IMG/VR virus record: IMGVR_UViG_3300022752_004849
Location: 1 to 40,929 of that record
DNA length: 40,929 nt
Reading direction: 5' to 3' (one strand)
DNA from: a virus
Below the pieces are notes generated by a model. It was given only the letters and a program-made list of their open reading frames with translations. It was not told the origin of the DNA and did no database searches. The position numbers and the translations under genes are program-made. Within the stretch, counting starts at the first letter, position 1, and each line of letters opens with the position of its first letter. Positions 1-40,929 of this stretch are shown here, one piece after another.

Positions 1-404
1 AAGTTTGTGACAGCAAAACTGGTATTGCTGATCGTAACGGTATTGCTTACAAATACTGTAGAAGTAAAGTTGCTTACCGCAACAGTTCCAGTAATAACCC
101 AAGGTGTTGTGCCCTGTGTGGCTGTCACAGTTCCGCCTATGGGCAGATAAGGCACAGTAAGTAGACCACTTGTGCCTACTTCAACTATGTGATTATGTAT
201 GGGATTTTCTGGAGTAGATAATACTGTAACAGTTCCTGGAATATTAACAGTACCACTGATAGTAAAGGCTGATCCTATATTAACACGTACCTCAGGCTGT
301 CCGGTGTCCGGACGATACTGCATAGCCTTATGAATATTAAGTAGATTACTTTCGTTGGGATGAACGTAGTTTGATCCAGTATTAAGATAGCGATCTACAG
401 GCAT
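1..404 (-). CDS. Partial virion structural protein, cut by left window edge
   Basis: An open frame on the minus strand starts with ATG at 404-402 and runs off the left edge, giving 134 complete codons with no stop. The visible N-terminus begins MPVDRYLNTGSNYVHPNES and then becomes rich in Gly, Thr, Val and Ser. Short repeating beta-type phrases follow (SGTVNIPGTVTV, GGTVTATQGTTPWVITGTV). This low-complexity beta-strand pattern is typical of phage structural or fibre proteins, but I do not recognise a named family. The start is supported because it overlaps the stop of the upstream gene by one base (TAATG), a junction used repeatedly in this window. Function as a virion component is inferred from composition and from its position in the fibre cluster. 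Confidence 0.75.
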   Translation of the reverse strand, partial: MPVDRYLNTGSNYVHPNESNLLNIHKAMQYRPDTGQPEVRVNIGSAFTISGTVNIPGTVTVLSTPENPIHNHIVEVGTSGLLTVPYLPIGGTVTATQGTTPWVITGTVAVSNFTSTVFVSNTVTISNTSFAVTN

Positions 405-679
405 TAAGTAGTCCAGGGTCTTCCGTAAACAAGCCCGCCTACATTAGCATTATTGGTAACATCTTTGGTATCATTGTCACCTGCTGTATAAACAGTGGGC
501 AATTGGCTTAGAACTAAATTATTTCTTGCACGGTAATATGGCTTAGTAGGATCTATGGCTCCACTAATAGTTCCATTATCAGCGACAACTCTACCTTCAC
601 GTTTGGCCTTGGCAAGTGCAAGCTTAGAGGTCTGTCTTGTGGCTTTGAAAGTTGATGTAGAAATATTATTTGCAGCCAT
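404..679 (-). CDS. Small conserved phage protein, probably virion-associated
   Basis: A 91-residue protein. The N-terminal third is basic and helical-looking (TRQTSKLALAKAKREGR) and the C-terminal part is Gly/Asn/Thr-rich. No catalytic motif or membrane segment is visible. The start is preceded by a strong Shine-Dalgarno sequence (AAGGAGTAGTT before ATG). Its stop overlaps the next gene's start by one base (TAATG), so the two are probably translationally coupled. Position among fibre and structural genes suggests a small virion or assembly protein; that is inference and I do not recognise the family. Confidence 0.7.
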   Translation of the reverse strand: MAANNISTSTFKATRQTSKLALAKAKREGRVVADNGTISGAIDPTKPYYRARNNLVLSQLPTVYTAGDNDTKDVTNNANVGGLVYGRPWTT

Positions 680-681
680 AA

Positions 682-984
682 CTACTCCTTTACTTGATAA
701 CTAGGAAATAAACTTACACTATCTGATCTCATATCAGCAGGGTTTTTAGGGCCATTCCATCCTCCCCCTGCATTAACTGTTACAGAATCTATACCAGTAA
801 TTTTTTCAGCAGGACTATTGTTGTAGATCTGCTCGTGCTCTTGACTCAGCAAGTCAAATATCTGTTTGAAACGATTAGTATCAACACCAGTTTGAATTAC
901 TTCCGGCTCAATAGAATGATCTTGTTGGCAGTCTATATCGTCTATGAGATCTAAAACACCTCTAATGATATCAGTGGCTTTCAT
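682..984 (-). CDS. Hypothetical acidic phage protein, 100 aa
   Basis: The first 60 residues look helical and acidic (IIRGVLDLIDDIDCQQDH, then FKQIFDLLSQEHEQIYNN). They are followed by a Gly/Asn-rich segment. There is no signal peptide, membrane segment or recognised domain. It lies two bases upstream of the 91-aa gene and in the same direction, in the structural cluster. There is no well-placed Shine-Dalgarno sequence. Instead the start is preceded by GGTAAATA, five bases, then ATG, resembling a T4-type late promoter box placed so that the transcript would begin almost at the start codon. Function unknown. Confidence 0.65.
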   Translation of the reverse strand: MKATDIIRGVLDLIDDIDCQQDHSIEPEVIQTGVDTNRFKQIFDLLSQEHEQIYNNSPAEKITGIDSVTVNAGGGWNGPKNPADMRSDSVSLFPSYQVKE

Positions 985-989
985 CTAGA

Positions 990-997
990 TATTTACC
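990..997 (-). promoter_or_regulatory. Late-promoter-like box GGTAAATA, 5 nt before a start
   Basis: On the minus strand GGTAAATA matches 6 of 8 positions of the T4 late box TATAAATA and lies five bases upstream of the ATG at 984. The same spacing recurs at several other genes in the window. A single 6/8 match in AT-rich DNA is weak by itself. Confidence 0.25.
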
Positions 998-1001
998 TTA
1001 A

Positions 1002-1619
1002 TTACCATTGTTGAGTTGACGTAACCAGAGTCTGACTAGCAGGCAGGGTAAAATTATAATTAGTCCAACTACTGCCTGTATTATAGGCACTGCCTGACCA
1101 ATTGGTAGTACCTCCTCTAAGATTACTTTGCCCCCAAACTGCCACATAAGATGTACTGGCTTGTGCAGATGGGGTTTTTCTTAACCAATATTTGTTACCT
1201 GATCCCGATGCTGTTAGGTTATTGGCTATTGTTGTATAAGAAGAAAACGAAGCTTTATAACTTGTAGATGCCCTAAGTGCCGCAGTATTTGCTCCAGAAT
1301 TTACAAATGCAGTTGCAAAACCTATTATGTAACTTCCAGAATTTACAGTGGCATTTATCTGTGGCAATGTGGTTAAAAAATTAGTTGCCCAACTCGAGCC
1401 ATTTTCTAAAATTTGAGCATCACTCATACCTACTTTGGTGATATTAGATAATCCTGTAGCTGCCGCAGTGTAATCTGTAGACGAAACCTCAAACCAATTA
1501 CCTACGGCAGTAGAATCCCAGGCAGTTTTTCCTGTTGAACTTAACAGACTTCTCATCAAAGATACATTCAAAGGCCTTCTAAGACCAAATTGAAAAGTCT
1601 TAGCAAACGAAGTAAACAT
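1002..1619 (-). CDS. Putative virion protein, 205 aa, Ser/Thr/Asn-rich
   Basis: After a basic N-terminus (QFGLRRPLNVSLMRSLLSS) the protein is dominated by Ser, Thr, Ala, Asn and Gly, with alternating hydrophobic residues and aromatic positions (KYWLRKTPSAQ, NWSGSAYNTGSSW). This is the composition of phage beta-rich fibre or adhesin domains. It ends in QTLVTSTQQW. No enzyme motif or transmembrane segment is present. The gene begins one base after the stop of the large fibre gene and is co-directional with it. It could be a fibre tip, a fibre-associated decoration or a chaperone; the sequence does not say which. Confidence 0.65.
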   Translation of the reverse strand: MFTSFAKTFQFGLRRPLNVSLMRSLLSSTGKTAWDSTAVGNWFEVSSTDYTAAATGLSNITKVGMSDAQILENGSSWATNFLTTLPQINATVNSGSYIIGFATAFVNSGANTAALRASTSYKASFSSYTTIANNLTASGSGNKYWLRKTPSAQASTSYVAVWGQSNLRGGTTNWSGSAYNTGSSWTNYNFTLPASQTLVTSTQQW

Positions 1620-1620
1620 T

Positions 1621-4600
1621 TTAAAAACCTGTGCTAGATCCTAGAACAAGATAAGTTCCATTGTTGTTTATGATGCTAAATGTAACTACGTCTGTTCTAA
1701 ATGCATTCATTGTAGGTGTGTTATTACCTTGCCAATTTAAAGTCTGAGCTGCACCTGCAATTTGTACTGCACTTGGATAATATGGGGGTGTTCCTTGATT
1801 AATTACAATACTTACTGAAGTAGCAAACCCCGATGAAAGACTTAGGTTGGTAAAATTTGCTGTCCAATTAGCCTGTGTTCCAGTTGTCACGTGATAAAAT
1901 ATCTGTGTTGTGGAACAATCATAATTTACCGTCGATGTGGCTGTAGAAGAAGTGGTGAATACTTCATGAGTTCCTCGTGTTGTTTGTAAAGCCCCAACTA
2001 TACGTGTTGAACCTCCGATCCAGACATCACGACCTATACCAGCACCTCCGCTTATTTGTAAAGCTCCGCTGGTAGTAGATGTAGCATTTGTAGTATTATA
2101 GGTTTGCACCACATCATCTGTCTGTACCAATGTTGTTGTTATAGTTGTAAATTGCACAGTCAATCTATTAACAACAATTTCTCCACCCACATATAAATTG
2201 CCCCCAACTCCCACTCCGCCTGATATCACTAGGGCACCAGTTTGTGTTGAAGTAGATTGAGTATTATTTGTAGACGTAAATACTCCACCTATTTGTAAAT
2301 TTTTTCCTAATACTAGATTACCACCAATACCCGCTCCACCTGCCACTTGCAAGGCACCTGTGACAGTAGAAGTTGCATTTACAGTATTTGTAATTGTGAA
2401 TAAATTAGGAAAAAGATTTCCAGGATAAGCTGTATTTTGAGCAGTTTGGTCAGGAAATTCTAATACTCCATCACTGCCGCTAAATCTCCAACGATAAGCA
2501 CCTTCCTGTGGTGCAATATATAATGAGCTAGGTGTTGAAGTGTTGATGTAGGTTTGAAGCTCAACATCCCCTTGAAAACCTGAATAATTATTTGAAACTG
2601 CACCAAGATTTACTCTTAAGAAGCTGGCTCCTATTTGATCTCCAATATCTACATTTATTGGCCCGGATATCAATCCCACACCATTTTCCTGAAGCATAGC
2701 AAAAATAGATGTTGCCACATTTATATTTCCTGGAATGGACAAATTTCCGTAATGATCAAATATCCAAGTTGAAGTATTAGTTCCTGTACTGGCTGCTAAT
2801 TCTATAAGACTTTGATTACCTTTAATTTTAATTTTGGTATTTTGTCCTGCTTCTAACCATAAACTTCCTTGATTTGATCCCTGAGCTCTGGCCTTAACTT
2901 TCATTGTCCAATTAGAATCAAGTGTTATGATATGATTATTAGTTCCTGTACCGCTAAAAAAATCTATTACAGCAGAATCATTTACTACATTATTTCCATT
3001 TAGATAAATTTTGCCTAGAGTATCAATGTCGCCACCTGCCTTATAACCAGATGCGCTTACAATCCATCCGCTATAATCTGTGTTGAGTCCACCATTATTA
3101 CTAGGTAAAACAGTTCCGACAAACAAGCTTCCTTCAATGGCTGCACTCATTGTTCCGCTGCCATTGGCACCAAAAGAAAATAAAGAATTTGTAGCTGTTA
3201 AATTAGAACGGTAAACACCTGCCTTGTTAATTCCCGCACCAGCAACACCACTAGGTCCATTCCAATAGTATAATCCTGTTCCGCCATCTACAGTTAGATT
3301 AGATCCGTTGCCAATATTGAAAGCATCTAACGTTGGCATACCTGATAAGGCCACAATTGGGCCAGATCCTGTATAACTTGTAATAGTATTTCCTTGAATT
3401 TGAAAAACATTACCCTGTCCAACCCCTATTTTTATGGTCTTATTAGTAAAGGTTCCTGTTGATGCGAGAAAGATTGAAGGATTTTGGGCAGCAGTTGTCT
3501 GTAATGTGCCGTCGGGAAAAACTACAGACCCATCATATCGAAATCTCCAACTACTAGTACCATTGGCCGTGATCCAAACGCTGCTTCCTGTGCCCACACC
3601 CATAGGTTGTGTCCATATTTCTACGTCTGGAAGGTTTCCCTCAGGAGTTTCTGCACCGTAATATAACTTAAAAAAGTCTATGCTGCTGGCATTACCTATT
3701 GCAATATATTTGTCATCAGAATAAACGGTAATTCCTTCACCGACATTGGTCCTGAGGCTGGCAAATTGGTTGCCTGATCTTATTCCGTCCTGAACTATGG
3801 ATACCGTATAAGTACCCATCATTTTAGTAAGATGTATATTAAAATCGGACTGGTAGGGAAGTTCTACCGAATTGCCTGTAGAGGTAGTGCCGTTTGGGAA
3901 TATTAAACCATTTGATGCAAAAGTCCATGTATTAGAAGAAGTAAAATTTGCCTTCGGTACAGAAATTGAGAAATTAGGTGGTACAACTGTTGATGTATCT
4001 GGCAACACATAAAGTGACAAAGAGCCTGTACTTATATTTGTACCTACCCCATATTCAATAAAACTGTTATTTGGAAAAATTAATTTATTGGTTAGGCCGT
4101 CTAAGCTCCAGATATCGCCACCAGAATCAATAAATCCAGCTCCTGTAGGCAGTACTATCTTGTTTCCATCTACCTTAAAGGTGTGCTCTAATTGGGCAAA
4201 TCCATAATCTTTCGTAGTTGTTATACTAAAATCGCTTGCATAAGTAAACGGAACACGAACTTTAGAAACTTGTAGTGTTCCAGAACTATCAAGTTTCATT
4301 AATTCATGTTCTGCCGCATACCATTTAAATCCATTTCCCGGATCATTATATGTGTCCGATGAAAACCACATATGCCCGTTTTCTATTCCTATAGCAAAAT
4401 GCCTTTCACCTGCAAAACCACCGCCATTATCCCATAAAACTAATTTTTCACCAACATAGGTAGTGGTATTAGGAGCGCTAACTCCAGAAACTCCAAAATT
4501 AATTTTACCAGGAATTGACAGTCTATTATTGTTCAAAGTAATAGAATCTGTTCCTTGCCTTAGTGATGATGTAGTGGCCACTTGAATTACACCATTTAGG

Positions 4601-5199
4601 CTGAATTGACCATTTAGTATTGTTAGGCTGGTTGTCCCTATGAATATGGTATTTGTGCTGACATAAAGACTACGCCATTTTTTAGTCGGACTGCCTAAAT
4701 CAATTCCGGAATCTATTAAGGGGACTAAATGGTTAGTCACACTAGAAAATGAAGCTGTTGTTATATACCCCCGTACGGCATGATTGCCCCAACTGTAGGC
4801 TGTATTCCAATTAGATATATTAGTTGCTGTAATGGTAGCCGCAGTGCCACTTGAATATATAGGATCGAATTCGCTTCCTGGTCCTAAAAGAAAACCTTGT
4901 GTATAAATTTGTCCTCTAACGTGCAAAGCTCCCTGTATACCTACACCACCTGCCACTAATAATGCACCTGTAGATGACGAAGTGGATGCTGCTGTACTTA
5001 ACACATTAATTGTGTCAATATATAGGGATCTCCACCTTACAGCATTGGTCCCTAAATCGTATGTACTAGAAGCAATAGGAATTAAATTAGATACAGAAGA
5101 TGAAACACGCCACCTTGTGCCATCGTAGGTATATACAACTCCATTAGTGCCTGTAAAAATTGCGCCTACCAAAGGCGAATCTGGAAAATTAATAGCCAT
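1621..5199 (-). CDS. Large tail fibre protein with repeated GALxxxGGxGIGGNL units
   Basis: A 1192-residue protein, almost certainly a virion tail fibre or adhesin of T4-like cyanophage type. At least four copies of a module of the form TSTxTGALxxxGGxGIGGNLxxGG are visible: one near residue 75 and three in the last quarter (coding DNA roughly 4945-5000, 2325-2390, 2190-2270 and 2020-2090). Two further motifs of the type DLGxxxxxWRSLYV occur near the N-terminus (YDLGTNAVRWRSLYI, GIDLGSPTKKWRSLYV), and the neighbouring 741-aa fibre has related ones. The N-terminus contains GVVYTYDGTRWRV. The body contains many short beta-rich phrases alternating between LPDGT-like and WRF-like motifs (WRFRYDGSVVFPDGTLQ, WRFSGSDGVLEFPDQT), suggesting a repetitive shaft. 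No intramolecular chaperone domain is evident. Start ATG at 5199; the CATAAATA box at 5217-5224 may be its late promoter. Confidence 0.85.
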   Translation of the reverse strand: MAINFPDSPLVGAIFTGTNGVVYTYDGTRWRVSSSVSNLIPIASSTYDLGTNAVRWRSLYIDTINVLSTAASTSSSTGALLVAGGVGIQGALHVRGQIYTQGFLLGPGSEFDPIYSSGTAATITATNISNWNTAYSWGNHAVRGYITTASFSSVTNHLVPLIDSGIDLGSPTKKWRSLYVSTNTIFIGTTSLTILNGQFSLNGVIQVATTSSLRQGTDSITLNNNRLSIPGKINFGVSGVSAPNTTTYVGEKLVLWDNGGGFAGERHFAIGIENGHMWFSSDTYNDPGNGFKWYAAEHELMKLDSSGTLQVSKVRVPFTYASDFSITTTKDYGFAQLEHTFKVDGNKIVLPTGAGFIDSGGDIWSLDGLTNKLIFPNNSFIEYGVGTNISTGSLSLYVLPDTSTVVPPNFSISVPKANFTSSNTWTFASNGLIFPNGTTSTGNSVELPYQSDFNIHLTKMMGTYTVSIVQDGIRSGNQFASLRTNVGEGITVYSDDKYIAIGNASSIDFFKLYYGAETPEGNLPDVEIWTQPMGVGTGSSVWITANGTSSWRFRYDGSVVFPDGTLQTTAAQNPSIFLASTGTFTNKTIKIGVGQGNVFQIQGNTITSYTGSGPIVALSGMPTLDAFNIGNGSNLTVDGGTGLYYWNGPSGVAGAGINKAGVYRSNLTATNSLFSFGANGSGTMSAAIEGSLFVGTVLPSNNGGLNTDYSGWIVSASGYKAGGDIDTLGKIYLNGNNVVNDSAVIDFFSGTGTNNHIITLDSNWTMKVKARAQGSNQGSLWLEAGQNTKIKIKGNQSLIELAASTGTNTSTWIFDHYGNLSIPGNINVATSIFAMLQENGVGLISGPINVDIGDQIGASFLRVNLGAVSNNYSGFQGDVELQTYINTSTPSSLYIAPQEGAYRWRFSGSDGVLEFPDQTAQNTAYPGNLFPNLFTITNTVNATSTVTGALQVAGGAGIGGNLVLGKNLQIGGVFTSTNNTQSTSTQTGALVISGGVGVGGNLYVGGEIVVNRLTVQFTTITTTLVQTDDVVQTYNTTNATSTTSGALQISGGAGIGRDVWIGGSTRIVGALQTTRGTHEVFTTSSTATSTVNYDCSTTQIFYHVTTGTQANWTANFTNLSLSSGFATSVSIVINQGTPPYYPSAVQIAGAAQTLNWQGNNTPTMNAFRTDVVTFSIINNNGTYLVLGSSTGF

Positions 5200-5216
5200 G
5201 TCTGTTCCTAATCATA

Positions 5217-5224
5217 TATTTATG
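5217..5224 (-). promoter_or_regulatory. Candidate late promoter CATAAATA
   Basis: On the minus strand CATAAATA matches 7 of 8 positions of the T4 late consensus. It overlaps the stop of the LamG gene and lies 17 bases upstream of the 1192-aa fibre gene start, a normal leader distance for this promoter class. Confidence 0.35.
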
Positions 5225-6683
5225 GTACCATTAAATACGAAACTTGGTAGGATCTAATGGCATTGGTATTTGATCCCCCGAATCTATTTGCACTTTGAAT
5301 TCTAGTAAGATTTGCATTGGGCCTATTGAAATTGCCGGTATAGACTGAATTACCTTTGGTTATCCGTAAATTGGTAATTAAACCTCCGAAACATTGATTA
5401 TTTGTAGCAGAGGCTCCTCTTTTTCCTAAATAAAATGTACTTACTTGGTCGTTAAGATTCGTACTGTCAGGTGTCCCACCCGGATTAGCAATTATGCCAT
5501 TTCGAAAAAGGTACAAATTTCCAGATAATCTTACCAGGGCCCAATGTGTCCAAAGTTTAAAGTAGATATCTTTTGTAACCGTTTGAAATGTTAAAATGTT
5601 TCCATTTATATATAAGTTTATATTAATTAAACCTATGAAATCTTCAAAAGCCATACCTAGTGTAGGACTAGCAGTTGACCCGTACCACCATGCTGTACTT
5701 TCAGAATTTGAATCTGTAGCATAGGAAAACCACTCAATACAAAAGTTTCCTGTTCCAAAGTTTAACCCACTGGTGCCTGCATAGGTAGCAAAGCTAGATG
5801 TTATTCCAGAAAAGCCTATACTCCCCGATTGAAAGTTGCTAAATGGACTGCTGATTTTGGCTACAGCACCATTTAAAGTGATTTCATCATTGTAAGGGGT
5901 TGATTTTGTTTGAGTTACTGAGCCAGCTCTAATACCAATCTGACACAGGCCTGTCTCATCTTTAAATGCATTATTATTAGGGCTTAACATTAAAAGTTTA
6001 GTATTATTGTCTATAGTTACATTAGGTACCTGAGGAACAGGAATAATAGCTGAATTAGGATCGTGTTGAGCTTGTCCCACTGTATATTTTATATTATACA
6101 AATCACCTATAAGATTATTAGTTGTTCCAAAACCGTATGTATTTCTCCAAGTTCCAATGAGAGTTGGATTCGCTCCGTAAGAATTATTGTTTATAAAGAT
6201 TCCACTTGGAGTTTGAAATCCATTTATAAACAGTGAAATAATGTTGCTAGAGTTTCTGATCAGCATACAATGGTACCAAACACCTAATTCCCAAGATTGA
6301 CTAGGACTGGCCTCTGTGGGAATAGTAAAACTATTATTGGCGATAAGATAATTATGAACTAGTAATCTATTTGAAGTATGGAATAATGCAATACCTCCGT
6401 ATAAACTTGGGCTTGCAATAGTGGCCTGTCCATTTTGATGCACAATGTTGTTAGAAAAGCTAAGATTTTTAAATCTAACCCAATATTCTATGGTAAAGGG
6501 ACTTGTTTGCACAGGAGCAAGATTTCCAATACTAAGAGACGACATTAAATTTTGATCACCGGGTTGAAGTGCGACTCCTGATGCTGCTCCGCTAAATGTT
6601 AGACTGTTATATCTAGAAAGCTTGCCTTTAAACCCTGCTACTGATTCTGCACCTGTAAGTATTATTTGTGTTATGCCTGTCAT
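5220..6683 (-). CDS. Virion adhesin with two LamG/concanavalin-A-like domains
   Basis: A 487-residue protein starting MTGITQIILTGAESV. Two LamG-like (jelly-roll lectin) domains can be read. The first spans about residues 40-210 (FTIEYWVRFKNL through YNIKYTVGQAQHDP). The second spans about 290-470 (GNFCIEWFSYATDS through ITNLRITKGNSVYTGNF). The closing motif NLRITKG-x-x-VYTGNF is characteristic of LamG modules in phage adhesins. In this family such domains bind carbohydrate, so a role in recognising host surface glycan is likely. I prefer the ATG at 6683 over an in-frame codon 30 bases upstream, because it forms a one-base TAATG overlap with the preceding fibre gene. No membrane segment or signal peptide is present, consistent with a virion part. 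Confidence 0.8.
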   Translation of the reverse strand: MTGITQIILTGAESVAGFKGKLSRYNSLTFSGAASGVALQPGDQNLMSSLSIGNLAPVQTSPFTIEYWVRFKNLSFSNNIVHQNGQATIASPSLYGGIALFHTSNRLLVHNYLIANNSFTIPTEASPSQSWELGVWYHCMLIRNSSNIISLFINGFQTPSGIFINNNSYGANPTLIGTWRNTYGFGTTNNLIGDLYNIKYTVGQAQHDPNSAIIPVPQVPNVTIDNNTKLLMLSPNNNAFKDETGLCQIGIRAGSVTQTKSTPYNDEITLNGAVAKISSPFSNFQSGSIGFSGITSSFATYAGTSGLNFGTGNFCIEWFSYATDSNSESTAWWYGSTASPTLGMAFEDFIGLININLYINGNILTFQTVTKDIYFKLWTHWALVRLSGNLYLFRNGIIANPGGTPDSTNLNDQVSTFYLGKRGASATNNQCFGGLITNLRITKGNSVYTGNFNRPNANLTRIQSANRFGGSNTNAIRSYQVSYLMVP

Positions 6684-8908
6684 TAACTTAATCCAGTGCC
6701 ATTGATAAACCAAATATTATTTTCAACTTTTAAAATAGTTGCCATTCCGTTGGTTGCCAATGATCTATTTCCGACCTCGTCAGTGCCTGCTAGATATAGG
6801 CTAACTCCAGATGCAGTTGTAATAGCCACTGCTCCTTGACCCCTAAGAACAAATGTCACAGCACTTCCTATAGGAAATGGTACATTAAGACTATTGGGAA
6901 TTATAACTGTCTGCACTCCAGATGCTGTTGTACTATAGACATGTTTGCCTTGATCATTTAAGGTAAGAGTATAATTTGTATTTGTTGCTATCTGTGGCAC
7001 AGCCAAATAACCAACCTGCAAATTGTTTGTATTGTTAGCAGGAACATTTCCTACTACTATACCACCAGAAACGTTAGTGGCAGTGGTTGCACTATTGGCA
7101 AATCTCGCCACGTCTGCCACAGAGGAAAAAGCCGCTGTACCTGTAAAGGCACTATTTTGTTCAGTAAGATCTGAAAAAACAATGGTGCTTGCTGTATTGT
7201 TTAAGATTATCCCGCCCGTTTCAAAAATACCATATTCGGGAGGTCCAACCATACTATAATTTTTATCATACCATGTTAATCTTTCATTGGTAGAATCTAA
7301 AACAAGAGCAGCTCTGGTTCCTGTATTGCCTGTGCCAACTAGATTTATAACTCCTTGCATGGGAGAATGTATTTCACATATATAATACAGAGTAGATGTT
7401 GTTTCGTTTACACTGACTGCAAAGTTTATGGTTCCTGTTTGTGTGCCGTTGTTGGTAACGCCATTATTGTATTGATTTCCTGTGCCAGTTGTTGGTAGTG
7501 TTTTAATCCAAAACGGGTGCCCGGATGCATTTACAACAAAATCATAAGTTTTACCTCTCTGCAAAGTAAGAGTGGGATTTAACACAAAGTCAATTTGCCA
7601 AAAACCCGCACCACTGTTAGCAACCTGAAAGGTTCCTCCTATGGGATCAACTGGTAAGGTTTTATGAAATCGTAGTCCTTGATCTAGACCATCATTAATG
7701 GTCCAATAATTGTTAGGTCCTCCCGGAGGTGAATGTATATCAAGCAAATTATCTGTAAAAACAGTGTTAGTACTATAAACATAGGTCACTGTATTTAGAA
7801 ATTGCACAGGACCGTAAAATGTGCTTGTATTATCAACTCTTAAAGAACTAAATCTCACAGAACTAGTGGTAAACAACCCTTGATCGCTGGCTGTTCCGCT
7901 TGGGCCACTTGGTCCGCTTGGGCCACTTGGTCCTATTTCACCTGTTGTTACGATGCTAAGAATCCCCTGCATATTACCAAAAACTTGTGATATATAATAA
8001 AGTGTGCTAGGAGCATCCATAGGAACAGTGAATATCAGCTGGCCAGTATCTGTGCCGTTATTAGTCACTCCGTTGGTATAGCCAAAATTTATACCTACTG
8101 TGGGTAAAGTCTTAATCCATAATGGGTTACCTGAAGCTCCAGTAATATTGAAATAATAGGTGAATCCTCTAAGCAGAACTAGCTGCGGATCTGGTTGACC
8201 ATTTATGATCCAATTGGCAGATCCTGAGGCTGTTGTGTTGAAAATTATTCCACCTAAAGGTCCTACTGGTCCCTGTGGTCCTGCTGGTCCTTGTGGACCT
8301 ACAAATATTGTTCCGTCTACATATATATCTCCACCTAAAAGGCTTAGGCTATGATTTCCTATGTAGACTTGATCATTAACAAATAAGCTTCCGAATTTTC
8401 TATCTATAGCACCTATGTTTAAAATATCTGATACAGCAGGAAGAATATTTGTACTGACATTTAACAGATCAGCACCGCCGCCACCGCCACCGCCACCGCC
8501 TGTTGTGGTATCTATCCAAAAATTATCGTAGTAGATATAAAGTTTCCCAAAACTAGAATCAAACCATAATAAACCAGTTTCAGCGCCTAGTGGTGGGGTG
8601 TCGCTGGTAAAAATTCTACCTACGATTTCATTTTGAAACTTGAAATATCCACTTGTAGACACACTCAACGTACTACTATTCAAAGAAATTTGATTTTTTA
8701 CGAATATGTTTGCCCATTGAGTAGAGCTTGACCCTATGTTAAAGGTGTTATTCGTAGCAGGTATTATATTATAATATGGAGTAGAAGTGGTTACACTGTT
8801 AGTGCTTAAAAATTGGAAATTTGAATTTACCTTGTTAAAGGCAGTGCGTAAGTTATCTCCATCACCAGCATTTGCACCTGAACCAGTATTAATATAGACA
8901 ATAGCCAT
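6683..8908 (-). CDS. Tail fibre with collagen-like segments, polyglycine hinge and duplicated cupredoxin-like domain
   Basis: A 741-residue fibre. Order of parts: an N-terminal segment with RTAFNKVNSNFQFLS; FNIGSSSTQWANIFV and LNIGAIDRKFGSLFV motifs resembling those in the 1192-aa fibre; a nine-glycine run (coding DNA about 8474-8500); a collagen-like GPQGPAGPQGPVGP stretch (about 8255-8300); a first cupredoxin-like domain; a second collagen-like run GPSGPSGPSGPSG (about 7888-7935); a second cupredoxin-like domain; then a C-terminal beta-rich head. The cupredoxin-like copies share NPLWIKTLP/HPFWIKTLP, GVTNNGTxTG and STLYYI. Only the second keeps His plus C-x-x-x-H-x-x-M (GHPFW and ICEIHSPM). 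The first has Asn, Ser and Phe at the corresponding places. The start follows GGAATATCT. Collagen-like shafts and such heads are known from phage fibres; copper binding is inference. Confidence 0.8.
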   Translation of the reverse strand: MAIVYINTGSGANAGDGDNLRTAFNKVNSNFQFLSTNSVTTSTPYYNIIPATNNTFNIGSSSTQWANIFVKNQISLNSSTLSVSTSGYFKFQNEIVGRIFTSDTPPLGAETGLLWFDSSFGKLYIYYDNFWIDTTTGGGGGGGGGADLLNVSTNILPAVSDILNIGAIDRKFGSLFVNDQVYIGNHSLSLLGGDIYVDGTIFVGPQGPAGPQGPVGPLGGIIFNTTASGSANWIINGQPDPQLVLLRGFTYYFNITGASGNPLWIKTLPTVGINFGYTNGVTNNGTDTGQLIFTVPMDAPSTLYYISQVFGNMQGILSIVTTGEIGPSGPSGPSGPSGTASDQGLFTTSSVRFSSLRVDNTSTFYGPVQFLNTVTYVYSTNTVFTDNLLDIHSPPGGPNNYWTINDGLDQGLRFHKTLPVDPIGGTFQVANSGAGFWQIDFVLNPTLTLQRGKTYDFVVNASGHPFWIKTLPTTGTGNQYNNGVTNNGTQTGTINFAVSVNETTSTLYYICEIHSPMQGVINLVGTGNTGTRAALVLDSTNERLTWYDKNYSMVGPPEYGIFETGGIILNNTASTIVFSDLTEQNSAFTGTAAFSSVADVARFANSATTATNVSGGIVVGNVPANNTNNLQVGYLAVPQIATNTNYTLTLNDQGKHVYSTTASGVQTVIIPNSLNVPFPIGSAVTFVLRGQGAVAITTASGVSLYLAGTDEVGNRSLATNGMATILKVENNIWFINGTGLS

Positions 8909-9004
8909 AGATATTCCAAAAATAGGGTAGTTTTGTTATTTAGTTGCTCTTTCAATGATTTGAAACTGCAATCAGTCTATTAACCACTATAATAAATAAT
9001 TAAG
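8909..9004. promoter_or_regulatory. Divergent spacer between fibre operon and HNH gene
   Basis: This 96-base AT-rich gap separates the divergent fibre gene (minus) and HNH gene (plus). On the plus strand AATAAATA at 8991-8998 is a 7/8 match to the late box and lies six bases before the HNH ATG. On the minus strand only a weak CTAAATAA is visible upstream of the fibre start. No convincing sigma-70 pair was seen. Confidence 0.3.
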
Positions 9005-9514
9005 ATGACTTGTTTAATTTTAAACTCCGATACTCGCCCTGTAAGCCTAGTTCCACTGAGTACTATTAGTTGGGAAGAATCAATCAAATATCTCGTTATC
9101 GATAAGGCTATAGTTTTAGAGTGGTATGACAACTGGATCGTAAAAAGTCCCAGCTGGAGCACTAAAGTCCCAGCTGTAATGATGTTAAAAGAATATCAAA
9201 AAAAGAAAACTGGGGTAAGATTCAGCAAGCACAATGTCTTTTTAAGAGACAAATATATTTGTCAATACTGCGGTATAACTGTAAATAAAAAAACAGCTAC
9301 TTTAGACCATATTTTACCTGTCAGTCACGGAGGAAAAACTCAATGGGAAAATACCTGTTGTAGTTGTATGACCTGCAATTCTAAAAAAGGTAATAACAAA
9401 AAAATTAAACCAATTTCTATTCCCTACAAACCTAGTTATTATGAACTTGCGGAAAAGAGAAAGGCAATGAGATGGGACTACCTACATAGTAGTTGGGGCA
9501 ACTATCTTGAATAA
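9005..9514 (+). CDS. HNH endonuclease
   Basis: A 169-residue protein with a complete HNH nuclease core in its middle. The core has CQYCG (C86, C89), TLDHILPVSHGG (D101-H102), WEN (N116) and CxxCN (C121, C124, N125). The two Cys pairs form the structural zinc site and the DH/N/N residues form the metal-dependent beta-beta-alpha nuclease site of the family. The N-terminal 70 residues (LNSDTRPVSLVPLSTISW) and C-terminal tail are the flanks usually found with this bacterial and phage HNH group. It probably makes DNA breaks, as a homing-type enzyme or in DNA processing; the exact role is not shown. It is isolated on the plus strand between two minus-strand operons, and its last 33 bases overlap the end of the convergent SGNH gene. 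Confidence 0.85.
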   Translation: MTCLILNSDTRPVSLVPLSTISWEESIKYLVIDKAIVLEWYDNWIVKSPSWSTKVPAVMMLKEYQKKKTGVRFSKHNVFLRDKYICQYCGITVNKKTATLDHILPVSHGGKTQWENTCCSCMTCNSKKGNNKKIKPISIPYKPSYYELAEKRKAMRWDYLHSSWGNYLE

Positions 9515-10369
9515 ATAAGGTATAAGAACTTCGTTTAACCATTTTGTGGCACCTAATTCGTTTGGGTGCCAATTATCGTCTAGAAAATATTTTGCAGTTT
9601 CATCTGTTTTATAAACCTGCATGATTTTCCAAAATATTTTTGAAAAATTGTCGTAAACTGCTTTTTCTGCATTGTATGGCCTTAGATATTCGTACATACC
9701 TGTTTTACTAACTATAGTATCATGATCAATGTTTTCAAAAAGATACCCGAGATTTTCATTTTCTGCATTTTCTTCTATGTCAGTCCATACATAGTTTCTA
9801 TAAAAGGTCTGAGCTAATTTTATGCCCTTGACTTTACAAAAGTTTTGTAAAAAAATTATATTTTCTAAACTATTAATTGCTGGACCTAGTATGGTAGATG
9901 TTAAGTCAAAATAGTTTTGAGTAAAGTTGCTGTCAGGAAAAAGGTAATTGCAAATATACCAACCCCCTTCTTTATTATAATAAGTTTTACCTCCGCTTTT
10001 GGAATCTTCTACAAAGATATTTTGATCTACCTTATTGCGTAGAGTGCAAAATTGGCGTCCCCACCAATGCGAGCCCATTTTCCACCCCTTTACCACTTCT
10101 TCAATGAAATCAGGATTATCTACATAGAAAGATTTTCTTTCCGTCCCAGACCACATGACAATGACAAGAATTTCTTCTGGTTTAAATTGCTTAAGTGCAT
10201 CTGTTACCGCAAGACAAGCTTTTTTTTGGATAAGATCTTGCCCTTGACTGCCCATACCTACATGAGTAAAGGAAAAAAAAGGTAATTTCCTCTCTAATAT
10301 ATTAGGCCAAGAGTAAACAGGTAAAGCATCTGAAAAACTACATCCAGATGTTATTATATGCCGGATCAT
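9482..10369 (-). CDS. SGNH/GDSL-hydrolase-like protein (copy 1)
   Basis: A 295-residue protein with the hallmarks of an SGNH-type fold. Block I is [18 protein letters not shown] near the N-terminus, with the nucleophile candidate Ser in GCSFS. A GSQG glycine block follows. The late D-x-x-H block is [15 protein letters not shown]. Such enzymes are esterases, lipases or carbohydrate deacetylases. A second, divergent member lies at 24853-25647 with FGCSFTQYCWPTWANML and DYHPSPVRYW. Start ATG overlaps the IF-1 stop (ATGA), so it is the last cistron of the erpA-ligase-IF-1 operon. The enzymatic activity and the glycan-deacetylation idea are inference, because the oxyanion Asn of block III is not obvious. 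Confidence 0.6.
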
Positions 10370-10593
10370 TTATCTCTATAAACTATGCGACCACGAGTTA
10401 AGTCATAAGGGCTCATTTCTATTTTGACTCTATCGCCAGTAAGAATTTGTATTTTGTTTTGACGCATTTTACCGCTGATATGACCAAGAACTACAGATCC
10501 TTGCTCTAACTTTACTCTAAACATTGCGTTAGGTAATACTTCCTGAACATGGCCTTCCATGCTTACTACATCTTCTTTAGACACTTTTGTCAT
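10366..10593 (-). CDS. infA: Translation initiation factor IF-1
   Basis: A 75-residue S1/OB-fold protein that is clearly IF-1 (bacterial IF-1 is about 72 residues). Recognisable phrases are [56 protein letters not shown] and the terminal IVYRDK. IF-1 binds the ribosomal A site on the 30S subunit and helps IF-2 and IF-3 during initiation. In a phage it would presumably bias the host ribosome late in infection. It has a good Shine-Dalgarno sequence (AAAAGGAGAAA before ATG). It overlaps the 83-aa gene by 17 bases upstream and the SGNH gene by four bases downstream, so it is translated inside an operon. Initiation factors are unusual cargo for phages. Confidence 0.93.
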
Positions 10594-10828
10594 TTTCTCC
10601 TTTTAATTCTTTCACTACTAGATCTTTGGCTCTGCGATCTAGTTCTTTTTCTTCAGTCTGAAGCATACTATAAACCCAGACCTGAAGTAATTCTAGCACA
10701 GCCTTTTCCCCCTCCGGAGTAAAATGACTATAATTATTACCAAATGTACTATGATAATAATTTTTCCTATCGCTAGCCAGTTCATGAATACTGCCGTAAA
10801 GAATATCTTTGAGATTTTGCTTGGTCAA
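10577..10828 (-). CDS. Hypothetical helical protein between ligase and IF-1
   Basis: An 83-residue, mostly helical and charged protein ([37 protein letters not shown]). No known domain is recognised and there is no membrane segment. The start codon is TTG at 10828, one base after the ligase stop. No ATG is available before residue 55, so TTG is the best start and implies coupling to ligase translation. The 3' end overlaps infA by 17 bases. The operon position hints at a role in replication or translation, but nothing in the sequence proves it. Confidence 0.6.
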
Positions 10829-10829
10829 T

Positions 10830-12215
10830 TTAGATTTTTTCCCCTGCTTTAAATCCCCTAAACCTGAGGAACCGCGGAAACCTCAGAGAGTAACTACCAT
10901 CTTGATTTTGTGTAATTGCATCTGCACGAACCTCTACTACTTGACCAGGTAGCGAATCACGCCCCCTCCAAAATGTATCACGGTCACTATCACTAAAACC
11001 CGAACCGCAATTGACCAAAATCTTTCTATCGTCATCGATCCCTTCCAAGACCAATGCACCAAGTTTGCCCACGTTTCTCCCTGTGCCTTCTTCCACCGAA
11101 ACAACTTCCAATGAAACTTCGATAAAAGGTTTTTGCTTAAGCCACGAAACAGATCTTTTACATTCATAGTTAGCATCCAAGTCCTTGATCATAATACCTT
11201 CGAAACCCTGTTCAATGGCATCCTTGTTAAATTGACGGAAGATCATTTCACCAACTGCTGTGTCTAAATCTACTTCTTCTTGAGGAATGATATCGATATT
11301 ACCAATCTTATCAAAAATCTTCTTCATGCTTCTCAGTAGGTTACTGCGGCGTCGCTGTCCTAATGTGCTTTCCCCTGATTTAAATTCACTCAACGGAAGG
11401 ATGTCAAACAACATAAGTCGAGCATCCCCTGCTTGTACATTATCTTTGCGATGAACCTGCTTCATCAATGCTTGGAAACTCGAACTTACAACCTCACCGT
11501 CAAGCACCATAGGTCGCTCGATGAGATCAATATTGGCCAAGATGCTGTCAGTGATATGACTAAAGTTTTCCAGAACTTTTCCATTTCTGCTGTATTGGGT
11601 TACTGTTCTATTGGGAGGGTCAACGATGGTCAATACACGAACACCATCCAATTTTGGTTCAAGCAGTTTCTTGCCTGTGATTTTCTTTTCATGATTGGCA
11701 CCATCATGTGCCAGCATACACTCAAACGCAGGGACCAATGGTATATTGCTGAAATTGCCTTTGAGCACTTTGTTTACTGTCTTTTCACTGACACCGCAGC
11801 GTAGATCTTTGATCAGGATACGGCGATACCATCCGTTCCATTGTGATTTGGTAGAGTTCAGCATGACCTGTTCTACAGCGTCACGAGCATCGTGCCCGGT
11901 AAGTGCCCTAGTGCTAAGGGCAACCAATAAATTTTCAAATTCTGCCCAATCAACTCCCCTACCATCTGGTTGTGTATGCTCTGGAACCTTTTTAATTCCA
12001 AAAGTAGCATAGGGACTTAGGCACCAACGTATACCGGCAAACAGTTCTTGGTGATCCTGTTCAGCCTGATGTTCCAAAATAGCCTCTTTGTTAAGGCGAC
12101 TGGGATGCGTTTCTAGAGCACTGATTACGCTTTGGCAGGGATCTTTCATGTTAACCAATATCGTGTTGTTGATGATATTGCTATTATATGGGAGATTGGG
12201 GTAGTTGTCAAGCAT
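10830..12215 (-). CDS. ATP-dependent DNA ligase
   Basis: A 461-residue enzyme comparable in size to T4 gp30 (487 aa). The nucleotidyltransferase motifs are visible in order. Motif I is LEPKLDGVR with catalytic Lys188. Motif III is in the region MVLDGEVVSSSFQALMKQ. Motif IIIa is around LMLFDILPL. Motif IV is EGIMIKD. Motif V is in SVSWLKQKP. A C-terminal OB-like region follows (VEVRADAITQNQDGSYSLRFPRFLRFR). The N-terminal 170 residues match the helical domain of T4-type ligases (WNGWYRRILIKDLRCGVSEKTVNKVL). It seals nicks using ATP during replication and recombination. The start ATG at 12215 overlaps the erpA stop by one base (TAATG). Confidence 0.95.
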   Translation of the reverse strand: MLDNYPNLPYNSNIINNTILVNMKDPCQSVISALETHPSRLNKEAILEHQAEQDHQELFAGIRWCLSPYATFGIKKVPEHTQPDGRGVDWAEFENLLVALSTRALTGHDARDAVEQVMLNSTKSQWNGWYRRILIKDLRCGVSEKTVNKVLKGNFSNIPLVPAFECMLAHDGANHEKKITGKKLLEPKLDGVRVLTIVDPPNRTVTQYSRNGKVLENFSHITDSILANIDLIERPMVLDGEVVSSSFQALMKQVHRKDNVQAGDARLMLFDILPLSEFKSGESTLGQRRRSNLLRSMKKIFDKIGNIDIIPQEEVDLDTAVGEMIFRQFNKDAIEQGFEGIMIKDLDANYECKRSVSWLKQKPFIEVSLEVVSVEEGTGRNVGKLGALVLEGIDDDRKILVNCGSGFSDSDRDTFWRGRDSLPGQVVEVRADAITQNQDGSYSLRFPRFLRFRGFKAGEKI

Positions 12216-12538
12216 TAAATGGAGAAACTGCTACCACAACCGCAGGTAGTTGCTGCATTGGGATTCTTAATAACAAACTGACTGCCTGAAATATCATCTT
12301 TATAGTCAATTTCAGCATTTTCCAGATAGGTCATGCTCATAGCATCTACCACAACTTTATAGTCGCCCAAAGGAAATTCCCAATCATCTTCGGCTTGATC
12401 TTCATCAAAAGTAAATCCATATTGAAAACCACTACAGCCTCCACCTTGAACAAATGTGCGTAGTTTTAGATTAGGATTGTGTTCTTCATCCAGTAATTCG
12501 GTGATTTTGGCTCTTGCTGATTCACTAATTGTTATCAT
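12215..12538 (-). CDS. erpA: ErpA-type Fe-S cluster insertion protein
   Basis: A 107-residue A-type carrier closely resembling bacterial Erp[21 protein letters not shown], then [18 protein letters not shown] and the terminal CGCGSSFSI. The three cluster-binding cysteines are C35, C99 and C101. The family receives Fe-S clusters from the IscU scaffold and delivers them to apo-targets, especially [4Fe-4S] enzymes. It is first in a coupled minus-strand operon with DNA ligase, a small protein, infA and an SGNH gene. It has no Shine-Dalgarno sequence; an exact TATAAATA lies five bases before its ATG, suggesting a leaderless late transcript. A second A-type protein (IscA type) and IscU are encoded nearby on the other strand. 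Confidence 0.93.
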
Positions 12539-12543
12539 ATAAT

Positions 12544-12562
12544 TATTTATAGTCTATAAATA
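12544..12562. promoter_or_regulatory. Perfect 19-bp palindrome of two divergent T4-type late boxes
   Basis: TATTTATAG, T, CTATAAATA reads the same on both strands around one central base. It contains an exact late box TATAAATA on the plus strand (12555-12562) and another on the minus strand (12551-12544). The plus box lies 24 bases before the 44-aa gene, whose Shine-Dalgarno is AAAGGAGG. The minus box lies five bases before erpA. The match to the T4 gp55/gp33-dependent consensus is exact; function is inferred. Confidence 0.7.
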
Positions 12563-12586
12563 TTTGTCATAAGCAAAGGAGGCAGT

Positions 12587-12721
12587 ATGTTTGATATTGC
12601 TATATGGATACTTGTTGGAGCATTTATTGGTTGGCATATTCCTGAGCCTTTTTGGGCAAAAATGGTCAAGGCTAAAATAAAAGATTGGTTGGACCGTCAA
12701 GACAGTAAACCCGTTGTATAA
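12587..12721 (+). CDS. Small single-pass membrane protein, 44 aa
   Basis: An ORF of 44 codons begins with ATG at 12587 and ends with TAA at 12719-12721. The protein starts MFDIAIWILVGAFIGWHI, a hydrophobic helix of about 18 residues. A basic amphipathic tail follows (FWAKMVKAKIKDWLDRQD). It has one of the best ribosome binding sites in the window (AAAGGAGG, seven bases before ATG) and an exact late promoter box upstream. It is the first gene of the plus-strand operon leading to iscU and iscA. It is probably an inner-membrane peptide expressed late; the role is unknown. Confidence 0.7.
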   Translation: MFDIAIWILVGAFIGWHIPEPFWAKMVKAKIKDWLDRQDSKPVV

Positions 12722-12752
12722 CTAAGGCGTTATAGTATTAAAGGAAACTCTA

Positions 12753-13127
12753 ATGAAAAAACTACTCGCAGCCCTATTACTAACAGTCAGTTCAACAGCA
12801 CTAGCAGGTCCATATCATTATGGACACAGATATCACCATCATAGACCTCATGTTGTTCATCATCACGGACACTGGGTTGCTCCTTTGATCATAGGTGGGA
12901 TCGTAGGTGCTGCTATCGCTGCTAATCGTGTAGAAGCACAGACTCAGGCTCCTGTTGTAGTAGTTCAGCCACAGCCCATATATCAATCAAATGCTGTAAT
13001 TAGTATAACTGAGCAAGGGCAACAGGTTATTACCTGCCCGCAAGGACTGTATCCTTTTGAAAGACGTGGCTATGTGCGTAATCAGTTTAACCAATACATA
13101 GAAACTACCTATATTCAATGCCAATAA
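12753..13127 (+). CDS. Exported histidine-rich protein
   Basis: A 124-residue protein with a textbook signal peptide (MKKLLAALLLTVSSTALA, cleavage likely before GPYHYG). A dense histidine patch follows: ten His in about 20 residues (YHYGHRYHHH, then HVVHHHGHW). Next come a Gly/Ala-rich hydrophobic stretch (APLIIGGIVGAAIAAN) and a C-terminal domain with two cysteines (CPQGLYPFERRGYV, YIQCQ). Clustered histidines commonly bind Ni, Zn, Cu or Fe. Next to Fe-S assembly genes this suggests periplasmic or envelope metal handling, but that is inference. It has an AAAGGAAA ribosome binding site. The glycine-zipper-like hydrophobic run could also insert in the outer membrane. Confidence 0.75.
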   Translation: MKKLLAALLLTVSSTALAGPYHYGHRYHHHRPHVVHHHGHWVAPLIIGGIVGAAIAANRVEAQTQAPVVVVQPQPIYQSNAVISITEQGQQVITCPQGLYPFERRGYVRNQFNQYIETTYIQCQ

Positions 13128-13128
13128 A

Positions 13129-13278
13129 ATGGACAATGTAGTTTACTTAAACAAATTCGCAAAAGTCGAAAAGAAAGAACATGACTTTGAAGCAGAAGCA
13201 TGGTTTTTATTCCTACAAAAATTTTCAAGTTTAAATAAACAAACAGAAAGGGATAATTTAGATGGCTTATTCAGATAA
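13129..13278 (+). CDS. Small hypothetical protein, 49 aa, upstream of iscU
   Basis: An ATG one base after the previous stop opens 49 codons, starting MDNVVYLNKFAKVEKKEHDFE and ending NLDGLFR. The composition is charged and helical, with no membrane segment or known domain. The last 17 bases overlap the iscU start, as expected for a coupled cistron. The Shine-Dalgarno is poor, so expression depends on coupling. It fills what would otherwise be a 134-base gap in an otherwise tightly packed operon, which is the main support. Family unknown. Confidence 0.5.
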   Translation: MDNVVYLNKFAKVEKKEHDFEAEAWFLFLQKFSSLNKQTERDNLDGLFR

Positions 13279-13645
13279 AGTATTGGATCATTATGAGAAC
13301 CCACGCAATGTAGGTAGTTTCTCCAAAGATGAAATAGACGTAGGCACTGGTATGGTTGGTGCTCCTGCTTGTGGTGATGTAATGAAATTACAGATAAAAG
13401 TAAATGAAGACGGAATTATTACAGATGCGAAATTCAAAACGTATGGCTGCGGCTCAGCGATCGCAAGTTCATCACTCGTTACGGAATGGGTCAAGGGTAA
13501 GACGTTGGATGAGGCGGGAACTATTAGAAATACTGAAATCGCCGAACATCTTGCACTCCCCCCAGTTAAAATACATTGCTCGATTCTTGCTGAAGACGCG
13601 ATCAAAGCTGCTATAAAAAATTATAAAGAAAAATGCCAACAATAA
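13262..13645 (+). CDS. iscU: IscU Fe-S cluster scaffold
   Basis: A 127-residue protein nearly identical in length to bacterial IscU and complete in motifs. The cluster ligands C37 (GAPACGDVM), C63 (YGCGSAIASSS) and C106 with H105 (KIHCSILAEDAI) are present, as is the exchange-promoting Asp39. The HscA chaperone-binding motif LPPVK is intact at residues 99-103. In the family, IscU receives sulfur from the desulfurase IscS and iron, builds a cluster, and passes it on with help from HscA/HscB. No phage IscS, HscA or HscB is in the window, so it would plug into host machinery. The preceding AGAAAGGG serves as ribosome binding site. It overlaps its neighbours on both sides and sits in the operon with iscA. 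Confidence 0.95.
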   Translation: MAYSDKVLDHYENPRNVGSFSKDEIDVGTGMVGAPACGDVMKLQIKVNEDGIITDAKFKTYGCGSAIASSSLVTEWVKGKTLDEAGTIRNTEIAEHLALPPVKIHCSILAEDAIKAAIKNYKEKCQQ

Positions 13646-14784
13646 TACATGATCAACACGGATTTCATGATAATTTAACTCCTACACCCCTAGTTAAAGA
13701 AACTATCAAAATTATTGCAGATCAGGTCAGTGACAAATTTCCTAATGAAATTAATTTAGTTGCAGATGGAACTTGGTTAGATTCTCCAAAATCCTACGAT
13801 AATCTTAAAGAAATTTATCTACAGGTTCCTAGGATTGATAATTTTTTTATTGTAGGCACAGTAGATAAAATCCATACTTACGGAATAAATTATCCCTCTA
13901 ATCCTGATCTAAAATTATTCCAAATTGGTACTATATGCGATGATTACTTTCATCCTTATAGGCTAGAATGGGGAATTTGGAGCGCTGTAAAACTATTTAA
14001 AAAATATACCGACGAAGAGTTAAAATTATTTTATTCACCAAATATAAAACCTTATATTTGTTATCAAAATAAACCCCATCTTCATAGACAGCAATTGACC
14101 TATAAACTTCTCAAAGAAGGTCTATTAGACAAAGGTATAATCACACTAAAAAAAAATCCGGGAGAAGAATTCATTTATCCAGAATTAACAGAGCTATCAG
14201 TCGAAGAATTTATTGAAAGGCAATATTATCTTCATCCTAATGAATATATTGACCCATATTTTGAAAAACAAATTCCTTATAGTCTAGGAGAATTAAAATA
14301 TTGGCAAAATAGCTTTTTAAATGTGGTAAGTGAAACATTTGCCAATGATGGAAGTACTCCATATATAACAGAAAAAACAGTAAAACCTATTTTAGGATTG
14401 CGACCATTCATTATAAATGGAAATTATCGAATTGAACGTCAATTAAACCAAAGGGCAGTTATAATCTACGATTTTTTGTGGAAGTTAGGTGTTCCTTTAG
14501 AAGAGTGGATAACAGATGATAATGACAAAATTGTTGATAATTGCGTCAAAGTTATTAAAAATCTCTGCAGTTGGTCTAATCAAGAAATCTATAATTATTA
14601 TAGGAATGATTTATATAAGGTTTGCTTAAGTAATAGAGACCATTTAATAGGACTTGCAAATGATACTGAAATTAAAATGAGAAATATTTTTAAAAATTTT
14701 ACAAGATATAGTTTACCAAATCAAAATCAGGAATTTGTAGAAAAAAATTTATATAAATTACAAGAAAATGGTATCAATATCTGA
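13633..14784 (+). CDS. Glycosyltransferase-like protein of the KPHxHR/SEK family (copy 1)
   Basis: A 383-residue protein sharing a three-block signature with four minus-strand paralogs in this window. Block 1 is NKPHLHRQQL followed by a helix and a basic turn. Block 2 is FLNVVSETFAN. Block 3 is YITEKTVKPILGLRPFIING. Block 3 resembles the C-terminal nucleotide-sugar motif of fucosyltransferase-like (GT10) enzymes, so a GT-B-type glycosyltransferase is my best guess, not a proven call. No signal peptide or membrane helix is visible. The gene is very AT-rich (about 23% GC in one sampled row) and sits between iscU and iscA, overlapping the first by 13 and the second by 17 bases. It is the only plus-strand member of its family here. 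Confidence 0.65.
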   Translation: MPTIIHDQHGFHDNLTPTPLVKETIKIIADQVSDKFPNEINLVADGTWLDSPKSYDNLKEIYLQVPRIDNFFIVGTVDKIHTYGINYPSNPDLKLFQIGTICDDYFHPYRLEWGIWSAVKLFKKYTDEELKLFYSPNIKPYICYQNKPHLHRQQLTYKLLKEGLLDKGIITLKKNPGEEFIYPELTELSVEEFIERQYYLHPNEYIDPYFEKQIPYSLGELKYWQNSFLNVVSETFANDGSTPYITEKTVKPILGLRPFIINGNYRIERQLNQRAVIIYDFLWKLGVPLEEWITDDNDKIVDNCVKVIKNLCSWSNQEIYNYYRNDLYKVCLSNRDHLIGLANDTEIKMRNIFKNFTRYSLPNQNQEFVEKNLYKLQENGINI

Positions 14785-15088
14785 AGTTGCAGCCGCCAAG
14801 GTTCAACAATATCTAACTAAAAGAGGTAAAGGTCTAGGCATCAAAATAGGTGTAAAAACCACTGGATGCAGCGGTCTGGCCTATGTTTTAGAATTTATAG
14901 ATAAGTTAGACGAAACTTTGGCAGTTTATGTATCTAATAAAACCATGATTTTTATTGATCCAAAACACCTACCATATCTTACAGGAATTGAAATAGATTG
15001 GGTAAAGCAAGGACTAAATGAAGGATTTGAATTTCGAAATCCCCAAGAAAAACATCGATGCGGATGTGGAGAAAGTTTCAATGTATAG
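14768..15088 (+). CDS. iscA: IscA-type Fe-S carrier
   Basis: A 106-residue A-type carrier of the IscA branch. Diagnostic phrases are GIKIGVKTTGCSGLAYVLEF, GLNEGFEFRNP and the terminal CGCGESFNV, with ligands C34, C98 and C100. It differs from the ErpA-type protein at 12215-12538, which ends CGCGSSFSI, so the phage carries one of each kind. The family accepts clusters from IscU and forms [4Fe-4S] clusters for aerobic delivery. It overlaps the upstream gene by 17 bases and the downstream gene by eight, so it is translated within the plus-strand operon. Confidence 0.93.
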   Translation: MVSISEVAAAKVQQYLTKRGKGLGIKIGVKTTGCSGLAYVLEFIDKLDETLAVYVSNKTMIFIDPKHLPYLTGIEIDWVKQGLNEGFEFRNPQEKHRCGCGESFNV

Positions 15089-15419
15089 ACCTTGGACTAG
15101 AAACGACACTAAGGATTACGTGCACAAAGTTGAAAGTCGATTAGAAGATTTTAACTATTATCTTAAACGCACTGTAGAATGGTGCGAAAATAATGGAGTA
15201 TTTGAAAATAAAAGAATTCTATTGTGCTGTCTAATCAGTTGTATATGGGTTAGCAGTATGAGAGAAGAACAGGTTAGTTTTCAAGAAATAGTAGAACTTG
15301 TTGGCCTAGAAGAATTTGAAGATACAACCTTAGATAAAGTGTATCAGGTCTGCGAAGAATTTAGGTATTTAGATCACGAAGAAATTTTAGAACTATTGAT
15401 TGTTAAGTCAAGTGATTAG
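15081..15419 (+). CDS. Hypothetical helical protein downstream of iscA
   Basis: I take the ATG at 15081 (MYRPWTRNDTKDYVHKVE), giving 112 residues and an eight-base overlap with iscA. A longer in-frame reading would overlap iscA by 71 bases. The protein is acidic and helical (EEQVSFQEIVELVGLEEFEDTTLDKVYQVCEEF), with two adjacent cysteines (ILLCCLISC) in a hydrophobic helix. No family recognised. Last gene of the plus-strand operon, ending at a hairpin between convergent genes. Confidence 0.6.
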   Translation: MYRPWTRNDTKDYVHKVESRLEDFNYYLKRTVEWCENNGVFENKRILLCCLISCIWVSSMREEQVSFQEIVELVGLEEFEDTTLDKVYQVCEEFRYLDHEEILELLIVKSSD

Positions 15420-15436
15420 GACGGTTATTTACCGTC
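15420..15436. terminator. Hairpin between convergent genes
   Basis: GACGGT-TATTT-ACCGTC forms a perfect six-base stem with a five-base loop. It lies exactly between the ends of the plus-strand operon (stop at 15417-15419) and the minus-strand gene ending at 15425. It could end transcription from both sides. There is no long U-tract, so efficiency is uncertain. Confidence 0.45.
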
Positions 15437-15670
15437 GTAGTCTTTAACAGGTCCTCCGTGGATTTCGCTCCTCATTTTCTTACCTTTTAATCGAACTCCA
15501 CTTCCTTTCTTGCCCTGTTTTCCTGTGCCCGCAGTGTGATCGCTGTCGTGCTTTAAAAGTCCTCTACTGACACATTGGCTGTAGCGAACATTACTCAAGC
15601 GGCTCTTGCCCACTGAACATTGACTGGCAGTGGGGGCAGCTATTTTTTCTAATAATTCTTCTATACGCAT
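15425..15670 (-). CDS. Small basic phage protein, 81 aa
   Basis: Using the ATG at 15670 the protein begins MRIEELLEKIAAPTASQCSV. It continues with a Lys/Arg/Gly-rich region (GTGKQGKKGSGVRLKGKK) ending in HGGPVKDYDGK. An earlier in-frame codon at 15733 would overlap the upstream gene by 55 bases and adds a CxxC-containing extension, which I consider less likely. No Shine-Dalgarno is seen. AATAAATA lies five bases upstream of the start, as at erpA. The basic tail suggests nucleic-acid or protein binding; function unknown. Confidence 0.6.
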   Translation of the reverse strand: MRIEELLEKIAAPTASQCSVGKSRLSNVRYSQCVSRGLLKHDSDHTAGTGKQGKKGSGVRLKGKKMRSEIHGGPVKDYDGK

Positions 15671-15675
15671 CAAAC

Positions 15676-15683
15676 TATTTATT
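15676..15683 (-). promoter_or_regulatory. Late-promoter-like box AATAAATA, 5 nt before a start
   Basis: On the minus strand AATAAATA (7/8 match to the T4 late box) is followed by GTTTG and the ATG at 15670. The spacing equals that at erpA, at the 100-aa gene and at the gene starting at 23771. Confidence 0.3.
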
Positions 15684-16011
15684 TGAATAAAATTAAACTC
15701 ATTATTACAGTTTGAGCACAGAATCCAAGACAAATTGTAGCAATATACAAAAAGTTGCGCTCAATAAGACTCTTAAAAAACAGTGTGATCAGTCCACTCC
15801 ATATAAAGATCATAAGATCCACTGGAGGTAATTTATCATTCTGGGCCATTAATACCGCAAGTAATGTCGGAATACTGGCCAAATGAAGAAGTATAATTGT
15901 AAACCATCCTAATGTGTGAGCACTGATATGACCCAGGTGTTCTTTAAGCCAGTTACAAAAGGCTAATGGTAGACCTTTAATAAAGACCAATACCTGTTCT
16001 ACATGATTCAT
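15679..16011 (-). CDS. Three-helix membrane protein, holin candidate
   Basis: A 110-residue protein with an amphipathic N-terminus (VFIKGLPLAFCNWLKEHLGH) and three hydrophobic segments: about residues 36-58 (WFTIILLHLASIPTLLAVLM), 64-82 (VDLMIFIWSGLITLFF) and 87-109 (FLYIATICLGFCAQTVIMSL). It lies 11 bases downstream of the SleB-type endolysin gene and has its own AGGAA ribosome binding site. Size, topology and position fit a holin, which would release or trigger the endolysin at lysis. No holin family motif is recognised, so this is inference. It could equally be an unrelated inner-membrane protein conserved in T4-like phages. Confidence 0.6.
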   Translation of the reverse strand: MNHVEQVLVFIKGLPLAFCNWLKEHLGHISAHTLGWFTIILLHLASIPTLLAVLMAQNDKLPPVDLMIFIWSGLITLFFKSLIERNFLYIATICLGFCAQTVIMSLILFK

Positions 16012-16022
16012 TTTAAAATTCC

Positions 16023-16592
16023 TTACTTATAAAATACATGACGACCAATTTTTGCCACACGTTCTCTTTTCCACCTAGGATTAATATAATCTGCATGAAA
16101 ATAAAGTGCATCAGTTAGGCTCGGTAATCTAAATCCTTCAAGTAAAACCTTTTTAGCAACCTCCATACTTTCCTCATAGACATCAGGATGTTTAGGTTTT
16201 AAATTACCAGGACGATCGCATACCCAACTAAACTGGCAAAGTACCTTATCATAAAACATGTTTTTTTGAAAAACAACCTTACAGATGTCGCCAGGAAATT
16301 TTCCATCACTATTTGCCCTATTAATAGTCACCTGAGCCACAGCCACCTTGCCTTCAAATGGTTCTGCCCCTGCCTCGTGATAAATGTTCCTGGCAAGGCA
16401 AGATAATTGTTTTTCTCTAACTGCTGTTGTAATTTTATTTGCTTCTATGGTTTCTACACTAGAGATTCGTAGATCTACAGCCCAAGTTAACATCTTTAAA
16501 ATTAAAAAGATTCCAACAAACATTAGGCATAGGCCCAATACTCCATTAAGATAAATAAACCTTTTTTCCCTCTCAATCGTAATTTCAGTCAT
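16023..16592 (-). CDS. SleB-type cell-wall hydrolase with N-terminal anchor (endolysin)
   Basis: A 189-residue protein. Residues 13-35 form one hydrophobic helix (FIYLNGVLGLCLMFVGIFLI), acting as a signal anchor. The rest is a Hydrolase_2/SleB-like domain. Conserved parts are LARNIYHEAGAEPFEGKVAVAQVTINR, with candidate catalytic Glu73, then FPGDICKVVFQK, FSWVCD and a terminal ALYFHADYINPRW. The family cleaves peptidoglycan, so this is the likely lysis enzyme, exported as a membrane-tethered form. It has a very strong Shine-Dalgarno (AAAGGAGGTC) and a TATAAATT box about 30 bases upstream, fitting late expression. The next gene downstream is the holin candidate. Confidence 0.85.
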   Translation of the reverse strand: MTEITIEREKRFIYLNGVLGLCLMFVGIFLILKMLTWAVDLRISSVETIEANKITTAVREKQLSCLARNIYHEAGAEPFEGKVAVAQVTINRANSDGKFPGDICKVVFQKNMFYDKVLCQFSWVCDRPGNLKPKHPDVYEESMEVAKKVLLEGFRLPSLTDALYFHADYINPRWKRERVAKIGRHVFYK

Positions 16593-16681
16593 ATTGACCT
16601 CCTTTCTTTCTAAGGGTAAGATAATTTATATAAAAAATTAAAGTTTACAAAAGAATAGAGAAAAAAACAAACATTTTGAAA
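16593..16681 (-). promoter_or_regulatory. Promoter region of the lysis genes
   Basis: An 89-base AT-rich gap after the methyltransferase-like gene. On the minus strand it holds TATAAATT (16630-16623, 7/8 match to the T4 late box). Downstream is AAAGGAGGTC (16605-16596), a near-ideal ribosome binding site for the endolysin gene. This is the clearest transcription restart on the minus strand between 34.7 and 9.5 kb. Confidence 0.55.
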
Positions 16682-17227
16682 CTATTTTTCACCTATAATC
16701 ATAAATCTTGAAAATTTCCAACTAGGATATTCAAAATTTAATTGCCCACTATAAACAATTTTATTCATAGGATAATGGTTAATGAAGTCTTTCAAAGAGC
16801 CTGAATAAATGTAATGATCATCGTGGGGCATATTATTACCTTGTAAAACTAACTTTGTACCATAGGGAATATTATCAAACCATTCTTTTGTTTCAAAGTG
16901 TTCTGTGGCTGTATTAATTATCAAATCTACCTGAGGAAAAATCTTATTACAATCACCTGTAACTGCCTTAAATGTCCAGTCTCTCCAAACATACAATTCG
17001 TTTATTTTGTCGGCTATCGGCTCGCAACAGGGGTCGATGTCTATGCTTCTTATTTTATGTATTTTAAACTTGCCACGTGATAATAATAAAAAAGCAGCGA
17101 TTCCATACCATCCTGCATAAATCCAAGCCTCGTTCGCTGACCATTTTGTTTTTTCCAGTTCTTCACATAGCCATATTTTACTGCCTATTTGCCCACTTGC
17201 AAAAGCATCCCAATTAAATTGATTCAA
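16682..17227 (-). CDS. Class I SAM-dependent methyltransferase-like protein
   Basis: A 181-residue protein with a degenerate Rossmann methyltransferase pattern. Its glycine loop is in AWIYAGWYGIAAFLLL. The acidic end of beta-2 is SIDIDP. Further on are VTGDCNKIFP and DLIINTATEHF, the position of motif IV. Substrate unknown; last gene of the 18-kb radical SAM/glycosyltransferase island, so small-molecule, sugar or peptide methylation are all possible. The start is TTG at 17227, because an in-frame stop lies just upstream and no ATG is available. It overlaps the epimerase end by 14 bases. A structural or non-catalytic role cannot be excluded. Confidence 0.6.
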   Translation of the reverse strand: MNQFNWDAFASGQIGSKIWLCEELEKTKWSANEAWIYAGWYGIAAFLLLSRGKFKIHKIRSIDIDPCCEPIADKINELYVWRDWTFKAVTGDCNKIFPQVDLIINTATEHFETKEWFDNIPYGTKLVLQGNNMPHDDHYIYSGSLKDFINHYPMNKIVYSGQLNFEYPSWKFSRFMIIGEK

Positions 17228-18170
17228 TTTGATTCTTTATCCAATTGTAGGTTTCAGCCAGACCAACATCTAAATTGTCAGAAGGCTCCCAATTTAAATA
17301 ACTTCTAATTAAAGTATTATCACTGGTTCTTCCTTGCACACCTTCTGGGCCTTCAATATTATTGATAGTTAGAGATTTACCTGATAAATTTATAATTTTT
17401 TGAGCTACATCGTTAATTGATATAAGTCTAGATGATCCAAGATTTATAGGTTGTGATATTTGACTACTCATTATTTTTTCTATACCGGTTATGCAATCCA
17501 CAATATATAAAAATGTTCTTGTTTGATTGCCATTACCCCAAACATCAATAGTACTAGTCTCTTCTATAACCTTCCTACATAAAGCGGCGATTACTTTTTC
17601 TCTACCTCCTCTATATGGGCTTCTTGGCCCAAATACATTATGTAGTCTAGCAATTTTTACATCAATATTATGTGTTCTAGCGTATGAAAGATAGAGCCTT
17701 TCTGAAAATAATTTTTCCCAACCATATTCACTATCTGGATTGGCGGGGTAAACAGTGTCTTCAGCACAATTTGGATTCAATGGGTCTGTCTGATTAACCA
17801 AGGGATAAACACAGGCACTACTTGAAAAAAATATTTTCCTACAAGAACTATACGGTAATTCTTTCAATATATTAAGATTAATTTGAGCATTATTTGTAAC
17901 TATTTCTGCGTCATGTTGTCCAGAAAAAATATATCCTGCTCCTCCCATATCAGCTGCGACCTGATAAATTTCATCGTAATTGTTTCTTAGAATCTGTGTT
18001 ACTTTTTCAGGTTGCCTCAAATCTACCATCATCCATTTATCTGCATTAGGGTAATTCCATGGAGGTGTTTTAATATCTACAGCATCTACATAATGACCCA
18101 ATAATTTAAATCTTTCAACCAAATGAGAACCTATAAACCCTCCTGCACCGCAAACTAATATTCTTTTCAT
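17214..18170 (-). CDS. GDP-mannose 3,5-epimerase-like SDR
   Basis: A 318-residue extended short-chain dehydrogenase/reductase. The NAD-binding glycine motif GAGGFIG is at residues 8-14. The catalytic Tyr149 and Lys153 lie in YGWEK, and Ser117/118 in FFSSSACVYP. It also carries both acid/base residues of GDP-mannose 3,5-epimerase: Cys120 (SSACVYP) and Lys192 (GGREK). Their separation of 72 residues equals that of Cys145/Lys217 in the plant enzyme. Further family hallmarks are WGNGNQTRTFLYIVD, INLGSSRLISI and GPEGVQGRTSDN. The predicted reaction converts GDP-D-mannose to GDP-L-galactose or GDP-L-gulose, giving an L-sugar donor. The start overlaps the B12 radical SAM stop by four bases. Confidence 0.85.
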   Translation of the reverse strand: MKRILVCGAGGFIGSHLVERFKLLGHYVDAVDIKTPPWNYPNADKWMMVDLRQPEKVTQILRNNYDEIYQVAADMGGAGYIFSGQHDAEIVTNNAQINLNILKELPYSSCRKIFFSSSACVYPLVNQTDPLNPNCAEDTVYPANPDSEYGWEKLFSERLYLSYARTHNIDVKIARLHNVFGPRSPYRGGREKVIAALCRKVIEETSTIDVWGNGNQTRTFLYIVDCITGIEKIMSSQISQPINLGSSRLISINDVAQKIINLSGKSLTINNIEGPEGVQGRTSDNTLIRSYLNWEPSDNLDVGLAETYNWIKNQIESI

Positions 18171-20380
18171 ATTTTTTTCCTTTTGGACAATTGAGATAAA
18201 TCAACAATAAAATCATTAGCGGATTGAATTTTTTGATCTGAAACAACGGTTTGATATTTAGAAAATCCGCTCCAATCACCACTTTCCCTAAACTTGTATT
18301 TAAACGTAAAGTCAACTGTTTTATTCAAAATAAATTCTTCTTGCAATAATTCTGAGAAGTCTCTGTCACTTCTACCTGTTTCTAAATCCCATATAGGTTT
18401 GGCCAATCGTCTAGCCCTTTTGGCAGTGTTGCTCATTAATCGACTGTAATCTTGTGCGTAAAAAGGTCCTTTTCTACCCCTAGGAGGAGGTAATCTATCA
18501 TCATAAGGATTATCAATTTGTTTAAAATTGATATCAAAATCTGCTGACCATTTACCTTTTTTGTTTATTTGAAAATTATATACAGCACTTAACATTCCTG
18601 GACCAAATTGTGAACCGAACTCCCTTAGATCGATATCTGGATTGAATTTAATGCTGGCCTTATACCCTCCTCTGGTTAGCCAAAGCATACGGAAAAAGGG
18701 CCACATTTCATTCACCAAGGTATCTGCAAATGGATTAACGTTGGTTTTGATTATTTCATAATTAAATTTTTCGTACTCTATTTCTCTTACAAAATTGGGA
18801 TCTTCTAGTTCTATTTTATAGTGCTCTCGAGCCAAATTCATCCTAATAGGATAGGCAAACCTAGATTCAGTAGTACCTCTCATCATATCTAAAAAGATAT
18901 GAAAAGTTTTGACTCTGATCATAACATGAGTACCGCCTTTGGTAAAGTCTTTGGTTATCCAATGACCTTGATACTTTTGCCAACTTAAATTAAACTTATC
19001 CGGGTTTTGGCCTGTGATTGTTTCTGGTCCTTGGGCAAACCCTACTCCTGCCCCCACATTGTTGATATTCATGTTTCTCATACGCCAGAGGAACGTCATA
19101 CTATCAGCAAAATCTTGAAAATCCTCTGTTGGAAATCCCACGATCCAGTTAGTAGCCGCCCATATTCCTACAGCCTTACCATCACGAAAATTTTGTTCCA
19201 TTTCAGCAATGGTCACACCTTTATCCATATGGTCTAAAACTTTTTGGCTACCGCTTTCTATACCATAATTAAACATTATGCAACCACCAGCAGCAAGATC
19301 TTTAAAATATTCCAAGTCCATTCTGCCATCACATCTAGCATAACCTGTCCATTTAATTTTTAAACCTTTGGCCGCTACTGCTTTACAAAATGCTCTGAGT
19401 TCTTTTAGATTACCATTTACCAAACTATCTATGAACCAAATTACATCAGTTCCTTTATTGTAATATAGCCATTCAATTTCTGATATAAGATCAACCGCTT
19501 GCCGTTGTCTATATTTCCAAAAATGTGTTTCTTCACAGAATGTACATTTGGCTGTGCATCCTCTACTAATTTCTGTATTGACTCCATTAGGTAGGTCGTA
19601 TAGGCTAAAATCTAGGCTTTCATAATCTGGCATTGGAAGTCCATTTATGTTCACACGTTCGTCTTCAGGTTGCTTGAGTATTCTAGGGTATTCAACTTTT
19701 GTGCCTTGTTCTATTTCGTCAAGCATGACCAGCAAATTGGCCTCCCCTTCTCCTACGACCACATAGTCATAATAGTCTTGAATGGCAAACCAACTTTTAT
19801 GAACATTAGGACCCCCGACTGCTATCTTGATATGAGGTGCTCTACGCTTGATCTCCTGGGCCATCCATTTTGTTGGTTCTTCACTGATGTAATACATAGA
19901 AAACCCAACAACCTGTGGTTCTTTTTCTATAATTTCATCTATGGCTTTTGTTAGTATAGGTTCAAGCACAGGGTGAATATCTTTTAGATATGTATCCCCT
20001 AGCCAATGCCAACTGGCGCTAGGGTCCCACAACCTAAAAGGTATCTTTTTATTAGGTATCCAATCGTCTTGATGTTGTCTATAGGCCTTGACATTTAAAT
20101 CCATAAGAAAAGTTTCATAACCAGAACTTTTAGCCACACCGCCTAGCCTGGCCAAACTAAAAGGAGGCATATAAGGACTCCACTCTGGACACAAAACTAA
20201 TACTAACTTGGTCTTTCTTGTCTTATAGTCTATGTATACAGGTGTTAGGTTCTTTTGTACGGTAGGTTTAGCGAAAGGTGCGATGGCATCCATCATACTC
20301 AAGTGTCTTGCATCCGCATCGTTAGGCCGTTCATGAGGTTTTAAATCCTTGACAGCTAGATGTCTAAGAGTGAAATCCAT
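18167..20380 (-). CDS. B12-binding-domain radical SAM enzyme
   Basis: A 737-residue protein. Residues about 55-230 form a cobalamin-binding-like Rossmann domain (KLVLVLCPEWSPYMPPFSLARLGG, VVGFSMYYISEEP, IKIAVGGPNVH, YVVVGEGE). The classic DxHxxG is replaced by DLNVKAY, so cobalamin would bind without a protein His ligand. The radical SAM core follows with C275, C279 and C282 (SRGCTAKCTFCEE), then WFIDSLVNG, FNYGIESGSQKVLDHMDKG and NWIVGFPTE. About 250 further residues form a C-terminal domain of unknown role. B12 radical SAM enzymes commonly methylate unactivated carbon or phosphorus or rearrange rings. Substrate unknown. It overlaps the upstream gene by 17 bases and is followed by the epimerase. 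Confidence 0.85.
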   Translation of the reverse strand: MDFTLRHLAVKDLKPHERPNDADARHLSMMDAIAPFAKPTVQKNLTPVYIDYKTRKTKLVLVLCPEWSPYMPPFSLARLGGVAKSSGYETFLMDLNVKAYRQHQDDWIPNKKIPFRLWDPSASWHWLGDTYLKDIHPVLEPILTKAIDEIIEKEPQVVGFSMYYISEEPTKWMAQEIKRRAPHIKIAVGGPNVHKSWFAIQDYYDYVVVGEGEANLLVMLDEIEQGTKVEYPRILKQPEDERVNINGLPMPDYESLDFSLYDLPNGVNTEISRGCTAKCTFCEETHFWKYRQRQAVDLISEIEWLYYNKGTDVIWFIDSLVNGNLKELRAFCKAVAAKGLKIKWTGYARCDGRMDLEYFKDLAAGGCIMFNYGIESGSQKVLDHMDKGVTIAEMEQNFRDGKAVGIWAATNWIVGFPTEDFQDFADSMTFLWRMRNMNINNVGAGVGFAQGPETITGQNPDKFNLSWQKYQGHWITKDFTKGGTHVMIRVKTFHIFLDMMRGTTESRFAYPIRMNLAREHYKIELEDPNFVREIEYEKFNYEIIKTNVNPFADTLVNEMWPFFRMLWLTRGGYKASIKFNPDIDLREFGSQFGPGMLSAVYNFQINKKGKWSADFDINFKQIDNPYDDRLPPPRGRKGPFYAQDYSRLMSNTAKRARRLAKPIWDLETGRSDRDFSELLQEEFILNKTVDFTFKYKFRESGDWSGFSKYQTVVSDQKIQSANDFIVDLSQLSKRKKI

Positions 20381-21487
20381 TTTTTAACCTTTCAATTATA
20401 TGACTTACATCTGTTAAACCTAATTTAGGATTATTCATAATCCAATTATAATTGTGTTCTACAATAGGTTCAACGTTACTTAACCAATTAATCCATTCAC
20501 TGTCGCTAAAATTATATAATCTCTTAGTCTCTTGAACGATTAATTTTATCCTTTTTTCATCGTCTTCTTCTAAGTCATAAGATTCATCTATGTAAGGCTC
20601 AAAAGTTTTTAACCCCAATGATCTTAAATTTTTTAAAAATCCAGGAACGCTTAGTATTATAAAGGGATGTTTCATTATAACTGGTTTATATGTTTTTTCT
20701 GTTATAAAGATACCCGGTACATATGATCTACTTTGAAAGTCAAACCTATCGCTGAAGTATAAAGTTTCTGTAACAAGGCTGAAATATGTATCGTTGTAGA
20801 TAAATTCATCATCCTTATCAACCCATATTGGATTTGACTTTTGAGTTGAAGAAGCATTGACATGCATTGGAAAGAGGTTTTTATTATCTCTTAATCTTGA
20901 AGCATACTCTGGATATTTTATTTCAACAGTCTGACACAAATTTTCAAACCAAGTGAAGTCATCTTGCCAGCCACCATAAAAACTAGTAATAGATCTATCT
21001 AATAAATTATTTGTAATTAAATCTGCGAGCAACATTGCCCTATGTGCCCTATGATTTTTGTTAAGACAATTAAATATTTTTGGCTTTTTTTTAATTTCAA
21101 ATTTTGGCTTAGCTTTACCTGCCTTGACGACGTCTGCATATATATTTGTTGTTAATAATATAAAATTGTAAGGCAGATTTAGACTTAATTTAATAGTGTC
21201 AAAATCATTTTCTGCATTAATTGAGCCGGTAACCAAACAAAAATCATTTTTATCGAGTTGAGCAAGTTGTACAACATTAAAAATTTTTTTACACTGATGT
21301 TCTGTTAAAGCTTCAGATCCATCAAAAAAAACAACAAAAGGTTTTTTTGAACTTTTTATCCTATTGGCCAAATCTCGGTCTGATCTTTCGAAAAATCCTA
21401 TAGGAGATCCTGCAGAAATATTATAAATTTTTTCTTGATATTGCGCTAACTCAGGATAAATCCTAAAAAAAGGATTATACTGCTCAT
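20364..21487 (-). CDS. Glycosyltransferase-like protein (copy 2), possibly needing a -1 frameshift
   Basis: The uninterrupted frame carries the family blocks NKNHRAHRAML, YFSLVTETLYF and FITEKTYKPVIMKHPFIIL, and overlaps the downstream radical SAM gene by 17 bases. The first usable start in this frame is a TTG at 21371 (335 aa). However, the same frame stays open and protein-like for about 40 codons further upstream (YPELAQYQEKIYNISAGSPIG), without an ATG. The natural ATG at 21487 directly follows the dehydrogenase stop (TAAATG) but is in the +1-offset frame. The two join by one -1 slip at a T TTT TTA heptamer, giving about 374 aa. Either a programmed frameshift or a one-base homopolymer error would explain it. 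Function is inferred as for copy 1. Confidence 0.6.
21464..21470 (-). promoter_or_regulatory. Candidate -1 frameshift heptamer U UUU UUA
   Basis: Read on the minus strand from the ATG at 21487, the codons are ATG AGC AGT ATA ATC CTT TTT TTA. The last T of CTT plus TTT TTA form a correctly phased X XXY YYZ slippery heptamer. A one-base backward slip continues as AGG ATT TAT CCT into the long frame. No clear downstream pseudoknot was worked out. Confidence 0.35.
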
Positions 21488-22693
21488 TTATATTTTTTTT
21501 TTGATCCTAGAATTACCATAATGGATAAAGGGTCCTTTATAAATTTCAGAGGTAATAAATCTCCAAGGATCAATTACAACGGATTGATCATTAATCACGT
21601 TATTTTTAAATAAATCTTCAACCCAAGATTCCCAATATCCTATAAAAAATAGTTTATGTTTTGTTAGATCAATATAGTCATTTGTATTGATATCGTAATA
21701 TGATACAGATCCGCCTAGACTTTCTATGTAATGACCTATCAATAAACTATAACTTCCATTTAAATATGGAACACCTGGTTTATAGGCTTTACCTATTATA
21801 CAAACATCACCGCCATATTTTAAGATAAATTCAGCTTTACGCTTTGCTTGTGCTTCCCTTGCCACCATTATGCTATCAAAAAGATCGTATTCTAGTCCCA
21901 AGCGTTGTCCCAAATATCTTAGAGCTATATTGTCTCTAGGATGGCACGCTCCCCCATCTCCCATTCCAGCCTTCATGTAGGCCGAACCCATAATTCTATG
22001 AGTGCTTTTTGCCAATGCATTTGTAACCACATCTACATTTATATTACCATTTGTTTCTGCTACATCTTGAATCATATTAACAAGGCTTAATTTAGCACTT
22101 ATAAATGTATTGTAAAATATCTTAATTGACTCTGCCTCATCCCAAGTTCCTACTTCATACCTGGGATCATTTTGCATAAACTTTTTGTAAAAATTTATAA
22201 GTTCTTCGGCTTCTCCGTCTATGCTACCATCTTCTGTTCCAATAATAACCATTTCAGGATTTACCATATCCCATTTAATGGTTCCCATAGCAATCAAATA
22301 GGGATTATATATAAATCTAGAATTTGTAATACAAGGTCTTAATTCATTCCTTACCGTACCAGGTAATACGGTACTAATAAGCACCACCATTTGGTTATAG
22401 TTAGAATATTTGTTTATTTCCGTTAAAATATTTTTAACAATATTATAATCAAAATCTTTATTAGGTAAATGACTTGTAGGAGTTTCACCGCCGTATAAAG
22501 GATCGTGAGGTGTAGGAGCTGCAACAAATATCAAATCTCTATCTTTTATGGCCTGTTCTATGGAGTCAACCATAGGAAAATTTTTAGGACATCTAAATTC
22601 TACATCATACCCAACCACATCATAGTGCTCTGCCATAACTTCAGCGCAGTCTTGTCCAAGTTTCCCAACTCCTATCATAGCAACTTTTTTCAT
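21488..22693 (-). CDS. UDP-glucose/GDP-mannose dehydrogenase family protein
   Basis: A 401-residue nucleotide-sugar 6-dehydrogenase homologue. The N-terminal Rossmann motif is MIGVGKLGQD (residues 6-15). The central helix has Lys191 and Asn195 (ESIKIFYNTF), and the catalytic cysteine is C250 in GMGDGGACHPRDN, with Asp254. The C-terminal UDP-binding-like domain has IGKAYKPGVPYLNGS. Family members oxidise a sugar nucleotide twice, using NAD, to a uronic acid through a Cys thioester, so UDP-glucuronate or a GDP-mannuronate-like donor is likely. It lacks the usual GxGYVG tyrosine, so the substrate is uncertain. It begins one base after the stop of the gene starting at 23771. Next to an epimerase and glycosyltransferase-like genes, it fits a sugar-donor pathway. 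Confidence 0.85.
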   Translation of the reverse strand: MKKVAMIGVGKLGQDCAEVMAEHYDVVGYDVEFRCPKNFPMVDSIEQAIKDRDLIFVAAPTPHDPLYGGETPTSHLPNKDFDYNIVKNILTEINKYSNYNQMVVLISTVLPGTVRNELRPCITNSRFIYNPYLIAMGTIKWDMVNPEMVIIGTEDGSIDGEAEELINFYKKFMQNDPRYEVGTWDEAESIKIFYNTFISAKLSLVNMIQDVAETNGNINVDVVTNALAKSTHRIMGSAYMKAGMGDGGACHPRDNIALRYLGQRLGLEYDLFDSIMVAREAQAKRKAEFILKYGGDVCIIGKAYKPGVPYLNGSYSLLIGHYIESLGGSVSYYDINTNDYIDLTKHKLFFIGYWESWVEDLFKNNVINDQSVVIDPWRFITSEIYKGPFIHYGNSRIKKKI

Positions 22694-22694
22694 T

Positions 22695-23771
22695 TTAATC
22701 TCTGATAAATTTTATTTTCTTTATTTTAATTGCATTATAGTAGGCAAAATTCAAGGTCAACTCTAGATGCTTGTTTTTTTCTAAAAAATCTAAAATTTCC
22801 GGGGGCCAAGAATTTAGATCATTTAAAAAATTTTCTAAATGTACCTTATTTCTTTTTGTCTTTTCTTTAGTTAGTTCTTTTAATTCTCTTAGAGGATATT
22901 TTTGAATATTTTTAAAATTTTGAGCAATAAGATCGTATCTTGTTTCCATATCTGAAACATTATCGAAACTATAATCAAATATTTCGTCATATAGTTCAAA
23001 ACCATAATCACTCAGCATTTTATGATATCCTTGACATCCTGATACAAGAAATGGCTTGTTTGTAACTATTGCAGAGATACATTTTTCAGATATATACAAT
23101 TGATTAAAACTACTTTCAGTTACCAACTGAGCATATGAACGTTTATAGTGAATTGGAAAAATTCCACTCCATCCTAATTTACCTTCAGGCATATCGTCTA
23201 AAATTAAAATTTTAGGATTCCAATATTTCCAAGGATAATTAAAAGTATCTTCTAATTTTCTACCTTCGTAACCTCGCCAGCTATTCCAACTCACAGCATT
23301 ATTTTTTATAAGATCGTGTTTAGCTAACATATCCATTTGTGTACATCTATGCCAATGGGGTTTACTATTCAAGCATATAAATGAAAATTGTAAATCTAAA
23401 TTCCAATTATCAACATAATGATCAAATAATGTATCTGTATGTTCTAGGGAAAATATCTCATGTCCAAGGATAGCATGAGCACCTAAAATTGTTCCGTAAT
23501 AAGGAAATTTTATAATTTTAAGATTGCCATAACGAGGATTATCTTGATCGTGCATTAAAGTTTGCTGCTGACTAGAACCTGTAATTATTTCTAAAGAAAT
23601 TCCTTTTTCTACACAATAATCATTTATTTTATCAAAAACATCCTCTCTGCCAAATAATCTAGTATATTCAAACTCTTGCCAATCTATTATTATTATTTTT
23701 GTTGCACTAGACTTTTGATTCTGAAGTAGTTCATATGATCCGGGAACGGCAGTAAAAATTAATATCTCCAT
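22695..23771 (-). CDS. Glycosyltransferase-like protein (copy 3)
   Basis: I start at the ATG at 23771 (MEILIFTAVPGSYELLQ, 358 aa), because an upstream in-frame codon at 23852 would overlap the previous gene by 64 bases. Family blocks: NSKPHWHRCTQMDML, AQLVTESSFNQLYISEKC and NKPFLVSGCQGYH. It aligns along its length with the next gene upstream (copy 4). Shared phrases include GYHxML, GFxLYDEIFDYSFD and a variable turn after KPHxHRC. They are therefore tandem duplicates. Block 3 has SEKCISAIV where other copies have TEKTxKP. AATAAATA lies five bases before the ATG. Function inferred as glycosyl transfer; no membrane segment. Confidence 0.65.
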   Translation of the reverse strand: MEILIFTAVPGSYELLQNQKSSATKIIIIDWQEFEYTRLFGREDVFDKINDYCVEKGISLEIITGSSQQQTLMHDQDNPRYGNLKIIKFPYYGTILGAHAILGHEIFSLEHTDTLFDHYVDNWNLDLQFSFICLNSKPHWHRCTQMDMLAKHDLIKNNAVSWNSWRGYEGRKLEDTFNYPWKYWNPKILILDDMPEGKLGWSGIFPIHYKRSYAQLVTESSFNQLYISEKCISAIVTNKPFLVSGCQGYHKMLSDYGFELYDEIFDYSFDNVSDMETRYDLIAQNFKNIQKYPLRELKELTKEKTKRNKVHLENFLNDLNSWPPEILDFLEKNKHLELTLNFAYYNAIKIKKIKFIRD

Positions 23772-23776
23772 AAAAA

Positions 23777-23784
23777 TATTTATT
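23777..23784 (-). promoter_or_regulatory. Late-promoter-like box AATAAATA, 5 nt before a start
   Basis: On the minus strand AATAAATA (7/8 match) is followed by TTTTT and the ATG at 23771. It lies in the 17-base gap after the stop of copy 4. Spacing matches the other boxes of this class. Confidence 0.3.
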
Positions 23785-23788
23785 CTTG

Positions 23789-24853
23789 TTAATTTTTTCC
23801 AAATATTTTTTTCAAGACTTCCATAAAAATTCCCTTGTCTGGATCTAGGCAAGGATCTTTAAAATTCCAAAGATGCTGAATCATAGGAGGAACATAATAG
23901 GAGTTTAGAGCTAAATCCTCAATATGATGTCGATTATGCAAAATTTTAGGAGCAATTTTTATATATAGTTTTCTTAGCTCTGAGTTTGACAACGATCTAA
24001 GCCTTGTAACATTTTGTAACATTGCATCATTACGATCGTGTATATTTTCTATAGAGTCAAAACTATAATCAAAAATTTCATCATATAATAAAAACCCCAT
24101 ATCCTTCAACATACTATGGTATCCTTGTATGCTTGATACTAAAAAAGGTTTATTAAAAAATAATGGAGCGCAGGTTTTTTCAGTGATAAAATAAGCATGG
24201 ATATTTGATTCTGAAACTATTTGCATAAATGAACGATCGTATTCATTTGGTATTTTTCCTTGAACAAATCTTTGGCCACTGGTAAAATCTAAATCAAGAC
24301 GTCTAGGTTCCCAATGCCGCCACTTGTAAAAATTTGTCTTTGGTCCAATATGTTCTCCAAATTCATACGCAAAAGAAATAGCTCCGCTATCAAATAAATT
24401 ATTTTTAGCTATCATATCCAGCAGCACACATCTATGAACATGAGGCTTATAATTCATAGATATAAAAGTATAGTCATATTCAGTTATTTGGGTTCCTTCA
24501 TATATATTATGTATATCGTAGGGGTTAGCAAACTTTTCATATTCTAAGTAACCTTTGGTCATCCAAAAATTAGGCCAATAAATTATGGGTTGAATCCTTT
24601 CATATCTTTTATTTTCAGGATCATGAAACAATCTACTTTTTGGATGTGCTCCCGAAATGATAAAAAAAGGAATTTGTTTTTTATTTGCAAAATCAACGAG
24701 TCCTTCAAAACCAGGGGTGTTACCTACTCCATTATATTGAAATTCGTACATACAAAATAAAATTAAAGCTTTAGGATCAGAAATAGAGAGAAGTTGTTGT
24801 GGCATAGCTGCACTATCCCAAACACTGACTCCAATATTTTTTCCTATTTCCAC
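23789..24853 (-). CDS. Glycosyltransferase-like protein (copy 4)
   Basis: A 354-residue protein starting with GTG at 24853, which overlaps the preceding TAG stop by one base (TAGTG), the GTG version of the TAATG junction. Blocks: NYKPHVHRCVLLDM, FMQIVSESNIHAYFITEKTCAP and FNKPFLVSSIQGYHSML. It is the closest relative of copy 3 (shared YDEIFDYSFD). It also contains ISGAHPKSRLFHDPENKRY, similar in place to ITGSSQQQTLMHDQDNPRY of copy 3, so the N-terminal half is conserved too. Predicted soluble glycosyltransferase; substrate unknown. Tandem duplication with divergence suggests that different members act on different acceptors. Confidence 0.65.
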   Translation of the reverse strand: MEIGKNIGVSVWDSAAMPQQLLSISDPKALILFCMYEFQYNGVGNTPGFEGLVDFANKKQIPFFIISGAHPKSRLFHDPENKRYERIQPIIYWPNFWMTKGYLEYEKFANPYDIHNIYEGTQITEYDYTFISMNYKPHVHRCVLLDMIAKNNLFDSGAISFAYEFGEHIGPKTNFYKWRHWEPRRLDLDFTSGQRFVQGKIPNEYDRSFMQIVSESNIHAYFITEKTCAPLFFNKPFLVSSIQGYHSMLKDMGFLLYDEIFDYSFDSIENIHDRNDAMLQNVTRLRSLSNSELRKLYIKIAPKILHNRHHIEDLALNSYYVPPMIQHLWNFKDPCLDPDKGIFMEVLKKIFGKN

Positions 24854-25647
24854 TAGAAAAGCATCCTAAAAGAATTATGATTTATGGTATTTTCTTCACG
24901 AAAGGTTTCTTCTATTTCGTGTCTGAATTCACATTTAATAAGCCTAGCAGTGCTATCAACTGCATACTTGTATGTAAGTGGAGTCATTGGTAGTCCTACT
25001 TTTTTGAGATAATTCCAATATCTAACTGGACTGGGATGATAATCTTTGGTTTGATTCTTTTTATCTTTATCGCTATAATAGATATGCCCCCATTCAAAAT
25101 TAAAATCTAGCTCTAATTCTAACATACTCTTAGGATAGGTAGAAAGAATAGAACTATAATTATCTAAGATAATTTTGATATTGGGATCTTTTTCGTCTTG
25201 TTGATAATCGAACGGAACGCTTGGCATTAATAGGGTCTGAAAAGTTTGTGATCTTAACCAATTTGTAGCAGTTACGATCAGTCCTAGATCACGGATCATA
25301 TATCCTTTTGGATCTGCAAATTTTTCAATAAAGCTTTTGTCATAGGTTTGTTGAGTGAAAATATTTCCCACCATCATCCAACCATTCTCTTTTGAGACAT
25401 ACCTATCTTCTCTGCAATAGGTGGTCCACATTACAGCCACTAAATCATTTTCATTAAATTTCATTTTATAAAACATTTCAGAGATTTTACAAATCATAGA
25501 AATGTTTCCCGAGCCGCAAAGACCAAAATTATAGAACTCTGCTTCTGGCATTTCTTTTTGAAGCATATTCGCCCAAGTCGGCCAGCAGTATTGTGTAAAA
25601 CTACAGCCAAAAACAAAAATTCTTTTGATTTTTGAAAAATCAATCAT
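24853..25647 (-). CDS. SGNH/GDSL-hydrolase-like protein (copy 2)
   Basis: A 264-residue protein with block I FGCSFTQYCWPTWANML, a glycine-rich FGLCGSGNISMIC corresponding to block II, and DYHPSPVRYW as the late Asp-His block. These match the SGNH-like protein at 9482-10369 (SGCSFS...[21 protein letters not shown]), so both belong to one phage family. If catalytic, likely reactions are O-acyl ester hydrolysis or glycan O-/N-deacetylation. It overlaps the upstream gene by eight bases and the downstream gene by one, embedding it between two glycosyltransferase-like genes. That context fits sugar-modification chemistry, by inference. Confidence 0.6.
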   Translation of the reverse strand: MIDFSKIKRIFVFGCSFTQYCWPTWANMLQKEMPEAEFYNFGLCGSGNISMICKISEMFYKMKFNENDLVAVMWTTYCREDRYVSKENGWMMVGNIFTQQTYDKSFIEKFADPKGYMIRDLGLIVTATNWLRSQTFQTLLMPSVPFDYQQDEKDPNIKIILDNYSSILSTYPKSMLELELDFNFEWGHIYYSDKDKKNQTKDYHPSPVRYWNYLKKVGLPMTPLTYKYAVDSTARLIKCEFRHEIEETFREENTINHNSFRMLF

Positions 25648-26824
25648 TTATAAACTCCGAAAAATCTTTTAATTTTTTATTTCTTAACACCTGCTGATTA
25701 TGGTCACAAATTGGAGATACATTGGCCAAAAAGTATGCTAATTCATTATCTGTCAAATTGCAAAGTCTTTCAACTTCATCTAGTATCATTTTAAGCCGTT
25801 TATCGTCGTCGAGTTCTTGATCATAACTTTCGTTTATATAAGGATTAAAGGTCTGATAACCAATTTCCCTAAGTTTACTTAAACTATAAGGAGGATTAAC
25901 TAATATAAAAGGGTGCCGTTCGCCTATAGGTTTAAATGTTTTTTCTGAAAAAAACCTACCTGGTTCTTCACCTGGAATGTTGATATAAAAATTAGTCTCA
26001 TTTACTAAGCTGAAATAAGTATTTTGATAATAATGGTCTGTTGATCTTAGTAGGGTTGCCTTATTATAAATCAATTCCTCTGTATCTAAGTACATAGGAG
26101 GTAATGATCTTATAGTTTGCTCATTTTCTTTCAACAGATTTGAAATGTATGGAAATTTTTCAACAGGATGTTTATCCATTATAATATCCCAAATGTTGTT
26201 CCAATTAAATCCATCCTCACTTGCGGCTAAGCTAACGAACCCATATTTGAGTAATTGTCTTGCTTCTAAGGATCCTACAAGCACAGGTCTATGTAAACGC
26301 CATCGTCTGTTAAAATTTATAAATTTTTTATCATAAGTTTTAAAATGCAAAGTAGGAAAAGTTTTTCCTTGACTGACTTGACTATTAATTTGTTCTGCAA
26401 CGTTAAATTCAAAAATTCTAGTCCAAATACATCTTACTGGTTTCTTGCCTGTTTGTTCAGCTAAATTTTTTATTTGAAACTTGATATCTGCACTCTCACT
26501 GACCATAATTACATTATCTTCATTTAGATTAAGAGGAATAATAAAATCATAATAAAGTGGTTCGATTAAACTATGAAAAGCTTCGTGAGAATTACATAAT
26601 ATAATATCTATCAATCCATTTTTAAGAACATCTAAAATTATTTTTGGCAATTCATCTTTTAATTTTCTCACAGCGGAAAAGTTTTTTACTTCAACAAAAT
26701 AATAAAATCTATTCTCGTCCCATCCACTAATTTTTTGTAAAAGTTCAAGATTGGCGCTCTTATGTTTCCAAATACCACCAACCTCGTCAAGATAAAGAAT
26801 TTTAGATTTATTAAGCAATCGCAT
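25640..26824 (-). CDS. Glycosyltransferase-like protein (copy 5)
   Basis: I choose the ATG at 26824 (MRLLNKSKILYLDEVGG, 394 aa). A longer reading from 26920 would overlap the radical SAM gene by 110 bases; this start overlaps it by 14. Signature blocks: NRRWRLHRPVLVG (a variant of KPHxHR), YFSLVNETNFYIN and FFSEKTFKPIGERHPFILV. It is closest to copy 2, sharing RHPFI/KHPFI, LGLKTFEPYIDESYD/IGYQTFNPYINESYD and the acidic DDDKR/EDDEKR turn. Predicted soluble glycosyltransferase-like enzyme. The N-terminal 130 residues look like a separate alpha/beta domain, as expected for a GT-B fold; that fold is inference. Confidence 0.65.
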   Translation of the reverse strand: MRLLNKSKILYLDEVGGIWKHKSANLELLQKISGWDENRFYYFVEVKNFSAVRKLKDELPKIILDVLKNGLIDIILCNSHEAFHSLIEPLYYDFIIPLNLNEDNVIMVSESADIKFQIKNLAEQTGKKPVRCIWTRIFEFNVAEQINSQVSQGKTFPTLHFKTYDKKFINFNRRWRLHRPVLVGSLEARQLLKYGFVSLAASEDGFNWNNIWDIIMDKHPVEKFPYISNLLKENEQTIRSLPPMYLDTEELIYNKATLLRSTDHYYQNTYFSLVNETNFYINIPGEEPGRFFSEKTFKPIGERHPFILVNPPYSLSKLREIGYQTFNPYINESYDQELDDDKRLKMILDEVERLCNLTDNELAYFLANVSPICDHNQQVLRNKKLKDFSEFIND

Positions 26825-27785
26825 TTTTTTGAAATTTTGGAATAATAATATCTGTGCCACAGTGGCAGTGATCTTTTCTACATACAATTTTCTTTGGGCC
26901 AACTTTAGAAATATCATCAAGGATATGTCCTATATTATCAACCTGACCACAACTAGCTAGACTTACTCGACCGATTGGATTAATAAAAATAGCGTCGCCT
27001 ACATTACAAATCCAATTTCTAAAAAAATTCTGTCGTTGAACAATAATATCATTACTATTGGTCGCATTTAATGACCCGTCTGTATATCTACTATAACTCA
27101 CTGTATTACTGGATTTGTAAGGTTTTTCTTTAGAAAAAAAACTTTCTATACTATGACTTTCAAGAAATTCTATCTTTTTTAGATCTGAATATTTCCAAGG
27201 TCCTGCATTGGTCGTCATTTCATCAAACAATGGAGTCCACTCTATAAAATAATTAGGCATAACTTTCTTTAAATGATTACCGTATTCTACTACTTCCCAG
27301 AACCTTTCCTCGTGCATCAACATTTTGGTACAAAGGTAATTTATTTTATCACATAAAAAAACATTAACATCTTGATATTTCTGCTTGTCTGCAAATTCTA
27401 TATGAAAACTAGCCACCACATCGTCAAAAAGTTTATAATGCTTCTCCCACCAAGCCAAGGGTCTGCTTAGATTCGTATTCACTGCAAGAGTGGCGTCAGG
27501 AAGTTTTTCTCTTAGCCATTGGCAAATTGGAATAAAATTTTTCCAGGCAGTAGGTTCTCCACCACTAAAAAAGAATTTAAAATGACGATAATTTTTATGT
27601 TGATATTTGTCAATTATAACACCAAGATTTGCTAGATATTTTTCTAGGTTGCCATCGTTACGATCAGTACCACTCCAATTACCTGGATTGCAATAGCTGC
27701 ACTTGTAATTACAGAAGTTATTTACTTGCCAAGTAACAGCCAAATAAGGCTCTGGTGCCTCAATGGCTATAAGCTTTGTGCCCAT
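26811..27785 (-). CDS. Radical SAM enzyme with C-terminal SPASM/twitch-like cysteines
   Basis: A 324-residue protein with the radical SAM triad near its N-terminus (C25, C29, C32 in NNFCNYKCSYC) and the SAM-binding FFFSGGEPTAW. The C-terminus has a cysteine-rich auxiliary-cluster region: WICNVGDAIFINPIGRV, LASCGQ, and VCRKDHCHCGTD. This is the standard order (core first, SPASM-like second), unlike the four upstream paralogs. Such enzymes often modify peptides or sugars through auxiliary [4Fe-4S] clusters. It overlaps the upstream radical SAM gene by 19 bases and the downstream glycosyltransferase-like gene by 14. Substrate unknown. Confidence 0.85.
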   Translation of the reverse strand: MGTKLIAIEAPEPYLAVTWQVNNFCNYKCSYCNPGNWSGTDRNDGNLEKYLANLGVIIDKYQHKNYRHFKFFFSGGEPTAWKNFIPICQWLREKLPDATLAVNTNLSRPLAWWEKHYKLFDDVVASFHIEFADKQKYQDVNVFLCDKINYLCTKMLMHEERFWEVVEYGNHLKKVMPNYFIEWTPLFDEMTTNAGPWKYSDLKKIEFLESHSIESFFSKEKPYKSSNTVSYSRYTDGSLNATNSNDIIVQRQNFFRNWICNVGDAIFINPIGRVSLASCGQVDNIGHILDDISKVGPKKIVCRKDHCHCGTDIIIPKFQKNAIA

Positions 27786-29062
27786 TCATATACCTCGCGA
27801 AGTTCGGGAATAATGTCAACAATTTTTTCTCTTCGTATCTTATCCATTTCATCATTATATTCTATAAATTCCAAAATGCCTTTCTTACTTTCTTTACTGA
27901 TATGGTTAGCAAAAATAGCACTGCCCTGCATCAAATTATTTTGGATTAAGGCAAATCCATTTCTTATATGCTCATTGTGATAATATTTGCTTCTATATAT
28001 CTGATATTTATAGATAAGTACCTGTTTAATTTTATCTGGTAAAATCTGAATATTCGACCACCAAGGATTTGTAAGAAGATTTATTCTAGGCGGAACAGAT
28101 TCGCTTATCAAATTTTGTCCCAATAGATATTCAAAAAATTTTGGATAGGTAAAAACATTGTAGATGCTGATAGTAGGTGTAATGCCGAATTCTGCGTGAG
28201 GAATTTCCTTCTTAATCAGTCTTATATTATCTTCTATTATCTCCCAGTCTGTACCTTTTCTGATGAGTTCTGCTCTATCACCTAGATCATCTAAACTTGC
28301 CCAAATCTTTATCTTTGGAAACTTCTTCCATAATTCTACAAGATCTTTTTGTTTAAATTTTAAACTCCCAAAGTTTGTTGTATAGGTTAAATCAACCTGA
28401 CTAGTTAGATTGTTATTAATCCAATATTCTAGGCTGTCATAATGTTCTTGAGTTTGTAGACTTTCGCCCCCGGCAAAATAAACCTCTTCCACATCTGCTA
28501 GATAAGGTTCCAACATTTCAAAAAACCTACCATCTTCATTAACAGATACCATTGTGGATTTCATTTTAAAGTAATTAAATAAAGCCTGTGATCCTTTTCT
28601 TTTTTGGACAAATTCTTGTGCATGAAGGCTGCTGCACTCAGGACCACAGGTTCGACACTTCATATTACAAAGGTTACTAAACCTAATGTCCATATATTTC
28701 ATTTTAAACTGATCTATGCTGCCATCTTCATTTGTATCATCAACCAAATCAATATTTGCCAAACCTTTCATAGAATTATGGCTTTGACGCATAGTCCAAG
28801 TTCCAAGATCTTCTAGTTCATAACATCTGCGGCAGGCTTCTACTGGTTTATCATAAAGCATTTCTACACGCATCTTTTTGTATTCTTCAGTGTTTAGCAT
28901 ATTGATTATGGATTCATGTTCGGATGCTGAGGCAACTGGCTTGGAACTATCTGCTACACAACAAGGCATGACCTTGCCATTAGGCCAAGCATGAAAGTGT
29001 ATCCATGGTAATATACAAAAATGTTTGCCATTTTTTATGAGATTTTCAACATAACTGCTCAC
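27767..29062 (-). CDS. SPASM-first radical SAM protein (paralog A)
   Basis: A 431-residue protein. Its N-terminal 85 residues look like a SPASM/twitch auxiliary-cluster domain: C16 in HFCILPWIHFHAWPNGKV, C34-C35 in MPCC, and C77/C80 in CRRCYELE. The radical SAM core follows with C132, C136 and C139 (FSNLCNMKCRTCG) and the SAM-binding VYFAGGESLQTQEHY. The order auxiliary domain then core is reversed from typical SPASM enzymes and matches proteins annotated as twitch-domain radical SAM in phages. It starts with GTG at 29062, two bases after... no overlap with the upstream stop at 29064, behind AGAGGATTT as ribosome binding site. One of four tandem paralogs. Substrate unknown; peptide modification is plausible. 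Confidence 0.85.
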   Translation of the reverse strand: MSSYVENLIKNGKHFCILPWIHFHAWPNGKVMPCCVADSSKPVASASEHESIINMLNTEEYKKMRVEMLYDKPVEACRRCYELEDLGTWTMRQSHNSMKGLANIDLVDDTNEDGSIDQFKMKYMDIRFSNLCNMKCRTCGPECSSLHAQEFVQKRKGSQALFNYFKMKSTMVSVNEDGRFFEMLEPYLADVEEVYFAGGESLQTQEHYDSLEYWINNNLTSQVDLTYTTNFGSLKFKQKDLVELWKKFPKIKIWASLDDLGDRAELIRKGTDWEIIEDNIRLIKKEIPHAEFGITPTISIYNVFTYPKFFEYLLGQNLISESVPPRINLLTNPWWSNIQILPDKIKQVLIYKYQIYRSKYYHNEHIRNGFALIQNNLMQGSAIFANHISKESKKGILEFIEYNDEMDKIRREKIVDIIPELREVYEWAQSL

Positions 29063-29063
29063 G

Positions 29064-30281
29064 TTATAAATCCTCTAGATCTTTTAGTTCGGGAAAAGTT
29101 TTTAAAAAACTTTCTCCTCTAATTACATCAATACTTTTTGTATGTCTCCAGAATGTTTCCTTATTTTCTTCCCAGGTATCTTGCTCGTTGGTAAAATTCA
29201 CAGCATCTTTTATTAATCTCTCGAGAAGAGTACCTTCACAATAATCTAAAAATCTTAGATGTTTATTTTTAATACGCTTTTTTAATAACCTAGGTAAACT
29301 TGTACTAGAATAATGAGATGGATTAACTGCTAGGTATAAACTATGATACCAGTCTGATGGTTTTATCAAACCCATATTAATCATGTATTCATAAAACTTA
29401 TGCAAAGTCATAAAGTTAAAAATGCTAAGAACAGTGTTAATCTGAAAATCTACAAAATCAAGTTTTCTAAATAATAAAAGGTTACTTTCGACTTCACCCC
29501 AATTAGTTCCATGCCTAATATATTCTGCTCGCGATCCATAATGATCTACACTACAACTTAATTCTATTCTTTTAAAATTTTTCCATAAACTCAAAATATC
29601 AAAATCTTTAAATTTTAGATTACTTGCATTTGTATTATATCTTAAAATAACATCAGTCTTATTTTTTCTAATCATTTCTTCTAGCAGAATGTAGTGTTCT
29701 TCTGTTATCAAAGGTTCGCCACCTGCAAAATATGCAAGATCTATATGATCAACGTGTGTTAATATTTCTTTAAGCAAATCATTTTTGCCGTGACCAGAAT
29801 GCCATAAGATTGGCAAATTCTTATCATACCTTCTATTTTCTTTAGCCCATTGGCTACTAAATTCACTGCCACAAGTACGGCATTTAAAATTACAGATATT
29901 ACTGAACCTAATGTCAAAGTACCTCATTTTGAAATCTGAAATAGAGCCATCTTCCTCAGTTTGCGGAACTAATTGATCAAAATACTTTGCAAAATTATCT
30001 TTACTATAATTTCTAAAGCTATGAGGTCCAGCCTGTTCATGTTTGTAACAAAACTCACAGATTTTACTAGGTTTTTCATTCAGCATATTAATCCTAAGCT
30101 CCTTCATTTTAGGATGATTAATAGCCTTTAATAATGTTGTATTAGCAGTATTGTCTATAGGATCACTATAGTCGTTACTGCAACAAGGATATATATCACC
30201 TTTTGGGGTCACGTTAAGGTGCAACCAAGGAAACATACAAAAAACTTTACTTTGTTGCAGTAAAAATGTTTTGTTTTTCAT
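29064..30281 (-). CDS. SPASM-first radical SAM protein (paralog B)
   Basis: A 405-residue paralog with C15 (VFCMFPWLHLNVTPKGDI), C33-C34 (YPCC), C75/C78 (CEFCYKHEQAG) and the radical SAM triad C130, C134, C137 (NICNFKCRTCGSE). The core also shows HIDLAYFAGGEPLITEEHY and SLWKNFKRIELSCSVDHYGSRAEYIRHG. It is closest to paralog C, sharing YKHE, the KMRYFDIRFxNICNFKCRTC block and LRYNTNxSNLKFKD. The start overlaps paralog C by 35 bases. The ATG at 30281 is supported because MKNKTFLLQQSKVFC aligns with the start region of paralog C. Confidence 0.85.
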   Translation of the reverse strand: MKNKTFLLQQSKVFCMFPWLHLNVTPKGDIYPCCSNDYSDPIDNTANTTLLKAINHPKMKELRINMLNEKPSKICEFCYKHEQAGPHSFRNYSKDNFAKYFDQLVPQTEEDGSISDFKMRYFDIRFSNICNFKCRTCGSEFSSQWAKENRRYDKNLPILWHSGHGKNDLLKEILTHVDHIDLAYFAGGEPLITEEHYILLEEMIRKNKTDVILRYNTNASNLKFKDFDILSLWKNFKRIELSCSVDHYGSRAEYIRHGTNWGEVESNLLLFRKLDFVDFQINTVLSIFNFMTLHKFYEYMINMGLIKPSDWYHSLYLAVNPSHYSSTSLPRLLKKRIKNKHLRFLDYCEGTLLERLIKDAVNFTNEQDTWEENKETFWRHTKSIDVIRGESFLKTFPELKDLEDL

Positions 30282-31521
30282 CAGATAATAATCCTGCTAA
30301 TTCTGGGAAAGTGTTTTCAAAACTTTCTCCGCGAAGTTTGTCCAATCTCTCGATTTCCTCTCTAAATTTTGATTTCTGTTTGAACCAAAGATCAAATGCA
30401 TAGATCCAATTTTCTATTTCTTTTACTTTAGGAACAGAATGCTTATGGAATTGACTTTGCTCCATTTCATAGGCTAGTTTTTTAATTCTTAATATAGTTA
30501 GATCTTTTAACTTTTTCGGTAGAATTTGACTAGTCAAGAATCTAGGATTATACATCATAAAAATAGGATGGCTGAGTTTTTTCTTTTTCCCATGCACTCC
30601 AATTTCTCTAAGATATCTAAAAAAATCATCTAATGTTAACGAATTAAAAATACTCATCACAGTTTGAAAATGTAAATCCACACTAGATTCTTCAGATAAT
30701 TCTATTAGATTTGATTCTACATTTGACCATTTAATTGTACCATGCCTTATGTAGTTAGCTCTGTCTCCGTAATGGTCAATGCTGGCATAAACCTGGACTG
30801 GTTTGTTAAATTGTCTCCATAACTCAATAATGTTTTTGTCTTTAAACTTAAGATTAGACAAATTTGTGTTATATCTAAGTTCAGTATCTTTTTTGTTCTT
30901 TCTTAATAGTTCTTCAAGGATAAGATAATGTTCTTCTGTTATCAAAGGTTCGCCACCTGCAAAATAAACACATTCCATGTTATCTACTTGATCTAAAACC
31001 CCTTGAATAAACTCTGGCTTGTTAGTTCCTTTTTCAAAATGGATGGGTATTCCTTGTTTACGATTTTCCTGCTCCCATTGACTACTATATTCAGGACTAC
31101 AGGTTCTACATTTAAAATTACAGATATTATCAAATCTAATATCAAAGTATCTCATTTTAAAATTCTTCAATGAGCCGTCTGGTTTGGTATCTTTTAAAGA
31201 TTCTGTGAAATATTGTCCGTACTCCTTGTTAACAGTATTACGAAAGGTGTGAATGCCTTCATCTTCATGCTTATAACAACTTACACAGGGTTTACTTTCA
31301 CGCTCATTTAGCATGTCTAATCTCAATCGATTCATCAGCGGACTGTTGACTATTTCCATCAAACTTTGTTTATGACTAGTTCCTACGATAAATTCAGGAT
31401 TAGCTATGCAACATGGCATAGCATCTCCAACTGGTTTGGTATGTATAGTAATCCAAGGGACCATACAAAATGTACGGCTTTTTTCTAAAAGAAATTTCTT
31501 CTTATCAGTATCAAATTTCAT
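30247..31521 (-). CDS. SPASM-first radical SAM protein (paralog C)
   Basis: I start at the ATG at 31521 (MKFDTDKKKFLLEKSRTFC, 424 aa), which overlaps the upstream stop by 11 bases. A longer frame from 31572 adds an unconserved hydrophobic stretch. Auxiliary cysteines are C19 (TFCMVPWITIHTKPVG), C37-C38 (MPCC) and C79/C82 (CVSCYKHE). The core triad is C134, C138, C141 (NICNFKCRTC), with VYFAGGEPLITEEHY. The C-terminal end has FRYLREIGVHGKKKK and LRGESFENTFPELAG; the ESFxxTFPEL motif recurs as ESFLKTFPEL in paralog B, suggesting a shared C-terminal element. Substrate unknown. Confidence 0.85.
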   Translation of the reverse strand: MKFDTDKKKFLLEKSRTFCMVPWITIHTKPVGDAMPCCIANPEFIVGTSHKQSLMEIVNSPLMNRLRLDMLNERESKPCVSCYKHEDEGIHTFRNTVNKEYGQYFTESLKDTKPDGSLKNFKMRYFDIRFDNICNFKCRTCSPEYSSQWEQENRKQGIPIHFEKGTNKPEFIQGVLDQVDNMECVYFAGGEPLITEEHYLILEELLRKNKKDTELRYNTNLSNLKFKDKNIIELWRQFNKPVQVYASIDHYGDRANYIRHGTIKWSNVESNLIELSEESSVDLHFQTVMSIFNSLTLDDFFRYLREIGVHGKKKKLSHPIFMMYNPRFLTSQILPKKLKDLTILRIKKLAYEMEQSQFHKHSVPKVKEIENWIYAFDLWFKQKSKFREEIERLDKLRGESFENTFPELAGLLSDEKQNIFTATK

Positions 31522-32893
31522 TTTTAGACCAACAGGAATTATAAAAATCTTCCATTTCAGGAAACGTAGCAATAAAATCAGTATTCCTTCTTTGATCTAA
31601 TTCATTAAACCAATTATAAAAATCCTTACGCCCTTCTAACAGCTTGTTTTTATCGTAATGCGTAGTTTCCATATAACTTACTATCCTTCTAAATCTTTCT
31701 AATTCTACCAGGCTAAACTTACAAGGATCTTCTTCGTTTAAATTATCTTGCATAAATTCTAGACAATTGTTCATATAAGTCAAATATTCTTTTGGTAAAA
31801 TATTGATGTCATATTGTAAAGGTTCTTTTAAATATGGAGTATCAAATCTTACCATTTGAAATTGATCAGTACGGTTATAAGGATTATATTTTTTACGCCA
31901 TTCTAAGATTTTCTCTAATAAGTCTTTAAATGTGGTAATACTAAGGATATTAAAGGTTATCATAAAACTAATGGGATGCCCTACCTTAGTAAGATATTGG
32001 TCAAGATTTCGTTCCCATAGACCAAGATCCAAGCCAGTTCTAATATATTCAGCTCGTGGACCCCAAGTATCTATACTAGTGAATAATTTAAAGCGTCTAA
32101 TAGATTTGTTTTCTATAAGACAATTAACCTGCTCTACAAGTTTATCCACCATTCCAGGTTTGACTCCTAGATTACTATTGATATTGAGTTCCAATTGGGG
32201 CTGAGGATCCTTCTTTATATCATCCAACAAATGCCAAGTGCTTTTATGCATTAAAGGTTCGCCGCCTGTGATTCTAAGAATAGTAAGACTTTTCTTTAGG
32301 TCAGGCCACCAATCCCACCATGCGTTGACATATGGATTATCTTCTTCACGCTCATAAAGTTTAAAGTAATCAATATCACATCTGTGATTCTTTACAGTGG
32401 TAACAGGACCATGTTCTTTTATTTCGTTATAGAATCTGCTGCTGGCTTTGGGGTGACAGTAGCCGCATTTGAAATTACATTCATTACCAAAACTTATTTC
32501 TACATATTCGGGATTGACATTTCTATTCCATCTGCTGGCTGCAAGCCTCAATCTATCTTCTGTAAAAATTGTAGCACTTTTGATATGCCTATCGCTGATA
32601 TATGATTCTCCTAGACCTTCGATGTTCCAGCAATATTGACAACCTTTGGTCTGTACTCCATTTAACATTTCTCTGCGTTCAAATTTTTTATGCAGAGTAT
32701 TATGCAAAGCACTAGGATTCTCCTCTATTTCTTGTAAGTCAATTTTGTGAGGAGGTGGATGATAGCAGCTATGATTTTCCCCTGTCTGGAGATATAGAGT
32801 CACATGAAACCATTTGGCCAGACAAAAGCTCTTGCTAATACCATTAATTATTGGTATTACTTTTTGTATTCTTTGATGATCTGTGTCCGACAT
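31511..32893 (-). CDS. SPASM-first radical SAM protein, divergent (paralog D)
   Basis: A 460-residue paralog, the most divergent of the four. The auxiliary motif is C24 (SFCLAKWFHVTLYLQTG), C43 (SCYHPPP, one Cys where the others have CC) and C85/C88 (CQYCWNIEGLG). The core triad is C139, C143, C146 (NECNFKCGYC), followed by LTILRITGGEPLMHK and STWHLLDDI. The loss of one Cys may change auxiliary cluster number or ligation; His45 is nearby. The C-terminus repeats the family element FIATFPEMEDF. The start overlaps the GT-A gene by 50 bases, but no other Met precedes the required SFC motif. Confidence 0.8.
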   Translation of the reverse strand: MSDTDHQRIQKVIPIINGISKSFCLAKWFHVTLYLQTGENHSCYHPPPHKIDLQEIEENPSALHNTLHKKFERREMLNGVQTKGCQYCWNIEGLGESYISDRHIKSATIFTEDRLRLAASRWNRNVNPEYVEISFGNECNFKCGYCHPKASSRFYNEIKEHGPVTTVKNHRCDIDYFKLYEREEDNPYVNAWWDWWPDLKKSLTILRITGGEPLMHKSTWHLLDDIKKDPQPQLELNINSNLGVKPGMVDKLVEQVNCLIENKSIRRFKLFTSIDTWGPRAEYIRTGLDLGLWERNLDQYLTKVGHPISFMITFNILSITTFKDLLEKILEWRKKYNPYNRTDQFQMVRFDTPYLKEPLQYDINILPKEYLTYMNNCLEFMQDNLNEEDPCKFSLVELERFRRIVSYMETTHYDKNKLLEGRKDFYNWFNELDQRRNTDFIATFPEMEDFYNSCWSKNEI

Positions 32894-34700
32894 TTTTAAA
32901 AGGATATAGTTTCTTAAAGTAATTTTCTAGAAAGTTATAATCATTGATTTGTTTGATGTTTTTTTGTTTCATAGCCCAGGATTGTGCGTCTTCGACTGCC
33001 CTAGCAGCCCAATCTGCATGATCTGCATCAAAATTGACATTTGCCCAAGCTCTCATTCTTTTTTGACTTTCTGCATCATTTTTAAAACTTAATTTTACAA
33101 CCTCTCTAAAAACACTGCGCCAGGTATGAAAACTACTTGTATTGAATCTTGTTTCATTACTTACCAATGGGATGACTTTCAATTTAGGACCTATACTTGT
33201 TGTGAGATCCGTGGTCCAAGTTTCAGCTTCTTTAACCAATTGAGTAGGAAACAACTTGACACCTCCGTATCCGTATTCAGAACTATTAAATGGATTTTTA
33301 CTATGCCAGACATACACACAATCTAGATCCCAAACACTAGGTTGAAAATCAAATTCAAATTTATTATCAATATAACAGTCGGCATCAACTACATAAAACA
33401 TACTGGTCTTGGCCAGTGATGCTGCCTTTTTATGTGCCTCTAGAATTCCTGTAATTCCTTTTATTCTTTTTGCAGCAGGACACTTTGATAACAGACGTTC
33501 GTAATTTTCATCTGCATTTGGTTCGTCATAACTGATAAAAAACACATCGTAATCTTCATTTATGTCAGGCCTTATATAACCCATAAATTTTTCTTGGCCT
33601 GTCTGTTTGATATATTTTTTAGCCAACCATACTCTTTTATTTTTTGTAAAGTTCGGACTGATATACCAGGTCAACACACTATCAAACTCATCGAGCTGCA
33701 TGTCATACTGGTTTACCATACTGATATCAAATTCAATATCAGGCATATCTGGATTAAATTCAATAGTAAAAGTTGGACTTATATTTCCTACCACCGTGTA
33801 ACCTTCTGGTTGATCAATAAATTTGACCTTTACTGCCCAAACATCATCACTTGCTTCAGGTAAGTGCTTTCTGTCAAGATAATAAATGTTTTCATAGGCA
33901 AAATCCTGAAAATGAATATTGGAAAAATCTACTTCAAAATTTATTTCACCCAGTTGGTCATTATAGATCAATTGTGGTTCAGGTGTAATACTACCCAACC
34001 ACTTCCATCCTTTGGTTTGTCTATAGGTTGGTTTTACCTTGACCAACCATACTTCTTCTTCGGCACCTCCACAATGACTGGGATCAAGATAGTAGGCACA
34101 CTCATAAGCCAAATCCCAATAGGGTGGTAATGCTCCATCAAGATCAACTCCGTCGTAGGGCACATCAGGATTCAGGCTGACCTCAACTTCTGGAATAAGG
34201 AAACCCATTTCCTTAATTCCTAGACTTTGTTTCCCTAACACATCACAACTCATTACCCAAACTTTATCCTCAGAAGGATTAAACTGAGGATCTACATACC
34301 ATACCATAGTATAGTCAATATCCCATGGTTCTGGTTCAAAATTTCCAAAAGGACTTTCTATAAAAGTCATAGATTGATCAATATCTGGATTTTTCCTCCA
34401 CATCAATTGTGGAGGTTGTATATCAATTTCTATATAGCCAGTTTCTGGTGTCCAATCTTCATAGAATAATTTGGCCACCCACTGATCTCTATAGGTCCAA
34501 ATAATACATTCTCCTTGATTTTCTGGAATTTCGGTTATATAATATGCAACCTTGACTTCTACTTCAGGATTGAGTACAAAACATAAAGCATAAGGTCCTA
34601 TGAGCTCCTGCAATTCTATATCATATAATTCAGGATCGTCCTTCCATTCTACAGATCGAACCTGTTCTTCTCTCAATTTAGGAAATCTATCTATGAACAT
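32844..34700 (-). CDS. GT-A-like glycosyltransferase with N-terminal tandem repeats
   Basis: A 618-residue protein of a family common in T4-like cyanophages. Residues about 90-370 hold at least four imperfect units of roughly 60-70 residues, each of the form WDxxYxxxYYLDPxxxxxxxVWLVKVK...GxIxPE...NPD. Examples are WDIDYTMVWYVDP, WDLAYECAYYLDP and FAYENIYYLDR. The C-terminal part is GT-A-like: FFISYDEPNADENYERL, KRIKGITGILEAHKKAASL, the metal-binding DAD motif near residue 440 (YVVDADCYID), VYVWHSKNPFNSSEYGYGG and a terminal Trp-rich helix. It is the first gene of the island, behind a hairpin and TATAAT-like box. It probably transfers a sugar in the cytoplasm; acceptor unknown. Confidence 0.8.
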   Translation of the reverse strand: MFIDRFPKLREEQVRSVEWKDDPELYDIELQELIGPYALCFVLNPEVEVKVAYYITEIPENQGECIIWTYRDQWVAKLFYEDWTPETGYIEIDIQPPQLMWRKNPDIDQSMTFIESPFGNFEPEPWDIDYTMVWYVDPQFNPSEDKVWVMSCDVLGKQSLGIKEMGFLIPEVEVSLNPDVPYDGVDLDGALPPYWDLAYECAYYLDPSHCGGAEEEVWLVKVKPTYRQTKGWKWLGSITPEPQLIYNDQLGEINFEVDFSNIHFQDFAYENIYYLDRKHLPEASDDVWAVKVKFIDQPEGYTVVGNISPTFTIEFNPDMPDIEFDISMVNQYDMQLDEFDSVLTWYISPNFTKNKRVWLAKKYIKQTGQEKFMGYIRPDINEDYDVFFISYDEPNADENYERLLSKCPAAKRIKGITGILEAHKKAASLAKTSMFYVVDADCYIDNKFEFDFQPSVWDLDCVYVWHSKNPFNSSEYGYGGVKLFPTQLVKEAETWTTDLTTSIGPKLKVIPLVSNETRFNTSSFHTWRSVFREVVKLSFKNDAESQKRMRAWANVNFDADHADWAARAVEDAQSWAMKQKNIKQINDYNFLENYFKKLYPFKNVGHRSSKNTKSNTNN

Positions 34701-34735
34701 AATTAAGTTAGTGTTTTACTTAATTATACTAGAAT
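34701..34735 (-). promoter_or_regulatory. Spacer with hairpin and TATAAT-like box
   Basis: The 35-base gap between the protease and the glycosyltransferase gene has AATTAAGT (34701-34708) and its exact inverse ACTTAATT (34718-34725), an eight-base stem with a nine-base loop. On the minus strand TATAAT occurs at 34728-34723 with no recognisable -35 element. It could separate transcripts; the stem is entirely AT except one G-C pair, so it would be weak. Confidence 0.3.
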
Positions 34736-37700
34736 TTAAGGCAGTGGGCGCAAACTGGTTATTACTCTATCTCTAGCATCAAATCCTAAAAAGAACAGTG
34801 TATTTAGACCCAACGAATTAGGATTTCCGAAGTCATCAAGTCTAGGACCAAGTTGGTTGGCGGCAGTTCTATATCCTGCATCTTGATCAACCTTGCTATG
34901 ATAATAAAAAACACGCTGTAATCTATCCAAAGTTCCGTCTAATGTGGTATCTCCGCTGGTTTCTCTAAGGCTGCAAATACTGATATAGACATTACCTGAA
35001 AAGTCTTCTTGAACTTGAAAAAGACTATGCTCTCCCTCATAATGGCCAAAGTACCAAGAATAATCTTTATTGTCTACCAAAGTTGTTTTCTTTTTATAAA
35101 GATAAGTTCCATCTGCCAAAGTAGAGTCACTATAATAGGTTTTATTTGTGGGTGTATCACTTAAAGGAATTTCGTAGACAGAACGCCATTGGAAGTAGGC
35201 ATATTTGCCCCGACCAGCTTTGGGTTTAAGATATTCAGGGCTCCACCAATCTGGGTCTCTGTCTTTTAACATGGGCATGGCGTCACCACCTGAACCTACT
35301 CCTAGTGTCAAGATTCTTCGTCCTTTGACGTAGTCTATTCTTAAACCTACAACCGCATCAGGTAAACTGAAGCTACTGGTCCAGGCAGCTCTTTCTGTTT
35401 GAATAATTTTAGGAACCTGTAGATATCTATTGGGAGCTCCCATAAGGTCATGTAAATCAGATATACCTCCGTTGCTGATTGGTATCCTTGATATTGATGC
35501 TGATTCAATTAGGGCCAACAAGGTACTTGTTGAGTTAAGTGTAGGGTCTCTTTCTAATAACAATGCTGCAATACCTGTCACTTGAGGTGCTGCCATACTG
35601 GTTCCACTAAATTTCATAAAATAGTGACTGCCTGCACTGCGAGGATCACGGACAGGAGTATCATATGCAAATCCATTTATGGTAATGCCGGTGCTGGACG
35701 TCCATGCTGACTGCACATAAGCTCCTGGAGCGAAGATATCAATTCTTGGACCTCTATTGCTAAAGTTTGCTAGACCATCTACACCTATTCCATCAACAGC
35801 AGCTCGTATGGCACCTACACAAATGACACCATCCACTGTGGCAGGTAAAGGACCCCGATTATACCAATATTCTATAAACATTCCAGGATAAAGTGTACGC
35901 AATTCTGCTGAAGTTTTACTGACGTATGATCCGCTGATGTATTGATAATAGCCACCATTATCACGATAATATAAAATTAAATTTGGAGTAGAGTAAGATC
36001 CAGAACCTGCAGGATATACTCCAGGTAGTTCTACGATTCCTGCAGGAGTTCCATTACCGTCATGAATTCTTACAATATTGTTATAATTAACATCTGCGGT
36101 GGATCTTGCTATATAAGAACTTTCATTCATTGCACTGGCAACAACGACAACACCTTCATTAATACACTCTTGAATAGCTGCCAGCCAAGCACTTCTATTT
36201 GCACTTTGATAATGAATTACCAGATTGATCCCATCCTTGAGGAAAATTCCAGCCTGTGCCAAAGTAGTGGCTGTAAATGTACTACTGCCATATTCTTGGG
36301 GCTTAAAGGTTTGACCCTGGTAGACAATCTCTTTTATGCTACTCCAAGACACATTAGTTACATTTGTAGCAAAACTGCAATTGGCCACTGTTGGCCTTGT
36401 GTTACCACTGTTTTTCTTGAGCCTATGTGCGGCGGCAAGGTATTTAAAGACCATTCCAGCAGTTCCTGAGAATTGATCTATATCCATTGAATATACAAGG
36501 GACTTATTGGCCCAACCTTGGCTGTTGCCTGCGGCAATGCCAGCCACATGCTGTGAATGCTCATGTCTGCTATCACCTCTCACATAAGTGGGAGTGTAGG
36601 TAAGTCCTATTCTTCCTGTGTCACCTACTTCAGCTGCCAGAGAGTACCAATTAAAATTCTGCACTCTTGAACCACCTGTTCCATCTGAAAACAGGGCAAA
36701 CTCCGGATGACTGGGCTCAACGTCTCCTGTATCTACTATTACAACATCAACCCCTTGACCTGTAGCGGCCAACTGTATGCTGCCAGGTACCTCACTGATT
36801 CCACCGTCTCCCCAATTGGCCGTGGGGTTATAGCCCAATGTGCTGCTCAACAGACCCCAATTTTTAAATTTAGGATTATTCCAGTAGCTCTTACTGAAAA
36901 AGTCACTGGATATGGTGTTGACACTGGGTGAATGAGTGGCTGTGTTCACAGCGGAAATGCTAAGGCTGGGGGTGGTGATAGTCAATGTAGATACATAAAC
37001 ACCCTCAATGTCATTGGTCAGCCACCCATCAAATCTCAAAGTTATGCTGTCTGGTTGAATATCATCAATGGTCCAGCTCTTATGACCTTGAATGGTAGCA
37101 GTAAAATCATAATTGTAGTTTTCAATGAATGAACCAAAAAGATCTGCGCTCAGCTGATATTTGATCACACTGTTTTCACCAGGTAGTGTGGTTGATGTAG
37201 AATATTCTGAGGGAGATATACGCACAGCAGCATCACTGGTTATATTTACCCTGGCATTGAGCCTGGCGAAAGGAGTATCTGCATAGGGAGTTGGAAACAA
37301 GACCACTTCATCAGCTAGGCCCGAGCTATCTGCTTCATAGCTTAGGTAAAATAATCTATAGTCTCCCGCCTCAATGGTCCAAGGAGGCGGTAAAAATGCA
37401 TTATAATTGGGTTGAGCCTTGGCAAAACGCTCGGTATATGTAGGGGTACCTACATAAATTGGTGTTGACCCTTGGTTACGCACATACACACGTTTTCTTA
37501 CTCCTCTTAAACCTGGATAGGAGATAAATTGACCATAGGGGTAATCGTCTTGAATGGTCAACAGCTGGGTGCTGGTTGTAGCAGTGTTGAGTCTAGTTCC
37601 ATCCAGATGCAAGGTTGTGCCGCCTATGGGCTTGGGCCCTTGCAAAACACCTCCACTGACAATGTAGCCAAATGCACTGGTAAAGGTAAGGCTGCTTGCA

Positions 37701-37741
37701 AAATCTGTTAGAACTTCACTTCTAATGCTTTGAATGGCCAT
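34736..37741 (-). CDS. Subtilisin-like (S8) serine protease on a virion-like scaffold
   Basis: A 1001-residue protein. Residues 1-290 are Ser/Thr/Tyr-rich and beta-like (FGYIVSGGVLQGPKPIGGTTLHLDG), resembling phage structural modules. The peptidase S8 domain follows with Asp337 (VDVVIVDTG), His395 (HSQHVAGIAAG, where the usual HGTHVAG reads HSQHVAG), Asn539 (VVVVASAMNES, oxyanion position) and Ser715 (FSGTSMAAPQVTG). About 250 further residues (YYSDSTLADGTYLYKKKTT, LDRLQRVFYYHSK) form a C-terminal domain. No signal peptide. The intact triad suggests an active protease, perhaps virion-borne to cut host surface proteins or to process fibres. It begins one base after the stop of the upstream 547-aa gene. 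GC increases toward its N-terminus. Confidence 0.85.
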   Translation of the reverse strand: MAIQSIRSEVLTDFASSLTFTSAFGYIVSGGVLQGPKPIGGTTLHLDGTRLNTATTSTQLLTIQDDYPYGQFISYPGLRGVRKRVYVRNQGSTPIYVGTPTYTERFAKAQPNYNAFLPPPWTIEAGDYRLFYLSYEADSSGLADEVVLFPTPYADTPFARLNARVNITSDAAVRISPSEYSTSTTLPGENSVIKYQLSADLFGSFIENYNYDFTATIQGHKSWTIDDIQPDSITLRFDGWLTNDIEGVYVSTLTITTPSLSISAVNTATHSPSVNTISSDFFSKSYWNNPKFKNWGLLSSTLGYNPTANWGDGGISEVPGSIQLAATGQGVDVVIVDTGDVEPSHPEFALFSDGTGGSRVQNFNWYSLAAEVGDTGRIGLTYTPTYVRGDSRHEHSQHVAGIAAGNSQGWANKSLVYSMDIDQFSGTAGMVFKYLAAAHRLKKNSGNTRPTVANCSFATNVTNVSWSSIKEIVYQGQTFKPQEYGSSTFTATTLAQAGIFLKDGINLVIHYQSANRSAWLAAIQECINEGVVVVASAMNESSYIARSTADVNYNNIVRIHDGNGTPAGIVELPGVYPAGSGSYSTPNLILYYRDNGGYYQYISGSYVSKTSAELRTLYPGMFIEYWYNRGPLPATVDGVICVGAIRAAVDGIGVDGLANFSNRGPRIDIFAPGAYVQSAWTSSTGITINGFAYDTPVRDPRSAGSHYFMKFSGTSMAAPQVTGIAALLLERDPTLNSTSTLLALIESASISRIPISNGGISDLHDLMGAPNRYLQVPKIIQTERAAWTSSFSLPDAVVGLRIDYVKGRRILTLGVGSGGDAMPMLKDRDPDWWSPEYLKPKAGRGKYAYFQWRSVYEIPLSDTPTNKTYYSDSTLADGTYLYKKKTTLVDNKDYSWYFGHYEGEHSLFQVQEDFSGNVYISICSLRETSGDTTLDGTLDRLQRVFYYHSKVDQDAGYRTAANQLGPRLDDFGNPNSLGLNTLFFLGFDARDRVITSLRPLP

Positions 37742-37742
37742 G

Positions 37743-39386
37743 TTATTCTGATCTCTTGAACTCTAGTGCTTGATCAACCAAGGGCTCTTCTGGAAATAGC
37801 TTTTTCATTACCTCTAGAGCCGCTAGATCCATGCCTCTCCAAAGGCATAAACGTTCTTGCTCAGTGAGGTCAGACCAACGTTGATAAAATTCTTCTTGTG
37901 TGGTATTGAATAACATGATATTTCCTTTGTTCTTTTTCTGTGGACGGTAGGTCAAGGCCACAAAAGACTTCAAACAGGCACAGAACAGCACAAAGGCCAT
38001 GATCAAGAGTGCACCGGGTTGAATACGTCTTGTAGGGCCCAGTCTGCGACCAAGAAAGCCAGTGATCCTTAGACCCAGATTCAAAATGGTTCTACCGGCG
38101 AAACTGGTCTCACCAGACCTATGCCCTGCTCTATGGCTCATTTCCTTGGCCACTGGAAGAGCGATCTGCTGTGCCCACCTGCGACTGATCTCTCGCACAC
38201 GACTGGGCTTGATCAAGGGCACAGGGGGTCCATGGCCGTCCATCCATTCTATGACCCACCAAGCCCAACTGTGATATCCCCATATGGCCTCGGGACTCTG
38301 CTGGGCCAATTGCTCACTGAACAGAGCGTCACCCTTGATCAAGTCTTGATCAAACAGACCCAATTCGTAGAGTTTGGCACAGATAGCTGAGAATCCAAAA
38401 ATTCTCAAAATGGCCACAGCACCTATGATCCACCAGGGTGTGCTGCTGCCACCTTTGGTCCCACTGGCACTATTGGTGTTGGCACCGCTGACCGCACTAG
38501 ATCCTTGGGGTACTGTGACACCATCATCATAGACTATCCAGCCTGTGTTGGGCTGACCTGACTGACCAGGTCTTACCTGATAACTGGCTGTCAAGGTCAC
38601 TGAGCGGTAATCCTGGCTGCGTTCATAATCTACCAAGACCAAAATGGTGGCACTACTGGTCTGCGTGGTCCATATGCCTGTTCTACTGCCCAGGAATTCT
38701 GTTCTTCCATAGCTAAACCAGCTTTTGAATCCCGAGCCAGTGTTCAACAGCTGAGCCCAAGCACGGTCTATGGGCTTGGTGGGGTTGGCTCCCCCGATCA
38801 TATTGGTCTGTCTGGGCACGAACTTGAGCTGGCCTCCAGTGTTGAAAAAGTATCTGGCCAAGTTTTCCGTGGGCCAAGTGTAGACCACCGTGTGATTGAC
38901 CGAGGTATAGACACCGGCCACGCCCCCACCCCAGGTTGTGAGTTGGCTGCTGGTAGTGCCTGTATACCAAATGTCTTCATAGGTGCCCAAGGCCCCGGTA
39001 TAGGTGCTGCGCTGGCTCACTGACAGTTGATAGCGCCGGGGATTGACATAGTCATAGAGGTTATAGAGGTCAGTCCAAGTGCTGGTATCTATGAGGTTGG
39101 TCTCAGGTGGTCTTACAATTCTAATGTTTGTGCCTGTTTGTATGGTCAACACTGTGCCGCTGGCGACACCATAAATGTGTTGATGTATCAGTTGCAGATC
39201 CTGATAGATGCCAAAGACCTGATTGGCCACCACTCGGCTGCGAATTGAAGTGGGGTATGAACTATAATTGACTAGGCCATAGCCGTTGTTGCCAAGTCCT
39301 ATGATGTCTATGACGCCATCTACCATGGGACCCAGTTGACTGTTGAGTACTCGTGAAGCGGTGGTGATTGTGATTGGCATAGGCAT
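37743..39386 (-). CDS. Beta-rich protein with two membrane segments and internal start
   Basis: I take the ATG at 39386 (MPMPITITTASRVLN, 547 aa) over a GTG 15 bases upstream. The first 310 residues are Gly/Thr/Tyr-rich and beta-like (LSVSQRSTYTGALGTYEDIWYTG), like virion proteins. A hydrophobic segment STPWWIIGAVAILRIFGF, a basic region (RAGHRSGETSF, LGRRLGPTRR) and a second helix ALLIMAFVLFCACLKSFVAL follow. The last 57 residues start with an internal in-frame Met at 37916 behind AAAGGAAATATC, a good ribosome binding site, so a separate short product is possible. No family recognised. Codon use is GC-richer than most of the window (50% in a sampled row). Confidence 0.6.
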   Translation of the reverse strand: MPMPITITTASRVLNSQLGPMVDGVIDIIGLGNNGYGLVNYSSYPTSIRSRVVANQVFGIYQDLQLIHQHIYGVASGTVLTIQTGTNIRIVRPPETNLIDTSTWTDLYNLYDYVNPRRYQLSVSQRSTYTGALGTYEDIWYTGTTSSQLTTWGGGVAGVYTSVNHTVVYTWPTENLARYFFNTGGQLKFVPRQTNMIGGANPTKPIDRAWAQLLNTGSGFKSWFSYGRTEFLGSRTGIWTTQTSSATILVLVDYERSQDYRSVTLTASYQVRPGQSGQPNTGWIVYDDGVTVPQGSSAVSGANTNSASGTKGGSSTPWWIIGAVAILRIFGFSAICAKLYELGLFDQDLIKGDALFSEQLAQQSPEAIWGYHSWAWWVIEWMDGHGPPVPLIKPSRVREISRRWAQQIALPVAKEMSHRAGHRSGETSFAGRTILNLGLRITGFLGRRLGPTRRIQPGALLIMAFVLFCACLKSFVALTYRPQKKNKGNIMLFNTTQEEFYQRWSDLTEQERLCLWRGMDLAALEVMKKLFPEEPLVDQALEFKRSE

Positions 39387-39455
39387 ATTTAGCCTAAACA
39401 CTTGCAGTCTAGTTAACTAGACAGTTAAATAGTGCTGCAACAAAGGACAGGACCT
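39387..39455. promoter_or_regulatory. Divergent promoter region with 16-bp perfect palindrome
   Basis: This 69-base gap between divergent genes holds GTCTAGTTAACTAGAC (39407-39422), a perfect 16-base palindrome. Downstream on the plus strand is GTTAAATA (39424-39431, 6/8 match to the late box), then AAAGGACAGG (39442-39451), the ribosome binding site of the GT9-like gene. The palindrome could be a dimeric repressor or activator site; no binding protein is identified. Confidence 0.45.
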
Positions 39456-40223
39456 ATGGCACAAAAATTAGGAATCATACAGAGTCGTGGGCTAGGTGAT
39501 ATTGTGATAGCCTTGCCCATAGCTCACTATTACCATGAACAGGGCTGGGAAATACACTGGCCCATTTGCGAAGAATTTCGCACGCATTTTGATCAAACTG
39601 CACCTTGGGTGCACTGGCACAGTGTACGCACAGACGCCAGCAGTTTTTTCCTGGAACAGCCCCGAGACACGCTGAAACGAGTGGGCGTCAGTGAAACCTT
39701 GACGCTGTATCAGGCCTTGACAGGACAGGATTTTCACAAGACCTGTCATTTTCAACACATGAGTTTTGATCGCTACAAGTATCAACAGGCACAGGTGCCC
39801 TTCCTTATGAAATGGCAGCTGAGCCGAGCCATAACCCGACGTAGAGATCGTGAGGACTTGTTGGCAGAACGCATAAGACAAGAGCTCAAGGGCAGACCCT
39901 ACACTCTGATACACATGATGGGTTCGGATCATAGAGCCAGTTTCGACAGCCAAATACTGCCCGAGGAATGTGCACACATTGAAATCAACGACCTAACCGA
40001 CTGCTTTTGGGATTGGATGACAGCCATAGAACAGGCACACAGTGTGATCACAGTGGACAGTGTGTTCTCAAATGCCATAGACCAGCTGAGTCTCTTAGAC
40101 GATGACAGCAGGTACTTTGTGCCCCGTAGTCACATACAGCTGACTCCTGTGTTGGGCAACTATTGGACTTGGTTGGAGAACACACAGTTGCCACCACAGG
40201 CCCGTGTGTTCAATGTCAACTAA
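39456..40223 (+). CDS. GT9-like (heptosyltransferase-related) protein
   Basis: A 255-residue protein starting at the ATG at 39456 (MAQKLGIIQSRGLGDIVIAL) behind AAAGGACAGG. A GTG 24 bases upstream is possible but less well placed. The N-terminal RGLGDIVIALPIAHYYHEQGW matches the nucleotide-sugar-site glycine loop of ADP-heptose:LPS heptosyltransferase-like (GT9) enzymes. The C-terminal YTLIHMMGSDHRASF, then INDLTDCFWDWMTAIEQAHSVITVDSVFSNAIDQL, matches the second half of the GT-B fold (the usual D-S at the acceptor site). Probably a soluble glycosyltransferase. GC-rich relative to the middle of the window. It overlaps the next gene by 11 bases. Confidence 0.75.
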   Translation: MAQKLGIIQSRGLGDIVIALPIAHYYHEQGWEIHWPICEEFRTHFDQTAPWVHWHSVRTDASSFFLEQPRDTLKRVGVSETLTLYQALTGQDFHKTCHFQHMSFDRYKYQQAQVPFLMKWQLSRAITRRRDREDLLAERIRQELKGRPYTLIHMMGSDHRASFDSQILPEECAHIEINDLTDCFWDWMTAIEQAHSVITVDSVFSNAIDQLSLLDDDSRYFVPRSHIQLTPVLGNYWTWLENTQLPPQARVFNVN

Positions 40224-40872
40224 TAGAAACTACAGTTGGACTGTGTTGCCCAATCTGGGCTATATAGAAACTCTACTGAGTGAACAAGATCTAGAGCCCT
40301 TGCTGAGGGAAATAGATCTTATTGAACAGGGGCACGTGGAACCCCTAGAAGCCAATGGCAAGTTGAGTGGCCATATCAAAAAAGAATACCTACTAGAGCG
40401 GAGCAGGGCGCACATTGAGAGCTTGACAGTGCCTTTGGGCAGGCAGTTCTTTCATGAGTTTAATTATTGGAATAACCAAAAAAATCAGTGCGGCCAAGAG
40501 CAAGATTTTGATCTAGTGTTAGATATCCTATGGCTTAATAGACAACAGCAGGGAGAATTTAATCCCCCACACAATCACAGCGGAGCACTGAGCTTTGTGA
40601 TCTTTGTTGATGTGCCTTACCTCATTGAGCACGAACGAAATCACGCACATGAGCGTGCTCAAGAGCGTAAATGGGGCTGCTTTGAATTTCTCTATACAGA
40701 CATACTGGGACAATTGAGAGGTCACTTGCTGGAAGCTGACGAGTCTTGGAGAGGTCGTTTGATCATGTTTCCTGCGCTGCTGTGTCACACAGTGTATCCA
40801 TTTGTCACCACTCAACGAGAGAGATTGACAGTGAGTGGAAACCTAGCCCTAGAGAGAAAAACCCCGCTGTAG
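40213..40872 (+). CDS. 2OG-Fe(II) oxygenase-like protein
   Basis: A 219-residue protein using the ATG at 40213; the GTG at 40204 is a longer alternative. The cupin-like core shows FNPPHNHSGALSFVIFVDVP (H120, H122), then RLIMFPALLCHTVYPF (H192) and QRERLTVSGNLAL (R204), the pattern of phage 2OG-Fe(II) dioxygenase-like proteins, in which two His, an acidic residue and an Arg bind iron and 2-oxoglutarate. The usual acidic ligand is not obvious: HNHSGA has His where an HxD would be expected, so activity needs checking. Such enzymes hydroxylate proteins, nucleic acids or small molecules. Overlaps the GT9-like gene by 11 bases. Confidence 0.7.
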   Translation: MSTNRNYSWTVLPNLGYIETLLSEQDLEPLLREIDLIEQGHVEPLEANGKLSGHIKKEYLLERSRAHIESLTVPLGRQFFHEFNYWNNQKNQCGQEQDFDLVLDILWLNRQQQGEFNPPHNHSGALSFVIFVDVPYLIEHERNHAHERAQERKWGCFEFLYTDILGQLRGHLLEADESWRGRLIMFPALLCHTVYPFVTTQRERLTVSGNLALERKTPL

Positions 40873-40873
40873 C
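40854..40873 (+). repeat. Short direct repeat, copy 1
   Basis: This 20-base element (GAGAAA-A-ACCCC-GCTGTAGC) covers the stop of the oxygenase gene and recurs 36 bases later with one mismatch (A40860 versus T40896). Confidence 0.55.
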
Positions 40874-40889
40874 CCAGATGTACCTCAGG

Positions 40890-40909
40890 GAGAAATACCC
40901 CGCTGTAGC
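40890..40909 (+). repeat. Short direct repeat, copy 2
   Basis: Second copy of the 20-base element, 19 of 20 identical to 40854-40873. It lies in noncoding DNA before an apparent ribosome binding site at the right edge. It could be a trace of a duplicated gene end. Confidence 0.5.
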
Positions 40910-40915
40910 AGTTCT

Positions 40916-40921
40916 AGGAGG
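40916..40921 (+). promoter_or_regulatory. Ribosome binding site for gene beyond right edge
   Basis: AGGAGG lies eight bases from the end of the window on the plus strand. It probably serves a gene whose start is just outside. Confidence 0.4.
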
Positions 40922-40929
40922 CTGAATTT

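Follow-up and report, generated by a model that had tools for sequence, protein, structure and literature searches.

A conserved cassette of radical SAM and nucleotide-sugar genes in uncultured phages, likely to build an unusual sugar for the virus particle

Radical SAM enzymes were called "highly unusual" in phages in a description of Campylobacter phages (PMC2853527). In that work, the T4-like phages CP220 and CPt10 were found to possess a run of five radical SAM genes together with an amidinotransferase, as an interchangeable module. Polysaccharide/carbamoyltransferase clusters of jumbo cyanophages contain NDP-sugar enzymes, several glycosyltransferases and carbamoyltransferases (PMC7824862), and Synechococcus phage S-SCSM2R (PQ898602) combines glycosyltransferases, a DegT-type gene, one radical SAM gene and 2OG oxygenases. 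Consecutive radical SAM genes, with 22% identity to rSAM3 (see below), occur in Vibrio phages K566/K567. In the literature, no named system was found which matches the cassette described here; most likely, the cassette serves to make an unusual sugar and to link it to the virus particle.

The window, i.e., the whole stretch of 40,929 nucleotides of the IMG/VR virus record IMGVR_UViG_3300022752_004849, contains an island of 15 genes at positions 16682–34700 (Table 1). A first-pass annotation had proposed this island with a single direction of its genes, and both its extent and direction were borne out by the positions and strands of the open reading frames; its count of thirteen genes was not, since its own list sums to 15. 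The island is real: all ORFs of gene size between 34700 and 16682 lie on the minus strand, almost all genes overlap, and neighbours overlap or sit within 1 b, the sole gap being 116 b. The content comprises a GT-A protein, four N_Twi_rSAM proteins, a fifth radical SAM protein, four paralogous proteins of predicted GT-B fold, a B12 radical SAM enzyme, a UDP-sugar dehydrogenase, a GDP-mannose-3,5-epimerase-like protein and putative SGNH-like and methyltransferase-like ORFs. The true start of GTa is probably downstream of the listed TTG. The subtilase-domain protein beyond GTA, which shares phrog_9158 with a tail connector, occupies the place held by virion structural genes in relatives. An assembly chimaera, considered due to a rise of GC at 36–41 kb, is not favoured; relatives of the ORF at 39432 occur close to the cassette on other contigs. 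No enrichment of the T4 late promoter motif TATAAATA was seen (3 matches, 6.3 expected), which gives no support for a late unit; scans for sigma-70 promoters and terminators were at chance level.

Table 1. Features of the cassette and of the adjoining upstream gene, with positions in the window
Feature	Position	Strand	Evidence
GTA: N-terminal beta repeats, C-terminal GT-A glycosyltransferase domain (predicted), DxD	32844..34700	-	predicted fold
rSAM1, twitch radical SAM	31511..32893	-	NF033640 306 bits; 7 Fe-S Cys 41/41
rSAM2, twitch radical SAM	30247..31572	-	NF033640 349 bits; tree; Cys 35/35
rSAM3, twitch radical SAM	29064..30281	-	NF033640 360 bits; BtrN twitch match E 2.6e-4; Cys 36/36
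rSAM4, twitch radical SAM	27767..29062	-	NF033640 357 bits; Cys 43/43
rSAM5, radical SAM, Cys-rich C-terminus	26811..27785	-	PF04055 E 3e-7, over cut-off; Cys 44/44
GTa, GT-B-family protein	25640..26920	-	family profile E 2e-69
SGNH-like protein, putative	24853..25647	-	GCSFT motif by eye; relatives in 72 loci
GTb, GT-B fold glycosyltransferase-like	23789..24853	-	model pLDDT 85; VIA Z 10.8 T4 BGT, 9.6 GT10 FucT
GTc, GTb paralogue	22695..23852	-	35% identity to GTb, E 2e-50
UDP-sugar (nucleotide-sugar) dehydrogenase	21488..22693	-	phrog_9148 E 1e-97; PF00984 + PF03721 over cut-off
GTd, GTa paralogue	20364..21371	-	36% identity to GTa, E 1e-38
B12rSAM, B12-binding radical SAM enzyme	18167..20380	-	PF04055 + PF02310 over cut-off; CX3CX2C 52/52
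GDP-mannose-3,5-epimerase-like SDR	17214..18170	-	E 2e-77 to GME
Methyltransferase-like ORF (MT), putative label	16682..17227	-	homologues beside B12rSAM in several contigs
Subtilase-domain protein, upstream of GTA	34736..37741	-	PF00082 E 8e-20

Five radical SAM genes had been listed besides the B12 type, and five were found, although not of one kind. Four are members of N_Twi_rSAM (NF033640), with 306–360 bits at a curated cut-off of 170 bits; rSAM5, with 36 bits, is not a member and was recognised by PF04055. The B12 label was confirmed by both of its domains, which raises the total to six. In alignments, the Fe-S cysteines of each enzyme were invariant across 35–52 lineages. All six proteins kept the CX3CX2C cluster motif throughout the aligned lineages, together with five C-terminal cysteines in rSAM5 (44/44 lineages), and the four twitch ligands (C-x17/18-C...C-x2-C) of rSAM1–4 were all present in 35–43 of 35–43 lineages. 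These twitch cysteines align with those of BtrN, the 2-deoxy-scyllo-inosamine dehydrogenase of butirosin synthesis. Judged by sequence, the twitch domain of rSAM1–4 would be of the BtrN type, with one predicted auxiliary cluster. This aminocyclitol dehydrogenase is the nearest solved twitch protein, by a weak match in one domain: the four cysteines are in register (E 2.6e-4), but the match spans only about 70 residues, and the domain is C-terminal in BtrN and N-terminal in the cassette enzymes. To our knowledge, no substrate is known for N_Twi_rSAM enzymes; in bacteria, their genes have mostly more radical SAM genes as neighbours, and few sugar genes. In a tree, rSAM2 is a fast-evolving sister of rSAM3, and it is absent from some lineages; B12rSAM is the most conserved gene of the cassette (median identity 71%). 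Fe-S genes were rejected as a core part, since of 18 carrier records only four had IscU, and in one of these four it was in fragments that scored below the cut-off.

For the proposed GDP-mannose epimerase the top match was indeed GDP-mannose-3',5'-epimerase (E 2e-77, vs. 8e-31 for the next SDR epimerase family), the SSAC and GGREK motifs, in the regions of the catalytic Cys and Lys, are retained, and the protein probably belongs to this family. The nucleotide-sugar dehydrogenase label is supported as well, by a PHROG match and by Pfam matches of the NAD-binding and central domains; E was 1e-18 to UDP-glucose dehydrogenase, and TIGR03026 gave 138 bits, which is below the NDP-sugDHase subfamily score of 189.8. 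A GT-A enzyme is supported by the predicted fold of residues 379–521 of GTA (pLDDT 85; VIA Z 11.3 to B4GALNT1 and 11.0 to ThuS), where the DxD motif is invariant. The four glycosyltransferase-like copies form one family (profile E 3e-64 to 2e-101) and are assigned to the GT-B glycosyltransferases, GTb by its predicted fold (Z up to 10.8, the top-ranking structures all being GT-B enzymes) and the other copies by family profile. Among these structures, GT10 fucosyltransferase (Z 9.6) is tied with T4 BGT; an E...TEK motif was noted, and no sequence match to the GT10 family was obtained. PDB sequence searches with GTb and GTA profiles yielded nothing convincing. The SGNH and methyltransferase labels found no backing in Pfam, NCBIfam or PHROG profiles; DUF6071 is matched by related cassette proteins.

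A search for the same gene set in other phages, proposed earlier as a check, recovered the cassette from no fewer than 26 distinct lineages of uncultured phages, the largest carriers being T4-like jumbo phages of 335–364 kb. The order rSAM1-(2)-3-4-5 was unbroken and on the same strand in 21 of 21 lineages with both ends in view; thus, the arrangement is far beyond chance. Radical SAM and sugar genes were closely linked in all lineages. Identities were mostly 56–71% in the radical SAM core (46% for rSAM2) and 24–40% for GTA, the GTs, SGNH and MT; glycosyltransferases and tailoring genes vary, and sister cassettes contain a StrB1-like amidinotransferase, a DegT aminotransferase, a carbamoyltransferase, RmlC and a sugar C-methyltransferase. 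We take a full-length match with Asp, His and Cys catalytic motifs as the mark of a StrB1-type inosamine amidinotransferase; the enzyme of the relatives, which the window lacks, would be of this type (E 6e-64 to 1bwd; FDAAN, HxDST and GGGFHC aligned). Among isolate phages, tblastn with rSAM1, rSAM3, rSAM5, GTA, GTb and B12rSAM yielded weak matches or none, and a cassette core of this kind was not found in the isolates searched. A match in a Rhodobacteraceae MAG (L136, 61%) had phage gene order and was rejected as bacterial; it is probably a misbinned phage. Catalysts of the radical SAM type are costly and sensitive to oxygen; since a block of six was kept at such identities and in fixed order by so many uncultured lineages, what it makes must be of importance to the phage.

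There is good support for the claim that the island provides most of what is needed for making, altering and attaching unusual sugars, from the epimerase, the dehydrogenase, five GT-fold proteins and the tailoring genes of sister cassettes. We give roughly even chances to a soluble phage pathway which uses radical chemistry to rebuild host GDP- and UDP-sugars and which glycosylates virion proteins. Host nucleotide sugars would be taken over at first, as homology suggests, with GDP-D-mannose being converted to a GDP-L-hexose by the epimerase, and an NDP-uronic acid being formed by the dehydrogenase. Dehydrogenation, epimerisation or deoxygenation of the sugar or glycan could then be carried out by rSAM1–4 and rSAM5, and methylation or a related step by the B12 enzyme. 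The GT-B-family proteins and the GT-A protein may assemble the modified sugars on a virion protein, most likely one of those structural proteins whose genes immediately precede the cassette in jumbo relatives. With transferases that vary around a constant radical SAM core, different phages would arrive at different final glycans from a shared sugar chemistry. It is perhaps conceivable, though unlikely, that jumbo T4-like phages encode a radical-SAM pathway of their own which leads to an aminocyclitol-like or guanidino sugar, and decorate their virion proteins with it, the core chemistry being constant and the transferases swappable; BtrN-type dehydrogenases, the DegT aminotransferase, the StrB1-type amidinotransferase and the carbamoyltransferase would fit, and the cassette of the window could be a version without the amidino branch.

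The first-pass annotation had left the choice between virion proteins and the host surface. Among jumbo relatives, the gene for a 4,908-aa virion structural protein, along with other ORFs of structural type, immediately precedes the cassette and is read from the same strand, a support by guilt by association only, and no membrane helix was found in any cassette protein. Ten carrier records (three of 335–364 kb; most carriers are fragments) were without PF02397 (initiating transferase), PF01943 (flippase) and PF00483, the first two being the export families covered; the membrane initiating transferase and flippase expected of a Wzx/Wzy-type surface polysaccharide locus were thus not seen. Indirect as it is, this evidence leans to virion proteins, and the host surface is less favoured. 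An effect of the cassette on the LPS or capsule of infected cells, which would keep out other phages or prevent self-adsorption to debris, appears rather improbable, although the cassette recalls serotype loci in its variable transferases and modifying genes and host export machinery could still serve. Soluble transferases can act on host lipid-linked glycans too. Such remodelling is the published reading for the sugar clusters of jumbo cyanophages (PMC7824862).

Direct modification of virion proteins by the radical SAM enzymes (epimerised, cross-linked or methylated residues), with the sugars as a separate layer, is a doubtful proposition. Peptides are the substrates of many twitch/SPASM radical SAM enzymes, B12rSAM has weak similarity to PhpK and RiPP methylases, and structural genes are upstream; but the twitch domains point to one auxiliary cluster as in BtrN, vs. 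two in classical SPASM proteins, and sugar genes accompany the core throughout. The cassette also leaves no space for a precursor ORF, in agreement with the earlier view that a RiPP pathway is less supported. Glycosylation of phage DNA by the transferases after radical SAM steps on bases is very unlikely: the fold of GTb is nearest to T4 DNA beta-glucosyltransferase, with fucosyltransferases next (9.6), but carriers had at most one thymidylate-synthase-family gene and no QueC over the cut-off, and the GDP-mannose epimerase and structural-gene position fit poorly. Little probability can likewise be given to a diffusible, aminoglycoside-like metabolite, which the amidinotransferase, DegT, carbamoyltransferase and BtrN-like domains of sister cassettes recall, since the key genes are absent from the window, no transporter-like membrane protein is present, and several transferases per cassette better fit a polymer- or protein-linked glycan.

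The cassette would give the twitch radical SAM family a testable pathway, would indicate that a glycan of the virion or surface has so far escaped description, and could serve as a marker for jumbo phages missing from isolate collections. From the described systems it differs in several respects. The amidinotransferase of CP220/CPt10 is only 24–26% identical to that of the present group, no match to rSAM1, rSAM3 or rSAM5 was detectable, and no glycosyltransferase is annotated in the stretch of CPt10 examined. For the jumbo cyanophage clusters, radical SAM is unmentioned and there is no fixed radical SAM core (PMC7824862). The inosamine amidinotransferase of S-SCSM2R is 61% identical to that of sister cassettes, but this phage has one small radical SAM protein only, and the core of rSAM1, rSAM3, rSAM5 and B12rSAM was not found there; the Vibrio phages are distant and without annotated sugar enzymes around their radical SAM run. 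The chemistry of the cassette is hardly seen among cultured phages; modules analogous to it have been described from Campylobacter phages and jumbo cyanophages.

Along its full length, the 18-kb island of the virus record (40,929 bases) proved co-directional, as the first-pass annotation had claimed, with all genes on the minus strand; the count is 15 genes, not 13. Neighbouring genes overlap or lie at most 1 base apart, with the single exception of a gap of 116 b. Four of the radical SAM proteins, rSAM1-4, are full-length members of N_Twi_rSAM (NF033640), scoring 306-360 bits at a cut-off of 170 bits, and rSAM5 is a separate kind with a Cys-rich C-terminus. B12rSAM possesses B12-binding and radical SAM domains, and it reached no curated equivalog cut-off. 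The epimerase matched GDP-mannose-3,5-epimerase (E 2e-77; next family 8e-31), and the dehydrogenase is, judged by its sequence, UDP-glucose-dehydrogenase-like.

Features of the window and of two related cassettes (L104, L072)
Feature	Position	Strand	Remarks
Cassette	34700 down to 16682	-	Order: GTA, rSAM1, rSAM2, rSAM3, rSAM4, rSAM5, GTa, SGNH-like, GTb, GTc, UDP-sugar dehydrogenase, GTd, B12rSAM, epimerase, methyltransferase-like (MT)
Two IscA-like ORFs (phrog_17776) and IscU scaffold (TIGR01999 over cut-off)	12215-12538, 13262-13645, 14768-15088		Beside the radical SAM cassette
Fifth GT-B-family copy	13633-14784	+	Flanked by IscU and an IscA-like gene; not part of the reported island
Second SGNH-like ORF	9482-10369		Near tail genes; DUF6071 match sub-threshold
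Inverted repeat ATAATTAAGT...AACTTAATTAT	34700-34736		Short; lies between subtilase gene and GTA (by eye)
GC rise	36000-40929		From 0.30-0.40 to ~0.50 at window end
ORF	39432		GT9-type transferase look, by eye
2OG-Fe(II) oxygenase	40204-40872
Repeat protein	L104:17973-22163		~20 tandem FDFSWHPDPTDPPYIY-type repeats
Repeat protein	L072:17203-22227		~20 tandem FDFSWHPDPTDPPYIY-type repeats

The paralogous proteins GTa-GTd and the fifth copy form one family, for which the databases yielded no sequence-family match. A predicted model of GTb (pLDDT 85, pTM 0.87) matched GT-B enzymes, namely T4 beta-glucosyltransferase (Z 10.8), fucosyltransferases (9.6) and many others (about 9); thus, a GT-B fold is shown at the level of prediction. 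In GTA, beta repeats at the N-terminus are followed by a GT-A domain (residues 379-521; Z 11.3) at the C-terminus, and the DxD of this domain is invariant among close relatives. The repeats look optional, since three of the jumbo-phage counterparts (23-30% identity) are of about 316 aa and start nearly straight with the GT-A domain.

The cassette, sought in other phages as had been proposed, was present in 26 lineages, obtained from two IMG/VR scans (> 100 loci) after collapsing near-identical ones. In all 21 lineages with both rSAM1 and rSAM5 in view, the order rSAM1-(2 and/or 3)-4-5 was found on one strand with no other gene family interposed, and GTA just ahead of rSAM1. On the downstream side, the presence of transferases, SGNH-like proteins, dehydrogenase and epimerase varies, and B12rSAM recurs. 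Median identities to the window were 71% for B12rSAM, 70% for the dehydrogenase, 66% for rSAM5, 64% for rSAM1, 63% for rSAM3, 56% each for epimerase and rSAM4, and 46% for rSAM2; glycosyltransferases, SGNH, GTA and MT were less conserved (24-40%). Radical SAM and auxiliary cysteines are kept in every lineage (35-52 lineages per enzyme). In a quick tree, orthologues of rSAM1, rSAM3 and rSAM4 clustered by position, with rSAM2 as a fast sister of rSAM3, which makes them separate old functions rather than recent copies.

N_Twi_rSAM exceeded the cut-off in 48 of 48 records (1 to 21 copies each) and in none of 14 control genomes; usually 4-6 matches occur, with 21 in record G034 (77 kb; L163-L166) and 13 in G022 (L167-L169). 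The carriers of 335, 361 and 364 kb (metagenome contigs, sizes as assembled) encode a T4-type gp23 (E 2e-97 or better), which makes them T4-like jumbo phages. Ahead of the cassette in the jumbo records stand a giant virion structural gene (4,908 aa as seen; phrog_10938, E 3e-151), a 206-aa ORF, two ORFs of structural type and two that are GT-like; several cassettes extend past B12rSAM into genes for DegT, amidinotransferase, 2OG oxygenase, carbamoyltransferase and a protein of long repeats. Repeat proteins of 1,400-1,700 aa, without family match, terminate the cassette in several phages. The window differs, having a subtilase-domain protein ahead of GTA, and a CwlJ-type hydrolase and Fe-S genes after the cassette. 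The latter could serve as Fe-S cluster source, although IscU occurs in only 4 of 18 carriers.

Sugar chemistry, as had been supposed, is likely; of the two targets considered, virion glycosylation is favoured over remodelling of the host surface. No membrane helix was detected in any cassette protein of the window or its homologues (> 1,000 tested) by a hydropathy test which does detect adjacent lysis-type and small membrane proteins, and initiating transferases (PF02397) and flippases (PF01943) were absent from ten records. These absences, and the placing of the cassette after genes for virion structure, make a soluble acceptor, for example a virion protein, the likelier one. A soluble transferase can, however, also use host lipid-linked glycan. 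DNA as acceptor is unsupported, with no record having more than one thymidylate-synthase-family gene and QueC never above cut-off.

The nearest solved relative of the rSAM3 profile is BtrN, an aminocyclitol dehydrogenase, via the twitch domain, with four cysteines in register. An amidinotransferase of sister cassettes resembles StrB1 inosamine-phosphate amidinotransferase (E 6e-64, catalytic motifs kept); other sister cassette genes encode carbamoyltransferase, DegT, RmlC, sugar C-methyltransferase and TPP-type proteins, and the window contains none of these. Absence of PF00483 nucleotidyltransferases from ten carriers suggests host NDP-sugars as feedstock.

Arrangement, conservation and breadth of the cassette appear undescribed in the literature searched, and a search with six query proteins did not turn up the GTA-rSAM1-5 core in isolates. 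Bdellovibrionota MAGs contain many N_Twi_rSAM genes, one MAG grouping rSAM1-, rSAM4- and rSAM5-like genes; Bacteriovoracaceae MAG G058 (L177, L201, L216-L221) showed 32 matches, often as adjacent pairs. The kind of cassette is already known in outline: Campylobacter phages CP220/CPt10 possess five radical SAM genes and one for an amidinotransferase as an interchangeable block (PMC2853527), jumbo cyanophages clusters of polysaccharide and carbamoyltransferase genes (PMC7824862), Vibrio K566/K567 a run of radical SAM genes, and Synechococcus phage S-SCSM2R a glycosyltransferase/DegT-type/radical SAM/amidinotransferase cluster, whose amidinotransferase shows 61% identity.

Follow-up and report, generated by a model that had tools for sequence, protein, structure and literature searches.

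Tandem radical SAM genes in a viral genome

The stretch of DNA analyzed here (hereafter, the window) is an IMG/VR virus record of 40.9 kb. Four genes, designated A, B, C, and D, span positions 27767–32893 on the minus strand, are transcribed in the order D, C, B, A, and encode proteins of 405–460 amino acids. A sequence-only reading of the window had proposed four tandem radical SAM paralogs there, and the ORFs were found at those positions, each with a full-length match to the NCBIfam model NF033640 (N_Twi_rSAM). Gene D (positions 31511–32893; 306 bits) belongs to the subfamily with the AKW...SC[YH]HP signature. Gene C (30247–31572; 349 bits) was also matched by the Pfam models SPASM (5e−9) and Radical_SAM (8e−9); its listed TTG start codon at 31572 probably lies upstream of the true start, the ATG at 31521, which overlaps the last codons of D, being likelier. 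Gene B (29064–30281; 360 bits) shares 35 nt with the end of C, and gene A (27767–29062; 357 bits) has a GTG start codon located 1 nt past the stop codon of B.

The four proteins were as strongly divergent as had been claimed, with A sharing 35% identity with B, 35% with C, and 21% with D. No precursor-peptide ORF was found between genes u and e, which lie on either side of the array; because the genes overlap or abut, there is no room for one inside the array, and a precursor encoded at a distance may exist. A promoter scan gave a result at the chance level.

Family membership and domain order

The matches of A, B, C, and D to NF033640 (306–360 bits, with E-values of 1.7e−106, 1.9e−107, 3.4e−104, and 3.4e−91, respectively) were well above the curated cut-off of 170 bits and covered the profile nearly from end to end, reaching positions 396–398 of 398. 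Full-length matches at these E-values rule out a chance resemblance. All four proteins have the layout of this family, an N-terminal twitch domain followed by the core, and nothing was found against their membership; the D-type proteins have only the first Cys of the CC pair, and the hits included no separate model for them. The Pfam SPASM model matched the N-terminus of A, B, and C, and the Pfam search of A–D reported no further domain. The scores of A–D against the viperin family model NF038283 were at most 28 bits, compared with a cut-off of 180 bits, and covered the core only.

Each protein carries C-x(n)-G-x4-C ... CxxC and, approximately 50 residues downstream, CX3CX2C. The profile, built for this comparison from an alignment of 100 relatives, was compared with solved structures. 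Its positions 11–87 paired with residues 185–262 of BtrN (PDB 4m7t), which form the C-terminal twitch domain, and its positions 112–146 paired with residues 16–50, in the core. Because the aligned segments swap order, the auxiliary domain lies ahead of the core in A–D and behind it in BtrN. Together with the NF033640 matches, this swapped alignment confirmed that an auxiliary Cys domain precedes the radical SAM core. The domain had been called SPASM-like, and that description stood for its front position but not for a full SPASM domain. Full SPASM domains, which hold two auxiliary clusters, have a seven-Cys pattern that includes CX2CX5CX3C and a further Cys. This pattern was not found in A–D, where only C..GX4C(C)..CxxC precedes the core; the domain is therefore a twitch domain, with four Cys as in BtrN and one extra in A, B, and C.

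BtrN (PDB 4m7s/4m7t), an enzyme of butirosin biosynthesis, has an auxiliary cluster with four Cys ligands and oxidizes an aminocyclitol (PMC9012708). A–D resemble it in the four-Cys twitch domain, the C-x17-C spacing, the G-x4-C register, and the core, but they differ in their reversed domain order, in the remoteness of the similarity, and, in A, B, and C, in a fifth Cys beside the second ligand. SPASM and twitch domains are described as C-terminal extensions in a review (PMC9012708), and in the literature we found no paper that discusses N-terminal placement of the twitch domain and none on the function of the N_Twi_rSAM family. Nevertheless, the idea that the reversed order is exceptional was not supported: the front position of the twitch domain is already catalogued in the NCBI family name, and A–D belong to a known family. 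Likewise, the repeated (S)FxxTFPEL ending to which attention had been drawn is present, but it lies within the NF033640 profile and is a family trait, and A has IIPEL instead.

Conservation of the cysteine residues

In D, the twitch Cys are residues 24, 43, 85, and 88, and the core CX3CX2C comprises Cys 139, 143, and 146. These three core Cys and G210-G211-E212 (D numbering) were invariant in 100 sequences, so that both the CX3CX2C and the GGE of PF04055 are present. The four twitch Cys (equivalent to B15, B33, B75, and B78) and the three core Cys were invariant in all 518 phage relatives, an invariance that was partly selected, since the phage loci had been gathered by short peptide patterns, some of which contained core or twitch Cys. 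The bacterial relatives were gathered with the core pattern only, and their Cys conservation agreed with that of the phage set: the same residues were present in 53 of 53 D-like proteins and in 87–94 of the 94 others.

The Cys that follows B33, the second of the CC pair, occurred in 350 of 351 non-D phage proteins. At the same position, every one of the 167 D-type phage proteins had Tyr, His, or Phe, and the D-like proteins of Bdellovibrionota and allies, which share the AKW...SC[HY] signature, had His, Tyr, or Phe in 53 of 53 cases. The absence of a paired Cys from D, which had been read as an odd divergence, is thus a fixed feature of D-type proteins, and D is not a degenerate fourth copy. 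The Cys kept in D occupies the G-x4-C register of the second twitch Cys in BtrN, and therefore no cluster ligand has been lost. Judged from the alignments, SC[YH] is the signature of a subfamily shared by phages and bacteria, and D retains each of the four ligands that would be expected. By homology to the geometry of BtrN, each of the four proteins is predicted to hold one putative auxiliary [4Fe-4S] cluster at its four N-terminal Cys.

Phylogeny of the four paralogs

Phylogenetic trees were constructed with FastTree on 165 representatives and with mixture-model IQ-TREE on 67, and the two methods agreed on the placement of A–D. A grouped with phage A proteins in one clade (support 100/100). 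D grouped with phage D proteins (98/83) within a larger D group containing both phage and bacterial sequences (100/99). B and C were joined with support 100/99; within their common group, C formed a supported subgroup (100/99) and B, which clustered with phage B orthologs, was grouped less firmly. Among A–D, conservation was highest for D, which has orthologs at 60–76% identity in many viral contigs.

On these trees, A–D are old paralogs in separate lineages; the sisters B and C form the youngest pair, D is deep and is shared with Bdellovibrionota, and the splits among the four are older than the spread of these phages. The possibility of local duplication had been raised together with a phylogenetic test of it. 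The four do belong to one family, and none was placed in an unrelated clade, but both trees rule out a recent local duplication. Because each of the four lineages is separately conserved, the functional divergence that had been suggested for the paralogs is probable.

A conserved cassette in phages and arrays in bacteria

The order u (a GT2-like gene), D, further N_Twi copies, and the radical SAM gene R was seen in dozens of phage contigs. Gene u lies immediately upstream of D in 76 of 85 non-redundant phage loci. Among the 65 non-redundant D loci whose sequence continues for 6.5 kb or more past D, 47 had at least three N_Twi copies in a row (runs of 3–5), and R directly followed the N_Twi run in 47. 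A 2OG-Fe(II) oxygenase gene lies between u and D in some phage loci. The genes upstream in relatives were considered as tail or neck genes, but they belong mostly to PHROGs of unknown function. An apparently chromosomal copy of the cassette on a 335-kb Neomarinimicrobiota contig was set aside, because the metagenome-assembled genome carries a T4 portal gene on a contig whose length would allow it to be this one, which is therefore probably a misbinned large phage.

Among cultured phages, Vibrio phage K566 has two GT8 genes and a weakly GT4-like gene interspersed among its four family members, and three members in KVP40 match the family profile. The members in Vibrio phages K566/K567 and KVP40 nevertheless show only about 21–22% identity and a different gene order, with no u homolog in the stretch examined. 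Multiple radical SAM genes are likewise reported for marine T4-like phages, partly in host-recognition islands: the T4-like environmental genome TARA_ERS488813_N000010 has 12 (PMC5332604), and the host-recognition islands of pelagimyophages contain glycosyltransferases and radical SAM cassettes that differ between them (PMC7029224). The accessible text of these two sources, with which we compared the window by description only, makes no mention of a twitch domain at the N-terminus, of the four paralog lineages, or of the order u-D-N_Twi-R.

Bdellovibrionota genomes contain up to 19 members that score above the cut-off; the largest array, on one contig, packs 14 copies into 32 kb. Tandem arrays are therefore a habit of the N_Twi_rSAM family, and the four-copy array is less striking than the initial reading had it, given that related phage loci mostly carry 3–5 consecutive copies. 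In one Bdellovibrionota genome, a homolog of the u core stands beside N_Twi and R-like genes, and one Bdellovibrionota array includes an Asp/Asn hydroxylase and a 2OG oxygenase. The largest bacterial arrays adjoin unrelated genes. A general link to glycosyltransferases in bacteria was rejected: among 12 genomes, nearly all from Bdellovibrionota, 5 of 42 N_Twi clusters were near GT1 genes against 2.6 expected, a difference that was not significant. With no significant proximity to GT1 genes among the bacterial copies, a glycan role cannot be extended to the family as a whole.

Neighboring genes in the window

Genes u, R, k, e, f, g, h, and j and the dehydrogenase and epimerase genes described here are all on the minus strand. 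Gene u (32844–34700), which shares 50 nt with the start of D, encodes a GT2-like protein with N-terminal repeats followed by a core with an invariant D-x-D. The latter (D439/D441) was invariant in 50 homologs; the GT2 Pfam matches were weak, occurring in 6 of the 50 homologs (best, 3.8e−4), and the u of the window was itself unmatched. A PDB search with u gave no match, and u may be something other than a glycosyltransferase. Its repeats, which are present in some phages, are several units of approximately 68 amino acids in which a [VA][WY]x[LIV]D site (aromatic-x-aliphatic-Asp type) recurs. Most u proteins are approximately 300–350 amino acids long and are without repeats, and the array is nonetheless present.

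Gene R (26811–27785; Radical_SAM 3e−7) overlaps the end of A. It had been noted as having the usual domain order, and a Cys-rich stretch (C260, C279, C302, C307, and C309) does follow its core, but no SPASM model detects it. A B12-binding radical SAM gene, k (18167–20380; Radical_SAM 4.5e−16, B12-binding 1.6e−9), is the sixth radical SAM gene in the window and comes straight after R in part of the related phages.

Genes e (25640–26920), g (23789–24853), h (22695–23852), and j (20364–21371) belong to a single family whose shared motif is EK...PF, and their alignment has invariant R, E, EK, and PF. Searches with these four proteins against Pfam and PDB gave no match and no detectable likeness to any known glycosyltransferase. 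We take the motif to recall GT10-type glycosyltransferases, an assumption that no library supports. Gene f (24853–25647), with GCSFT near its N-terminus, is SGNH-like by motif only. The window also encodes a UDP-glucose dehydrogenase (21488–22693; UDPG_MGDP_dh 7.9e−17), an NAD-dependent nucleotide-sugar epimerase (17214–18170; Epimerase 9.5e−42, phrog_540 2e−71), and, at 5220–8908, baseplate and tail-fiber genes. This setting, a putative island at most, agrees with the combination of glycan genes and varying radical SAM cassettes that the accessible text of PMC7029224 reports for host-recognition islands of marine T4-like phages.

Possible functions of the array

Tentatively, as a plausible reading that we would not call probable, we favor the view that A–D carry out non-redundant, BtrN-like oxidative tailoring of a glycan made by the phage. 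A–D would belong to one operon that encodes radical SAM oxidoreductases of the N-terminal-twitch type. Each enzyme would use CX3CX2C to bind the [4Fe-4S] cluster that cleaves SAM and, if it follows its homolog BtrN, the four N-terminal Cys to bind an auxiliary [4Fe-4S] cluster. Cleavage of SAM would generate a 5′-deoxyadenosyl radical, which would abstract a hydrogen atom from a polar, sugar-like substrate, and the auxiliary cluster would accept the second electron, giving a two-electron oxidation as in BtrN. Candidate substrates would be sugars, or some product that contains them, made with the help of the flanking glycan genes (u, the UDP-glucose dehydrogenase, the epimerase, and possibly e/g/h/j); R and the B12 enzyme k may add further steps. 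The four paralogs would be kept one per position or sugar, and the product might decorate the virion or the surface of the infected cell. The sugar genes in the window, the weak GT2 signal and DxD of u, and the interleaving of family members with glycosyltransferase genes in K566 speak for a glycan; the bacterial clusters that are not linked to GT1, the e/g/h/j proteins that match no known glycosyltransferase, and the u protein that has no PDB match speak against it.

The main alternative, possible if rather unlikely, is that the enzymes instead modify a protein or peptide in a RiPP-like manner, placing successive carbon–carbon or thioether-type crosslinks in the u repeats or in the tail protein, both of them encoded upstream. 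The SPASM/twitch radical SAM enzymes PqqE and SuiB act on peptides (PMC9012708), and the auxiliary-cluster domain of SPASM peptide maturases (PqqE, AlbA, and SuiB) is related to that of A–D, as the Pfam SPASM matches of A, B, and C show. However, A–D have Cys for one auxiliary site only, their domain lies ahead of the core, and their array is without a fitting precursor-peptide ORF. The tandem repeats of u with their [VA][WY]x[LIV]D sites, and the position of u directly upstream of D in the 76 of 85 loci noted above, would suit this reading, as would the oxygenase gene between u and D in some loci and the Asp/Asn hydroxylase and 2OG oxygenase of the Bdellovibrionota array. Even so, the site may be a structural strand, and most u proteins are without repeats despite the array.

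Chemistry on a small molecule or nucleotide (aminocyclitol-, cofactor-, or viperin-like), yielding a soluble metabolite for infection or counter-defense instead of a surface glycan, is in our view unlikely. The best PDB matches, to viperin (core), BtrN, cytosylglucuronate decarboxylase, and MoaA, are all small-molecule enzymes, and the bacterial arrays stand apart from GT1 genes; on the other hand, the viperin matches are limited to the common radical SAM core, and sugar genes accompany the phage cassette. Despite the tandem layout and the common family, it is highly improbable that A–D are recent, redundant duplicates without distinct roles, the fourth decaying, since the phylogeny contradicts this, each having its own orthologs in other phages and a separate supported clade, and since D is the most conserved, with Tyr/His fixed in its subfamily and all catalytic Cys intact.

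Returning to tailoring of a phage product, a bolder and quite doubtful extension is that u-D-C-B-A-R(-k) is an assembly line of radical chemistry. Five or six radical SAM enzymes would then work one after another on a single product of the phage, possibly the 68-amino-acid repeats of u or a glycan that u builds, to make a previously unseen modification of the virion or cell surface; in Bdellovibrionota, this enzyme family has expanded to arrays of up to 14 genes.

Members of the N_Twi_rSAM family occur widely among uncultured phages, and in the predatory-lineage Bdellovibrionota the family has undergone a strong expansion. As a member of this family the locus is ordinary, and its array is typical of its relatives; the interesting part is the conserved, ordered cassette. 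Because the gene order is fixed, the four lineages are old and distinct, and the cluster ligands are invariant, the set appears to be used as a set. Its substrate, once found, would reveal surface or virion chemistry of these phages and would also provide a test of auxiliary-cluster function in proteins that carry the domain at the front.

In the window operon, the four genes e, g, h, and j, which lie within 20364-26920, are paralogs of a single unrecognised family with an EK...PF motif; thus, together with the radical SAM genes with an N-terminal twitch domain (N_Twi_rSAM), two multiplied gene families are adjacent within the same operon. The GT2-like protein u (window:32844-34700) has tandem repeats of approximately 68 aa, variable in copy number, preceding a core of approximately 300 aa, and every repeat carries a [VAI][WY]x[LIV]D site. 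Repeat-bearing u proteins are also encoded at L111:3599-6373, L115:6599-9037, and L114:156-2576 of the comparison loci, and many u homologs have a core-only form without repeats. The gene just upstream of u, window:34736-37741, has a 1001-aa product that contains a subtilisin-type (S8) peptidase domain; PHROG 9158 matches both this product and the tail gene at 6683-8908.

Among cultured phages, Vibrio phages K566 (L242:11959-18701) and KVP40 (L243) have three or four N_Twi_rSAM genes. In K566, PagP-annotated and LpxC-like genes lie near them, a hint that the chemistry involves lipid A or the surface. The 335-kb contig L204, filed as Neomarinimicrobiota, is probably a large T4-like phage binned into a bacterial MAG.

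On a Bdellovibrionota contig (L244/L245; G013:C192, 22-54 kb), 14 N_Twi_rSAM genes above the cut-off span approximately 32 kb on both strands; an Asp/Asn beta-hydroxylase gene and one for a 2OG-Fe(II) oxygenase are interspersed with them. A Bacteriovoracaceae contig encodes a homolog of the u core (L249:5398-6336, 245 bits) adjoining N_Twi_rSAM genes and genes resembling R, the radical SAM gene at window:26811-27785, indicating that the partnership of u, N_Twi_rSAM, and R is also found beyond obvious phage sequence.
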